64,000 bases of DNA, taken from contig NC_089273.1 in NCBI RefSeq assembly GCF_963678975.1, forward strand, positions 24,508,356 to 24,572,355. Reading direction: 5' to 3'. The number at the start of each line of letters is the position of its first letter. The stretch's first letter is position 1. The stretch comes from Dysidea avara. Its lineage: Eukaryota; Porifera; Demospongiae; Dictyoceratida; Dysideidae. The notes below the pieces were generated by a model. That model made no database searches. It saw only the letters and a program-made list of their open reading frames with translations, and was not told the DNA's origin. A program made the translations under genes and the position numbers. Below are positions 1 through 64,000 of the stretch, piece after piece.

Positions 1-2250
1 CCAGAAGTTATTTCTACTGATAATTTTGGGACATCACCCTTGATTACAATTGCACAGCATGAGTTCAGTAATGATGTCAGTACCTGCTACCAAAAGTTCA
101 CACATCTCATCATTGGATCATTCCACACATCATAAATTGTTTGAGTATCAGCAGTTGAAAAAACACCAGTGCCCAACAGTTTTACTAGCCATCTTCCAAA
201 GCTTTTCTTGCCGACTATCTCACGTGACCACTAAACTTGGCAGACATCCTCAGCTTGCCGTATGCAGCAATTTATGCCGATCCCTACATCATTCGGATAC
301 TGAAGTTCAAATACAGTATCGCAAGGCACAGTTGCAGGGAGATGCTGCCAGAGCAATTGACAGATTGCCATTTTTTTAGAATTGAACAACAAACATGTGA
401 TAATGTTCTGACTACATGAACTGGTTAATGCCCACATGTTGGCTCTGGTAAACATGACTTTTCAATTTAGCTACTTTGTGCATGTTGTATGACTCCACCT
501 CATGGACTGTCATCACTAGGAAAGTTTGAGCAGTCATATGGAGATCTGTAAGCACCAATTGTTATGAACAGATTTAGACCCAACCTTGCTGGAGAATAAT
601 TATTTTAATTCCAGTGGTTACTTTCAGAATTAATGGCAGCACTCCATTAGGCTCCTTGTATGACTCATGAAGTATAGTTCCCAAGATTTCAACCACTGCT
701 ACCTTCTGAGTTGGAGAAAGAGAGAATAGAGATCACCCAGCAACTTATATCAACAAGAAGAAAGGAGCTCCAGTGTGTGTACTTGTTTGCTCTGCAAAGG
801 ACCACATTTCACACATTGTTGTGAAATTGTAACTATTTGTCAAAAATTAAATGTATGAGATTGTCAAGAGAGATAACTTGTGTCCACAAGGTGCATATTT
901 CGATGTAAGAAATGCAAGAAGTATACCACATTGTGCGACAACAGTGAACCATCATCAAGGTGACTGACAGTATACCAACAACTCCTTCAGCAGATCCTAT
1001 GGGACTCCTCACACCAACTTCAACTTGCTCCACACCACAGTCGGTAACCATCTGTTTAGTAACTCAAAACTGCAGTAGCTCCTATCATTGCTATGGTAAC
1101 AGCAAGACTGATAAAAATTATTCTCTTCAATAATCGTGCTCACTGTTTCTTCATATCCATGGAAACTGTCAAAGAATTGGGCTTGTCACCCACCTCCACT
1201 AAAGACATTTCCTTGACATCATTCCAGAACACACCAGAAGCAGGGTATTACAACAGTAGAGATGGATACCATCACTGGAGAAATGATTCCCGTCCCAGCA
1301 CTTATCATGCTAATGAATGCTACACCCATCCAGATATTTCTGTCAGCACTATGCCACATTACAACTGTTAAAGTTAGCTCATCCAGTTACCGCTAAATTG
1401 TTATAACACTGAAATTGACTATAATACTGGAAATTTGTACAAGACACCATTACCTGAGGAGATGATCCCACAGCTTAGGATTCAAACTTGGCTATCTCTT
1501 ATCAGGGATATTGGCTTACCCACTCTTGCAGGCAGCCACTTTTATCTATTTTAGATGGCGTCTACAGTAGTGCCTGAAGAGCCTGATGTGAGAAGTTCTG
1601 GGCTACTGAATCTGTCAGTACATGTACAGATACCAACAAATAGTCTGTAGATTCAACTTTTACTTATCAACAATCGTCAATCACACAAGCACCTGAGAGC
1701 ATGTGTATTGCAAGATTTCCATGGAAAGCAGAGAGACCCTTGTTACCCTCAGACATCAACCTCAGTAAGAAAGGACAACTATGTTACTGCAAATTTTAAG
1801 CAAATACCAAATCTCTTACGAAAATGTTATCAAGGATCAAGAGAAATTGAAAGAGTCAATGACCTTACCACTAACAACATCCATTATCTACCTCATGGTG
1901 CAGTCAAGAAAGACTCTGTCACAACACCCATATGAATTATCGATGGCTGTATAGCTGTCTATCGATGGCTGTATAGCTGTCTATCGATGGCTGTATAGCT
2001 GTCACGGGAATGGCAACTGATTCAGTTTCAATGATTGTATGATAACTGTACCTCCATTTCTAGACAACTTGTGCTCCATACTGCTACATTTTCATTGCCA
2101 TGCATTTGCTCTTCAACAGAGTAGGAAAGGTATTCCTTCACATAAAACTGCATCCAGATTACAGAAATTTCACCAAACTTTTATGGACATCTAGACAAGA
2201 GAATTTTTGGTTGTGTTTTCGTCATCTTTGAGTTCCACCATTTTCCCCAG
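1..2250 (+). mobile_element. Decayed BEL/Pao LTR retrotransposon (gag, zinc knuckle, protease, start of RT)
   Basis: Several plus-strand frames, broken by stops and frameshifts, read in the order of a BEL/Pao polyprotein. Around 300-370 the string AQLQGDAARAIDRLPF resembles the DUF1759 Gag region. At 505-545 LGKFEQSYGDL resembles the following Gag segment. At 775-960 there is a cysteine/histidine cluster (CKGPHFTHC, then RCKKCKKYTTLC) like the BEL zinc knuckle. At 1090-1370 there is a retropepsin-like segment (FISMETVKELGL, then GEMIPVPALI in a shifted frame). At 1880-1935 NNIHYLPHGAVKKDS matches the stretch just before the RT core. No LTR is visible and the 5' end lies outside the window. 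With this many lesions it cannot be functional. The family call rests on recalled motif similarity; an alignment to BEL Pol would settle it. Confidence 0.72.
1939..2004 (+). repeat. 22-bp tandem repeat, three units
   Basis: The unit atcgatggctgtatagctgt plus two bases occurs three times head to tail and then stops. It lies inside the BEL/Pao relic at the point where the reading frame is lost, so it looks like a local slippage expansion. Confidence 0.9.
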
Positions 2251-3029
2251 CTCACTCATAATTGATTCTATTATTTTCGTGCACAAAATAATATTGTCCA
2301 TGATTTAATAAATATTGTTTAATGTGAATATCACCGATATCAATAAATGTTACTGTCTCAGCAAAAACCTGTCTAGTTCGCACAATTTAAAAAATATTGA
2401 TTCACTCACCATTATTTGCAGTGTCCAAGGAATGGATCACCAAAGTTTCAGCCTTCTGTGGTGTGTAGTTTATGAATTACAGAGCTCAAAAGTAGGAAGA
2501 ACAAGGAAATCGATTTGTACAGTGACTATACTAAAAATTAACAACAAGACTTGCATTCGCAGTCATAACTTCCGTTTGGATTAGTCTACAAAGTTGGAAT
2601 TTGGTTTACAATGTTCACCATGGATTGGCAGATCAACCAACATATAGTTTTAGCCTTGCAGTCACTTACGCATAGGCATATGAAGGTGGTTTGTTAGAAG
2701 AAACAACGATGATCTTGCTTACGTTTACCGCATCATAAACAAACACACGTGACACCCATACTGTTGAAACTACAAAAACAATACAAAGATTTTCGAACTC
2801 TCCATGAGCAAATGAAGAAGATGGTAATTGGTTTAAGTCTTCCTTCTTCGAGTATTGGCCCGATAAAAACTTGCGTATTTTTTCTTTTAGCATGCATACT
2901 TTTACGAATTATTTTTAAATTACAAGTTTCTCAATACACCTGCTTGTGCAAACTAAGCTCCACCTTAAAAGCTGGAGGCAATCCTTTATTTGTTATACTC
3001 ACAATAATCAATCTTGAGTTTTAATCATG
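2251..3029. other. No gene recognised
   Basis: AT-rich sequence with only short open frames. I see no domain, tandem repeat or transposon end. The first part could be unrecognisable remains of the BEL/Pao RT. Confidence 0.5.
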
Positions 3030-3233
3030 TCAGGTATGCATCAGTTGCTTCATCGTCTTGTTGCAGGGTCCAAAACCCATATCTTTCATAAAGAATGGTG
3101 AACAGAATTTGTCGAATGCCTCAAGAACCTTATCAAATTTCTTATCATCACCATCTGTGGCCCATGGGAGAGTTTTAAACACTTCTCTTGCTTCTCTGCT
3201 AGCATCTGATAACATTATACCAATTTTTACCAT
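3030..3233 (-). pseudogene. Gag-like fragment of a Ty3-type retrotransposon
   Basis: A 67-codon minus-strand frame contains MLSDASREAREVF and then DDKKFDKVLEAFDKFCSP. This pattern (hydrophobic helix, EAREVF, aromatic residue, DDKK, then a KVLxxFxxxCxP helix) is typical of capsid segments of Ty3-like retrotransposons in invertebrates. It is an isolated fragment with no start, nucleocapsid or Pol beside it. It could be a domesticated remnant, but nothing supports expression. Confidence 0.45.
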
Positions 3234-5284
3234 GTCAGACTACAATTCCATTCCAACGAGAAGCCATTGTACTGTAACTGTTCTTTAAAGTCGCACTAGT
3301 TCTTGGCATTATTGCCGGTAAACAAAAGCGGATCAGGCGGTTTACAAATGCATGTTAATTCTGAGCACACTTCTGACACCATGTGATATCTTTATTATTC
3401 TTAAATATTTATACACGCTGATTACATGACATGATATTACATCATCAATATGCTGCATACTGGACTTATGCAATCAAGAATCCAACCATTACAAACAAAG
3501 TCACTCACGCGGATGCTGTACAAAGTAAACTCCCGGATATCTAATCTAAACACTAAAAGGCATTTACTAACCTGGCCACTCTTGGTCCAATTCCTTCCAA
3601 ATACCAAAGAATATTATGGTATTCTAGATGTTTATTCTAATTAAAGTAATTAGTTTAGGGTGAAATCCCATGGTCTTGGCTACCAGTGAATCTAACAATA
3701 CATTACCCTACATTACACATTGGGTGAAACAAAGAATGAGTGGCAGAATTCGTGAAAAGGCAGTGATATGCACTGCAGCTAGAGCCATTAGAACAAGGTG
3801 GAGTAATCCTTAGAGGTATGTAAGCAATAAACAGGCTGTTTTTTGTGGGTACCACCACATAATGTTGGTGATGTTTTGAAAGTTCACAAATATCACTGTG
3901 GTTTTACACCATTTTATGCATTTATGTGATTTTGAGGGCATGGCCTTTTCAACAACAATGTATTACTAATATTCAAAACTTTTTAACATGAATCATCAGA
4001 ATTTCTGCACAACGATAACCTCTTGTATGAGAAAAAGTTTGGCATGGTCAGATCAGAAGCTTATTCAAGATGCTTTTTTTTGTTTTGGCAACCCAAGGAT
4101 GCCAGATGTCTTTGGATGAAGGCGATTGTGAGAGTGAGGCTGATGGTGAAGCAGGGAAGGCAGATCCTTTAGAACCTGTACTCAGGTGGGGTGAGAGATT
4201 TAAGTTTCCACTCCTATCTGCTGGAGTAGATGCTGTACTATGATCTGCAATTGTACTCAACACAATTTATTTCTCTTGCCATACTGGATTATCTGGCTGT
4301 ATGTTGAGGCTGTTTCACTGTCCTAATTTTTCCTGTTGGTCTGATGTGGTTCAATGTGTATAATTACCTAAGTTATGTTGTTGTATTTACCATAGGTGAC
4401 TCCAGGATTTTTGGTGACTGGTTTCTGATCAGCAGCATAGCTAGGCATTTGGTAAAGACCAAAAAAAATTAACTGCCTGCTATTAGAATCATGGATAAAG
4501 TGCATAAAAATCACTACACTGCTTCTCTGAATACTGTGACTGCTTTGTTAGATTGATTGGCTTTAGAGTATCTCGATCTGAACATCTTGTACCTTTGCAA
4601 ATCATTGCAAAATAATTATGCTTTTAACTGCTTGAATACACTTGGCCAGTTTCCAAAAACCTCAGAACCACCTCCCCTCCCTGTTTACTATGTTCATTTT
4701 GCTTTCAGTGTAGCTTTTATATTTTCTCTTTAGTTGTTTGTTTGCTTTACCAATTAGATTAAATGTGACCACAGGAGGCAAAGTTACTTATTATAATTTT
4801 TTAGTAATATTTCTGTAATGTTTCTGATTGGACCCTGTATAAGCTGTCTGCAGTTATAAGTAGTGCATATTGGAAGGGCCTTAAGCCTGTTTATCAGTAA
4901 CTATATTATATAGCTTCTGCCATATATAACTGTTTCTGCTATATCAAGACTCACGGTAGTGAGTCGCATGGCCAAGTAAAGTAGCGCAAGCAACTACTGG
5001 GTTCCTATATAATATTACACACTTGTCTGTTATGCACCCAAAAATGCATTGGCTTTTAATAGCCACACAACACACTGTCTTGTGTACTGATATAGGCCTT
5101 CTACCTTGAAATTGTAAACCAGACAGTCAATTGTCTAAAGCCACCTTTGTATCCTATTCCAGAAAACATGTACTACTGAAAAAACTGCCTTGGTATCCTA
5201 TTGCGAAAGACGTGTACCACTAAAAGTGCTCTCAGATTCAATTTCAGTCAGGTCCCACCAACCAATGCCCCTTCTCACATACAT

Positions 5285-5430
5285 CTGTCAAAAGGCAAAA
5301 GGTGTGAAAGCATGGAAAATTTTATAGGATTCATTGTGAATGTGCAAAGCGCATGTACTTTTTTTCCTATTTATTTAACAACCAACTAGCTGTAACTCTA
5401 GGAAACTGGACCTAACACCTTTGATATGAT
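5285..5430. repeat. Dispersed repeat, partner of 19030-19165
   Basis: This stretch aligns with 19030-19165 in the same orientation: both run gtgtgaaagcatgg, ttttata, ccaactagctgtaactct, then a GGAAAC and cctaac stretch, with scattered substitutions. No ends or coding potential can be seen, so it is an unclassified interspersed repeat. Confidence 0.65.
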
Positions 5431-5452
5431 TGACTTTGCCTTTTTCATATAT

Positions 5453-5503
5453 TCTCAAATAGCATGCAATCATTGCATGATCCAAGCCATTTGGAAATTA
5501 ACA
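5453..5503. repeat. Short direct repeat flanking the MITE nest (left copy)
   Basis: The sequence around aaatagcatgcaatcattgc recurs at 7274-7322 immediately beyond the nested MITE cluster, followed in both places by atgat, agcca and ttggaaatta. It is far longer than a target-site duplication, so it probably records a segmental duplication around the nest. Confidence 0.7.
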
Positions 5504-5754
5504 AACAACAGAAACCATATGAACAGAAACCATATGAGTCTTGGGGAATGGCCACACAAGAAAATTATTAAATTTGAATTAAGTTCACTTTTTCATATGT
5601 GACCAGATTTACGAAAAGGGGTCTTCCACACACATCCAATTTACCAACTTTTACAATTCATAACTTCAGATTGGAAAGAGCTATTGACTTGAAAATTGGT
5701 CAGATGTGAGCACCAACATAGCTAAATAGATGGTGAAAATTGCAGGTCAATATA

Positions 5755-6393
5755 TGTGACCGGATTTCACATAACAAGGCTTCCACACATACAAAATCAA
5801 ACTTACGATTTTACCACAAATGGATTGCTGGTCTAATACACTATCATATTTCACACTGTACTTCCTTCAGCACTGACAAGTCTGGTTTCTGTAGCAGCTT
5901 TCTTCCGACCCTGTCAAAGCCACGAGTGTGAGATTGGCACCATTAAATGGCCATGGCTTTGTGATAATGGTGTGTAGTGAGCTATGACTTCACAGAGAGA
6001 TCGCCAATAGTGTTCTCAGTCAATTTGGAGTAATTTGATGGCCATGGAGGGCCATGGAGAGCCCAAACTTGGCCTGTGGATTCCAATTGTCTTCTTACTT
6101 CATTTTATACCCGTATATTAAGACCACCGTCCACCCCCACCCTCCCACCCTATTACTACCACCTGTGATATTATTACCCGCTCGAAAAAAAGCTGCTCAA
6201 AACGGAAAATTTTGAGTATCAGAAATGTATACACCCACTCAGTGATAGCTAGTGAACAGATGAACAATTGGTACAAATTTTGTTTGCACAGCTGTAGGCA
6301 CTGGAAAGTTATTACACAATGATTCCTTAAAATTGCCATATCTCCTAACAAAGCTTTGTGTGTCAAAGCCTTGTTTTGTCAAATTCAGTCACA
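5755..6393. mobile_element. Inner TGTGAC MITE, copy 1
   Basis: About 639 bp. It begins TGTGACCGGATTTCACATAA and ends with the imperfect inverse of that end (a 30-35 bp TIR containing AACAAGGCTT). It has a TA on its left flank. It is about 90% or more similar by eye to copy 2 at 6567-7185. Open frames inside are incidental. Confidence 0.75.
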
Positions 6394-6566
6394 CATGAAT
6401 GCATTATAGTGCATATAAAGTGTAACTTACCAATTGACGCTTGAAAACAGGGCCACGCTTTAATACCAACCCATAGAACACAGGGAATAGCAAGAGGCAG
6501 CCAAACAAGCAATCTGTATTGTTGTTAGATCATGTGATCTCACGTGATGCCTCTCATAATATTAAA

Positions 6567-7185
6567 TGTGACCAGATTTCACATAACAAGGCTTCCACAC
6601 ACACAAAATCAAACTTACAATTTTACCACAAATGGATTGCTGGTCTAATACACTATCATATTTCACACTGTACTTCCTTCAGCACTGACAAGTCTGGTTT
6701 CTGTAGCAGCTTTCTTCCGACCCTGTCAAAGCCACGAGTGTGAGATTGGCACCATTAAATGGCCATGGCTTTGTGATAATGGTGTGTAGTGAGCTGGGAC
6801 TTCACAGAGAGCTCGCCAATAGTGTTCTCAGTCAATTTGGAGTAATTTGAGGGCCATGGAGGGCCATGGAGAGCCCAAACTTGGCCTGTGGATTCCAATC
6901 GTCTTCTTACTTCATTTTATACCCGTATATTCCTCCCACCCTATTACTACCACCTGTGATATTATTACCCGCTCGAAAAAAGCTGCTCAAAACAGGGAAA
7001 ATTTTGGGTATCAGAAATGTATACACCCACTCAGTGATAGCTAGTGAACAGATGAACAATTGGTGCAAATTTTGTTTGCACAGCTGTAGGCACTGGGAAG
7101 TTATTACACAATGATTCCTTAAAATCGCCATATCTCCTAACAAAGCTTTGTGCGTCGAAGCCTTGTTTTGTCAAATTCAGTCACA
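6567..7185. mobile_element. Inner TGTGAC MITE, copy 2
   Basis: About 619 bp, in direct orientation to copy 1 with 173 bp between them. Only the outer ends of the pair carry the TA flank (left of copy 1, right of copy 2). The block therefore may have moved as a unit, or arisen by tandem duplication after insertion. Confidence 0.75.
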
Positions 7186-7436
7186 TATTACTTGAAAACG
7201 TTGTTATGGTCTCCCATGATCACATAATTGGATGCGTGTGGAAGACCCCTTTTCGCAAATCCGGTCACATTTACTCCCAAATAGCATGCAATCATTGCAT
7301 GATCTGAGCCACTTGGAAATTATATATCAGAAGGCTCCATCTCACATATCAATGATGTTATTTGTAACTCAAAACATGATGAAGCTGAGCGAGTGTATTA
7401 CAACTGAGTAGACCAACACTAAAAATGCATGATAGT

Positions 7437-7605
7437 TCAGATTTCTTTACTTGATGAAGATAACACAACCCGGCCATAACAAGGGTCATGGGTAGGACGA
7501 TAGTAGAACTTCCTGAATACTGACTCTGTGCTCCAGTCTGCAGCCTTCAGGATGTCACTGGTTGTCACTAACTGATGCACTCCTTGTTGAGTGAGCTGTG
7601 AAAAT
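7437..7605 (-). pseudogene. C-terminal scrap of a DIRS-type tyrosine recombinase
   Basis: The minus strand reads DILKAADWSTESVFRKFYYR, then a short tail ending in a stop. This is the end of a DIRS-clade tyrosine recombinase: the conserved ADW segment, then the FxxFYYR block with the nucleophilic tyrosine. The HxxR part should lie upstream at higher coordinates. The nearest candidate is the frame at 10579-10818, so 7.6-10.5 kb may be later insertions into one element. A separate copy is equally possible. Confidence 0.6.
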
Positions 7606-9024
7606 ATTAACAACAATACCTGAAAGTTTTAGATGAAGTTTAAGACCTTAAACTAAGTTAATGTGGGTAGGGCTGCAGTTCAACAGTAATCCATCAGTTG
7701 AGTGAGTCAGTGTCGCTAATTGCAATTACATCACGTGCACACGTGTGTGCGCTTATTGGATTTATATGTGTGATAAGCAGCACCATGTGTCATAGCAGTG
7801 GAGTGAAGACAACTTGTAATCTGCCCACCCACCTCCCGTTTCACCAGCTTTACATCCTGTACTCTGAAATGCTATCGAATAGTATTTAACAGCATTACAT
7901 GTGAGTCATGCCAAATACACAGGGTATATAGATACAGTGGGACCTTGATCATTCGAATGTTATTTGAACCCTTGATTATCCTAACAATATAAGTGATTGT
8001 TTTATTAGAATAATTTGGCATCGGGTGTAGTGTACGTTCTTTAGAGTAGTCTGGTATGTTGATGAATGGACTTTATCTGTCGGGGAAAGTTGGTGTTATG
8101 GAACCTCTATGAATATTGTGTTGTTTGAATTACATTGTGTAATATGTGTACTAAAGAGGTGTATGTATATATGGGTGCCACTCAAAGCTGGGTACAGTTT
8201 GAGTGCACTTGTGTACGAATATTGATCACAGTGTCCACACATTAATCACAGCGAATAAATGTATATTCTACATATAATAAAGTACCTTTCACAGTGATTT
8301 TTACTTTAGCTGTCTGTCTATTGTTTGCTGTTACTACAATAATGTGTGTGGTATGTCATCTGCTGTCATCATGGCATCCACCTTATGACAACGAAACAAC
8401 CAATAGCTTCATACAAACAGACCAACAGCACTTTCCTTTGGTTAGACTTAAAGTTGATCACATGTTCCTTACCAATAGTAGATATGCAGCTCTGCACAGC
8501 AACATAGCTGTACATAGTTACAGCTACAAATTTATATACACATATATACGATGCCCGTAAGCAGGTACGAATGACATACTTTGATCATTATGGGTAGATA
8601 ACGTTTGTGAATAATTGGCCTATTATGTATTGTGTGATGTTACTGTTCATTGCTTGCCACTATGGGCGTGTGTGTGTTTTTATGCATATGTGTATATTTT
8701 TTATCAATGGTAGAACTGCAGCTACATGACAACATAGTAACACAGATCTTGTATAGCTATATGTACCTGCAAATGATACATACAGAGTTATTGAATTGCT
8801 GTGTATATTACTTTCCGCCGATTGTTGTTTGCTGCTCCCAGCTTCTGCGTGCGGCACTACTATCAGTTTTTTTTTCAAAAAAGAAAAAAAGAAAAAAACT
8901 ATTCAGCTGCAATGTGCTTGATACCGCACCTGTATGTATACAGGCACAAATATATATTAATGTCAATGCTACTGCTGCATGTGGCTGCTTGGTGCTGTTC
9001 TTTGTTTGCTGCCATGTTACCCAG
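7606..9024. other. No gene; possible pogo/Tigger-like end
   Basis: At 7934-7960 the string cagtgggaccttgatcattc resembles a pogo/Tigger terminus, but no good opposite end is visible. The remainder is AT-rich, with an A-rich purine tract near 8870-8900. Open frames here look incidental. Confidence 0.35.
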
Positions 9025-9035
9025 ATGTGTGTGTG

Positions 9036-9102
<67 letters not shown>
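9025..9102. repeat. (TG)n microsatellite
   Basis: About 38 TG dinucleotides with one break (gttg) near the start. It produces long Cys-Val and Thr-His open frames in three readings, all spurious. Confidence 0.97.
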
Positions 9103-9108
<6 letters not shown>

Positions 9109-10385
9109 GCTGCTATTACAGGATTTGCAATGAGAAAATGAAATACCTTTTTATACCTATGCAGCTGCATGGAAACCTAGCTGCAGTTATGCGTGTGTGT
9201 TATTTGCTGTTATTTGGGTCCTAGCCAGCATTATTTAAAGGTGGCCAAAAGCATCAAACATAATGCTAGTATAATGCCGTCAATATTTAAAATTTGATTA
9301 TAAAGTGCAACGCTCACGCTTAAAAGAAAGCAAATAGTCACAGCCGGTATGTATTATTAGTGCATTTCATATTTTACAAAAAAACAAAAAAAACACAATA
9401 TAATTTAATTAACATTGCTTGGTTAGTGCAGAAATAAGATCAAGATACTCTAATAGAACAGTCACTTACTCTAATACAGCAGTCAGGAAACACTAATAAC
9501 TTACTCTAATAAAACAGTCAGTGCTCGTGCATAATCTTGATTTTGAATGCATAATTTTGAGCCTAGTGGGCTTGAATTTTGAGCATTGCTCTAAAGCATA
9601 ATAGGTAAAATTGTGAGCTTACAGCTATTTCAAGTTTATCAATGAGAGAATAAAAGAACTTCTATACCTATGCAGCTGCATGGCAACCTATGCGTGTGTG
9701 TTATTTACTGCTATTGCAGGATTTACAATGAGAGAATAAAAGAACTTCTATGCCTATGCAGCTGCATGGCAACCTAGCTGCAAACAGTGTTCATATTTGT
9801 TTGCTAACCTGGCTCATTAAAAGATAATATTAATATAAAAATAAAAAGAAAAAAAGAAAAAAAGTGGATTGAGCGAACTTTACAAACCAAATTGTATACG
9901 TGAGTTCGCAGCTGCATGGCAACCTAGCTGCAAATTACATTCATAATTGTATGCTAACTTGGCCCATAGAATTGAACCTTACAAAGCAAATTGTATATAG
10001 TAGATAGGTCCGCAGCTGCATGGCAACCCAGCTGCAAATGGCTTGCATAATTGTGTGCTAACTTGGCCCATAGAATTGTGAATTGAACAAACTTTACAAA
10101 ACAAATTGTATATAGTATGTAGGTCCGCAGCTGCATGGCAACATAGCTGCAAATGGCTGTGCACTTGTCTGACCCTTAGAATAATGTACAAACTAGCTAC
10201 CAGCTACACAAAAAACAAAAATAAAATAAATAAAACTGTATGTAGCTGTGATATGTAGGGCCGCAGCTGCATGGTAACATAGCTGCATGAGGCGTGGCCG
10301 GTAGAGTAAAACAAGAATACAGTCATATGGTCATCCATGATGCTGTAGTAGGTCCGCAGCTGCATGGCAAGATAGCTGCAAACTC
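9100..10385. repeat. GCAGCTGCATGGCAACCTAG tandem/dispersed array
   Basis: The core gcagctgcatggcaacctag followed by ctgc occurs at about 9161, 9672, 9758, 9908, 10012, 10127, 10263 and 10357, with spacings of 85-150 bp except for one gap. The core is bounded by the inverted hexamers GCAGCT and AGCTGC, so each unit can form a short hairpin and contains an E-box (CAGCTG). Around 9100-9780 the unit is longer and includes ggatttacaatgagagaata upstream of the core. The gap at 9240-9610 is occupied by a hAT-like remnant. Confidence 0.85.
9440..9610. mobile_element. hAT MITE remnant
   Basis: Contains three 'actctaata-a-aacagtca' type motifs, then 'cataattttgagc' and 'gcataataggtaaaa' strings shared with the hAT MITEs at 14606-15002 and 22739-23164. 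No ends are recognisable. Confidence 0.5.
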
Positions 10386-10578
10386 GTCCATTCCCTTGTA
10401 GAATGTGACAGTATGGGATAGCAATAGGGTCTTACTGCAACAATCCTCCTACTATCTATTTGTATATTTGCACTAGTAAATATGGACAGGTCATCCCCAA
10501 GCCATTAGGTTGGTGGGTAAATGAGACCAGTGTGGTACTTGGGTTTGTAATATTATACCAGTAGAAAAGGAGAAAGGA

Positions 10579-10818
10579 CTATGCGAATACAGGAAGTGCT
10601 GCAGTGGGACTCTGGGAACCTGTATATTTACCAAACCCAACCACCATCCTAGGACGGGGATTGTATCCAAGAACCATTAGTCCTACTACCAACATTAACA
10701 ATTCCTTTAACCATCGTACCATTGTACAGGATGCCAGTGGTTTGTGGGGTTTCACTATGGCCACAAAAAACTGATCAGATTCCATACTCAAGGAAGATGT
10801 TAAATGTCTCGTAACCAT
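10579..10818 (-). pseudogene. Fragment of DIRS-type tyrosine recombinase
   Basis: A minus-strand frame contains QFFVAIVKPHKPLASCTMVR then WLKELL. This resembles the segment of DIRS tyrosine recombinases that precedes the HSTR-type catalytic box (VKPHKPVs..Ti.RWIK). The catalytic box itself is not readable downstream. Orientation and order fit it being the 3' part of the DIRS relic whose RT lies at 11.9-13.5 kb. Confidence 0.5.
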
Positions 10819-11953
10819 GTAAATCAGCCATGAAGTTGGCTACATCACTGAAATGGGATCGAGACCCCATGGAAGTGAGAGATATAGGTTCTGGAGGTTT
10901 TGTTTCTCTAGGATGAGAGTATTAGCTCTTTAGCTGCCTCTGAGCCAGTTTTTGCTCAGCAGGTCACAAATAAGCTGGCAATATAGAAATATGAATGATT
11001 ACTACTCTATTAGACCACAGCGAGATGACTATTCTAATTTCATTGGCTACTTACAAATATCTAAATTCTGTAGATCCTTTGTTTATGTCTCATCCAGCAG
11101 ACATCCAATGCCAATAAAATGGATCTACTACCCCAACTTGCCATATGACCTATCTCCAGCAAAAATTTGGACATTCCTTGAATTTCATTTTATTGTTTCT
11201 CTGTTATCTATAGCAACAAAGGAGAGGACAGCCAAAATTTCAGCTTTTTGTGATGAATAGTCTTGGAGTTATATCGCTAGACAGTTGGGACAGGAATAAA
11301 CATGTTTTAGATAGCAACAATACAGCAAATATATTACAGGCACTTATTTAATCAACCATAACTCATGACTGAATCAAGCTATGTATGAAGACATGGTTTG
11401 GCATACTCCATTCATCATGAACTGGCACATCGACTAAGGTATAACATTTTGCCTGTACATCTCCATGTGGACAAAGAAGAAGGCCATTCCAATAATTAAA
11501 TGATTATGATAAAGTTTATTTCTACTGCATGGTAAATAAACAACCATAACTCACATTCAATAATTATGTTGTACAAAAATGAAACAAAGATTTTCTTAGT
11601 CCCCATGAACAGGAAAATCTGGTGACGTATAGGTTTATTGATTTGAGCTTCTATAGTTTCAAAAGCAACTAAACTGTGCATACATTTTTTTATGTAGCAT
11701 GCATATTTTTACCCAGTTTATTTCATAGCAAAATAGAATTTTGAAAGTAGCTGGTTTTTGCTCAGCGGGTCACGTTTGTTGAGTTTACATTTGAGTAAAA
11801 ATGTATCACAAGCAAAGTACTATGGTTTAGCATATGCATTAATTTGCAGTCTAAGTGTTCACTGATGAAAATACAGTAAGTTTGGTGTATGATGCATCAG
11901 AGGATTCTCCTAAAGGACACTGTACATTGAACCTCCTTATCTACCAAACAGGC
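10819..11953. other. No gene recognised
   Basis: AT-rich. The phrase 'tttttgctcagc-ggtcac' occurs twice (10948 and 11756), suggesting a small duplicated repeat. No domain is visible in either strand. By position it would hold the N-terminal part of the tyrosine recombinase, which I cannot read. Confidence 0.4.
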
Positions 11954-13560
11954 TCAATGCGCAAGGAAGTTGCTGTGGATAAACGTACAGCATTTCCAAC
12001 AGGACTGCATAGCATGGCTGGCCCTTGGGGCACTAGGATCACTGAAACGTGCTGTTGTTGCACCTGAGACAGGACTCTGCACACCAAGCAACATGGAGGG
12101 TTCGCATACCCTTTGAATATCTCCCATTACTGGCTGAATGCATCTGTTGCCTCTGCCAGCTCCATCTGAAGTAGCGAGGTGGTTGAGTGGATAGGTGAGA
12201 TGAAAACAGCTCCACCTGCACAAGTGGTCCCCATGCACTTCTTGTTGATCTGTTGGAACAACTTGGGCTAAAAGTTCCAGTCTGTCCTGTTTTCAGTGAC
12301 CTGTACTTGGCATTTGCCACAACATTCACTACCCCTGGTATGTACTCAGCAGTCAGAGTGATGCCTTGGATAAAGCCTACATTCACAGGGCCTTGGCCAG
12401 ATCCATCAGTTGGGGGACACTGTTCCCATGTTGTTGATATATGCTACAGCTATTAGTTGCCCAGTTGTAGTACCACTGACATTCCTGTGTGGTCCTTTAG
12501 GACTGTTTATACTGCTGAGGTTACAGCCAGTAATTCTATACAGTTGATGTACAACTCCCACTCTGGGGCCTCTGCCCTAGTGCTATTACAAACTGCTCCC
12601 CAACCCTGGAGCGAGGCATATGAGGTGATAATTATATTCGGTTTTATGCATAGCAGAGCTTTGCCATTCCATTGAGCAAGTTTCTCTTTCCACCAAGTTA
12701 ACTCCTCTCTGGTTTGAGTTGTTAGTGACAGCATTGCATGATAGTTCTGGTTAGTATGACTCAGAGCCTTCTGTAGATCACCTTGTAGTGACCAGTAAAA
12801 TAGAGGGGCAGGGAGAATAGCATGCAGCCTCCTTACCAATTGAGCCAACTGTCATGCAGTCACCTGTGACCTCTGTACTGACCTCCATCGGTATGTGATA
12901 GAGTTTCTCTCCCACCAGACTTAGCTGTAGGGAGGTAGAGTCTACCTTCAGGCAAAGAAACTGAATCTGCTGGGTTGCAGTAGTGACATACCTATCCCAG
13001 TGAGCAGGAACATCAGCACTTTTAGGTGACTTTCCACCTGAGCTGCTGTGTCTGCAATCATCAGAAAGTTATCTATATATATAAACTATCATTTGTACCC
13101 CATGGCACGAAGAAAGACTACTTCATCACTTTGGTGAATACCCATGGTGCAAACAATAGAGTGAATGGAAGACACAGACAGGTGTAAACTGATAATTTTC
13201 TTGTCCCACCATGAACCTTAGGTAAGGTTTGGTTTGTATGTATTAGAATTGTGAAGTAGGCATCCTTGAGGTCCACTTTCACCATCCAGTTGTTCACCCT
13301 TAGCAATTCCTCATGCCTTCCATTTGAAGTGCTGGGGTACCACCCATTTGCTCAATTTCTTGAGGTTGATTCATTTATCCCCTTCTCTTGGGAACTACTG
13401 TAGGTAGAGGGTTGACTGAAAGCCATTGTGATCTAAGGGATGTTGTGATAAGGTAATTGATCCCTTTCCTAGTAGTGTGTTCATCCCCACTTAAATCAGT
13501 GAGCTTTGCTTAGTGGAGGTTTAGCTTGTGTCCTTGAACTGGCAAACTTGTGAAAGGGCC
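11954..13560 (-). pseudogene. Decayed DIRS-like reverse transcriptase / RNase H
   Basis: Reading leftwards on the minus strand: about 13545 WVQIWVQGPFTSLPVQGHKL (pre-RT), about 13400 VVPKRRG then INLKKL, about 13330 WVVPQHFKMEGM, 13300-13250 WMVKVDLKDAYF (RT palm A with the catalytic Asp), 12848-12507 a WWKEKLAQWNGK and GWGAVCNSTRAEA region (RNase H start), 12370-12300 LTAEYIPGVVNVVA (RNase H end), then VELFSSHLSTQPPRYFRW. This is the standard order of DIRS1-clade Pol. Stops and frame changes separate the pieces, so it is dead. The palm C YxDD box was not clearly readable. Confidence 0.75.
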
Positions 13561-13592
13561 CTGCACCCAGATTTGAACCCATCTTTCTTTTA

Positions 13593-13844
13593 TCAGCACT
13601 TTCCAGTTGCTGTGAAGTAAATTGACCTCTTGGCCAGACAGAGAGACAGCTGTGCTGTGTGTGGCTTTTTGAAACTTATTGTACAGTACCGCTCAAATGT
13701 AATGTCATCTTGCAAAAGTGCGTGACTAAAAACGAGATAATTAAAGGGTGTGGCACTTTTTGCTTGCAAGCATTCATCCAGTTTCATTTGGGATGAATAC
13801 TTGCAAGTGAAACAGGTACCATTGGTACTGTATAAGGTGCACAA
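13593..13844 (-). other. Unrecognised 83-codon open frame
   Basis: This frame sits between the DIRS RT relic and the Harbinger left end. It shows no motif I recognise and is probably incidental. Confidence 0.2.
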
Positions 13845-14099
13845 TTACATGTAACTGGATTTTTGAAAAATGGTCTGAATCGCATGTTAAGGCCTTTTCA
13901 CACTATGCTCGAATCTGCATAAATCCAGATCCTACCATTTTACACTTGATCCGGATCAGACCCAATCCACTTCTAAATCCAGCTTAAGGCCAATCCACTT
14001 TGCAAGGTGAATTGGCTGGACCAATGCGCATTCACTTCCTGATAAACAGCGCTCCATATCATGTGATATTGGAATATTGATTCACGCAACACATGTGTT

Positions 14100-15669
14100 A
14101 TGGTGACAGGTTTGAGCATGGATGCTACACGAGCCCTAATTGCTATCTGGGGAGAACAAAACATACAACCAAACCTCAATGGGGTTAGCAGGAACAATAC
14201 AATCTTTGAGAAAATAGCAGGAGCTATGAAAGAAAGGGGATACAACTTTGATTACAAGCAGTGCCGCATGAAGGTGAAGAACCTAAAGGCTTAGTACAAC
14301 AAGGTAAAAGACCCAGAGCTAACTCAGTATAGTGAAGCGTATTTCTCCTAGGTTAAGGATAATAATTGTCGGACTGGCAACAATAGGAAAACATGCCCAT
14401 TCTTTGAGGAGCTAGATGCTATACTAGCTGTACGGGCAACATCTAACCCCACTGTAATAATAGAAAACACCTCAGGAAGCAGTGTTAGAGATCAAGAAAG
14501 TATGCCCTGTATTAAAACCACACCCAAGCATATCATATCTTCCGTGTGTACAGAACTCGATGACTCCAATCCACTGGAGAGTGGCTGTTCTTGAACATCG
14601 GCAGTTAGGCACCAGCCTATTATGCTTTTAATTTTGCCTATTATGTTATGCTGCAGTGCTCAAAATTTTTGCTTATTATGCTCATAATTATGCTCAACAT
14701 TTCCCATGTTTGGATACTTTCTAATGGATAATGATAAACTTTGCTTATGAACAACTGGTTAAATGTAAAAGTGAACGCTCATTGTGCATTAAGAATTTGG
14801 CTGCATTGTAAACTATAATAATAGTCGTGTCAAATAGCTATACTCCACTGTGGCATCAACTGTTCTGTCTACCTTTTTCTGTGGCATGCATTTTTGCTTA
14901 CAGTATGACATAACTATTCTGCCTATTATGCTAGCATTATGCTTGATGCTTTCAGGCACCTATTATGCTCATAATTATGCCAGCATAATAGGCTGGTGCC
15001 TATCGGTAGTGGTTGAGCTGGTAGAAAGATCAACTACTACAATTGATGATATGGCAGAAGCAACTGAAGAGACACCACCACCACCACTACAAAGCAAGGA
15101 GAAAGTCCAGAGTAAACAATCCATAGATGATCAAGGCATGTATTAAAATGCAATGAATAGCTGTGGAATAATTTTATGTAAGTGTGTGTGTGTGTAATAG
15201 ATAAACGGTTAAAGTTTGAAAAGACATGAGGTTGGTTGTCACTTGTTTTTGCCGTAAAGTATACTTTATATTAGGCAAGAAGCGAAAGAGAGGAGATGCA
15301 GAAGACTTGATCTCAAAGATAGCTAAAATTGTCGAGGAAACAGAGAAGAAAGCTGAGGAACAAGAGAAGAGGTGGCTAGAGTCTGAAGGCAGAAGAGAGA
15401 AAGAGACGAGGGAACATGAAGACCATTATGCTCAGATGATGATGTCAATTTTTACTGGTTTTATGACTCAAATGAGTAGCATGATGATGTCTCAACCTCC
15501 AGACCCCATGTCATCTTTCCCACATGTTTATCCACACTACAATCATGCTGCAGGGAATCCTACATTTCCTGGCCAGGATTTTATGCCTAACTGCAGTAAT
15601 GTACCCTTTACCAACCCAAGTAGTGTGGATAATGATCCAGAACTAGACTCCAATGCACAATCTGATTAA
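14100..15669 (+). pseudogene. Myb/SANT-like accessory protein of the Harbinger element, disrupted
   Basis: The N-terminal part (14100-14440) is a trihelix/MADF-like Myb fold: DATRALIAIWGEQNIQ, then a YKQCRMKVKNLKA helix, interrupted by in-frame stops near 14292 and 14350. After the inserted MITE an exon-like segment begins at 15275, after a 'tttatattag' acceptor-like sequence. It runs KKRKRGDAEDLISK into a charged coiled coil (about 15300-15430), then a Met-rich and Pro-rich tail ending at 15667. This pairing of a SANT domain and a C-terminal coiled coil is usual for the second protein of Harbinger transposons, which helps the transposase enter the nucleus and bind the TIRs. The stops make it a pseudogene. 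Confidence 0.7.
14606..15002. mobile_element. hAT-type MITE, 397 bp, inside the Harbinger element
   Basis: Ends TAGGCACCAGCCTATTATGC and its inverse. The 8-bp target duplication is TCGGCAGT (14598-14605) against TCGGTAGT (15003-15010), with one mismatch. Eight bp and a TAG...CTA terminus point to hAT. The interior is rich in 'ctattatgct' blocks, shared with 22739-23164. Confidence 0.88.
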
Positions 15670-15903
15670 TAGTATACTGTACAACTGTATAAATAGTTTG
15701 TCAAAACAACAAGTGTTCATGTTATCAATACAATTTTATGTCATGTGGTCTACTGGTGTGCATATACATATTGGGTCAATGCACTGCATATGTTGCTAGC
15801 ATTTCCGCCAGCTACTGTTGCAACAGGTGGAGGAGCTGGTGTACTGTTGTCGGATGTATCAGTTCATTGGATCCAATCAGGTTGGCATACATCTCCTAAT
15901 TGC

Positions 15904-16750
15904 TCATAGATATTGTGCAACACCACAGGAGGCCACTGCATTTGTGGTATGTTCTATGTCATAATTGTCCATCCTCTTCAACAAGTAATGCCATCTTCCC
16001 TTCAAATGTCCAAGAGCATTCTCCCCTACCATCCTGGCTCTGCTTTGACGATAGTTGAAGTGCCGTTCAGCTGCTGTTAAATGACCGGTATCAGGGTAAG
16101 GCTTCATCATCCAAGGCTTTAAAGGATAGGCAGGGTCACCTAGAATAAGTAGTGGTACATTCACACCATTAACAGTTCTTGTCCAGTTAGGGATAAGGGT
16201 ACCAGAGGATGATTTGTTATAAATAAATGTTGAATTTGAGCACCCTTGCATCATGCACTTTTCCTGGCCAGCCAATATTTACATCTATGAATCGACTTTG
16301 TAAACTGTTTTTATCAGAATAGGATAGAAACCCTTGCGGCTGTAGTAATCTTGAGCCTTGATTCTGGTGGAATCTGCACATTCAGTGGTAGCAGATAATG
16401 TGAGATAGCACTAGTGGTTCTAAAAATGATAGTACACACTGTTGAAATACCTAGTCCATAAACTTCAATTGTTCTGTACTCAATATTTGTTGCAAAACGC
16501 CAGATAGTGACAGCTACCTGCATATCAACAGCAACAGGTAAATGATACTTTGTCACTGCCTTGCTTATGTGTGGTCTTAGATTGTCACACAGCACACCAA
16601 ACGTAGCTTTACTCATTCGTAGGTTTTCATGCCACCATTCATCTCCAAATGCACCAGCTTTAGCTGCCTCCCAGTACACATGTGAATGTGGCTTACACCA
16701 CACACTATGATCCAGATGACGTTTACTCCAGGCATCTACTAAATATGTCC
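15904..16750 (-). pseudogene. HARBI1-type DDE transposase, disrupted
   Basis: The upstream part (about 16750-16314) has WWHENLRMSKATFGVLC and the helical TKYHLPVAVDMQVAVTIWRF region of Harbinger transposases. The downstream part (16275-15904) has ILGDPAYPLKPWMMKPY, carrying the second catalytic Asp, and RARMVGENALGHLKGRW, carrying the catalytic Glu. Between them the frame changes and the text jumps from LNVQIPPES to DYYSRKGFYPIL. The block that normally bears the first catalytic Asp (AIDGTHI-like) is missing. The transposase is therefore inactive by deletion and frameshift. Confidence 0.8.
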
Positions 16751-16907
16751 TAATGTGTGTTGTATCCGAGGTAAATATGCATTAATTTAATGCATAGCAA
16801 TACATACATGTATAATTTATTTTACAACATTAGGTTATGATACCAGTTATAAATGTACAACATCCAGTCTGTGAAGATTGAGCATGCCAATCTAAACAAT
16901 GTTTCAC

Positions 16908-16910
<3 letters not shown>

Positions 16911-16939
<29 letters not shown>

Positions 16940-17340
16940 GTTACTGAGCAGACAGCACAGCTGATATGCTCAGGAAAAAAAAAGCAATCATAAAATGAAT
17001 TTAGCTATGTAGTTACAAAGATTACAGTTATTGAGTTCCATACAATGTTTGCAGTTCCGCTGAAAAAGAGTCAATATTGTTGCTCTCAATGATGGAAGAT
17101 GGTAAGTTGTTCCAATCCTTAATTGATCTGGAGAAAAAGCTCTGTTGGTATGAATAGGTAGATGAATTTGGTAGAATAAAACGATGTGGGTGATATAGTC
17201 TAGTGGATCTTGTCATTGAAATAAAATGAGGAGGAATTGACAGTGAATAATCTTGATGTATAATTTTAAAAAGTGCTTGTAATCTGGATATTTTACGTCT
17301 CAGCTGAAGGCTTGGCCAAGAAAGATGCTGTAACATAACT
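16911..17340 (-). mobile_element. 5'-truncated LINE, 3' end of ORF2 with (AAT)n tail
   Basis: On the minus strand 17336-17028 encodes a C-terminal RT tail: SRLQALFKIIH, then YSYQQSFFSRSIKDWNNLPS, then a short stretch to the stop. This is typical of CR1/L2/Jockey-type LINEs. About 90 bp of 3' UTR follow, ending in (AAT)n, seen as (ATT)n at 16911-16939 on the plus strand. It is inserted within the Harbinger element. Confidence 0.8.
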
Positions 17341-17701
17341 TACCTTTGAAGCATCCTTCTTCTTTGTTGACAATACTTTCACTGAGCACGCAATCTTCGT
17401 TTCGCAGCTTTCAATCATCGTTAGAGATTAAGGCATTGTTGTTTCTCAGTTGAATCAGTGTCCAGACAAAGAGAACAGTAGTAACAGTTAGAAAATGAAC
17501 AGGAGCCATTATTAACACTATTGCATAAGAAAATGTGATCAAATGTGATGCAGCACTATTAGCACAAAAAATAGTGCAAACGGGTGCAATTCATTTAAGG
17601 AATGGTGTACTGTGAAAAGGATTAAAGTGGATTCAATCCACTTATGTTGAAGCCATATGCAATTATGAATTCAATGTGCATTAAGTGTGAAAAGGCCTTT
17701 A

Positions 17702-18149
17702 GAAGTTTCATAATAAACGGTTTTAAAGATTTCAAATTGGAATAACTTGCCAATGATATGAAATTTACATAAGAGATGCATCAATCTATTACCTTTCAGA
17801 CCACTTCCAGTACTTGTACTTGCTTATAGACTTTCCCGTCAAATAAGATAAAAATCTGAGCCGTTGGATAAGTGAAGCAGTATTACGAGTGCTCACAAAC
17901 GGGCTGAGGGTGGTTGGGCAGAGTAGCAAGAGATAGACTTCAAAATGGAGGAAGACCATGAATGAAGTACAGACACGAGATTATGGGGCTGTGCCGGATT
18001 CTTTTTGGCTAATATGCAGCAATATCAACAGAAAAACCGTTTGGCTAACAATATCAAGTTATCCACCAGTAAACTACTGATTCTTGCCAAACCTGATTCT
18101 CATGTGCAATTTGAATCAGTTTTGTAAAATCTGCTTGCATATGGTTGAC
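17702..18149. other. No gene recognised
   Basis: Between the Harbinger right end and the DIRS gag relic. There are no open frames of note or repeats; it is probably gag-RT linker of the old DIRS element, decayed past recognition. Confidence 0.35.
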
Positions 18150-18962
18150 ACATTCTTTTGTTGGTAAAAGAATGCGTGCATGAAGTTCCCTCAAACTCTT
18201 CATCTGGCAGAGGTGAGCAGCAGCCTTCTCTGGAAAAGCTGGTTCAAGCAGGTTTTTATTTCTGGGGAGAACAGCTCATCAGATTCTGTACCATAAGACA
18301 CCAAATTCTTATTGTAGTCTTGAAGGATGCTCTGCCTCCATTTTGATGTACACCAGTGGGAGGCATTCCCCATGAAGGTGAAGCAGCTTTTACTTCACTC
18401 TCCACATCTTCAATGGCTAGCTGTTTGCTGCCATTGATTGTTTCTAATATCCCCGTGAGAGGCCCCACAGCATCCAAGAAGTTAACTTGGATGTCAGAGA
18501 AAGACCGTCATTGGCTTTAGTGTTCTTTGAGCATTCACCGGCAATCATCTTATCCAAGTGGGGAGAGATGGTAAATAGCATGTCCAGCACAATGAACTTG
18601 TACCAGAGTTTCTATTCTCCATTAGAGAGAAGGCCATCTTCAGGAATGCTTCAGTTGGTTTTAGCATTGGATCATGTCGTAACTGGCCTCTAATGATTTT
18701 TCAATGTGTTTTGTTCTTCCTCCTCCGATTCTAGCTCCATTCTCTTAGACCATGAGATTCTTGTGTAAAGGGAATCTTCAGAGTTTCCTGGCAGCAAGGC
18801 ACTTTTTGTCAGTGGGGTACTGAGTACCTTGCCAGGATTGTCTTCCCTAGGCATCTTTGCAACCCTTTTGGGTTTTGGGTTTTTCAACCCTTTTTCTCCA
18901 TTTGCAGGAGCAATTCCTGCATCAAGGCAAGTATAGAAGTATTGTCGGACATCACTAATCAT
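18150..18962 (-). pseudogene. Gag-like ORF1 relic of a DIRS-type element
   Basis: Minus-strand pieces: 18962-18690 is a charged Pro/Lys region ending ELESEEEEQNTLKN. The frame at 18477-18256 begins MDAVGPLTGILETINGSKQL, then IEDVESEVKAA and, after a frameshift, the NLMSCSP region. A conserved LLDAMGPLaxxLE helix followed by xxVEAALxLLGNAS is what I recall from ORF1 of DIRS-like elements in corals and sponges. Orientation matches the RT/RNase H relic on the other side of the Harbinger insertion, so the two are probably one element. Confidence 0.55.
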
Positions 18963-19029
18963 GTAAAGTCACAAATCACTGAGATTGGCAAACAACAAAC
19001 GACCAACAATAGGAAGCTAAAAAAAGTAT

Positions 19030-19165
19030 GCCAAAAGTGTGAAAGCATGGCAAATTTTATAATGGTTCATTGCACATGCACAAAAGCGCACATGCTTTGT
19101 ATCCTATTGATTTAATAACCAACTAGCTGTAACTCTTGGAAACCAGGCCTAACTACATTGATATA
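19030..19165. repeat. Dispersed repeat, partner of 5285-5430
   Basis: Shares gtgtgaaagcatgg and ccaactagctgtaactct blocks with the copy at 5.3 kb. No ends or coding potential are visible. Confidence 0.65.
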
Positions 19166-19696
19166 TGAGACCAGTGCTTGAAATAGTGTCAAAATACAGT
19201 ACTGTCAAAATGTCTGGACAAAGTCACCAATGACCTGTAATTAATTGTGGTTGTCCAGTGTCACATTCAAAATGTACTTCAGCATGCTTATTCTAGGGGG
19301 GTCTGGGGGAATGCCCCCCAGGAAAATTTTAACTTTGGATATCACATCTGGAAGCATTGTGAAAGGGTAAGTTTAATCTGGGAATCACTTACAATTTTAC
19401 CATAGTTAATACAGATGTATGATTAATTTTATTTTATTATTGAACGGAAACAAGAATTTATTAGTTGTGCTGTTCTACAATAGCAATTTGCATCTTATAT
19501 TATATAATATCACAATAAAATGTTACAATTATTGAATGTAGTGTTACACTGCTTATAATTACAGTAAGTGATATGATCAGAACTAGTCATAGCTATGAAG
19601 TCAATTATTTCAAGCTCACAAATAACTCCCTTCTTAGTGAAGGGAAAATTTTCTTTAGTGATGTGCAATATCCATTTTATTTTTAATCTCCCCTTA
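19166..19696. other. No gene recognised
   Basis: AT-rich, with a G/C-rich patch near 19297-19322 (ggggggtctggggg followed by cccccca). No domain is seen. Confidence 0.35.
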
Positions 19697-19952
19697 GGGG
19701 TGGTCCACAATTTTCTGCTTTTTCGCGAGCGTACAAACCGTACGCTAGGGGGTAGGGGGTAAAATCGCATGTACGCTTTTTAAAATGTCGATCACGTGAG
19801 TTGGCGAGAAATCCGAATGTAGTGATAAGGCTCTAGTAATAAACCTCTACTGCTACTTATTCAGTGTCCAATTATAAACAGTGGACTAAAGCGAGCTGAT
19901 GCTGTTAATGCATGTACCCCAGCCAAGTATAGCTAGGGTTAGCTACCAATGA

Positions 19953-22900
19953 TAGGGTCCGCAATGAAAAAATCGATGATCAAGAAATTACTCCCCTATC
20001 CTTTCAACCTGTAGGGAACATCAAAGTATTTTTCTACGTACCAATAAAACTTATTTATCTTTCTCCATACGATAGGAATCGCGATTGTTTTGTGCTGGAA
20101 ATCATGAAAAATTGCGTGCTCTCCAAATGAAACATGGGTTCCTTCCCATACTTTGCATATATAGTCCAGGTCTATACCCCACAGCAGAAATAAATCGATT
20201 TGCTACTGTGAATTTGGTACGGTGCTACTCTTTGCCGAAAATTGGCCGAAATCACATATTTTTGAATTTGGAGCAACCCAGCAATCAACGAAAGGAAAGC
20301 CCACAAACCTTAACTATATAGCAATATAGTTTGATTATCACTTCATGCACAGTGCAAATTTCATATGGATCTGAGCTTTCCTTCCATCAAACTAAGCGGC
20401 ATGAAATTTCTTCCTAGCGCGTATGAGACTAAAATGGGAGACGTGGCTGCAATAACTCCAAGTTTTAGTTTCTCCAGCAAGTTATTTAGGTTTCAATATT
20501 ATGTTGTGACCACCTAATGGTATTAGTCTCCTACTAGAATGGATCACGTGATTATGGATTGATTTTTCGTTTGCATTATAGCTATACATGGTTAGCTATG
20601 TAGTGGTATTATCCAGGCAAATTTCACTAGTATTTTTATCAACATCTGACTGCCACACCACTGACGAAGCTACTAGAGTTAGGCACAGTAAAACTTGGGT
20701 CCTACCAAAAGTGGCAGGGTTGTTTGCATGTAAGATCGAGATACTCTAATAGAACAGTCATATAAACAGTCGTGGTATTTAATGGATTTGAAGCAGGCAG
20801 CTGACAAAGAGTATTTCATACTATATATATACATTTTTAGAGCCAACAAAAATCATTTACATCAGTGTATATAAGTTTAGCTAGTTTGTACTTAATTTTT
20901 TCTTAAAGTAAGGGAGGTATGTCCTCAATCTTATTTTTTACAGCAGGATGCAGGCAGTTACTCTGTGCTATATTATATATATATATATGAGCCTTTAACA
21001 ACAAACAAGTAATTTTAGGTTTTTCACCCATATAGCTGAAGGGTATATTACTTATTTTTGGCTTTATCATGAGAAACCGCACCAAAGGCCTGTTGGATAA
21101 CTGTTATACCAACAGCTGCAATGTACTGAGTGCTCTAATATATGTATAATATACACTTTGCAGAGCTGTCTATGCATGTGTATAGCCATTCCTGAATTTA
21201 TGTGAGGTTGTGTAAGTCATTTACATGTATTTTAGAAACCACATTTTAAGTCACATTTAAGGTAATAGATCCATAGTGGGAAGACATAGGCCATTGAAAC
21301 TGCATGTTATACCGAGTATCATAAGTCCTTAAACTTATGACTCATAATAAAAAGGATATCTATAGTAAATATTTACATCTCACACATGCAATATGTTACC
21401 AAAATATATTATATGCCATACACAGTTTAAATATAGTTCAACATAAAATTGCATGCAAATCCTACAAGTAAAACAGGAATTTAAAAGCTTGCAAAATTAA
21501 TTGAAATGTAATTATATAGTTATGCATTTGTACCATTAAAATTAAAATTATATTGTATTGTATTTATTGCTGTGCAGAGCCTCCACCAGGAGTATGATTA
21601 AGGCACAGGAAAATTACAATTTTGCAGATATTTCTACCATTTAATTTGACAGCCCATTTGTGTGATGAATTTTTGCTTAGCAGTATACTAGAAGGACCTA
21701 TACAAATCATTACATGTACAAAACTTACAGTTACAGTTAGTATAGGGTATAGCTGATTAATCAAATGTGTGTGTTGTGCCATTTAGTGGTGTAAGGTGGA
21801 CAATTCATACAAATATTTCTTTTTGAAATTCCCCTGCAGCTATATAGAATCATTATTGTAATGAATTGAAACTCTAGCAGCATAATTATTCTTATTACCT
21901 AATCTTGCTATAAATATTGCCTCTGTGTATAGCCATGCACACATAATGTAGATTCATTTATGGTGTGCCCCAACCAGTAATCTGATACTGCTGAGGTTTC
22001 TTCCCAATTGCACTTTTACCCTGATGTTTAATTCTTACTGTTTATGGATTCCGCTTTCTTACTAATGAGAACAGAATATAATGGAGAGACTGGAGACTGT
22101 TTACATCACTGCTCTATTAGAGTATCTTGCTCTTACATACAAAGAACACTGCTATATATAGTAGAATCTGAGTTTTACTATGCTTAACTCTATGCTTCAA
22201 CAGTACATGGTGTCTCAGTCAAATGTTGATAAAAATACTAGTGAAATTTTACCTGGATTAAACCACTATATAGCTAACCATGTGTACCTATAATCACGAA
22301 AAATCAATCCATAATCACGTGATCCATTTCTGGAATACCATTAGGTGGTCACAAAATAATATTGAAGCCTAAATAACTTGCTGGAGAAACTAAAACTTGG
22401 AGTTATTGCAGCCACGTCTCCCATTTTAGTCTCATACGCGCTAGGAAGAAATTTCATGCCGCTTAGTTTGATGGAAGGAAAGCTCAGATCCATATGAAAT
22501 TTTCGCTGTGCATGAAATGATAACCAAACTATATTGCTGTATAGTGAAGGTTTGTGGGCGTTCCTTTTGTTGAATGCTGGGTTGCTCCGAATCCAAAAAT
22601 ACATGATTTTCGGCAAAGAGTAGCTCCGTACCAAATCCACAGTAGCAAATCGATTTATTTCTGCTGTGGGTTATAATCAGGTATGGACCTGAACTATACA
22701 TGCCAATTATGGGAAGGAACCCATGCTTCATCCGGAGATAGGGACCCGCCGATTATGCTCGTAATTTTACCTATTATGCTATGCTGCACTGCTCAAAAAT
22801 TTACCTATTATGCTTAAATTTATGCTCAATACTTACCTATTATGCTCAAATTATACCCAATTATTTATGCCTTAGTTCTCATGCTCTGCTAATAATTTCC

Positions 22901-23338
22901 AGTTTATGAATAAGTAATAAGTTGCTAAAGCAAAAACTTGCTTGCCAAAATGCATATCACAGAAAAGATCGATAATTCGATATTCTCTAATAGAACAGTC
23001 AGCTATTTGATTGTTCTATTAGAGTTACTGACTGTTCTATTAGAGTATATCGATCTTTCTGTGATAGCTATACAAATATTTTACCTATTATGCTAGCATT
23101 ATGCTCAATGCTTTCAGGCACCTATTGTGCTCATAATTATGCCAGCATAATCGGCGGGTCCCTATCCGGAGAGCACGCAATTTTTCCTGATTTCCAGCAC
23201 TAAACAATTGTGATTCCCGTCGTATAGAGATAGACAAATAAGTTTTATTGGTACGTAGAAAAATACTTTGATATGCCCTACAGGTTGAAATAATAGGGGA
23301 GTAATTTCATGATTATCGATTTTTTCATTGCGGGCCCT
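19953..23338. mobile_element. hAT-type element with about 0.8-kb terminal inverted arms
   Basis: The left arm (19953-20778) is repeated in inverse orientation at 22091-23338. If the MITE at 22739-23164 is removed, the arms are about 826 and 814 bp. Both begin (T)AGGG-CCGCAATGAAAAAAT. The flanks are ACCAATGA at 19945-19952 and 23339-23346, an exact 8-bp duplication typical of hAT. The roughly 1.3-kb middle (20779-22090) has no recognisable transposase, so the element is non-autonomous. Several open frames in the arms (for example 20085-20321 and 22441-22731) are the same sequence read twice and are not evidence of a gene. Confidence 0.82.
22739..23164. mobile_element. hAT-type MITE inside the right arm of the hAT element
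   Basis: Ends TAGGGACCCGCCGATTATGC and its inverse, with the exact 8-bp duplication TCCGGAGA (22731-22738 and 23165-23172). The interior contains 'ctattatgct' blocks and, near 22980-23060, a symmetric cluster of three CTCTAATAGA motifs bounded by GATCGAT-type strings. Confidence 0.9.
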
Positions 23339-23346
23339 ACCAATGA

Positions 23347-24730
23347 AAAGTAGCTTTTTATAAACTAATGGAAGGATAAAGCTCATTGAATGTACAGGTG
23401 AGACTGTTATCAGCGTGATAACTACAGGCTTTATATACTTTATAACAGCACTTACTTTTCTTTCCCTTTAGTCTTAACCTAGCAATTAACACTGATAAAC
23501 AGTTACAACTGAATAGCTTGTAGCTACACTGCTCGTTGATTTGTTTTCTACCTCAGTGCAGAAGGTGTTGTGGGTTTAGGAATACTGTTGGGTATGGGAG
23601 GCTGGACTATGTGGGTACTAATTTGTTTACACTACATAGTTGTGGTAGTTGAGGGTTGCCTATAGAGAAAACCTGTTTCTGCAGAGTATATAACATATAG
23701 AACATGTAGAGCAACCAGATTCGATGATGATCGAATCTAAATCATCAGCTTGTATAACATGTAGAGTAACCAGATTCTCCTGACTCCAGTCAACCTCAGA
23801 CTATGGTGAATACCCAACAAACTTGTACCACTGTTGCCACTGCCAGTGTTGGGATGGTTTTGTATGAACACGTTGAAGATAGCAAAGAACTGTTTCTATG
23901 ATATGTATGTACACATTTGCAAATGTGCATCAGGTACTAATGCCCACTGTGTGTAGGAATGATTCTTTCCGGGTATCAGCTTCAAAAGCATCAAAATGAT
24001 AAGATGCCTAAAAGACAAAACAAATACCATACATGAATTATGCAATATTAAAAAAGTATCCATGTGTTTGTTCTGCTATACAATACATCCATGTGCCAAC
24101 ATTTATACAGTACACTTTGGGCTGGGGGGAGGAGGTTAGAAAAAAAGAGTACTCTTTGTACGCTTGCAAAAAAAGCAGAAAATTGTGGACCACCCCTTAC
24201 TAAGATTGGCTTGAGCCATTTCCTTCGCAACTGATACTCCGTCAAGCTACTGGCTTCCTCCTTGGCCTCCGCCTCTAATGCCAGCGCTCATTTGTGCATA
24301 TTGTTTGCTGCATGATCCTTGAAGGTCAAAACACAAATATTGGTCATGCCTTCAATAAAGACTGGCCTATAGTTTCACATCGAGCACAGCTTATCATTAA
24401 ACATACGCATTTTAGCATGGTCATGTGCTCCCGATCACCAGATACGCTGTTTCAAACTGCAACCATCGGATTATCTGAAGACTTTTATCATTTTCAGACT
24501 CTCACTTCTCCACTGTTTTCTTTACTACCACACGCTTTTTAGTGCTTCTGTAACCATTGCTAGCAGTATCTTCACCGGCTCTCTTTTGTCAGGACAATTT
24601 GTCCGGATAAGTATAAACTTATTTAGTCATTCCGTGTATTTCCCGGATAATGTCCAGTTGTCGAACGTTATTTGGAGCACTGGATTGTATGAGACAGAGC
24701 CTTCTGAAATGTACTTGTCAATCAAGGGTT
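23347..24730. other. No gene recognised (includes the right shoulder of the Harbinger-type element)
   Basis: Nothing coding is convincing. At 23710-23770 the phrase 'catgtagag-aaccagattc' occurs twice about 60 bp apart, separated by a short palindromic 'gatgatgatcg' area. The 82-codon frame at 24294-24542 has no recognisable motif. Confidence 0.35.
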
Positions 24731-25445
24731 TTACAGGTTTTTGCAATTGAATTCGGCGACTTTGCAATTGAATTCGTCCCGTTTGCAATTGAGTTCGTCG
24801 CTTTTGCAATTGAATTCGTCCTGTTTGCAATTGAATTCGTTCCGTTTGCAATTGAATTCGTTGGTTTTGCAATTGAATTCGTCCCGTTTGCAATTGAATT
24901 CGTCGCTTTTGCAATTGAATTCGTCGCTTTTGCAGTTAAATTCGTCCATAACAAGAATGGCAGCTGGAGCAAACATGAAAACATGATGTAGCAGCTGCTA
25001 CAAGAACTTGTTCAAGTACAACAGTAGTAAACAACTCTTTATAAGGCAATAATTCTTCCTCTACAGCCTCTCCAACAACATTCCAAACTCTACTACGCCA
25101 TTCGCGATGAGTGTGGTCACTCGCGAGCAAGCTAATTAACTTGTCAGACAGCTATCAGCTTCGCGTACTACCAGCTTCAATTACCTTCTAGTGTCTCAAG
25201 TGTAACTCTCCAAGGCATAAATAGTTCATCTCTTAATGAACGGGTTGGTTTCTTGGAGCCGTTTTGTTTATGACGAATTGTAATGCAAACGCGACGAATT
25301 CTATTGCAAAACCGACTAATTCAACTGCAAAAGCGACGAATTCAATTGCAAAACCGACGAATTCAATTGCAATACCGACGAATTCAATTGCAAACGGGAC
25401 GAATTCAATTGCAAAGGCGACGAATTCAATTGCAAAAACCTGTAA
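24731..25445. mobile_element. Fold-back element made of inverted 21-bp tandem arrays
   Basis: Both ends read TTACAGGTTTTTGCAATTGA inwards, apart from small differences. The left array (about 24738-24950) has ten units of TTTGCAATTGAATTCGTC plus three variable bases. The right array (about 25283-25440) has seven units in the opposite orientation. The middle (24951-25282) is unique sequence. Each unit contains overlapping CAATTG and GAATTC palindromes. The array translates without stops in several frames (for example NSIAKAT repeats), but the uniform period makes it a minisatellite and not a gene. It ends 49 bp before the splice acceptor of the NLR exon, so it lies in that gene's intron or 5' flank. 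Confidence 0.82.
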
Positions 25446-25480
25446 CTTAAATTTGTTTGCTGTACATCACATTTGCATGT

Positions 25481-25494
25481 GCTTTCGCTTGCAG
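25481..25494 (+). other. Probable 3' splice site of the giant NLR exon
   Basis: The sequence gctttcgcttgcag is a pyrimidine-rich tract ending in CAG. The open frame extends a few codons upstream only to a TTG, not an ATG. The first in-frame ATG (25671) lies past the death fold. A spliced start is therefore likelier, with the next exon base completing a split codon (phase 1). No upstream coding exon could be identified. Confidence 0.6.
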
Positions 25495-28400
25495 GTTCAA
25501 GACCTCAATTGAGGGATGTACACAACCTTGTTACACCTGACTATGCAGCCCACTGGAGAGCAATTGGTACTCAACTAGGATTGAAGATTGGGTTGCTGGA
25601 TACAACAGATCACGATCATCATCACAAAGCTGAAGATTGCTGTAATGCAGTATGGGAGCAGTGGCTTGACATGGATTCTACTGCATCATGGAGTAAGGTA
25701 ATTGAAGCGGTTGAGTCATCAGCAGTAGTGAGTGTTGTACATAAAGATGCAGTAATAGACAATTCTTCCAAAGATACTGTATCTGAACCACTTACTAATG
25801 CACGTAATCAACTACAGGAGTTTTATACCAATGAAAGATACAAAGCTTCTGAGGATGATTGGCCTTCCTATCAACCAGAGCATTTTACTAGTGTAGCACT
25901 TATTCATCATAGAGAAAAACATGTTACTACAAGAGAGGTGATTGCTATTGCTAATGTATTGCACAAAGGGGAGGTTAATGTGGGTTGTGCTTCTAATGAA
26001 AACCAACAAGGGTCATCATATTTACAATATTATGATTCTAAAATTTCTACAAACATAGCAGAGATTTTCTGCAAGTTAACATCACCCACATCACAAGGTG
26101 AGCAAAGGGTGATCTTAATTGAGGGGTCTCCTGGAATTGGTAAAACAATCTTGTCTAAGGAAATTGCTTTTCAATGGGCTAAAAATAAACTTTTGAATGA
26201 AAAACTGCTACTTTTCTTAATCTTTCTTCGTGATCCCTATTTGAAAAATGTTCAAACATTAGAGCACTTTGTTTGTTATGCTATAAGCTCTACTCAAAGA
26301 AATTCGATGGTAGCAGCAGTTGAGCAATATCTTGAAGAAACATCAGGTAAACACTGTGTGATAGTGTTTGATGGCTATGATGAAATATCTGAAGAAGTGA
26401 GATGTAATTCTTTTATTTCTAAGCTTATCAGTCGTAAAGTTTTGAAGCTTTCTAGCTTGGTAATCACGTCACGTCCAAGCACATCAGCCTATCTCCATGG
26501 CATTGCTGACCGTAGAGTAGAAATTTTAGGTTTTACTAAAGAAGACAGGAACAGATATATACATCAAAGTTTAGAAGGCAACACAGCTGAGATCAGATTA
26601 ATTGAGGAATACTTTGAGGCTAATCCCTTTATAGATAGCTTATGTTATATTCCACTAAACATGACCATTTTAATATGTCTTCTCAAAGAATCTCTAGGGA
26701 CTAGTACTAGGCTCCCAAAAACTCAAACAGAGATTAATAAGCAGTTTACTTTTGTGACAATTGCCAGATATTTAAGGAGACATCATAACCATACATTAGA
26801 TGTTAAGTTTCTTCAAAACCTTCCAAATCCTTACAAGGAACAACTTGATAATTTGGCTAAATTGGCATTTGTTTTTCTTGGTAAAGACAAGATTGTCTTT
26901 AATGATGATGATGTAGCAAATGATTGTCCTGATTGTGTTGAAAAGTGGGACAGTCTAGGTTTGTTAAAGGTTGTAAAATACTCTAATGTTCTTGAAGATT
27001 CCACAAGCTTTTCATATAACTTCCTCCACTTTTCTATCCAAGAATTTTTGGCAGCATTCTACATTGCTTCATTAAGTGATAATAAAGTGATCAAAATATT
27101 GCAAAGTGATTTCTGGAATTCAAAGTATCTTAATATGGGAATTATGTACTTTGGGTTAACCAGTGGAAATTCTTTTGCACTTAAACATTTTCTGTCCGGG
27201 AATAGATTTGTTATTGTCAGTAAGCTTTTTGGAGCTAATCGTATTGGAAGAAGGGTTGCCGAAGACAGAGTTAAATGTCTTCACTTATTTCAATGCTTCT
27301 TAGAAGCAGATAATGTTAAATTAGTGCAAAAAGTTAGTAAAGTTTTAGCAGATGATAAAATAGACTTGAGCAATTATGCTTTATTGCAGAAAGATATTCA
27401 CATTTTCAGTTTCTTTCTTATAAGATCAGCAAACAAAAAATGGGAAAGATTAGATTTATCAAGCTGCTATATTGGTGATCAAGGCTTTGAAATCTTTACC
27501 AAGTCATTCGCAGAATGCAGCAAGAATAAAACAATAATTAAGACTGTATGTATGCCTTACAATCACCTAACATCCTCTTCTATCAATGGAATTATTAACC
27601 TGATTTTCTGTTTTAAAGTAGAAAAAATGTTTTTGTGTAATAATAATATTAACTTTGAAGAGTTTGATGATAAATTATTCACACACTCTATTGCTGACAA
27701 CAGAAGCATTATGATGGTGGTTGAAAAGATGGAAGGTTGTGAACTAAGCATTTACTGTATTAATTGCAATTATATTAATCCAAAAGTAGATGTTCTGTTA
27801 TTTAAACCAAATCATTATTATTTTTGGAATGCAAATATTCGGTCATATGATATTAGCATGTTCACAAGTGGCCATTCTGTTCACCTTACATGTTTAAGTG
27901 TGTATGAAGATAGTATGAATAGCAATGAAGAAGCTGTTAGCATAGCATCATTGCTTCAACCATTATGTCAACTTGGACATTGTCATGTTGAATATGTATT
28001 ACAATCTAATAATAACTTGTTTGCTGTCAATACCAGGATAACGAAGCTTACACAGGCACTTAAGAGTGAGTATTTATTGCGACATGAATATCCGAGTAAT
28101 GCTCAATGGAAAAATGTTGACCTGTATCATAGCTCAATTGGTGATAAGGGTTTTCAAGTAATCATACCTTATTTTATAAAACAAGACCATATAATGTATT
28201 TCGATACGTTTAATATTTCACAATGTCACTTGACAGAATTATCCATTAGCACCGTACTTGATCTTCTCAATACTTGTATAATAAGAAAATTAATAATATC
28301 TGATAACTCTATTCCTAATGATTTGTTACATAAAATGATTTTAAGTGAAATCTGTGTACAAAGTAAAATACTTAATTTTACAAAACAAGTTCCATTTACC

Positions 28401-31400
28401 TCATTCAATGGTAATGAAAGAGATGTTTCAAGTAGTGGGACAGAGCTACTTTACTCTGTGACCAAATTTATAGTCAACTGTGATATTGATGATGATATTG
28501 TAACAACAGCAACAAAATTAAATGACACTTGTGTTTCTTATGAACTGTTTCTATCAAATATAGAGTTACCTAAAGAAGATACTGAAAGCATAATAGCACT
28601 GTGTAAAAATCCTTTTCTACTTATAAACATATTTCAAATGAACATATCTGATGACCTTCAAGCTAAAATTGTGTGCATGCTTCGCAACAGTAGAAAGCCT
28701 CATTACTCATATGTTCTAGCTTCAGATTCAAAGCTGATGGCATACAAAGCAAAACAGAAGAACATCACTGAAGCGTTTAACAGTAAACCAGATATTCACA
28801 CAGTAGAATTAATACAGTGTGAGTTAGATTTTTCTAAATTAAGTTTATTACACTCTACGGTTGATCGCTTTTCAAAGCATTGGAATATTATTGACTTATC
28901 AGGTTGCAGTATAGGAGACGAAGGTTGTAACACTCTTTGCAAATCGTTCTTTGAATATGTAGGTTACATTAGCACGCTAAATTTATTTAATAATAGTTTA
29001 ACTTCTGTTTCTGTGAAGTATCTTGTAAACTTATTGCAGCACAGTGTTATCGAAGAAATAATGTTAACAAACAATGCAATTTCAGAGGATGATATCTACA
29101 CATCATTGTCCATTCATTGTTGTTCAAATGACTTAATAATGAACTTCACCTGTAAAATTCCACTTCTTATTATTTTTAGTGCATCACATGTGGACAAGTC
29201 CTGCGTATATCTGGTGAAATCCTCTGTTGACTCACAAGTTTTGCAAAAAATGGTGAACAAAAGGAAACAGGTATATGATGTATTCATTGTTGATGACGTT
29301 TTGAAGAAAATTCATAATACAGTAAAATATTTCAATTCAAGCTTGAAAATCTATCCTGTACCATCAGACATCTTGAATATCTTGCAGGAAATAATCAAAG
29401 CCTTTAAAAGTATAGAAACCATTGCTACTGTTGATGTTTCCTTCCTTGAATTTACTGATGCCACATTCCATGTGCTTTGCAATGAGCTGTTTAATCCCAA
29501 GAGTGTGTTGAAGTATCTTACACAACTCAATATCTCTGGCAATAAATTGACAGGATTTTGTCTTCATTTAATTGTGGAGTGTCTTCAACATTGTGTAATT
29601 CAGCAACTAATAATTTCTCACAACTATGTTCAGAATAGAGAGATTACAGATATTATTGCAGACTATTTTTCAAATAGTAACATTTGTAATTTCAAGTTGG
29701 GAATACCACTCATGATTGTAAATAATTCATCTATAGTTGAAAGTGGCTATACTGGCACACTATTCTTTAAAAATGTCATTAAGTTTGATCATATGCATGA
29801 ACTTTTCACTGCCTATTCAGAAAGTTATGCCTTAACTGATTATAACATCTTTTTTACTCACAATGATATAATGGTTGATGATTTGAATGATTCGTTATCC
29901 GTACTTTGCAATAACTTGCCTCGTAATACAAAAATAGTCATCTATGAAACAGATGTATCAGATGAAATAGCTGAAAAAATTGTTACAATTATCACTAGAG
30001 ATTTCACTCAATGTATTGGATTTATGTTAAGCTCTAAAACAAAACTGTTGGTCCATAGTTTCTTTCACGAATGTATTATTGCAAATCTGTCTACGGTTTC
30101 ATCACTAAACACCTTACAAATAGCAAATTGTAAGTTGGAACCAGATCAACTAAAAGTTATACTTGATGTGAGTTGTAAGTGCAAACACATTAATTTATCA
30201 GGATGTCACATAGGAGATGAGGGATTAAAGGCATTCTATGATTCATTTTTGGAAAGCTCAAGTTTGCCTCATATTAGTACATTGAACATTTCGAATAACA
30301 ACCTTACATCATCTTCCATTATAGAGTTACTGGGTCACTACATTATTGAGCATTTGATAATTTCTGGTAATGATATTGATGATAATGAGTTTAATAAGGC
30401 ATTATGCTTACAATATTGGACCAGTAAAACTGTTGTAAATTTTGGATATGCTATTCCATTAGTAGTTAGTGGTACTGTGCTTGATGTTGATGAAGACATT
30501 ACTGTTTGTAATGCATATATCACTGCAACTGAGACCACAGACAAGGTTTGCTCATTGGTAGTAAATGACAGTACTCAATACTATTATATTTACTATTTGA
30601 AAAGAAGACGAAAAATAACAGTTCTTTCATTTAAAAACAAAAATATGAGCGGATTATTTGGTCAAGCTTCAGCTATCTTTTTACCCCTGTTGGCAAATAA
30701 CATAAAATTCATTTTTGAAAGAAGGTTTCAAAACAATATTGATCTCAAGTGTGATTTTGATAATAAGGTTTTTAGCACAGCTTGTATGATGATTTTTAAT
30801 AAACACAGCTTACTCAGGCATGTTAATGCATTGACTTTATCTTCTAATGAATTGTCAACAGAGTGTATGTCAAAATTTATGGACGGTCTTCAGTATTGCA
30901 GTTTTGATTACATAATTAATGAATATAACCAAGAAGAAAGTTTTGGAGACCTTCTGTTCAAGAGATGTTGTACAGCTAAGAAAACTCTCAACACCATTTT
31001 ACGAAAGCCATTAACTTTGCTTAACTATTCCAAAATGAACAGGGGTGAATTTTTAAAGCATGCTATCACTTATTTTGTTAATTATGAACAGACTGCACAA
31101 CTTACAGAAGTCATTGATTCATTACAACACAAATGTGATGTGGAAGCTCACAAGTTAATGCTGGTTAACTTTTTATCAAAGAACCAAGATCTAATTGATT
31201 TGAACCTCATTCGGTTACTTTTACAGAAGTTTGCAATGATTAATCTAATAGTATATGAGGTGGGCATCAAAGATGACACAGCATTGGCGATAATTGATGC
31301 ATTACAAGTAATACAAGAAAGAGTAGAATGTGTTTTAGCCTCCAATACAATGTTCATGGTCTACAGAACTGAAGACAATAGAATTTTACAAGCACTTACA

Positions 31401-33920
31401 AATCATTTGTTTATAGGTACATTTTTACTTAAATGCTGTGTTTTATTCACAGAAACATTTGCACTTATTGGATTTATTCTGTCTAACAAGATGAAGCATT
31501 TAAAGAGAATTACTTTATCCAAGTGCTGGCTAAGAAGTAATGATTGCAATAATGCAATACTTGATGATTTCCATTATCAAGAGTTTAGTAAGATGTTCTT
31601 CCAAGATGCTGCAACGGTACATTATTTGAAGAAACTAGACATTTCTCAAAACCACATTACATCATCTTGTGTGAACACAATTATGTCATCTTTACAATCT
31701 TGTATTGTTGAAAAACTTATCATATCTGATACTGGACTTAATGATGGACTGGTTAATTCTGTGTTTGTAGCAGGAATTCATGGAAGAAATGATATTCTTA
31801 ATTTCATTAATGGAGTACCACTGATTATTATTAACATTGCACAAGAAGATGACTACTCAACAAACAGTTTCACAGCATTTGTAGTAAAATCTGCAGTCAA
31901 TGATAACTATCTTAATCTGCTTTCAGATATTTTAGAGTATCAAGCTTATCACTACAGTTTCTTTATGTTGAACAGCAGCATAGAAAGAAAATATGTAGGT
32001 TATGCCATATCATTGCTCCAACAGTTGACTCAAAAGGTTAAAGTGTTTTCTTTGCTTGGGACTGACCTGGCAGATGAAATGGCAATTATGATCAATGAAT
32101 GTTTAAGTAAAGTATCACAAATAACTGTGGAATATATTCTTGTATCTGATACAAAAATCAAAACTAATCAATTAATGACACCATCATCAAAAAGGAGCAA
32201 TCAATTAATTGATATTGTAGGATGTAGAGTTAGTGAAGAAATGTTTGCAATATTTTGCAAATCAGTGTTTCACGAAGTTAGTCATATCACAGAACTTGAT
32301 ATTACAGCTTATCAAATTAACTCTGTTTGCGTTGATATATTGATTAATTGCCTTAAATCCTGTTCTGTAGAAATTTTAAAATTAACAAATAGTAACAACA
32401 CACTAGACATGATTACAGATGCTATGCTTGATGCATATGTTACTGAGAAGCAAATCCAAAACTTTAATTCAGGAATTTTGTTAACAGTACTTGGTCATAC
32501 TAAAGTCAATGAATGCACTGAAATTTGGGTCAACTTGTTTTGTGTAAATGTTTATGCAGATGGTGCATTTGAAAAGCAATTTGCTGATGTTCTGGTGGAT
32601 AAGAAATATGCTCGATTGCAGTGTGTGTTTATAAATTTCTTCAGTAGCACTCAAAGAATGATTCCATTTTCAAGTAAATATCTGTGTAATTTCCTAGCAA
32701 ATGACAAAAACAAAGTTTTTGTATTTGAAGTTGGCTTGCAACATGAGACAGCAACAAATATTTTAGAACAACTTGTAGCAGTGCAAGAACAAGTTCAGTA
32801 CGTCATAGTTTCACCAAAAATGTTTTTAGCTTTTAAAGTTAGTGTAAACCTAATCATTAAAGCTCTAGCTGATGTACTGCACATCCCTGTACTTACAATA
32901 CCAGCATGTACAATTTCTGCTGATGCATCAACTGATATAGAATCTGTTTTAAGTGAAACATTCAAGTATTCTAGAAGAATTTGCTTATCACAATGTGATG
33001 TTAGTGATACTAAGTACAAGCAGATTAGCGATGTTTTATTCAGTAATAAGTTTATGTTCTATCTCAAAGAGCTTGACATTTCTTGTAGCAACCTCACATC
33101 TTCTTGTATTAGTACAATTATTGACTCGCTCAAGTCTTGCATCATTGAGAAGCTGATTACAGCTGATAGTATTAATAATGAAATTAACAACTCCCTCTTT
33201 ACTTCTGCCTATTATGGAAAACAGAATATTCTTAACTTTAAAAATGGAATACCTTTGATTGTTATAAGCAGAACGTATTTAATTACAAGCGACTGTGGTG
33301 GTCACAATGATAGAATATTCACTGATAAATGTACAGATGAATGTTCAGTGCAATCAGTGTTTGTTGTGAATGCTGAAATCAACAATTTTGTCATTAAGAG
33401 AATCACAAATGTATCAGAGTACAACATTCATTCATGCAGTCTTTTTCTTTTTGCTAATAACATAATCACAATTAATTTTACTACAGTTTTATCCTTTTTT
33501 CATCAGTTTTTACCAGTAATTACAGTGTTTGGAACTAGCTTGTTAGACAGTGTAGCAGTAAAATTTTCAAGCTATCTTGAGCAAATATCTAAGACTTATA
33601 TTGAGTATTATTTCATCTCAGAGACAAAGCTACTATCAAATATGCCAAACTCTCTACCGATCTCAGGATGGTTGGCCAGTAATCCAGTGATACACCTACC
33701 TGATTGCAATGTTGGTGAAGAAATGTTCATCATGGTTTGTAAATCATTGTCTAATTATCCATCTATCATTAAAGAATTTGATATTTCATCTTATCAACTA
33801 ACCTCAAAGTGTATACAGATACTTGTCGATTCTCTACAGTACTGCTGTGTTGAGAAGATGGTAATATTTAATTATGAAAATTTACTACATGAAATGACAG
33901 ACACAATATTCAATGTTTAA
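25495..33920 (+). CDS. Giant NLR-type receptor, 5' part: death fold, NACHT, LRR supermodules (truncated by insertion)
   Basis: About 2,808 codons with no intron. An N-terminal death-like fold (25520-25735; DYAAHWRAIGTQLGLKIGLL) is followed by a NACHT NTPase. That has Walker A GSPGIGKT (26124-26147), Walker B VIVFDGYDE (26358-26384), sensor LVITSRP (26457-26477) and the helical FLHFSIQEFLAAFY segment (27021-27062). From about 27440 LRR pairs begin (WERLDLSSCYIGDQG). They alternate with ~150-residue spacer blocks carrying the recurring NFxxGIPL and GTDLADEMA-like motifs. In the family, NACHT drives ATP-dependent oligomerisation, LRRs sense or inhibit, and the death fold recruits adaptors; its partner here is unknown. 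No signal peptide or membrane span is seen, so it is probably cytosolic. The stop at 33918-33920 is made by the first bases of the inserted retroelement. The rest of the gene resumes at 40730. Confidence 0.9.
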
Positions 33921-34881
33921 CACGCATTCTGGTACTATTACCCAATCGCCCCGGTGCAGAAGTGCCGGGCACTCAAGTTGTCGCCAAAGCCTATACAGCA
34001 TGAAGCCAGCCCTGCACCTTCTGCTCCGGGGTGATACATCAGATCACACTTCAACACTGATACCTATATAGCAGCTTACGGTACCTCACCTGCGTAGTAC
34101 CACAAGTTACCTTAGGGTGATGATGGTTGACATCACGGGGAGGCGAGCACCATGCCCGCTTCTCACCACCCAACCACCCCCGAGCATCATGTAGCGGGCT
34201 GGCACTCGCCCCCCCATGGGGGGTACCTGTAACGAGAACACACGCAGCAAGGCACAGTTAACACTACACAATAGCAATACTTAAAGTACATAACCCCAAT
34301 TAGCGGTAGCTTAGCAAACGATAATTTGGGTTAGGGGCAACTGAGGGGACTGACAATAGCACACAAGCAATATAACGAGTGAACACGCATGCAGCCTGGT
34401 ATAAGCCAGTCATGCGAACACACGGTTATTAAGCGTGCAGCAACAGCATCATGATCCACGTACACACATGCAATAACACGCATGCAAATAACACGCATGC
34501 AAATAACACGCATGCAAATAACACGCATGCAAATAACACGCATGCAAATAACACGCATGCAAATAACACGCATGCAAATAACACGCATGCAAATAACACG
34601 CATGCAAATAACACGCATGCAAATAACACGCATGCAAGTAACACCCATGCAAGTAACACGCATGCAAGTAACACGCATGCAAATAACACGCATGCAAATA
34701 ACACGCATGCAAATAACACGCATGCAATAATCACGCATGCAATCATGCAAATGACAACTGCAATCACACACGCACACATTGTAAGCCAGCGCAGAGGGGT
34801 AAAGCTGTGCAGAAGTCTGAATAAGTTTTGCACTACCTCGTCAGTTAAGATAGTATGTACGTAATATCGCTACTTGCACCC
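33918..34881 (-). repeat. Split direct repeat B2
   Basis: 964 bp, matching 35221-36214 (994 bp). The 30-bp difference lies in the 15-bp minisatellite. It contains a possible stem (ccccggtgcagaag with cttctgctccgggg) near 33950-34030 and a C7-ATGG-type run near 34190. The outer end is the NLR junction. Confidence 0.93.
34470..34745. repeat. 15-bp minisatellite in B2
   Basis: About 17 units of aataacacgcatgca with a few ccatgcaagt variants near the right end. It reads through as NTHAN, MQITR or ACVLF repeats in different frames; none is a gene. Confidence 0.95.
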
Positions 34882-34942
34882 TATGCTTGCCCCTCAGTTG
34901 CCGTAAGTATGAGGTGTCATGTGAATAGGGGGAGGGAGGGTG

Positions 34943-35220
34943 GGAAAGTTTTCTAAACAGAGAGAATGTCACACTGAGACGGCGTGGTGGCTCACGAGAG
35001 ACAATGTAGCACATGATAGAATATCACACTGAGACAACGTGGCGGCTCACGAGAGACAGTGTAGCATGTGAAGATAACTCGCTAAGCTGTTTACCTATTT
35101 AGAAAGATTACATCCAGCTTGACAGCCTGTTATTCTGGTTTATTGTCTATACGCTATGTTAACAACCAGCGTGTACCAGGCATGTTAACTTCAATTTATT
35201 GGCAAGCAATAAATTATATT
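34943..35220 (-). repeat. Split direct repeat A2
   Basis: 278 bp, matching 40452-40729 with about one mismatch (cacatgat against cacgtgat). It contains two tandem ~53-bp units starting tcacactgagac and sharing ggctcacgagagaca. Confidence 0.93.
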
Positions 35221-36214
35221 TAACACGCATTCTGGTACTATTACCCAATCGCCCCGGTGCAGAAGTGCCGGGCACTCAAGTTGTCGCCAAAGCCTATACA
35301 GCATGAAGCCAGCCCTGCACCTTCTGCTCCGGGGTGATACATCAGATCACACTTCAACACTGATACCTATATAGCAGCTTACGGTACCTCACCTGCGTAG
35401 TACCACAAGTTACCTTAGGGTGATGATGGTTGACATCACGGGGAGGCGAGCACCATGCCCGCTTCTCACCACCCAACCACCCCCGAGCATCATGTAGCGG
35501 GCTGGCACTCGCCCCCCCATGGGGGGTACCTGTAACGAGAACACACGCAGCAAGGCACAGTTAACACTACACAATAGCAATACTTAAAGTACATAACCCC
35601 AATTAGCGGTAGCTTAGCAAACGATAATTTGGGTTAGGGGCAACTGAGGGGACTGACAATAGCACACAAGCAATATAACGAGTGAACACGCATGCAGCCT
35701 GGTATAAGCCAGTCATGCGAACACACGGTTATTAAGCGTGCAGCAACAGCATCATGATCCACGTACACACATGCAATAACACGCATGCAAATAACACGCA
35801 TGCAAATAACACGCATGCAAATAACACGCATGCAAATAACACGCATGCAAATAACACGCATGCAAATAACACGCATGCAAATAACACGCATGCAAATAAC
35901 ACGCATGCAAATAACACGCATGCAAATAACACGCATGCAAATAACACGCATGCAAATAACACGCATGCAAGTAACACCCATGCAAGTAACACGCATGCAA
36001 GTAACACGCATGCAAATAACACGCATGCAAATAACACGCATGCAAATAACACGCATGCAATAATCACGCATGCAATCATGCAAATGACAACTGCAATCAC
36101 ACACGCACACATTGTAAGCCAGCGCAGAGGGGTAAAGCTGTGCAGAAGTCTGAATAAGTTTTGCACTACCTCGTCAGTTAAGATAGTATGTACGTAATAT
36201 CGCTACTTGCACCC
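35221..36214 (-). repeat. Split direct repeat B1
   Basis: 994-bp copy of the B repeat immediately downstream of the recombinase gene in sense orientation. It abuts A2 at 35220/35221, recreating the circle junction. Its minisatellite (35773-36078) has two more 15-bp units than B2. Confidence 0.93.
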
Positions 36215-36348
36215 AAATTCCCCCAAAATCTCCCCAGTTGCCCCCAGCGTAGCTGCATGGAAAATACTATATTTGAACTAATGATTGAAGTAGTGACATT
36301 TGTGATGATACAATATAGTGCATGTGGAGCAATTTGTCAAGTACATTG

Positions 36349-37317
36349 TTAGGCAGCTTGACTGTCTGGTTCCCATGTTGGTTGACCAGAGGCATCTGTG
36401 CGAGACAACAGTTCATAAATCTTGGATGTTAATGATGGTTGCTGGTGGATGTAAGTGAGGTAGGCATTGCTGGACCATCGACCTAAATTTTTGATCAGCC
36501 ATGCTGGAAGTCCAGCGGCTGCTGCCGTAGTAGCTGCGCCGATCCGGAAACTGTGAGAAGCAAATTGAGAGTCATTAAGCCCGGCTTGCTGGAGGAGTTG
36601 GCGGAGCGACTTAGTGACAGCTGCACGCGTCAGAGGACGGAATCTGCCAGCTTGGTAAACAGGGGCAGTAGGGGCCACATCGCCAGAAAGCTTACGATAA
36701 CGATCAAAGGCATGCCATGGGCAAGTTGAAGAGTTGGTGTTAAAAATTTTAACTGTGCATCCACGACGAAACGGATCTGTCTTGGACTGGTGTAGGGTGA
36801 TGGTAATGTGATCGACAGAGAGCGTAACATCACACCAGCGGAGGTTAGTGTATTCACTCACCCTTAAAAAGCCATAAAAAGCCATGGTGAATGCAGCCCA
36901 TAGCATTCGTTGCTCGTGGATGGTGTAGCGTGATTGACATAGTTGCTCTTTAAGGGTATGCATGATATTCACGGTGATAGGCAAGCGGGTACGCTGGTTG
37001 TCACCTTGCAGACGTCGAATACCTCTGCATACTAGCTGTAATAGATCGCCCACAGTAGGGTCTGACATACCTTGCTCTATGTGGAATAGGCGGATGGCTG
37101 CTAAGTAGACTTTGATGGTTTTATAAGACACAAGGTTGGATTCATGAGCACAGAAGTATTGAAGTGTCAGTGATGATGCTGGAACTGAGATAAGGGTGTA
37201 CTGACTACAAAATGACTGAAACTTTGCTATTCCTGACTGATAGGTTCTTCTGGTAGATTCGGCAATACCATGATACCGGCATTGCAGGAGGCGATTGTGA
37301 AGGTTTGAGTTGGCCAT
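36349..37317 (-). CDS. DIRS-type tyrosine recombinase (integrase)
   Basis: 322 codons from an ATG at 37315-37317. It integrates the cDNA circle by site-specific strand exchange, replacing the DDE integrase of LTR elements. The N-terminal SAM-like core (YRxGIAKFQSFCSQY region) is followed by the catalytic domain: first Arg in GFLRVSEYTNLRW, then the HSFRIGAATTAAAAGL box with His and second Arg, then the LGRWSSNAYLTYIH block with the nucleophilic Tyr. All the expected R-H-R-Y residues are visible. The start overlaps the end of the RT frame by 91 nt in a different phase. No damage is seen. Confidence 0.92.
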   Translation of the reverse strand: MANSNLHNRLLQCRYHGIAESTRRTYQSGIAKFQSFCSQYTLISVPASSLTLQYFCAHESNLVSYKTIKVYLAAIRLFHIEQGMSDPTVGDLLQLVCRGIRRLQGDNQRTRLPITVNIMHTLKEQLCQSRYTIHEQRMLWAAFTMAFYGFLRVSEYTNLRWCDVTLSVDHITITLHQSKTDPFRRGCTVKIFNTNSSTCPWHAFDRYRKLSGDVAPTAPVYQAGRFRPLTRAAVTKSLRQLLQQAGLNDSQFASHSFRIGAATTAAAAGLPAWLIKNLGRWSSNAYLTYIHQQPSLTSKIYELLSRTDASGQPTWEPDSQAA

Positions 37318-39203
37318 GCAGGGATGCGGTCTGGGAGTAAGTTGGCTTCTGGGGCTAGTTTTCTGAAGTTCTCCATCTGAAAACGAGAGAGGGAGTCAGC
37401 TATGTTATTGCAAACACCGGGGACATGAATCACACATACATTAATGTTATAATTACTGGCACAAAAATACAGCAAGCGGACCAAAGCCATGAGATGGGGT
37501 GCACGAGTAGAGCCCCTGCTCCAGATATCAACAACAGCTTGATTATCACAGTGGAAGAGGATTTTTTGTCGGGACCAGAAGGAACCCCATGTGTGGACTG
37601 CTGCTACTATCGCAAATAATTCTTTCCATGTGATGTCCTGCTTACCTTGTAGGGTTGACCAATGGGATTGGAGCCACCTACCATCCCAGTACGCTCCCCA
37701 TCCATGCAGTCCAGAGGCGTCAGTGTAGAGATGTAGTGCTGGCGAAGGTATCCATCTCGTATTTAAAATAAGGCTTGTGCCTGACCATTCCGGTAAGAAA
37801 TCTAGCCACCATTGCAAGTCCAGGTATGCTTCAGTTGTCAGGCTAATGCGGTGATGTAGGTGGGACACAGTGTTGCTGAGATCAATCATTCTGCGTAAGA
37901 AGATACGTCCAGCCGGGACCACCTTGCAGCAGAAGGATAACTTTCCTATAAGGGACAACAACTCACGCTGAGTGCATTTGTCCCGCTGTCTCATCCAACG
38001 TAGCTCATCCATTAAAGCATGTTTCCGATCATCTGAAATACTGGCTTCCATTGTGAGACTGTTTAGGAGGATGCCAAGGAAGGTTAATGAGGTAGTAGGA
38101 CCTTCAACTTTGGACAGTTTAATCGGGGCGTTAATTTTTTCACACAATGTGAACATTGATTGTAAGTTTTGTGCACATACAGGTGAGGTTGCTGGCCCAG
38201 CAGTAAAGAAGTCGTCAAGGTAGTGCAGCAGGTGTTGCACACCGTATGAATGGTGCAAGATCCAGTGGATGGCTATTGAAAGCTGGTTAAAGAGATAAGG
38301 GGCAGATCTAAGGCCAAAAGGCAAACAGGTGTCTATGAAGAATTGTTGTCGCCAGCAAATGCCTAATAGGTTCCAGTCCTCCGGTCTAACTGGTATTAGG
38401 CGAAAAGCATTCTTAAGATCTATCTTACTCATTAGTGCTCCTGGACCTAGGTTATTAAGAATTGCGTAAGCATCATCTATGGTGCAATAGGATAGTGAGT
38501 ATAATTCTGGGTCAATAAAATCATTTATACTTTGTGCAAAAGGTGCTGAAAGGTGGTATATAATTCGCCAACCCCCATCATGTTTAGGCACAAGACCTAA
38601 ACCCGAGGTGCGAAAATTGGGGAGGGGTGGTTGGTCAAAAGGACCGAGGACTCGTCCGGCTTCACACTCCTCTTTGAGCGTTGCATCAATGACTTCGGGC
38701 TGCTGGAAAGCAGACTCTAAATTTAAAGCTAGGTGCGTGAACTGGGGGCCTGTGTAGCCAATTGTACAGCCAAGTCTTAAGTTATCAATAAGTTGTCTGA
38801 CGAAGACTTTGTCGGGATGGTTACTTAATTCACGTTCAAGGGTGAACGGTCGTAGTGGAGTCCACGGAAGTGGTTTAAAAATGGCGGAGCTGTCCTTTTG
38901 AAGGACAGCTCTTGCCCGAGTGGGGCCCGCCGCAGTTCTCACATCTGTGAGCAAATCTGCAGTTTGCACGGTGGCAGTATGACCTGTTGAAGTCACGGCA
39001 TGTGTTGACAAGGAATGGGGTGGGGCGCTGTTGGAAGAAAGCGGGAGCGTGCTGCTGTGTGTTAGGAGGGGCTGGATGTTGTCCTCCATGGGTATGTGAA
39101 GGAGAGGGACGAAAAGGACAGTGGTTGGGATAATGAGTGGTACTACCACAATGAGTGCATGGCCAGCGGTTTGGTTGAGCTGATGTACCAGGGAAGTGCT
39201 CAA
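37227..39203 (-). CDS. Reverse transcriptase / RNase H polyprotein
   Basis: 658 codons of open frame. The real protein probably starts near 38890, since the first ~110 codons overlap the Gag zinc-finger region in another frame and the formal first codon is TTG. The phase is +1 to Gag, so expression by frameshift or re-initiation is likely. RT motifs: MSKIDLKNAFRLIPV (palm A, Asp), CLPFGLRSAPYLF, and HLLHYLDDFF with the YLDD catalytic box near 38215. RNase H follows with LYTDASGLHGWGAYWDG (first Asp), WKELFAI (Glu), FHCDNQAVV (Asp) and a final PGVCNNIADSLSR (last Asp). It copies element RNA to DNA. All catalytic positions appear intact. Confidence 0.9.
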   Translation of the reverse strand: MSTSLVHQLNQTAGHALIVVVPLIIPTTVLFVPLLHIPMEDNIQPLLTHSSTLPLSSNSAPPHSLSTHAVTSTGHTATVQTADLLTDVRTAAGPTRARAVLQKDSSAIFKPLPWTPLRPFTLERELSNHPDKVFVRQLIDNLRLGCTIGYTGPQFTHLALNLESAFQQPEVIDATLKEECEAGRVLGPFDQPPLPNFRTSGLGLVPKHDGGWRIIYHLSAPFAQSINDFIDPELYSLSYCTIDDAYAILNNLGPGALMSKIDLKNAFRLIPVRPEDWNLLGICWRQQFFIDTCLPFGLRSAPYLFNQLSIAIHWILHHSYGVQHLLHYLDDFFTAGPATSPVCAQNLQSMFTLCEKINAPIKLSKVEGPTTSLTFLGILLNSLTMEASISDDRKHALMDELRWMRQRDKCTQRELLSLIGKLSFCCKVVPAGRIFLRRMIDLSNTVSHLHHRISLTTEAYLDLQWWLDFLPEWSGTSLILNTRWIPSPALHLYTDASGLHGWGAYWDGRWLQSHWSTLQGKQDITWKELFAIVAAVHTWGSFWSRQKILFHCDNQAVVDIWSRGSTRAPHLMALVRLLYFCASNYNINVCVIHVPGVCNNIADSLSRFQMENFRKLAPEANLLPDRIPAWPTQTFTIASCNAGIMVLPNLPEEPISQE

Positions 39204-40194
39204 GCCATAGGTCTATGTCGCGGACATCCCATCGTAACGATGGGTCGGTAGCAGCCTTGGTACGAAACTTTGCATCGTAACTAAGCCAGGCATGTAGGGG
39301 ATGATTTGTGTTTGCGGAGGTAATAATTCGCTGATAAGCGATCAAGTATGGAGCACATGAGGGGTTAAAAGATATGCGGAAAGCTAGATACACATTCCAC
39401 GCTTCCATCCATGCACCAAATGATGTTATTTTCTTGGTGTTTGCTGGGGGCTGAATGGAGACATTGTCTCCTGACTGGCTTAGCTGTAGTGTAAGAGTCT
39501 GGGACTGGGGCTCTGGTGCACCAAACATGGATTTGGGTAGAAGAGTGGTGAAGTCAATGTACTTACCTTTGGTTATCTTCTCTTGTATCCTGGTTGGGCA
39601 GGGTGGTAAAGAAGGTTGGGGGAGTGACAGGGTCTGATGGGGTGCCCTTGTTGAAGTAGAGTTGACAACTGGTGTAACGTGGGCTGGGGTGCGACTTGCT
39701 GCAATTTGCAGCGACACTGGATTGTTTGAGTGAACTGGAAGAGAGGCAGCTGACAGGCGGTCGTCCTCTATCGCTTCTGATTCATTACCAGCAGCATGCG
39801 TGTCACTAGTGCTTGCGGGCCGAGTGTCGTGGGTTGGTTGAAGGATACTGGTCAGTTGGTTAAGGAGTTGCTGTGGCAAAGCAGAGGTGACACTCCCTGG
39901 GCGGGATGGTGGATTTCCTCCTGAGTTATTAGCGGTGGTTATTTGGTGGGTATTGGTGGAGTCTTCTTGTGGGCCTTCCCCTTGTGAGCTGTTGGCGGCA
40001 TCTGTTTGCAAGTGTGAATGCAGGCGATCGATCAGAGCAGCTTTATTTCCTAGAGTTTGTAACTTGAAGTGTTTCAGATGGGATTTTAGGGCAGCCACGG
40101 TTAGAGCATTCAATTGAGTTTTTGATGCGCCGGCGAGGCTATAAGGCGTGGCGGGGCTAGTTTCCTCTGACGCGTTGCGGCGTGTTGCTGGCAT
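38875..40194 (-). CDS. Gag-like protein with SAP domain and zinc fingers
   Basis: 439 codons from an ATG at 40192-40194. Near the N terminus (40113-40009, residues 28-62) lies a SAP-like motif, LTVAALKSHLKHFKLQ then GNKAALIDRLHSHL, a helix-turn-helix that in other proteins binds DNA or chromatin. The middle is Ser/Thr/Pro/Gln-rich and probably disordered. A conserved FGAWMEAWNVYLAFR region follows. The C terminus has a CCHC knuckle (CTHCGSTTHYPNHC), a CCCH-type finger (CRDFNRSYCHRANCRFAH) and a second knuckle-like CENCGGPHSGKSC. It probably packages element RNA. The SAP domain may steer it to chromatin; that is inference. Confidence 0.85.
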   Translation of the reverse strand: MPATRRNASEETSPATPYSLAGASKTQLNALTVAALKSHLKHFKLQTLGNKAALIDRLHSHLQTDAANSSQGEGPQEDSTNTHQITTANNSGGNPPSRPGSVTSALPQQLLNQLTSILQPTHDTRPASTSDTHAAGNESEAIEDDRLSAASLPVHSNNPVSLQIAASRTPAHVTPVVNSTSTRAPHQTLSLPQPSLPPCPTRIQEKITKGKYIDFTTLLPKSMFGAPEPQSQTLTLQLSQSGDNVSIQPPANTKKITSFGAWMEAWNVYLAFRISFNPSCAPYLIAYQRIITSANTNHPLHAWLSYDAKFRTKAATDPSLRWDVRDIDLWLEHFPGTSAQPNRWPCTHCGSTTHYPNHCPFRPSPSHTHGGQHPAPPNTQQHAPAFFQQRPTPFLVNTCRDFNRSYCHRANCRFAHRCENCGGPHSGKSCPSKGQLRHF

Positions 40195-40451
40195 GGCGGT
40201 AATTACTATGAGGAAGTTAGCAAATACACATCTTAATTAACAACAACACAAACAAAAAACAAACATACGTGAATTCGGAGAGACGTGTAGAATTATCGAA
40301 ATAGAAGCTTCACTGACGGAGTCTATGTTCAAGTACTTGCTCGGCACGTACCAGTGCAGGTGACGGCGATGACTTCAGTGGGAGCGAACAAGGGGTTGAA
40401 TCACGTTTAGAACGACGTTACTGAAGTTCTCCAAATCCGGGATAGTCTCTT

Positions 40452-40729
40452 GGAAAGTTTTCTAAACAGAGAGAATGTCACACTGAGACGGCGTGGTGGC
40501 TCACGAGAGACAATGTAGCACGTGATAGAATATCACACTGAGACAACGTGGCGGCTCACGAGAGACAGTGTAGCATGTGAAGATAACTCGCTAAGCTGTT
40601 TACCTATTTAGAAAGATTACATCCAGCTTGACAGCCTGTTATTCTGGTTTATTGTCTATACGCTATGTTAACAACCAGCGTGTACCAGGCATGTTAACTT
40701 CAATTTATTGGCAAGCAATAAATTATATT
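40452..40729 (-). repeat. Split direct repeat A1
   Basis: 278-bp copy at the 5' end of the element in sense orientation, matching 34943-35220. Its outer end is the right NLR junction. The NLR frame stays open for about 34 codons back into this repeat. Confidence 0.93.
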
Positions 40730-43700
40730 TACCATGCAGGAAAGGTACTGCATAATTTCATCTCAGCTGTTCCTTTAGCAGTGATTGGCCATACTAAAGA
40801 AGATGATCATACAGAAACTTGGGTCAACTTGTATTTTGTTGATTTTGTGGCCAATGACAATTTTGAAACAATGCTTTGTGATTTCCATGCAAATGTGAAT
40901 TATTCACAATTAAACTGCTTCTTCTTAAACTTCTTTAGCAATAACCAAAGAATCATTACAATGCAAAACAAAACCCTGTGCAGTTTACTATTTAAGAATT
41001 GCACTGATATTTACATGTATGAAACAGGCCTAAAAGATGAAACTGCAAATAAAATTGTAGAACAGCTCGACACAGTAGATGCTCGAGTGAAGTATGTAGT
41101 GTTGCTAGCTTTTAGCATTGAATACTTGTCAATTGTTGATGCCCTAGTTAAAAACCCTTTTATTTTTACAATCAAATTGAAATCGGTTGAGTGCTGCAAT
41201 GAACAGGATTATTTTGGGTCAATTTTGTCTAGCAATTTCAATCATCTAAGAAATCTTGCTATAATGCGAAGTCACATTGATGATAAAAAATATGAACAAT
41301 TATGTAAATCCCTATTCACTGATAGATCTGTAATATCATACCTAAAGGAATTGGACATTTCCCACTCTAACATCTTATGCACTAATACAATAATCAAATC
41401 CTTACAATCTTGTATCATTGAAAGGTTTATTGTACCTAACTATCGCATTAATTGTGATCTTAGCAATTCTATCTTCCTCATGGCATATTATAAGGAAAAT
41501 AATATTCTTAATTTTACCATGGGAATTCCATTAATTATTATCAACAGTATCCAAGAACTCGATGAATCATCTACAAACGTGAGTTGCTTAAAAGCATTTC
41601 TTATTAACACAGCAGTCAATGAGCGTACAATCAATCTAATCACTGATGTGTCTCAATACAACATTTCTGACTACAATTTGTTTGTAAGAAATAATATGTT
41701 GTTGTGTAATTTCAATAGTGTTCTATCAGTTTTTGAACAACTTATGCAGAAAATTATACGGTTTACATTGTTTGGAACTGACTTGGCAGACAAAATGGCA
41801 TTAAAAATGGTGCAACATCTCACTACTGCAGTAAAGACTAATAGTAAATATTTTCTGGCATCAGAAACAAAAGTGTTAACTAATGTGACCAATATTAAAA
41901 CAATCTCTGGTTCCCTAGGCTATGATGATGATGATGATGCAGTTACACTTAGTGTACTAAATGAACTTACTGGAATGTTTTGCAAATCCTTGTCCTATTC
42001 AGAGAATTTGCTAAAATATATTAAATGCTTAGATTTGTCATCGCATGGACTTTTATCGACATGTGTAAAGTTAATAGTTGATTCTCTCATTTTTTGCTGT
42101 GTGGAAAAGTTGATATTAATGAATGATAACAAAGTAATGAAAAGCATAAAAAACTATATATTATGTGCGTATTTTGAAGGGAAGAGGATGTGTAACACTA
42201 TTTCAAGAATACCATTAACAATAATTGGCAAAGGTGGTATTTATTGCCAAGGAATTTCCATAAATGTATATTTAGTTGAGATTCTAGCCACTGAGGAAGT
42301 TTTAGAGAGCATTATATTGGAGGAATGGTATGACCATTTGCAATACATATTTTTAAACTCTATGCAAAATACTACTATATTACCCAGCCAAATACTTTCA
42401 CATGCTTGTATGAAACTATTCAACTCTCTTATTTTATTTGAATCAGGTCTGCAAGATGAACAGACATTAACAATTGCAGAACAGCTCAGAACACTGAATA
42501 AACAAGTTCAATACATGTTAGTCTCAAATACAATATTGTTAGCACGCAAAGCTGATATGTGGTCAATTTCAAAAGCACTGAATAATAATCCATTGATTAC
42601 TGTGGTTAAATTAACCAACTGCATAATATCCACCATTGAATTTGGTTCATTCTTTACTGCAAAGCTAAAATACTTGAAATGGTTTTCTTTAACACAATGC
42701 ACAATTTGTGGCACAACTATTAAAGACATACCTAAATGTAATACATTTTTTACCACTGGAGCAACGATACCATATTTAAAACAATTGGATCTTTCTATGT
42801 CTAACTTAGCACTAGAATGTGTCAGTATACTTACAACAGCTTTACTATCTTGTATCGTTGAAAGAATAATTCTATCTGATGATAGAATTTATGACGAACT
42901 TATACATGCTGTCTTTCTTCAGACATATTGCAAAAATGTTTACATAGTCAATTTTGTCATGGGAATTCCATTGATTATCATCAACGGTATAAAAAGGATG
43001 AAATCATTTATACATTATTTTACAATATTTTTAATGAATACTGTGCTCAATGATATAATTAACCAAATCACTGATCTTTCAGGTTACAATGTTTATGATT
43101 ACAACCTTATTCTTTTAAAGAATAATGTATTAGCGAATTTCAACAATGTTTTACCACTGTTCAAATGTTCACTTTCAAAGGTAACCAATTTCACATTGTT
43201 TGGGTCTAACTTGATGAAAGAAACAGCTGTGAAAATTGTAGCATTTCTAAATGAAATCTCTGATGTGAATATAGAGTTTTCTTTAATTTGCAAAGATACC
43301 TCACTAAATAAAACCATACATTTTGGACCAATAATGCAAACGTTAGCTAACAGCAAGCTACATAACTCTAGATTTGCTATACTGCTCTTACCATTAACTC
43401 TAGTCAGTTGTGTGGAACTATTTGACATCTCTGGGTGCAGCATAAGCAACAAGGATTTTATGACTCTGCAGGAGTTTTTGATTCAATTTCATATAACAAT
43501 TGAGATCCTAAATATTTCATATAATGAAGTGTCTCCTATAGCTCTCTCAAAAGCAATTGTGGATTTTCATATAAGAAAGTTATATCTTCATGGTGAAAGC
43601 TTTCCAGTTCAAGATACTTTAACAATGTTACTTCCCAAATTGATTAATATAAAATATAATTTAGAAATTAAATTTGCTGAATCTACTTCTTTTATTCTGT

Positions 43701-46700
43701 GCCATATACAATTTAATATCAATGACATTTTAAAGACAGCACAGAATTTGCTCCATTTATTTGTAATGAACTGCAAGCAATATGATTTTCTTGATGTCAT
43801 AGTGCCAATCCTTACCCAATTTCCACTAGATGTTTTGTCAAGTGTACATCTGTATAATAATTCTGTAAAATACCAAGATATTGTTAAAGCAGTTGATGAG
43901 CTGACACAAGTAAACTTATTTATTGAGGAAAAAGATTTTAAATTTCACAGTGCACAATCTGTTAAAAATGACTTTAGTAACATGAATAGTATTGTATACT
44001 CTACTTCAGAACATTCCAGCAATTTACAAATGCAGTGGACTCCACCGACCAAAATGAAGTTTGTCAACTTTCATTTTAAAGAGCTAACAATGATAAATGT
44101 TGGGGTAATGATCACACAGAAATTTCTTAGGGATAAATATCTGCAAAGGATTAAAATAGCAAATTTTCAGGTAACTGATGATGCTGCGAAAGTAATTGGA
44201 ACTATATTTGGCAATAGTCATAATTTGGAGCATTTGGAATTAGTTAACCTTTGCATATCTGATAACACTTTAATGACAGTATTGCAACTATTGAGAAAAC
44301 TTTACTCATTGAGGCATTTGACACTACGTTTAATCAATATGTCATCTGATAAATCAGCATGTGGTTTAGTTTATGTTATTGCAAACAACAAAAGCTTAGA
44401 ATATCTTGAGATATCTCAATGTAATTTAAAAGAGTCAGTTATTGTAGAAATAGTTGCAGCAATTAAAGATATTAAGCTACTTAAGAGATTAAATTTGAGT
44501 AACAACATTATCACCAATGTGGCAGCTAGTAAACTAGCAAGTGTATTAAACAAAACTACTACTAGTTTGACACATCTTGATTTGTCTAGTACTAAATTGC
44601 AAGAAGCAGGTATTATTGATATTACACGAGGATTAAACAATAGTAATTTGGGATATCTTTTCCTGAACAACTGCAATATTACAAGAAATGCAGCTGCTGA
44701 AATAGCCTCCTGTATAAAAGAACATTTCACATCTCTTATACATTTGGAATTATCAAATTGTAAGTTAGAGGAAGCATCACTGCTTTGTATTACTAAAGCT
44801 TTAGCTAATATGTCGTCACTATTGAAATTAAATATAAAATTTAATGCCATAACTAAAGCTGCTGCTGTTGATCTTTCAAAGGTCATAAAAAACAATTCTG
44901 AAATGACAAATTTGAAGCTCACTGTATCGGACACAAGTTTGGTTGAAGTTGCATCATCTTGTAGAACACTGTCGTCAATAAAATGCATTGATTGGAATTT
45001 TTCTTTGTTCAAGATGAATTCTAAGTATTTGGCTTCCAAATTTTGTCTTAAGGATATTATTTTCAAAATCAACATAGATGATGAATTAGATGCAGATGAT
45101 CCATATTCCTCCATTGAAAGGGATATCAAAGAAATAACACATTTAACCTTTACAAACTGTAGCTGTGCGGAAGTGTTTAATTGTATAGAATCATTATTAT
45201 CATTACAACACCTTGATGTGAACTCCAGCACAATAGCATATGATGTGATATCTAATACTATTCAGAAGAACATTGCTTTAAGCCACATAAATATTTCAAA
45301 TTGCTGTTGGCAACGATCATTTAACAAAGTTGATTGTTTTAAAACACCTAATAGTCAACCCATTTGGTATATTGAAGAAGAACTTTATGAACCACTTAAA
45401 ATGGCATTTGTTGAAGAGAAACTTTATGAACCACTTAAATTGGAGTTCGTTGAAAAGAAACTTTGTGCTAACTTTCCATGTAAAGTGAAGTATGTTGAAA
45501 AGAAACATTATAACTATCCAACTACAGTGGAATATGTTGAAGATAAACTTTACGAGGATTTACTGTTTAAAGTGGAATTTGCTGTCAATGAAGAGGAACT
45601 TTATGACTTTCCACATAAAGTGGAAAATAGTATTTACAATGACTCACCACTAGAAGATTACATGTTCTATGAAATAGCTAAGAGTTTATCATCACTTCAG
45701 CAGTTAGAGTACCTGAATATCAGTGGTAATAAAATAACGTACAGCATTGCATGTGATATAGCAACTACAATCCATAACAATAGAAGGTTACAACATCTCG
45801 ATATGTCAAACTGTCAAGCACAAACTACTGAACTTCTCATAATTTTTGAGTCTTTAGAAAATTTAAATGATTTGTCATATTTGAATTTCAGCAATAACTA
45901 TTTTTGTTTTCAAGCAAATGATGTTACTGGAAACATTAATTGTAATCTTCCTAATGTTGTAAATGCAAATGAACATCTAAATTTCCTCCTTTTATCTACT
46001 GTTGACGAATCAGGACAGCTACTTGAAAAAATTGTTCAGCCCAGCAAAGCACTGAAATATCTTGACATCAGCCACAATGCAGTTACTGATGATGCTGCAA
46101 ATAATTTATCATCCATTATCGCTGAACATGAATCACTACAATATTTGAACATGAATGGTTGCATCATAAGTAAACATGGCAATAAATGTGTTACTAAATC
46201 AATTGCAAATGTAGCTCATTTGCAATATAATATTGAATCAAATTGTTATGATGGTATCATTCATGCTGCTGTTTTCAGCAACTTCAAGCTGTTCATCTTT
46301 CTTACTTATGATAGCAAAGCTTTAAGTAGTTGCATACCTTTCAATGTTGTCAAATCAATGTATTATATCAATTTTGCATCTCAATGTCTTACCAAGGAAG
46401 TGTTGCATTCTATATCCACAGCATTCTCAACTGCAAATATAAAATCATTAACATTTATTAATTGTGACTTTGAAGAATGCAACATACTTTCAATATTACA
46501 GCTAACTAAACACATCAAGACATTGAAGTACTTTATTCTGAATTCTTTCAGAATGTCTGAAGAAGCACTTGGTGATATTGCACAAACGATTTGCAATAAT
46601 ATGAACATTAGTTATCTTGACCTGTCTGATAGCAAGCTATCAGGATCACAATTTTCCATCATTGCAAAGGCTTTGAGTAAATTGTCAGCCTTACAGTATT

Positions 46701-49261
46701 TGGATATTTCACAAAATGAGATACTTGATGAAGTTGCTTTTGAAATAGCATTTGTCATCATTAACAACACATCATTGGAATATTTAAATTTGAGTAATTG
46801 TGTCCTAAGTGATATCGGAATTCAATTTATTTGTAATTCTTCAGCACGTGCAAGTTCTCTAAGAGCTCTCAACATTAGTGGCAACCACATTACTACACAG
46901 GCTGCAAAAAACATCGCTGCTGCATTGTCCTGTTATGATGCAAAGACTATGTCTAGTAAAACATTTAGAAGCAAATTGTTCCTTCATAAGTATTCTGTAA
47001 TTGAATATCTCAATATATCTGATTGCAGCTTATCTGTATCTGATTTACTAATTGTTTTATCAGCACTAAAAAATATTAAAAGCCTAAAGTATCTTAATTT
47101 GGGTAGAAATGAGGTAGACGAGAACACTACACATGTTCTAGGAAGTTTAATACAAAATAATCATAAACTGCACAGTCTTTTTATTCCCAGTTGTGACACA
47201 TCAGGATTTTTACTTGAAAAAATTATTTCTCAGTGCACAACCCTTAAATATCTTGATATCAGTTGCAATACAATAAACAATTGTGCTGCAGATAATTTAT
47301 CATGTTTTATTTCTTCAAGATCACTGCAATGTGTAAACATAAGCCATTGTACTATGGTTGAAAGTGGCAATAAAGTGTTAATGAATACAATTGCAAATGT
47401 TGCTAATTTGCAATTAAGAGTCATACAAGATGTTTTCTTGCAAAGCATTGTAGCAGCTGTCCTAAGTGATTTTGTGCTGTTCATCTTCCTACTCAATGAT
47501 GAATGTATTCATTCAAAATGTGAAAGTTTGAGTGCCATTAAACCAATGTATTACGTCAATTTAAGCTGCATTACAATGGAGGTAAAAGATTGTGTAGCTT
47601 CAGCCTTTTTAATGACACACATTGTATACTTAAATTTTAATAATTGTGATTTAGGAGAAGACAATGCTTTTGTGATGGTACAAGCAGTGGAACATATTAA
47701 TACATTACAGTATTTGACTTTAAAGTCAAGCAGAATACACAAAGAAGCACTGGATAATATTGTGTTGATAATACTTAATAATACTGACATGAAGCATATT
47801 GACATTAGTGATTGTGAATTGTGTGGATCAGAAGTTGCTGTCATTGCTAAAGCTATCAGTAAACTGTCAGCTCTACAATTCTTGGATATATCGCGAAATG
47901 AAGTAACTGATGAAGCTGCAGTTGAAGTAGCCTCAGTCATTACTAACAATGCATCCCTGCAATATTTAAATTTAAGTGGTTGTGATATAAAGGATTTTGG
48001 CATCCATATCATTTCTGATGCTCTTGCACAAATCAAAACTCTACTGTCTTTTAACATTAGTGAAAATCATATTACTTCAAATACTGCCAAAGACGTAGCT
48101 CCTGTAGTGTCTAGTAACATTGGGTTACAAAATATCTGTTTCTCAAACTGCTTTACTGAAGATGAAACATTTATGATTGTGTCATGCATTTATAAGCAAC
48201 TAAAAACACTAAAGCATCTTAATTTAGAAGGAAATGTCATAAATGATCAAACCGCAGAAGATCTTGTTGCTTTACTTACTGTTAATGCTCTTCAATACTT
48301 GAATATCTCAAATTGCAATACATCAGATCTTGGTATGCATAAAATTTTGTCTGCCCTTGAAGATAATGAGATATTGGAATATCTTAATTTAAGCTGCAAC
48401 AAAGTAAATGGCAGGCTTACGGAAGATATAAAATCGTTCATGAAACGAGTGTGTACTTTACAGCAATTACACTTGTCTAACTGTAAATTGTCACAATTTC
48501 AAGTGATGTCATTTGTCACTGTAGCTCTTACCTCACCATGTTCTGTACAGCATCTTGATTTGAGTTTCAACTGTGAAGCAGAAATTCTGCCCATCAAGTT
48601 TAATTACACACAACAACAGCAACAGTTAATCAAAAATGATGGATTGTGTTATTTGAACTTATGCTGCTGTGGTCTGACAGATAAAGATATGTGTAATGTT
48701 CTGTCAATGTTAAGTATGTGCACTTCACTCAACTATTTGAATTTAGGTTCATGCACCATCCCTGGTGGCATATCAGTTGGGTCAGTTATTACGAATAATA
48801 AAAGCCTAAAATACCTAAATTTGTCTGACTGCGCACTACAGAAAGATGAAATCATTGTTGTCGCTAAAAGTTTGAGTGTAGCAACCTCAATTGAATGTCT
48901 CTTGCTAAGTTCTAATGTCATAACATACAGAGCAGCAAAGGAAATTTCATCAGCTATTTATAACATCCCTTCATTAAAACAGTTATCACTGTCTGATTGT
49001 GAATTGGAAGATTTAGGGTTATGTTATATTACCAATGCTTTAGAACAAATTTCATCCTTACAACAACTTGATTTAAGTTACAACATTATCAGTGATAAAG
49101 CAGCTGTTGGTATTGCATCAGCTCTTTCTAGTAATACATCACTAGAGTATCTGGACATGAGTTACTGTACTTGGCCAAATAATGGGTTAGCAATAATTCG
49201 AATGATGATAGATCATAAAAAGTTTAGAATGTTAAAAGAAGTTGACTTTACTACCCTATAG
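40730..49261 (+). CDS. Giant NLR-type receptor, 3' part: LRR supermodules then long LRR domain (separated from its 5' part)
   Basis: 2,843 codons plus stop, with no intron and no internal stop. It starts mid-module at TACCATGCAGG. The preceding host codon is the GTT at 33915-33917 and the phase is kept. The residues on the two sides of the insertion align with a sister module (FNV plus YHAGKVLHNF against LDA plus YVTEKQIQNF). Four supermodules carry the NF-GIPL-like anchor (about 40750, 41505, 42190, 42950). From about 44130 to 49261 it is mostly ribonuclease-inhibitor-type LRRs of 28-29 residues (pattern SLxYLNLSxCxLxDxG), about 50 in number. These are broken by a 19-residue acidic/aromatic repeat (45368-45655). 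A ~400-residue block is duplicated (about 45990 and 47180). Without the 5' half it has no promoter or start of its own, but its open state argues for recent separation or a second intact allele. Confidence 0.88.
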   Translation, partial: YHAGKVLHNFISAVPLAVIGHTKEDDHTETWVNLYFVDFVANDNFETMLCDFHANVNYSQLNCFFLNFFSNNQRIITMQNKTLCSLLFKNCTDIYMYETGLKDETANKIVEQLDTVDARVKYVVLLAFSIEYLSIVDALVKNPFIFTIKLKSVECCNEQDYFGSILSSNFNHLRNLAIMRSHIDDKKYEQLCKSLFTDRSVISYLKELDISHSNILCTNTIIKSLQSCIIERFIVPNYRINCDLSNSIFLMAYYKENNILNFTMGIPLIIINSIQELDESSTNVSCLKAFLINTAVNERTINLITDVSQYNISDYNLFVRNNMLLCNFNSVLSVFEQLMQKIIRFTLFGTDLADKMALKMVQHLTTAVKTNSKYFLASETKVLTNVTNIKTISGSLGYDDDDDAVTLSVLNELTGMFCKSLSYSENLLKYIKCLDLSSHGLLSTCVKLIVDSLIFCCVEKLILMNDNKVMKSIKNYILCAYFEGKRMCNTISRIPLTIIGKGGIYCQGISINVYLVEILATEEVLESIILEEWYDHLQYIFLNSMQNTTILPSQILSHACMKLFNSLILFESGLQDEQTLTIAEQLRTLNKQVQYMLVSNTILLARKADMWSISKALNNNPLITVVKLTNCIISTIEFGSFFTAKLKYLKWFSLTQCTICGTTIKDIPKCNTFFTTGATIPYLKQLDLSMSNLALECVSILTTALLSCIVERIILSDDRIYDELIHAVFLQTYCKNVYIVNFVMGIPLIIINGIKRMKSFIHYFTIFLMNTVLNDIINQITDLSGYNVYDYNLILLKNNVLANFNNVLPLFKCSLSKVTNFTLFGSNLMKETAVKIVAFLNEISDVNIEFSLICKDTSLNKTIHFGPIMQTLANSKLHNSRFAILLLPLTLVSCVELFDISGCSISNKDFMTLQEFLIQFHITIEILNISYNEVSPIALSKAIVDFHIRKLYLHGESFPVQDTLTMLLPKLINIKYNLEIKFAESTSFILCHIQFNINDILKTAQNLLHLFVMNCKQYDFLDVIVPILTQFPLDVLSSVHLYNNSVKYQDIVKAVDELTQVNLFIEEKDFKFHSAQSVKNDFSNMNSIVYSTSEHSSNLQMQWTPPTKMKFVNFHFKELTMINVGVMITQKFLRDKYLQRIKIANFQVTDDAAKVIGTIFGNSHNLEHLELVNLCISDNTLMTVLQLLRKLYSLRHLTLRLINMSSDKSACGLVYVIANNKSLEYLEISQCNLKESVIVEIVAAIKDIKLLKRLNLSNNIITNVAASKLASVLNKTTTSLTHLDLSSTKLQEAGIIDITRGLNNSNLGYLFLNNCNITRNAAAEIASCIKEHFTSLIHLELSNCKLEEASLLCITKALANMSSLLKLNIKFNAITKAAAVDLSKVIKNNSEMTNLKLTVSDTSLVEVASSCRTLSSIKCIDWNFSLFKMNSKYLASKFCLKDIIFKINIDDELDADDPYSSIERDIKEITHLTFTNCSCAEVFNCIESLLSLQHLDVNSSTIAYDVISNTIQKNIALSHINISNCCWQRSFNKVDCFKTPNSQPIWYIEEELYEPLKMAFVEEKLYEPLKLEFVEKKLCANFPCKVKYVEKKHYNYPTTVEYVEDKLYEDLLFKVEFAVNEEELYDFPHKVENSIYNDSPLEDYMFYEIAKSLSSLQQLEYLNISGNKITYSIACDIATTIHNNRRLQHLDMSNCQAQTTELLIIFESLENLNDLSYLNFSNNYFCFQANDVTGNINCNLPNVVNANEHLNFLLLSTVDESGQLLEKIVQPSKALKYLDISHNAVTDDAANNLSSIIAEHESLQYLNMNGCIISKHGNKCVTKSIANVAHLQYNIESNCYDGIIHAAVFSNFKLFIFLTYDSKALSSCIPFNVVKSMYYINFASQCLTKEVLHSISTAFSTANIKSLTFINCDFEECNILSILQLTKHIKTLKYFILNSFRMSEEALGDIAQTICNNMNISYLDLSDSKLSGSQFSIIAKALSKLSALQYLDISQNEILDEVAFEIAFVIINNTSLEYLNLSNCVLSDIGIQFICNSSARASSLRALNISGNHITTQAAKNIAAALSCYDAKTMSSKTFRSKLFLHKYSVIEYLNISDCSLSVSDLLIVLSALKNIKSLKYLNLGRNEVDENTTHVLGSLIQNNHKLHSLFIPSCDTSGFLLEKIISQCTTLKYLDISCNTINNCAADNLSCFISSRSLQCVNISHCTMVESGNKVLMNTIANVANLQLRVIQDVFLQSIVAAVLSDFVLFIFLLNDECIHSKCESLSAIKPMYYVNLSCITMEVKDCVASAFLMTHIVYLNFNNCDLGEDNAFVMVQAVEHINTLQYLTLKSSRIHKEALDNIVLIILNNTDMKHIDISDCELCGSEVAVIAKAISKLSALQFLDISRNEVTDEAAVEVASVITNNASLQYLNLSGCDIKDFGIHIISDALAQIKTLLSFNISENHITSNTAKDVAPVVSSNIGLQNICFSNCFTEDETFMIVSCIYKQLKTLKHLNLEGNVINDQTAEDLVALLTVNALQYLNISNCNTSDLGMHKILSALEDNEILEYLNLSCNKVNGRLTEDIKSFMKRVCTLQQLHLSNCKLSQFQVMSFVTVALTSPCSVQHLDLSFNCEAEILPIKFNYTQQQQQLIKNDGLCYLNLCCCGLTDKDMCNVLSMLSMCTSLNYLNLGSCTIPGGISVGSVITNNKSLKYLNLSDCALQKDEIIVVAKSLSVATSIECLLLSSNVITYRAAKEISSAIYNIPSLKQLSLSDCELEDLGLCYITNALEQISSLQQLDLSYNIISDKAAVGIASALSSNTSLEYLDMSYCTWPNNGLAIIRMMIDHKKFRMLKEVDFTTL
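45368..45655 (+). repeat. ~19-residue in-frame repeat within the LRR domain
   Basis: Five to six tandem copies of a motif like VEEKLYEPLKLEF (variants VEKKLCANFPCKVKY, VEDKLYEDLLFKVEF and EEELYDFPHKVE). It interrupts the LRR ladder with a charged, aromatic segment of about 95 residues. It is not an LRR; it may form a surface loop or linker. Function unknown. Confidence 0.85.
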
Positions 49262-49751
49262 TTGTAATTATAGTCGCATGTAAAAATTAGAGCCTCAATT
49301 TTTTTTGTACTTCATTATTATTTACTCATTGTTAGTGTACATATACCTGAACAGTAGAAGTGTTTGAATTCTATATTTAATTTCTTTCACTGCACGTGTG
49401 TCACAAAATATATATAGCTACTGTGAGCATTTGTACTTTAATGTTAATGTGAGTGTAGTATATAAATTATTAACAAGTTGTAGTACTAATAATCATTATT
49501 GATTATCGATTGACGCAGCTTACAAAAAAATGGACTGTTACATAATCCAATATTTTATTGAATTTCTGGTTTCTTTAGAATTGGAACAATGTTGTGGCAG
49601 TAGCTTGATCTGCAATACCTGACTGTTCTATTAGAGTATTTGACAGGCTACCAGCTCTTTGTCATATTATTATTTTTTGGGGGGTTAAGGTGCAACATCC
49701 TTATCATCAATGAAACAACTAATAGTATTGCATTTGCTCTTGTTATAATAT
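49262..49751. other. 3' flank of the NLR gene
   Basis: Non-coding, AT-rich. I see no canonical AATAAA close after the stop. At 49621-49638 there is an isolated gactgttctattagagta motif. Confidence 0.5.
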
Positions 49752-49983
49752 GTGACTGGATTTGCAAAAAGGTACCTTTTCCACACATTTTACATACTAG
49801 CAAACAAAATGATGTAACATTTGATTCCTTACACTGATTAACTTGCACTTGGTATCAAAATGCAGCCAGATACCATAGCCACACTCAAGCAATGGTATGC
49901 TATGATTAAAAAAAGTATGAAATTTCAAAAATGGGTCAAATTTTGTGTGTGAAAAAGGTACCTTTTTTGTAAATCTGGTCACA
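49752..49983. mobile_element. Mariner-like TGTGAC MITE
   Basis: Begins TGTGACTGGATTTGCAAAAA then ggtacctttt, with the inverse at its right end. TA lies on both flanks. It shares the outermost TGTGAC-GGATTTGC with the MITEs at 5.6 and 57.1 kb but differs in body. Confidence 0.85.
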
Positions 49984-50527
49984 TATATCACTTGAGTATT
50001 TGGACATGAGTTTTACTTGACCAAATAACAGATTAACAATATTTCAACCAAATCTAGATCTTTAAAAGTTCACTTTGATTTATCCTCACAGTAGTCGGAA
50101 GAGCCGTTGTTCCCTCTGAAGCACACGTATCTACCAACAAAAACAATCTATATATAACTAATCATGCAACAACATACAAAACAGACAAGAGAGGTACTAT
50201 AATTACAATAAGTTACATTGATTCCTCAACATAAAAATCATTTGGGAAGAAATAAAAGAATATTGTAGTTACAATTCAATGGAATGTATAGTGGTGATAA
50301 ATGAATTACACCATGAAGAATCAGATGACTGGAAGTACTTTTTGATGCTTGATAGATTGCAATTTATCAGGTTGGTAAAACTGTTTTTACAGCATGTCTC
50401 ATTATTATGTCAATAAGCTAAAGGAAGTTGATTTCAGTACGTACATGGTGATGTTACATGGACTAACTACTAGCTAACTGTAATGATTTTCCTTTTTATC
50501 ATACTGACTCATGCAGCTTTCCATATA

Positions 50528-50778
50528 TGTGACCGGGCCTGCGATAATAGGGCATGTGGGCACATGATTTTTACCTACTTTTTCACACTTTCATCACACA
50601 TAACATTTTGTACCATTATGCTATGACATTGCAATTTTCTGCTCTTAGTAAGTATTTAATTGGCATCATAATGCAAGTTACAGAATGGAAATATATGTTT
50701 CCAGTACTGAGATATGAGCTGTAGAGTGATAGGGTGTAGTTTGTGCCCACATGCCCTGTTTTCGCAGGCCCGGTCACA
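50528..50778. mobile_element. Mariner-like TGTGACCGGGCC MITE
   Basis: Both ends read TGTGACCGGGCCTGCGA then agggcatgtggg, a TIR of about 37 bp with few mismatches. TA lies on both flanks. It is related to 62825-63057. Confidence 0.9.
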
Positions 50779-50817
50779 TATTTATTGTTTATAAGCTTTT
50801 CCATGCACATGTACATG

Positions 50818-51063
50818 CACTGCTTGAAGGTTCTTAGTTTACTAATTTGTTAAGCTGCTTTACTGTAGTTGTGCCCAGTTATACTGATAGTAAAATGTCA
50901 GTAACTTTAAGTATATGGAACATAATTGTTTTACTAAGTTTTAAACTCTCAGTAAACATCAGTGAATGCAGGTTTACTGAAAAGCTACTAAAATTCCAAA
51001 CAATTAACTGTTCCATATACTGGGGATATACCACTCTAGTAAACTAAGAAACTTCAAGCAGTG
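50818..51063. mobile_element. CACTA-like MITE, 246 bp
   Basis: Inverted ends CACTGCTTGAAGGTTCTTAG and CACTGCTTGAAGTTTCTTAG, then tttacta. Subterminal 'gtttact' strings recur inside. Target duplication is unclear. CACT ends suggest an EnSpm/CACTA affiliation, which is tentative. Confidence 0.7.
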
Positions 51064-51615
51064 AGGTATACTACAATAAATCATGGATGTCATGAAAGAT
51101 CAACACATTCTAATAGAGCCGTATAGGAGTTGCCCTCTAGTATTATATATCAATTTATGTATCATTAATATACACTGGTAATGATCACTGCGTAATTGTG
51201 CAATATAAATAGGTCTGTTTATAAGTATAATACAGTAGGGCCACAACTATTAATTGTTTATAGTTTCCATATTTTCCATTATATCTAGTTCCAAATATTA
51301 GAAGATTCTGAACAGCTTACAGTTTCACAATGTCTGACATTTAAGTAACTTTGAGTCTGGTTTAGTATACTGGTTTTTGCGAAGATGGTTTTAATTTATT
51401 ATAATAATTATTGATTACATGATGCATGCGTTTGTCATACCAATATAGAGTAGCCATGCTGTACAAAATTTATTTTATTCCGAGTGTGAAGGTATAAACA
51501 GCTATCACAAAATTACTGTATTTTAGCTTTGTTATTCATGACAACAGTATGGAATCCACCATGAAGAGGTCCTCCACAATAGGGCACATCTGATACCAAA
51601 AGCACACTGTTAAAA
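51064..51615. other. No gene recognised
   Basis: AT-rich spacer. 'catggatgtcatgaaagatc' and 'cattctaatagagcc' near 51080-51120 include one degenerate CTCTAATAGAG motif. Confidence 0.4.
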
Positions 51616-51840
51616 ATTATTATTATTATTATTCATTACAGGTAATTTATAAGGCTAAACAGCCTGTTACACCTGATCAACAGGTAAAAAAAAGTACAAG
51701 TAGACTAATTACATACATTTATACATAGTGTTAGATGAATATTGGTCAATCAATTTCTTAAAATCATCAACTGATGCTGCACATGCTACTTCTTGGGGTA
51801 AATTATTCCATGGGTAGTTGTTTTAACACATGATATGCTA
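51616..51840 (-). mobile_element. 5'-truncated LINE 3' end with (AAT)n tail
   Basis: The minus strand reads PWNNLPQEVACAASVDDFKK then LIDQY and a stop. A short 3' UTR with a small hairpin (cctgttgatcagg) follows, then (AAT)n, seen as (ATT)n at 51616-51634. Same type as 16911-17340 but a different family member. Confidence 0.75.
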
Positions 51841-53150
51841 ATTTTACTAGCCACAAAGGTTGCTGATGTAACAACCCACATGCTGAATTAACACATTTGT
51901 GGTATTACAACCAAGGTATACTTAATTTAGCACAGGTGATGTGTTAAATTTGCAAACGATTGTGCTGTTTCAGCAACCGAGATGGTTACATAGTAATAGC
52001 TGTACACAGTTTATTAGAGTTTACATGCTTTTGTTGTTTATTGCAAAGCACACTTTAGAGTTATGAAACCTCTAACTGGGCGAAGAGTGAGAATTTGTCT
52101 GCTTTGGAGATCTTTTACATGGACAGTGGTAAAGATGTTTGATGGTTCAACTATCCAGGAATGGTAGTGGTCAGAGTACTCAATAACATTTAGAGTTTGC
52201 AGGCCTAGTATAACATTTGAATGGTAGACAAACAGTTCTTCAATTCTGACAAACTTGTGATATGTGTGATCTTCAGTAGAGGTGACGATGGCACTACCAT
52301 GCCTATTTTCATTCTGTGAACTTCTGCATTTGAACAACAGGGAAAAAAAACAACATGATCACATAGACTCTTCAATATATTTGACAACTATATGGTTTCT
52401 AATTATGCTTATGGTTAATTAACTAATTATATTTATCTCACCTCAACTACAGTTTAAAAGCATTCTTTGAATGCTAACCAAAATATGTGAAAATATAAGG
52501 CTACAAGGTGATCTTCAAATGCATGATGCACCTTCATAGATTTTCCTTAAACAACACATGAATGTTAAACTGAAAGAAAATTTGGTTATCTGGTATAGTA
52601 CTAGAATGAAATGTTGAGCCAAAGCCAGAATGCCGGCTCTACGAATTGTCTATTGTAGATCAAAAAAATTCCACACTTTGTGTAGTGTGTCTCCCTCGAT
52701 ATCTCTAGCACTTTGGCCAGTGGTCAAATCTATTAGCTACCTTTGATAGTAATCAATCGGTGCTTCTTCTGTAACACTGTAAATCGATGGTATATGACTC
52801 CTGCAGTCACTTAGCTATAGCATTACTACATAAATGACTGCAGGAGTCATACCATCAGTATGAACTTCATACTTTTGAATTTACAGTACGGTGTGCCACT
52901 TAAATGCATGAAAGTTGATAAATGTAGATCAATTCCACACAGTAGAGTAAAATCAGAAGTATATTATACTTTTGCAATATGAACCAACAGAAGTTTAAAA
53001 GATAGCACAAAAGTTTTCACAGAGGTGACATCGATGTATTGCTGAAACAGTAGCTAGCTATATAATATTATTATATTCGCATTAGTTAAAGTTGGTTGAG
53101 TATAGTTTAGATATTTCCCTCAAGCCTGCTTGACTTATAGCTAATGTTTA
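51841..53150. other. No gene recognised; one hairpin
   Basis: AT-rich. The 99-codon minus frame at 52038-52337 has no motif I know. The hairpin at 52793-52852 is listed separately. Confidence 0.4.
52793..52852. repeat. Inverted repeat / hairpin
   Basis: tgactcctgcagtca at 52797 pairs with tgactgcaggagtca at 52834. The outer bases atggtat and ataccat extend the stem to about 21 bp, with a loop of about 20 bp. It could be the core of a small MITE. Confidence 0.8.
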
Positions 53151-53154
53151 CGCG

Positions 53155-53225
53155 CAGCCATTAGGGATGCGGCGATTATGCCGGCATAATAGATATGTGT
53201 GGGAATCAAGAATTATGCTAGCATT
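53155..53225. mobile_element. hAT MITE remnant
   Basis: ttagggatgcggcgattatg then gcataata resembles the termini of the MITE at 22739-23164. Only one end region can be seen. Confidence 0.45.
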
Positions 53226-53264
53226 TTCAAGTGATTATAAAGCTTGCACAATTCCGTTTAAAAA

Positions 53265-53970
53265 GATCGAGATACTCTAATAGAGCAGTCAGAAATTCTA
53301 ATAGAGCAGTCACTGAATCAAGACACACGGTAGTGTGTCGTGCGGCCCAAGAAGCCGGCGCGCAACCCCGTGAGTATATTGACAGGAAGAAAGAAAACGC
53401 AATTTTCGCACCTCCGTAGCTCTGTGCTGCCTTGATGAAACAAGACAAATTTTGCTGTGTACATTCCCTCCAACTTCAGTACTCCACATTCCAAATTTGA
53501 GCGAAATCGCTTCAGGCATTCCTGAGATATGCGACTTCAAAAATTGGCTTAGTTTCTTCGTTTTTTTTTCTTCTTCTTATTTTTCTTCCTCTTTTCGCAC
53601 ACTTACAAAAACTACTATAAAACACGAACGCGTTATCCGATTGCCTTGAAATTTGGCACACAGAAGGGGGGTATAAAGGCGCATCTCGGTACCAACTTTG
53701 GCTGTAATACCATAAACAGGCAAAGAGTTATGAGCGATTATGCACGAAAAATAACACCAATATGTTGTCACGCCTACAGGGTAAACCGCGTATGGGAAGA
53801 AGCTGAAAATCGGTGGGTGAATAGGTTAACTATTGAACCTCAAACCTTTTGTGGTTTGAAAGAAATCGAGCTAAAAACCAGGAAGATACAGCGAAAAAAT
53901 AAAACAGTGTGTAACAATTATGCAATCGAGATTAGCTAATTTTTATTATTATTATTATTATTATTATGCT
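53265..53970. repeat. Unclassified interspersed element ending in (TTA)n
   Basis: Starts with two CTCTAATAGAGCAGTCA motifs after 'gatcgagata', passes through cacacggtagtgtgtcgtgc (also recognisable near 4950) and ends at a (TTA)n tract at 53943-53967. After the tract, 53971-54060 repeats the cacgcctac and taaacc phrase seen at 53768, so part of it is duplicated. The microsatellite end hints at a retroposon (SINE-like), but no clear pol III boxes are seen. Confidence 0.4.
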
Positions 53971-54179
53971 TGCCACGCCTACCAGATAAACCACTTGGGG
54001 TAATGCTTTGAAAATCGCTGTACAGATGGAGTTATCATCTTAGAAAGGCTCTTCAATGGTGTAGAAGAATCAGACTTAAAGCCACGGAGTTATAACACGA
54101 AATCCAACTTGGTGTAGCAAGTGCGAGATCGAGATACTCTAATAGAGCAGTCATCCTAATAGAGCAGTCACCCTGAACA

Positions 54180-57085
54180 GAATTCAAGAGATCAGTTAGA
54201 AATAAGTAACCTGTATAGAGATCAGCTACAAACAAATCACCCTGTAGAGAGTTCAGCTACAAACAATTCACCCTGTTCAGACATCAGTTAGAAGAAGTTT
54301 TCTTGTAGAGAGTTCAGTTACAAACAAATCACCCTGTTGAAAGATCAGCTAGAAGATGTCACCTTATAGATAGTTCAGTTACAAAGAAACCACCATGTAG
54401 AGAATTCAGCTACAAACTAGTGACCCTGTAGATACATCAGCTAGAAGAAGTTACCTTGTAGAGAGTTCAGCTACAACAAAGAAACCATTCTGTAAAGAGC
54501 TCAGCTGCAAACAAATCACCTATACAGAATTCAGCTACAAACAAATCACCCTGTAGAGAGATCAGCTAGAAGAAGTTACCTTGTAGATAGTTCAGCTACA
54601 AACAAATCATCCTGTAGAGAGATCAGCTAGAAGAAGTTACCTTGTAGATAGTTCAGCTACAAACAATTCACCCTGTACAGAGCTCAGTTAAAAGAGGTTT
54701 CCTTGTAGAGAGTTCAGCTACAGACAAATCACCCTGTAGAGAGATCAGTTAGAAGAAGTTACCTTGTAGATCGTTCACACTGTGCAAAAAGTGGGATATA
54801 ATATGGTATTTCCAGTGGCTTATTGAATACAAATAAGCCTTAATATAAATCCTGTATTATACTCATTTTATACTTTAGTATAATCCATACTATACTATTG
54901 CATATATGGTTTCAGTTTATTTACCACATTACCTCAAATAGCTTATATCTAGTATAATGCCCACACTATACCATCGCATATATGGTTTCAGTATATTTAA
55001 CACATTAACTGAAGTCTTACATGAGATTGTTAGTATAATACAGGTTATACCAAGCTTTTTTGTATTCAATAAGCCACTGGAAATACCATCTTATATCCCT
55101 CTTTTTTCACAGTGTCAGCTACAAACAATTCACCCTGTAAAGAGATCAGCTAGAAGAAGTTACCTTGTAGAGAGTTCAGCTACAAAGAAACCATCATGTA
55201 GAGAATTCAGCCGCAAACAAATCATGTATAGAGAGTTCTGCTACAAACAATTCACCCTGTAGAGAGATCAGCTAGAAGAAGTTTCCTTGTAGAGAGTTCT
55301 GCTACAAACAAATCACCTTGTAGAAAGATCAGCTAGAAGAAATCACCTTGTAGAGAGTTCCGCTTCAAAGAAACAATCATGTGAGAGTTCAGGTACAAAC
55401 AAATTGTCTTGTAGAGAGATCAGCTAGAAGAAGTTACCTTGTAGAGAGTTCAGCTACAAAGAAACCATCATGTAGATAGTTCAGGTACAAACAAATCACC
55501 CTGTGGAAAGATCAGCTATAGAAGAAATCACCTTGTAGAGAGTTCAGCTACAAAGAAACTATCATGTAGAGAGTTCAACTACAAACAAATCACCCTGTAG
55601 AAAGATCAGCTATAGAAGAAGTCACATTGTAGAGAGTTCAGCTACAAAGAAACTACCACGTAGAGAGTTCAGCTGCAAACAAATCATCCTGTAGAGAGTT
55701 CAGCTAGAAGAAGTCACCTTTTAGAGAGTTCAGCTACAATGAAACTCCCATGTAGAGAGTTCAGCTGCAAACAAATCACCCTGTAGAGAACTCAGCTACA
55801 AACAAATATGCAGTGTAAAAAGATCAGCTAGAAGAAGTTACCTTGTAGAGAGTTCAGCTACAATGAAACCACCATGTAGAGAGTTCAGCTACAAACAAAT
55901 CACCTTCAGCTAGAAACAAGTCACCCTGTAGAGAGATCAGCTAGAAACAAGTCACCTTGTAGAGAGTTCAGCTAGAAGAAGTCACATTGTAGAGAGTTCA
56001 GCTACAAAGAAACCACCATTTAGAGAGTTCAGCTGCAAACAAATCACCCAGTAGAAAGTTCAGCTATGAACAAATCACCCTGTTGAGAGTTCAGTTAGAA
56101 ACAAGGAATCCTGTAGAGAGATAACCTAGAAGTATCGCCTTGTAGAGAGTTCAGCTACAAACAAATCACCTGTAGAGAGTTCAGCTACAAACAAATCACC
56201 CTGTAGAGAGATCAGCTAGAAGAAGTCACCTTGTAGAGAGTTCAGCTATAAAGAAACCACCATGTAGAGAATTCAGCTGCAAACAAACACCCTGTAGAGA
56301 ACTCAGCTACAAACAAATCGCCCTGTAGAAAGATCAGCTAGAAGAAGTTACCTTGTAGGGATTTCAGCTACAAACAAATCACCCTGTAGAGAGTTCAGCT
56401 ACAAAGAAACCATTCTGTAAAGAGCTCAGCTGCAAACAAATCACTTGTACAGAATTCAGCTACAAACAAATCACCCTGTAGAGAGATCAGCTAGAAGAAA
56501 TTACCTTGTAGATAGTTCAGCTACAAACAAATCACCCTGTAGAAAGATCAGTTAGAAGAAGTTACCTTGGAGAAAGTTCAGCTACAAAGAAACCATTTTG
56601 TAAAGAGCTCAGCTGCAAACAAATCACCTGTACAGAATTCAACTACGAACAAATCACCCTGTAGAGAGATCAGCTTACCTTGTAGATAGTTCAGCTACAA
56701 ACAAATCTCCCCGTAGAGAGATCAGTTAGAAGAAATTACCTTGTAGAGAGTTCAGCTACAAAGAAACCACCATGTAGAGAGTTCAGCTGCAAAGAAATCA
56801 CCCTGTAGAAAATTCTGCCAGAAACAAATTGCCCTGTAGAAAGATCAGTTAGAAGAAGTTACCTTTTAGAGAGTTCAGCTACAAAGAAACCATTCAGTAA
56901 AGAGCTCAGCTGCAAACAAATCACCTATACAGAATTCAGCTACAAACACATCACCCTGTAGAGAGATCAGCTAGAAGAAGTTACCTTGTAGATCGTTCAG
57001 CTACAAACAATTCACCCTGTAGAGAGAGCAATTAGAAGAAGTCACCTTGTAGAGTGTTCAGTTACAAAGAAACCACCATGGAGAT
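54180..57085. repeat. Satellite array of ~31-bp monomers
   Basis: About 90 diverged copies of a 30-31 bp unit, cttgtagagagttcagctac plus aaacaaatcac. Two variants (gttcagctacaaacaaatc and gatcagctagaagaagtta) tend to alternate, giving a ~61-bp dimer period. A CACTA-like MITE interrupts it at 54778-55114. Open frames are absent and no gene is present. Confidence 0.93.
54778..55114. mobile_element. CACTA-like MITE, 337 bp, inside the satellite
   Basis: Inverted ends of about 55 bp: CACTGTG-AAAAAG, then gggatataa and tggtatttccagtggctta. The 3-bp duplication is TCA at 54775-54777 and 55115-55117. Removing it restores the satellite phrase gttcagctac exactly, so the insertion postdates the array. 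Confidence 0.88.
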
Positions 57086-57107
57086 TTCTGTAATCAATAT
57101 AATATTA

Positions 57108-57346
57108 TGTGACCGGATATGCGAAAAGGGGTCTTCCACACACATCCAATTCCGTAAACGTTGGAGACCATACCTCAATGTTCAAGTAACATATTAACCT
57201 GAAACTTTCACCATGTATTCAGCGATAGTGGTGCTCACCACTGTCCAAAATTCAAGGCAATAGCTCTTTCCAATCTGAAGTTATCAATTGTCAAAGTTGG
57301 CAAATTGGATGTGTGTGGAAGACCCCTTTTCGCAAATCCGGTCACA
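57108..57346. mobile_element. Intact mariner-like TGTGAC MITE, 239 bp
   Basis: Ends TGTGACCGGAT-TGCGAAAA then ggggtcttccacacacatcc, and the inverse, with TA on both flanks. This is the uninterrupted relative that explains the split copy at 5598-7269. Confidence 0.88.
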
Positions 57347-57513
57347 TATGTATTATACAGTATATATAATTTGTACATTTACTGATAAACTATTTAAAGT
57401 ACATCTACTTCATCTTTTCTTCTTCCTGTAGTAAAGAAAAAAACATAGGTTAAAAAAGTTCCAAAGCTGGCCATAGGCCGGCTTTGGGGTATACAAATAC
57501 AAAAAGAAATGAA

Positions 57514-57834
57514 ATCTAATCCAAAACAGCCAAGCTGTAAAAAAAGTGTGCGGCCCTCAGAAAGGCTATGGTGAAAAAAGATGTGAAATCCAAGGTGGCG
57601 GCCAAGAAATGGCTGTGATGGTAGGTTAATGGTAAAAATTTTAATAATGACAATTTAGGTAAATTTTGTGAAGCGGCACGAAAATTCACCTGAATTGTCG
57701 TTATTAAAATTTTTACCATTAACCTACCATCACAGCCATTTCTTGGCCGCCACCTTGGATTTCACATCTTTTTTCACCATAGCCTTTCTGAGGGCCGCAC
57801 ACTTTTTTTACAGCTTGGCTGTTTTGGATTAGAT
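57514..57834. mobile_element. Near-perfect hairpin (fold-back) element, 321 bp
   Basis: Arms of about 154 bp (57514-57667 and 57681-57834) begin ATCTAATCCAAAACAGCCAA and are complementary with only a few mismatches around a ~13-base loop (gtgaagcggcacg). RNA read through it would form a long double-stranded stem. A diverged half copy lies at 61984-62180. Confidence 0.92.
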
Positions 57835-57949
57835 ATTATTTACTCTAATAAAGCAGTCACATTGAAACGAAATACTCTAATACAGCAATCAGCTAAAGAA
57901 TTCAAGACTATTTGGATCTTAAACATCAATAAAATGGTCTGATACAGCA

Positions 57950-58090
57950 ATAAACTGGCATTATTAGCCAATTATGGTGGCATAATTTTGGGAATAATGG
58001 GCAATTCTCAAAAGCATAATAGGTGAATTTTTGAGCACTGCTCAAAAGCATAATGCTCAATTTTTGGAACATAATAGCCTCATGCCTAGC
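57950..58090. mobile_element. hAT MITE remnant
   Basis: Contains 'gcataataggtgaa', 'gagcactgctcaaaagcata' and 'gcctcatgcctagcag', matching the interior and right end style of the 14606-15002 family. One or both ends have been lost. Confidence 0.5.
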
Positions 58091-58171
58091 AGCCATATAG
58101 CTAGCTTCATGTCTGCGGTACATTAACTATGCTTTAATTGACCATATACAAGATTGTGTACAGTCTGAGTG

Positions 58172-58512
58172 CAGGGCCGCCCAGGGCAAAGAGTTAAAGT
58201 GGGGCCCTTGACCCAAGTTGTAAGGTGAAGACCAAAAAAAAAAAAAAAAAAAAAAAAAAGGTCACAACCTGCTGGCAATGACAATAACTACCCATCACCA
58301 ACCATATCTCCTTATCTATAAGCTTGCTACACTGCTCCTTTGAAGAATACTGTGACTGCTCTATTAGAGTATTTAGATCTGACTGCTCTATTAGAGTATA
58401 TCGATCTTTTAAACAGGTATTCAGGGGGCCCTTCATGGGGCCTCCTGGGGCCCCTTTCAGGCTGGGGCCCGGGGCAAAATGCCCCAGTTGCCCCCCCCTG
58501 TGGGCGGCCCTG
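58172..58512. mobile_element. hAT MITE with G/C-rich ends, 341 bp
   Basis: Ends CAGGGCCGCCCA and its inverse, with the exact 8-bp duplication TCTGAGTG (58164-58171 and 58513-58520). The interior has a pure A tract of about 27 (58233-58259), 'ggtcacaac', and two copies of gactgctctattagagta before gatcttt. It shares this interior with 61618-61922. Confidence 0.92.
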
Positions 58513-58703
58513 TCTGAGTGACAGATGGCTACCACTCCCTAGCAATTAGTGCACCGCAACCTAATGACATTTCAACATAAATTATTAGTATCCTGGAATA
58601 TCCTACAATAACCATGTGAATACAAGCGATGTAACGCAAATACCCTGGAATTTCCTATCTTTATCACGTGAATAAGGTATTTTAAACTCATTTTCGCAGT
58701 TAC

Positions 58704-60654
58704 GATGGCATTGGAAGCAGCTGAATTTTCTGTGGAGCAAGTATGCAATCTACTGTAGGATAGTCACTGGGATATTATGACTCTGTTGTGGAGATGTTCA
58801 AGGAAAACGAAATCGCCGGCATGATGGCACTGTATGAGTTCACTAGCCGCGACAAGGAGGACATGAAAGAACTGGGGATTGGTCTACTACTTTAGGGCAC
58901 CGGACCGAAAGAAATTGCTTCGTGTGCTTGGACCGACAATGATAGATCTTCCATAAAGACTGAGTGAACATCCGTAGCTGTTACAACACATCGCAGCAGC
59001 TCTACAGTGTCAGACGATAATATGAATGACAGCTGTACAAGCAGTATTGCAGCAGTAGCAGTGTAGCAGCATCAAACTATGAGGAACAAGCTCACGGTCG
59101 CACTCACGAAATTGTACGTACGTAGCTACGTAGCTATCCACTTAGCTTTAAAGAGTTAGTTCAAATTACTGTGGCGTAACGGTGTGCAAATAAATTTCAT
59201 GGTTAACTAGATAACTGCTTTCATTTTATAGGTGATACCTTGCCAAATGATGGAAACGGCCACATTGACCCTAATGAGCAGCATGGAGATTCCTGAGCAA
59301 ATGTCTGATTCCGGGAAAACATAGTTAAGTAAGCTAGGTTTATGTCTAGAGTGTGATGTCCCAGTATTTATGCGTAGCTATAGTTATGTAACTACAGTAA
59401 TTCCATTATACCTCTGCCAGTAATAAATTAGCTGCAACAGGTGATTTTTACAATGTATACTTTCTGTTTTTCAGGACGATTCTATCCTTTCAAACGTTCC
59501 AAATGCCTGGGAAGACAACTTCACTGTTCCATCACAGTTCTCTGAAAGAACTATGATCAGCATAGGTAATGACAAGGTTCAGCCAGGGCTGAGATTGTCC
59601 AGATGACTGTTGCCAAAATGCTGAATTATTGTAAATATCCCACTGCTATACTATGTGAGATAGTAGCAAGCATGATTATACCAAGTCTACTTAAAGGGAA
59701 GACGGAATGGTGACAGTTTTGGAAATGGTCATGTAAGTGCAAATACTCTCATGTATAGCAAGTGTGTGTGTATGTGTATGTGTGCATGCTGGCATACTCT
59801 AGCTGAATACATGCATACATATTCACATTGTTTTTACAAAGGGCTGATGAACAATGCAGTACCAAAACTGGTTTAGAAACTAGCCATGTGGTCATCCTCT
59901 GAGCTTACTTTCACTCTTCCTGTAAAGACGAAGAAGTCTACACACAATGGGGTAGGATGTGGGAGTGAAATTTTGAATAGTAAGAAAACCGCAAAATTAG
60001 ACTTCAAAGATATTGAAGAAAGGCAAGCTGGAAAAAGCACCCAGAGAAATCTGGTCCCGTGTTATTGACAATCTAGTATCAAAACTGAGGAACTTGTCAA
60101 CTGTAAGTGCACGAATGCATGTACAGTAAATCATGATGTTTCTACAGGCCCCTGATATTTCTATTGTTATATTTATTGTGCCGAAGCTGATGCACAAAGA
60201 AATGAAGCCATCAGATGGGTTGATTGTAGTGCTGGAGGTACGTAAATGCATGCATATGTGTGCAGTTATATAAAATGTTTTATGTAAGCAAGTATTATTC
60301 ATACATTAAAGTAAAATTATGTACCAACTCTACTTAGCTTACATCATATTTGTATGCTTACAGAATGGTGACAACACTGAAAGTGAAATTGAAAACCATG
60401 CAACTGCTGCTCCATAAATAGGTTCTGCAATGCAAGACTATAATACTTTGGTCATAGAGAATCTCATCTACTTGGACGTTGATGATCTCTGTTGCTGCTG
60501 TAGTTGGGTTGTACTACAACATCGCCTACCCTGAGCAGTGGAACAATTGCCTCCTTTTAAATGAGAAGTTGCTGTGGGGATATCTTTTTGTCCCAATCCT
60601 GGTCCTCTCCAGGCAGGGCTCATTTGAGATACAGAGAAACTGTCTTAAACAGTA
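58704..60654 (+). pseudogene. SAMD3-like gene, probably decayed
   Basis: An ATG at 58704 starts a SAM domain (FSVEQVCNLL, then YYDSVVEMFKENEIAG and DMKELGIGL) interrupted by a stop near 58758 and frame slips. Later exon-like pieces flanked by AG/GT: 59233-59300 (DTLPNDGNGHIDPNEQHGDS), 59475-59567 (DDSILSNVPNAWEDNFTVPS), 59588-59715 (RAEIVQMTVAKMLNYCKYPT), and 60148-60237 (APDISIVIFIVPKLMHKEMK, donor gtacgtaa). From 60465 the sequence reads AVVGLYYNIAYPEQWNN. The order (SAM, WxxxFxVPxxFS, RAEIVQ helix, C-terminal hydrophobic part) resembles the SAMD3-like families expanded in sponges and fish. Some splice sites look good, but stops inside the SAM domain make a pseudogene likelier. Function is not established. 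Confidence 0.5.
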
Positions 60655-60988
60655 ATGCACTCAACATTCTGCTAGTGTGTTTCTGTACTATGTATGTACA
60701 TTTTGTTGTAACATTACTTTTACTACAATGTCACTAAAATATTTTTTCATACTGTAAATCCAACAAGTTAGTTATAGTAACAAATAAGTAGTGATTATTT
60801 CAGCATGGCCAAGGGTAAAAATAACACAGAGATTAGCTAAAGTAACAAAATAATTTGCGCTAATACGACACAGACTTTTATGTGCTATATCAACACTTAC
60901 ACTGATAGTCATTTTTGGTACCCGTAAGTAACACATAATATTGTGTTATTTTAACTACCGAGTTTTAACAGTGCAATATATCTGCTGG
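60655..60988. other. No gene recognised
   Basis: AT-rich spacer between the SAMD3-like remnant and the minus-strand Cys-tailed frame. Confidence 0.4.
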
Positions 60989-61304
60989 CATTATATACTG
61001 CAATAACTGGAAGCACAAAAATTGCTGCTTTTTTTATAACACTGAGCACAACAATCATCTTTATTCTGGTTTGTTTGGAGATTGTGTGTGTTCACATCTG
61101 TTGTATGTGGTTGGGTCACTACTATGTTTGTCTGTTCTGGCTGAGCCATTGTTTGGGGATTAACATCTGTTACTTGTGATTCTGTCACAGTAACAACATT
61201 ATCCTGTCTTGGCTGACTGAGCCTTTGGTTGGGGATAATGTGCATTCACATCTGTTGCCTAGGGTTGTGCCACCACTACACTTGTCTGCTTTGGCTGAGT
61301 CATT
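60989..61304 (-). pseudogene. Small Gln/Thr-rich protein with Cys-rich tail, one frameshift
   Basis: On the minus strand an ATG at about 61304, preceded by an acceptor-like 'tttttctgtgacacag', begins MTQPKQTSVVVAQP and then breaks. The frame resumes and repeats the phrase (MAQPEQTNIVVTQP, TTDVN) before ending DDCCAQCYKKSSNFC and a short tail at 60991. The internal QPxQTNxVVxQP duplication and the CCxxC tail look like a once-real protein, but I do not recognise the family. The frameshift could be a sequencing error or decay. Confidence 0.35.
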
Positions 61305-61617
61305 ACCAGTAACTGATCTGTGTCACAGAAAAAACAAAGAACGCAGATTGAAATTACTGCTATTGCTATAATATAAGTGCTTTACAGTATAACAGGTAGC
61401 TAGGCAAAAAGGGAAATTGAAGAAGTGAATGCTGTACTTTGACTTCTCGGATATACTGACTGTCTCATATTGCACTCATAGTAACTTGTGCTACAGTCTA
61501 TAGATGAGGTAAATGCAATCAAATGAGATTATGGGTGAAAGGAGAAATTCCTTTAGCCACAAGACTCATTCCTGGTTACCCAAGTTCCTGCTGAGTATTA
61601 CATTCCAGGAGGGATGC

Positions 61618-61922
61618 AGGGGCGGATCCAGAGTTTGGAAAGAGGGGGGGGGGGGCACCTTGCTGAAAAACAGTTGAAGACCAAAAAAAAAAAGAGGTCA
61701 CAACAATAATAGCTAGTTATCCTTTACCAAATATATCACGTCTGTTATGTAAAATAAAATCCTATTTATAGCTTCATAGGTAAGCTACACTGCCTCATGA
61801 ACATTGTGACTGCTTTATTAGAGTAATTGACTGCTCTATTAGAGTATCTCGATCTTGTATGCAATTTCTTGAAGGGGGGGTGGGCATTTGCCCCAAATGT
61901 CCCATCCTGGATCCGCCATTGG
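61618..61922. mobile_element. hAT-like MITE related to 58172-58512
   Basis: Ends CAGGGGCGGATCCAGAG and the inverse CTGGATCCGCC-ATTG. The interior, like that at 58.2 kb, has gaagacc plus an A tract, 'aggtcacaac', and two CTCTATTAGAG motifs before tatctcgatctt. The target duplication is ambiguous (a shared gggatg). Confidence 0.75.
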
Positions 61923-61983
61923 GATGGATGTTTTCTCCCTTTAATTATATAATGTTATAACTACCATTTCCTTTTATAAAGTA

Positions 61984-62180
61984 AAATTAATCCACACAAA
62001 AACAGCCAAGCTTTGAAAAAATGGTGCGGCCTTAAAAAGCCTGGGTGTAAAAACGTTGTACTGCAGTGTGTACAATGCATTCTTCATGGACTTATGAGTG
62101 TCCTCCTTTGTGTTCCATTCATCTTTGCTGACAGTGAAAAGTGTTGATTTGGCGATATCACGTGAGATAGGTGAATTTTT
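61984..62180. mobile_element. Diverged half copy of the hairpin element
   Basis: aaaacagccaagctttgaaa and gtgcggccttaaaaagcc align with the left arm at 57525-57570. The inverted partner is not present. Confidence 0.55.
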
Positions 62181-62824
62181 TTGGGCCCAATTCTGACTTG
62201 GAAACCTTTTCACATTTTGTAGATTATTGTTTTTGTTTGTTTTACAGAAGGCATGATACACCATGTGACCACTGTGCTGTCGAGTTGCTATTCATGGACT
62301 GCTTGATATGTTTTGTTGGAATGAATAATTATACTGAGATAGCCAGGTATCTAGACACTTCCTAGGAATTGAGCTGAGTGGATCAAAAGGCAGGCGGGGT
62401 GATGAACGCAAGGACAATTATGCAAGGTTATGCTTCTGAAGGAATCTCGAATGTCATGATGTCAAATACAGTGTTGACTAGCATTGAAATAATGCACCAT
62501 GACTGCTGAAGTTAACCGATGACTATCAGTCTGATTCAGTCATGATGTATAAAAATTTTACTTGTGGGTGTACATAATGATCCATTGTGTGTTAACACAT
62601 GTACATGTACAGTCCTTTTACACATCACTGGTTCAGTCACTTAGTGGTGATGATGTGTGAAGTTATTGATCATGTCCAAGGGTAACATGGGATCTAAATA
62701 TTATACTGGAATTTTCTATACTACAGTATGTAAAGCCTCACAGAAAGCTGGATCCCATACTGATTGTGAAACATTGAGATGTTGCATGCTTTTGTATAAG
62801 TAGTTAGTGTATGCACATATATTT
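62181..62824. other. No gene recognised
   Basis: Short plus-strand frame at 62171-62365 without recognisable motifs; otherwise nothing. Confidence 0.35.
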
Positions 62825-63057
62825 TGTGACCGGGCTAGGGCATGTGGACGCAAACTACACCCATCACTCTACAGGTAATATATCTCATTGCTGGAACAGA
62901 ATATTGGTATTCTGTAACTTGCATCATAAAGCCAACTGAATGCTTACTAAGTGCTAAAAATTGCATTGCCATAGTATAATGGTACGAGTAATGAAAGTGT
63001 GAAAAAGTAGGCAAAACCCATATGTCCACATTCCCTATTTTCACTGGCCCAGTCACA
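62825..63057. mobile_element. Mariner-like TGTGACCGGGC MITE, diverged
   Basis: Starts TGTGACCGGGC-TAGGGCATGTGG with the approximate inverse at its right end. Its body matches the reverse complement of 50528-50778 (shared cattgctgg/ccagtactg region, tgcatcataa, and the tgtgaaaaagtaggcaaa block). TA flanks are not preserved. Confidence 0.8.
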
Positions 63058-64000
63058 TTTAGACTCCTGAAATTCAAGCTCCAGAAATAGAAATAAGGGT
63101 CAAAAATTGGTCAGCCACAATTTAGAAGCAAATGTTTTGTAGGTTGATGAATTGAAAATGTATAAATAGCACTAAGAGTTGAAGTAAACTAGCCAATTGG
63201 CAACTGTGTTAATTGTTTGTAGCACTGGGACACCTCTCACACCGTATCTGGGTCACAATTGGTGTTCAGAATGGCCATGGAAGACAGTAAATATACATTT
63301 ATCATATAAGCAGATGGGCTGACGGAATGTACAGTGCCACCTGTACACAAAGGTCACCTCTCTAAAATGACTGACTTTAGAGTTTATACACTAATCCACC
63401 TGTCTGAAACAGCTACCTACCTAATAAGGCAAAGTAATCTTGTGACCAAGGTTTCACTGTATGTTTGTCGAGCTGAATCGGTTGTTCTGGAAAACACTAC
63501 TTAGTCTACCATACTGCATAAATATTTGGTATACAAGCCACACAAGATTTACGATGTACTATAATAATTATAGTATTTAGTAATTACAAGAAGCCATAAG
63601 CCATCTGACTAATTTATATATAGTAACAACAGGTGTTTGAAGTTTTAACAAGATCTTATTGCTCAACAGAAAGTGTAAGTACAATTTTGTGGACACAACA
63701 TGCTACAATAAATCTGTTCAAATACAAAGTTACCATTTGCCAGCATTCTGCTGGCCCAATTTGCATTTGTACTAAAAGAATGTTGCCTTTTCGGTGGTTT
63801 TGAATTTCTTACAGGAATATGATATCAGCCGACAAGCTCATTTTCTGTGCATTGAGTTGACGCTTCAAGTTTAACTGACTGGGTTCTTTGTTTCCCTTGT
63901 GACAGTGTCTTGGAATGGCGACCTGCAGCAGTTGCTTGAATGGAAATTCTTCTACTGTGTCATAATGACCCTACTTGTGTGGATGTAGTGCCACCAAACA
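63058..64000. other. No gene recognised; possible pogo/Tigger end
   Basis: At 63430-63461 the plus strand ends 'gaccaaggtttcactgta', which resembles the inverse of a pogo-like terminus (compare 7934). The rest is AT-rich without features I can support. Confidence 0.3.

Follow-up and report, generated by a model that had tools for sequence, protein, structure and literature searches.

A recent Ngaro-like retrotransposon insertion probably truncates a giant NLR exon in the sponge Dysidea avara

The window analysed here, a 64,000-nucleotide stretch of the Dysidea avara assembly (G000:C2:24508356-24572355; assembly of 550.8 Mb in 108 contigs; positions below are in window numbering), contains a tyrosine-recombinase (YR) retrotransposon that runs from 33916/33919 to 40728/40731 in antisense orientation inside an open NLR exon. 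We interpret this, with a probability of about 0.92, as a recent and ordinary insertion of a Ngaro-like element that truncates a giant D. avara NLR. The element would have been copied via RNA and integrated through its own tyrosine recombinase with no duplication of the target, a mode of insertion that we infer from the kind of element, and would have landed recently, antisense, within one giant exon, where its bases end the reading frame at once with a TAA. The locus would now yield at most a truncated receptor, or none, and such a receptor would retain the nucleotide-binding core and some of the LRR modules but lack the C-terminal LRR array; the 3′ half, open yet probably untranslated, would decay unless the insertion were lost or an intact allele persisted elsewhere. 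The insertion in the window is probably a loss or truncation allele, with excision chemically conceivable, and offers a clean, recent case in which a YR retrotransposon has cut a coding exon and uninterrupted relatives serve as controls.

The 5′ part of the NLR exon (25495-33917, plus strand) lies in a frame open from 25446 to 33920. Counted from the codon at 25497, which is in phase with the acceptor, it has 2,807 codons; the last is GTT (33915-33917), and an in-frame TAA (33918-33920) from the terminal bases of the element comes next, so that this part ends without foreign residues. The same reading picks up at TAC 40730 in the 3′ part (40730-49261, plus strand) and continues for 2,843 codons to a stop at 49259-49261, in agreement with the initial annotation, which had the open frame stopping where the element starts and resuming where it ends; the two halves add up to 5,650 codons from the splice acceptor. 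Base composition predicts ~218 and ~220 stops in the 5′ and 3′ halves, respectively, and none occurs within either open run, so these frames are not due to chance. The right-hand frame in fact opens within the element, at 40595, and has an in-frame ATG (40691) that precedes the junction by 13 codons. In Pfam searches the 5′ half, which also carries LRR modules (LRR_6, E 3.6e-9), matched NACHT at E 1.2e-20 (74.4 bits, against a cut-off of 26.7), and the LRR modules and C-terminal LRR array of the 3′ half matched LRR_6 at E 1.3e-21. With NACHT above its cut-off and a C-terminal LRR array, the gene is an NLR, and its NACHT and LRR are those of the bona fide D. avara NLRs reported as numerous, some clustered and some with a Death domain (PMC12909245). 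Of the Death fold, NACHT and LRR originally proposed, the last two stand, but the first is weak by profile (E 0.073 in the window gene and 0.0018 in the D. avara relative P0041, both below cut-off; three other relatives gave no match at E 0.01), and an N-terminal Death domain is only suggested. The giant open exon was likewise recovered, but a strictly single-exon gene was not: the exon opens at an AG acceptor (25493-25494), and an in-frame ATG first occurs at 25671, inside the Death-like region; an upstream exon would therefore be required for the start. Two conserved upstream ATG-to-GT stretches were considered as 5′ exons, neither of them convincing.

A paralogue on contig C15 (G000:C15:10085123-10102030), of the same NLR family and architecture as the window gene, differs from it in having one uninterrupted frame, of 5,635 codons. 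It aligns with the 5′ half up to 10093840 (56% identity) and with the 3′ half from 10093844 (38% identity), and its DNA at the matching site does not read TTTA. Two proteins from ENA contigs, P0004 (3,873 aa) and P0128 (5,592 aa), also read across the site, and P0128 pairs with nearly the full length of both halves (57.8% and 63.8% identity). When abutted, the halves align without a gap over 119-120 residues at the site with C15 (64% identity), P0004 (75%) and P0128 (77.5%), and the sister module, for which a gap-free alignment over the join had been described, gave the same result. A cut between 33917 and 40730 was predicted to rejoin GTT and TAC in phase; it does, giving 5,650 codons, and C15, P0004 and P0128 agree with it. 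By these sequence comparisons, an NLR exon of ~5,650 codons evidently stood here before the insertion. The closest paralogue by the NACHT part (C2:24778867-24794211; 93% identity, 5,115 codons) reads through the site as well, but its modules there may not correspond to those of the window gene, given 41% identity at the site and the shorter frame. Against C15, dN/dS was 0.32 for the 5′ half (2,759 codons, dS 0.90) and 0.36 for the 3′ half (2,651 codons, dS 1.04), which points to similar purifying selection on both halves, a rough estimate with dS near 1. When five relatives were compared in 250-codon bins, P0004 or the C2 paralogue was the best match in 11/11 bins up to codon 2,750 and P0128 in 10/12 bins beyond it, a pattern that suggests mosaic evolution of the window gene.

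The length of the exon, pointed out at the start as unusual, is confirmed at ~5,650 codons, but is not peculiar to this gene. A genome search with the Death-NACHT part, in which 77 of 1,455 candidates were scored, gave 79 match rows, or 77 places after two second pieces were merged, the window's own among them. Open frames at these 77 places have a median length of 2,011 codons, with at least 3,000 codons in 16 and at least 5,000 in five (5,115, 5,635, 5,880, 6,491 and 5,806 codons), so that extreme length appears to be a trait of the NLR family in D. avara. The main text describing D. avara NLRs (PMC12909245) contains none of the terms exon, intron, amino acids or transpos, and we saw no description of single frames of 5,000-6,500 codons there. 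Our analysis draws attention to a sponge NLR family with such frames. NLR-matching open frames lie at C4:36700758 (6,491 codons), C8:8004521 (5,806 codons) and C2:24012380 (5,880 codons); the first two are NACHT-matched candidate NLRs for which full-length NLR coding is putative. To our knowledge, these three frames may be among the longest NLR exons known in animals.

At the left junction (33916-33919) flank and element have TTTA in common, and the element then continues, with its features on the minus strand, through repeat X1 (B2 in element orientation; 33920-34881), a 61-bp segment J (34882-34942) present in only the window and C4 copies among the five family copies compared, repeat Y1 (A2; 34943-35222) and repeat X2 (B1; 35223-36214). 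A 15-bp minisatellite lies in both X repeats (34462-34742 and 35765-36075). Three partly overlapping frames follow, for a tyrosine recombinase (36349-37395, 348 aa), a reverse transcriptase with RNase H (37227-39212, 661 aa) and a gag-like protein with a SAP domain (38875-40236, 453 aa), all three by Pfam, with reverse transcriptase and recombinase above cut-off but RNase H, at E 0.0013, below its own. Repeat Y2 (A1; 40452-40731), which holds ATG 40691, forms the right end of the element, with TTTA again at the right junction (40728-40731) and also at the internal repeat junction. The recombinase aligned with Cre at E about 1e-5 and keeps, opposite the residues that we take to be catalytic in Cre, R178, K205, H281, R284, W307 and Y315. 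The presence of a YR retrotransposon splitting the NLR exon is thereby corroborated by the split repeats and the minus-strand frames. Junction comparison likewise upheld the claim that no target-site duplication accompanies it: the ends have only short shared bases on each side. The GC content of the element is 0.47, compared to 0.32 for the gene.

Read on the minus strand, the order is A1-[ORFs]-B1A2B2 with split direct repeats, and from this order and the domain content the element fits a Ngaro-like assignment. Ngaro elements described in Cafeteria burkhardae have A1-[ORFs]-B1A2B2 repeats and gag, RT-RH and YR frames in about 6 kb, and are GC-rich in AT-rich DNA, at times within genes (PMC8547959); the window element resembles them, as described there, in repeat order, frames, size, GC contrast and location inside a gene, and differs in its target, a sponge NLR gene. 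The type had been given as PAT/Ngaro, of which the Ngaro part is borne out by order and frames, but not the PAT part: split direct repeats and a YR are shared with PAT elements, most of which are reported to carry a methyltransferase (PMC4157794), and Pfam found none in the three frames at E up to 0.01. Membership of PAT is accordingly disfavoured though not absolutely, because one named PAT lineage without methyltransferase is on record in that source. DIRS1-like elements, as reported (PMC3266345), have a YR, no target duplication and NTT at most ends, of which the window element shares the first two features, and the five copies compared here read NTT on the left and ATT on the right; DIRS1-like elements, in contrast, have inverted terminal repeats, and there were 0 pairs of inverted repeats of at least 30 nt within 33000-41500.

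Several comparisons indicate that the insertion is recent. Outside the minisatellite, X1 and X2 differ by 0 substitutions in 676 bases (their lengths differ by 30 bp, that is, two minisatellite units) and Y1 and Y2 by one in 280, or one substitution in 956 bases altogether, and over 4,237 bases the internal part has five mismatches and one gap relative to the C4 copy. At this age the 8.5-kb 3′ half would be expected to have gained only ~4 substitutions since the insertion, the Poisson upper bound lying below 25. With so young an insertion, little about present function can be read from the open 3′ half, and its openness together with the similar dN/dS would speak for function before the insertion and not now; testing function by whether the 3′ half has decayed has no power at this age and was set aside.

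A segregating insertion, carried by some haplotypes and not by others without any excision, so that intact and truncated alleles coexist, is compatible with a recent truncating insertion and, in our judgement, somewhat probable. It is favoured by the very recent insertion, by the intact 3′ half and by the reported variation of NLR copy number between zebrafish individuals (PMC11192531). The analysis covered one haplotype. Two D. avara assemblies are on record (PMC12909245). In the assembly, the left flank (118 bases) matched its own place and C15 at 78%, and the right flank (600 residues) its own place with the next best match at 52%, without a near-identical second copy of either, and none of 11 database proteins joins the window's own two halves. 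P0003, on another contig (106,232 bases), repeats the 5′ half except its first residue and ends at the same residue. Paralogues P0130, P0131 and P0005 are 100%, 100% and 99.93% identical to the window assembly, respectively; given such identities, contigs of the P0003 type probably come from the same animal, and are thus silent on other individuals.

Two genes might instead now occupy the locus, the 5′ half working as a truncated NLR and the 3′ half encoding a separate LRR protein started from the element's own ATG 40691, which we regard as improbable. This ATG is in frame ahead of the junction with the frame open through it, so that the 3′ half could be translated from there or after cryptic splicing, and the genome has many shorter NLR frames. 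The element is nevertheless antisense, a promoter for the 3′ half is purely hypothetical, and the insertion is too recent for selection to show. Among database proteins of 0.55 to 1.75 times the query length, the 5′ half was found and the 3′ half as a separate protein was not. Removal of the element as an intron was also considered, and the left-junction GT with CAG at 40737-40739, the pair examined by eye, would shift the frame.

Even less probable is a switch, in which precise excision by the Cre-like recombinase between the two terminal cores of the element would restore the giant receptor in certain cells or individuals and make it a phase-variable or presence/absence allele. In the alignment with Cre the recombinase retains its putative catalytic residues, the two halves abut in phase, and TTTA at both ends makes an empty site unambiguous, so that excision here would be detectable as one exact junction and the clean departure of such elements becomes testable. 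The shared TTTA core initially proposed does hold for both window ends, but not for the family: the junctions of the five copies agree in T or TT alone, so that TTTA is not a fixed family core and its occurrence in the window is partly coincidence with the target; so short a core is in line with what is reported for DIRS1-like elements, mostly NTT-ended (PMC3266345). Moreover, each end would offer only half of the repeat junction presented to the recombinase by a circular form, and so recent an insertion makes it unlikely that selection has shaped a switch over time. In a genome search with the Y repeat (40 of 107 candidates scored, 41 matches listed), seven of the 41 matches were at least 98% identical, all within the five copies that hold the internal part (two each in the window and on C4, and one each on C7, C13 and C1). 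Solo repeats of the window family, comparable to the solo AB repeats reported for Ngaro (PMC8547959), were absent among the 40 of 107 candidates scored, where weak ones may escape. Three of the five copies, which stand further from the window copy (31-52 internal-part mismatches), lack X1-J-Y1 (C7:19294100-19299699, C13:13884006-13889319 and C1:24161662-24167055), as expected from recombination between two cores; this loss is no evidence for the recombinase, however, because homologous recombination between X repeats yields the same product, as would insertion of a shorter circle. The family copies thus show loss of a repeat unit instead of clean excision, of which they bear no trace. Neither the assembly nor the 11 database proteins include an empty copy of the gene, and the suggestion in the initial annotation of a presence/absence allele or reversible switch found no result in its favour. 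If a switch did operate, restoration of a ~5,650-codon receptor could underlie differences between individual sponges in the recognition of self and non-self or of microbes.

Least probable of all is an assembly artefact joining two unrelated half-genes at a repeat, for although the near-identical element copy on C4 could mislead assembly, the halves abut without a gap against three uninterrupted relatives and both partner one protein, P0128, the grounds on which such a join was set aside, the flanks have near-identical matches in place alone, and P0003 on its separate contig ends at the same residue.

Returning to the recent truncating insertion, we found no sign that elements of this kind habitually reside in NLR genes, because nesting was seen at the window alone when the 77 NLR places were compared with 111 YR places (from a search for recombinase relatives with 116 of 1,227 candidates scored and 122 match rows, 11 second pieces being left out). 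Four pairs lie within 50 kb: the window pair, the only one known with a YR between two parts of a frame, two with the YR upstream of the NLR match, and one on C11 with the YR 44 kb downstream of an 838-codon frame. A degraded recombinase relative and an NLR match that has one in-frame stop were seen ~7.5 kb apart (C2:12053791 and C2:12061275). In the open-licence literature, mostly at the level of titles and abstracts, we found no report of Ngaro-like or other YR elements in sponge NLRs, nor of clean Ngaro excision.

Other repeats surround the gene. In the presumed first intron, ~5.5 kb (19172-24687) with large inverted repeats (19947-23345) are missing in the C2:24778867 paralogue, whose upstream DNA matches the window at 17.7-19.2 kb. 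A foldback element (24731-25445) with 174-nt arms of a 21-bp repeat, also absent from that paralogue, ends ~50 bp before the acceptor of the giant exon. Downstream of the gene, 31/61-bp units form a long, degenerate and strongly AT-skewed tandem array from 54187 to 57084.
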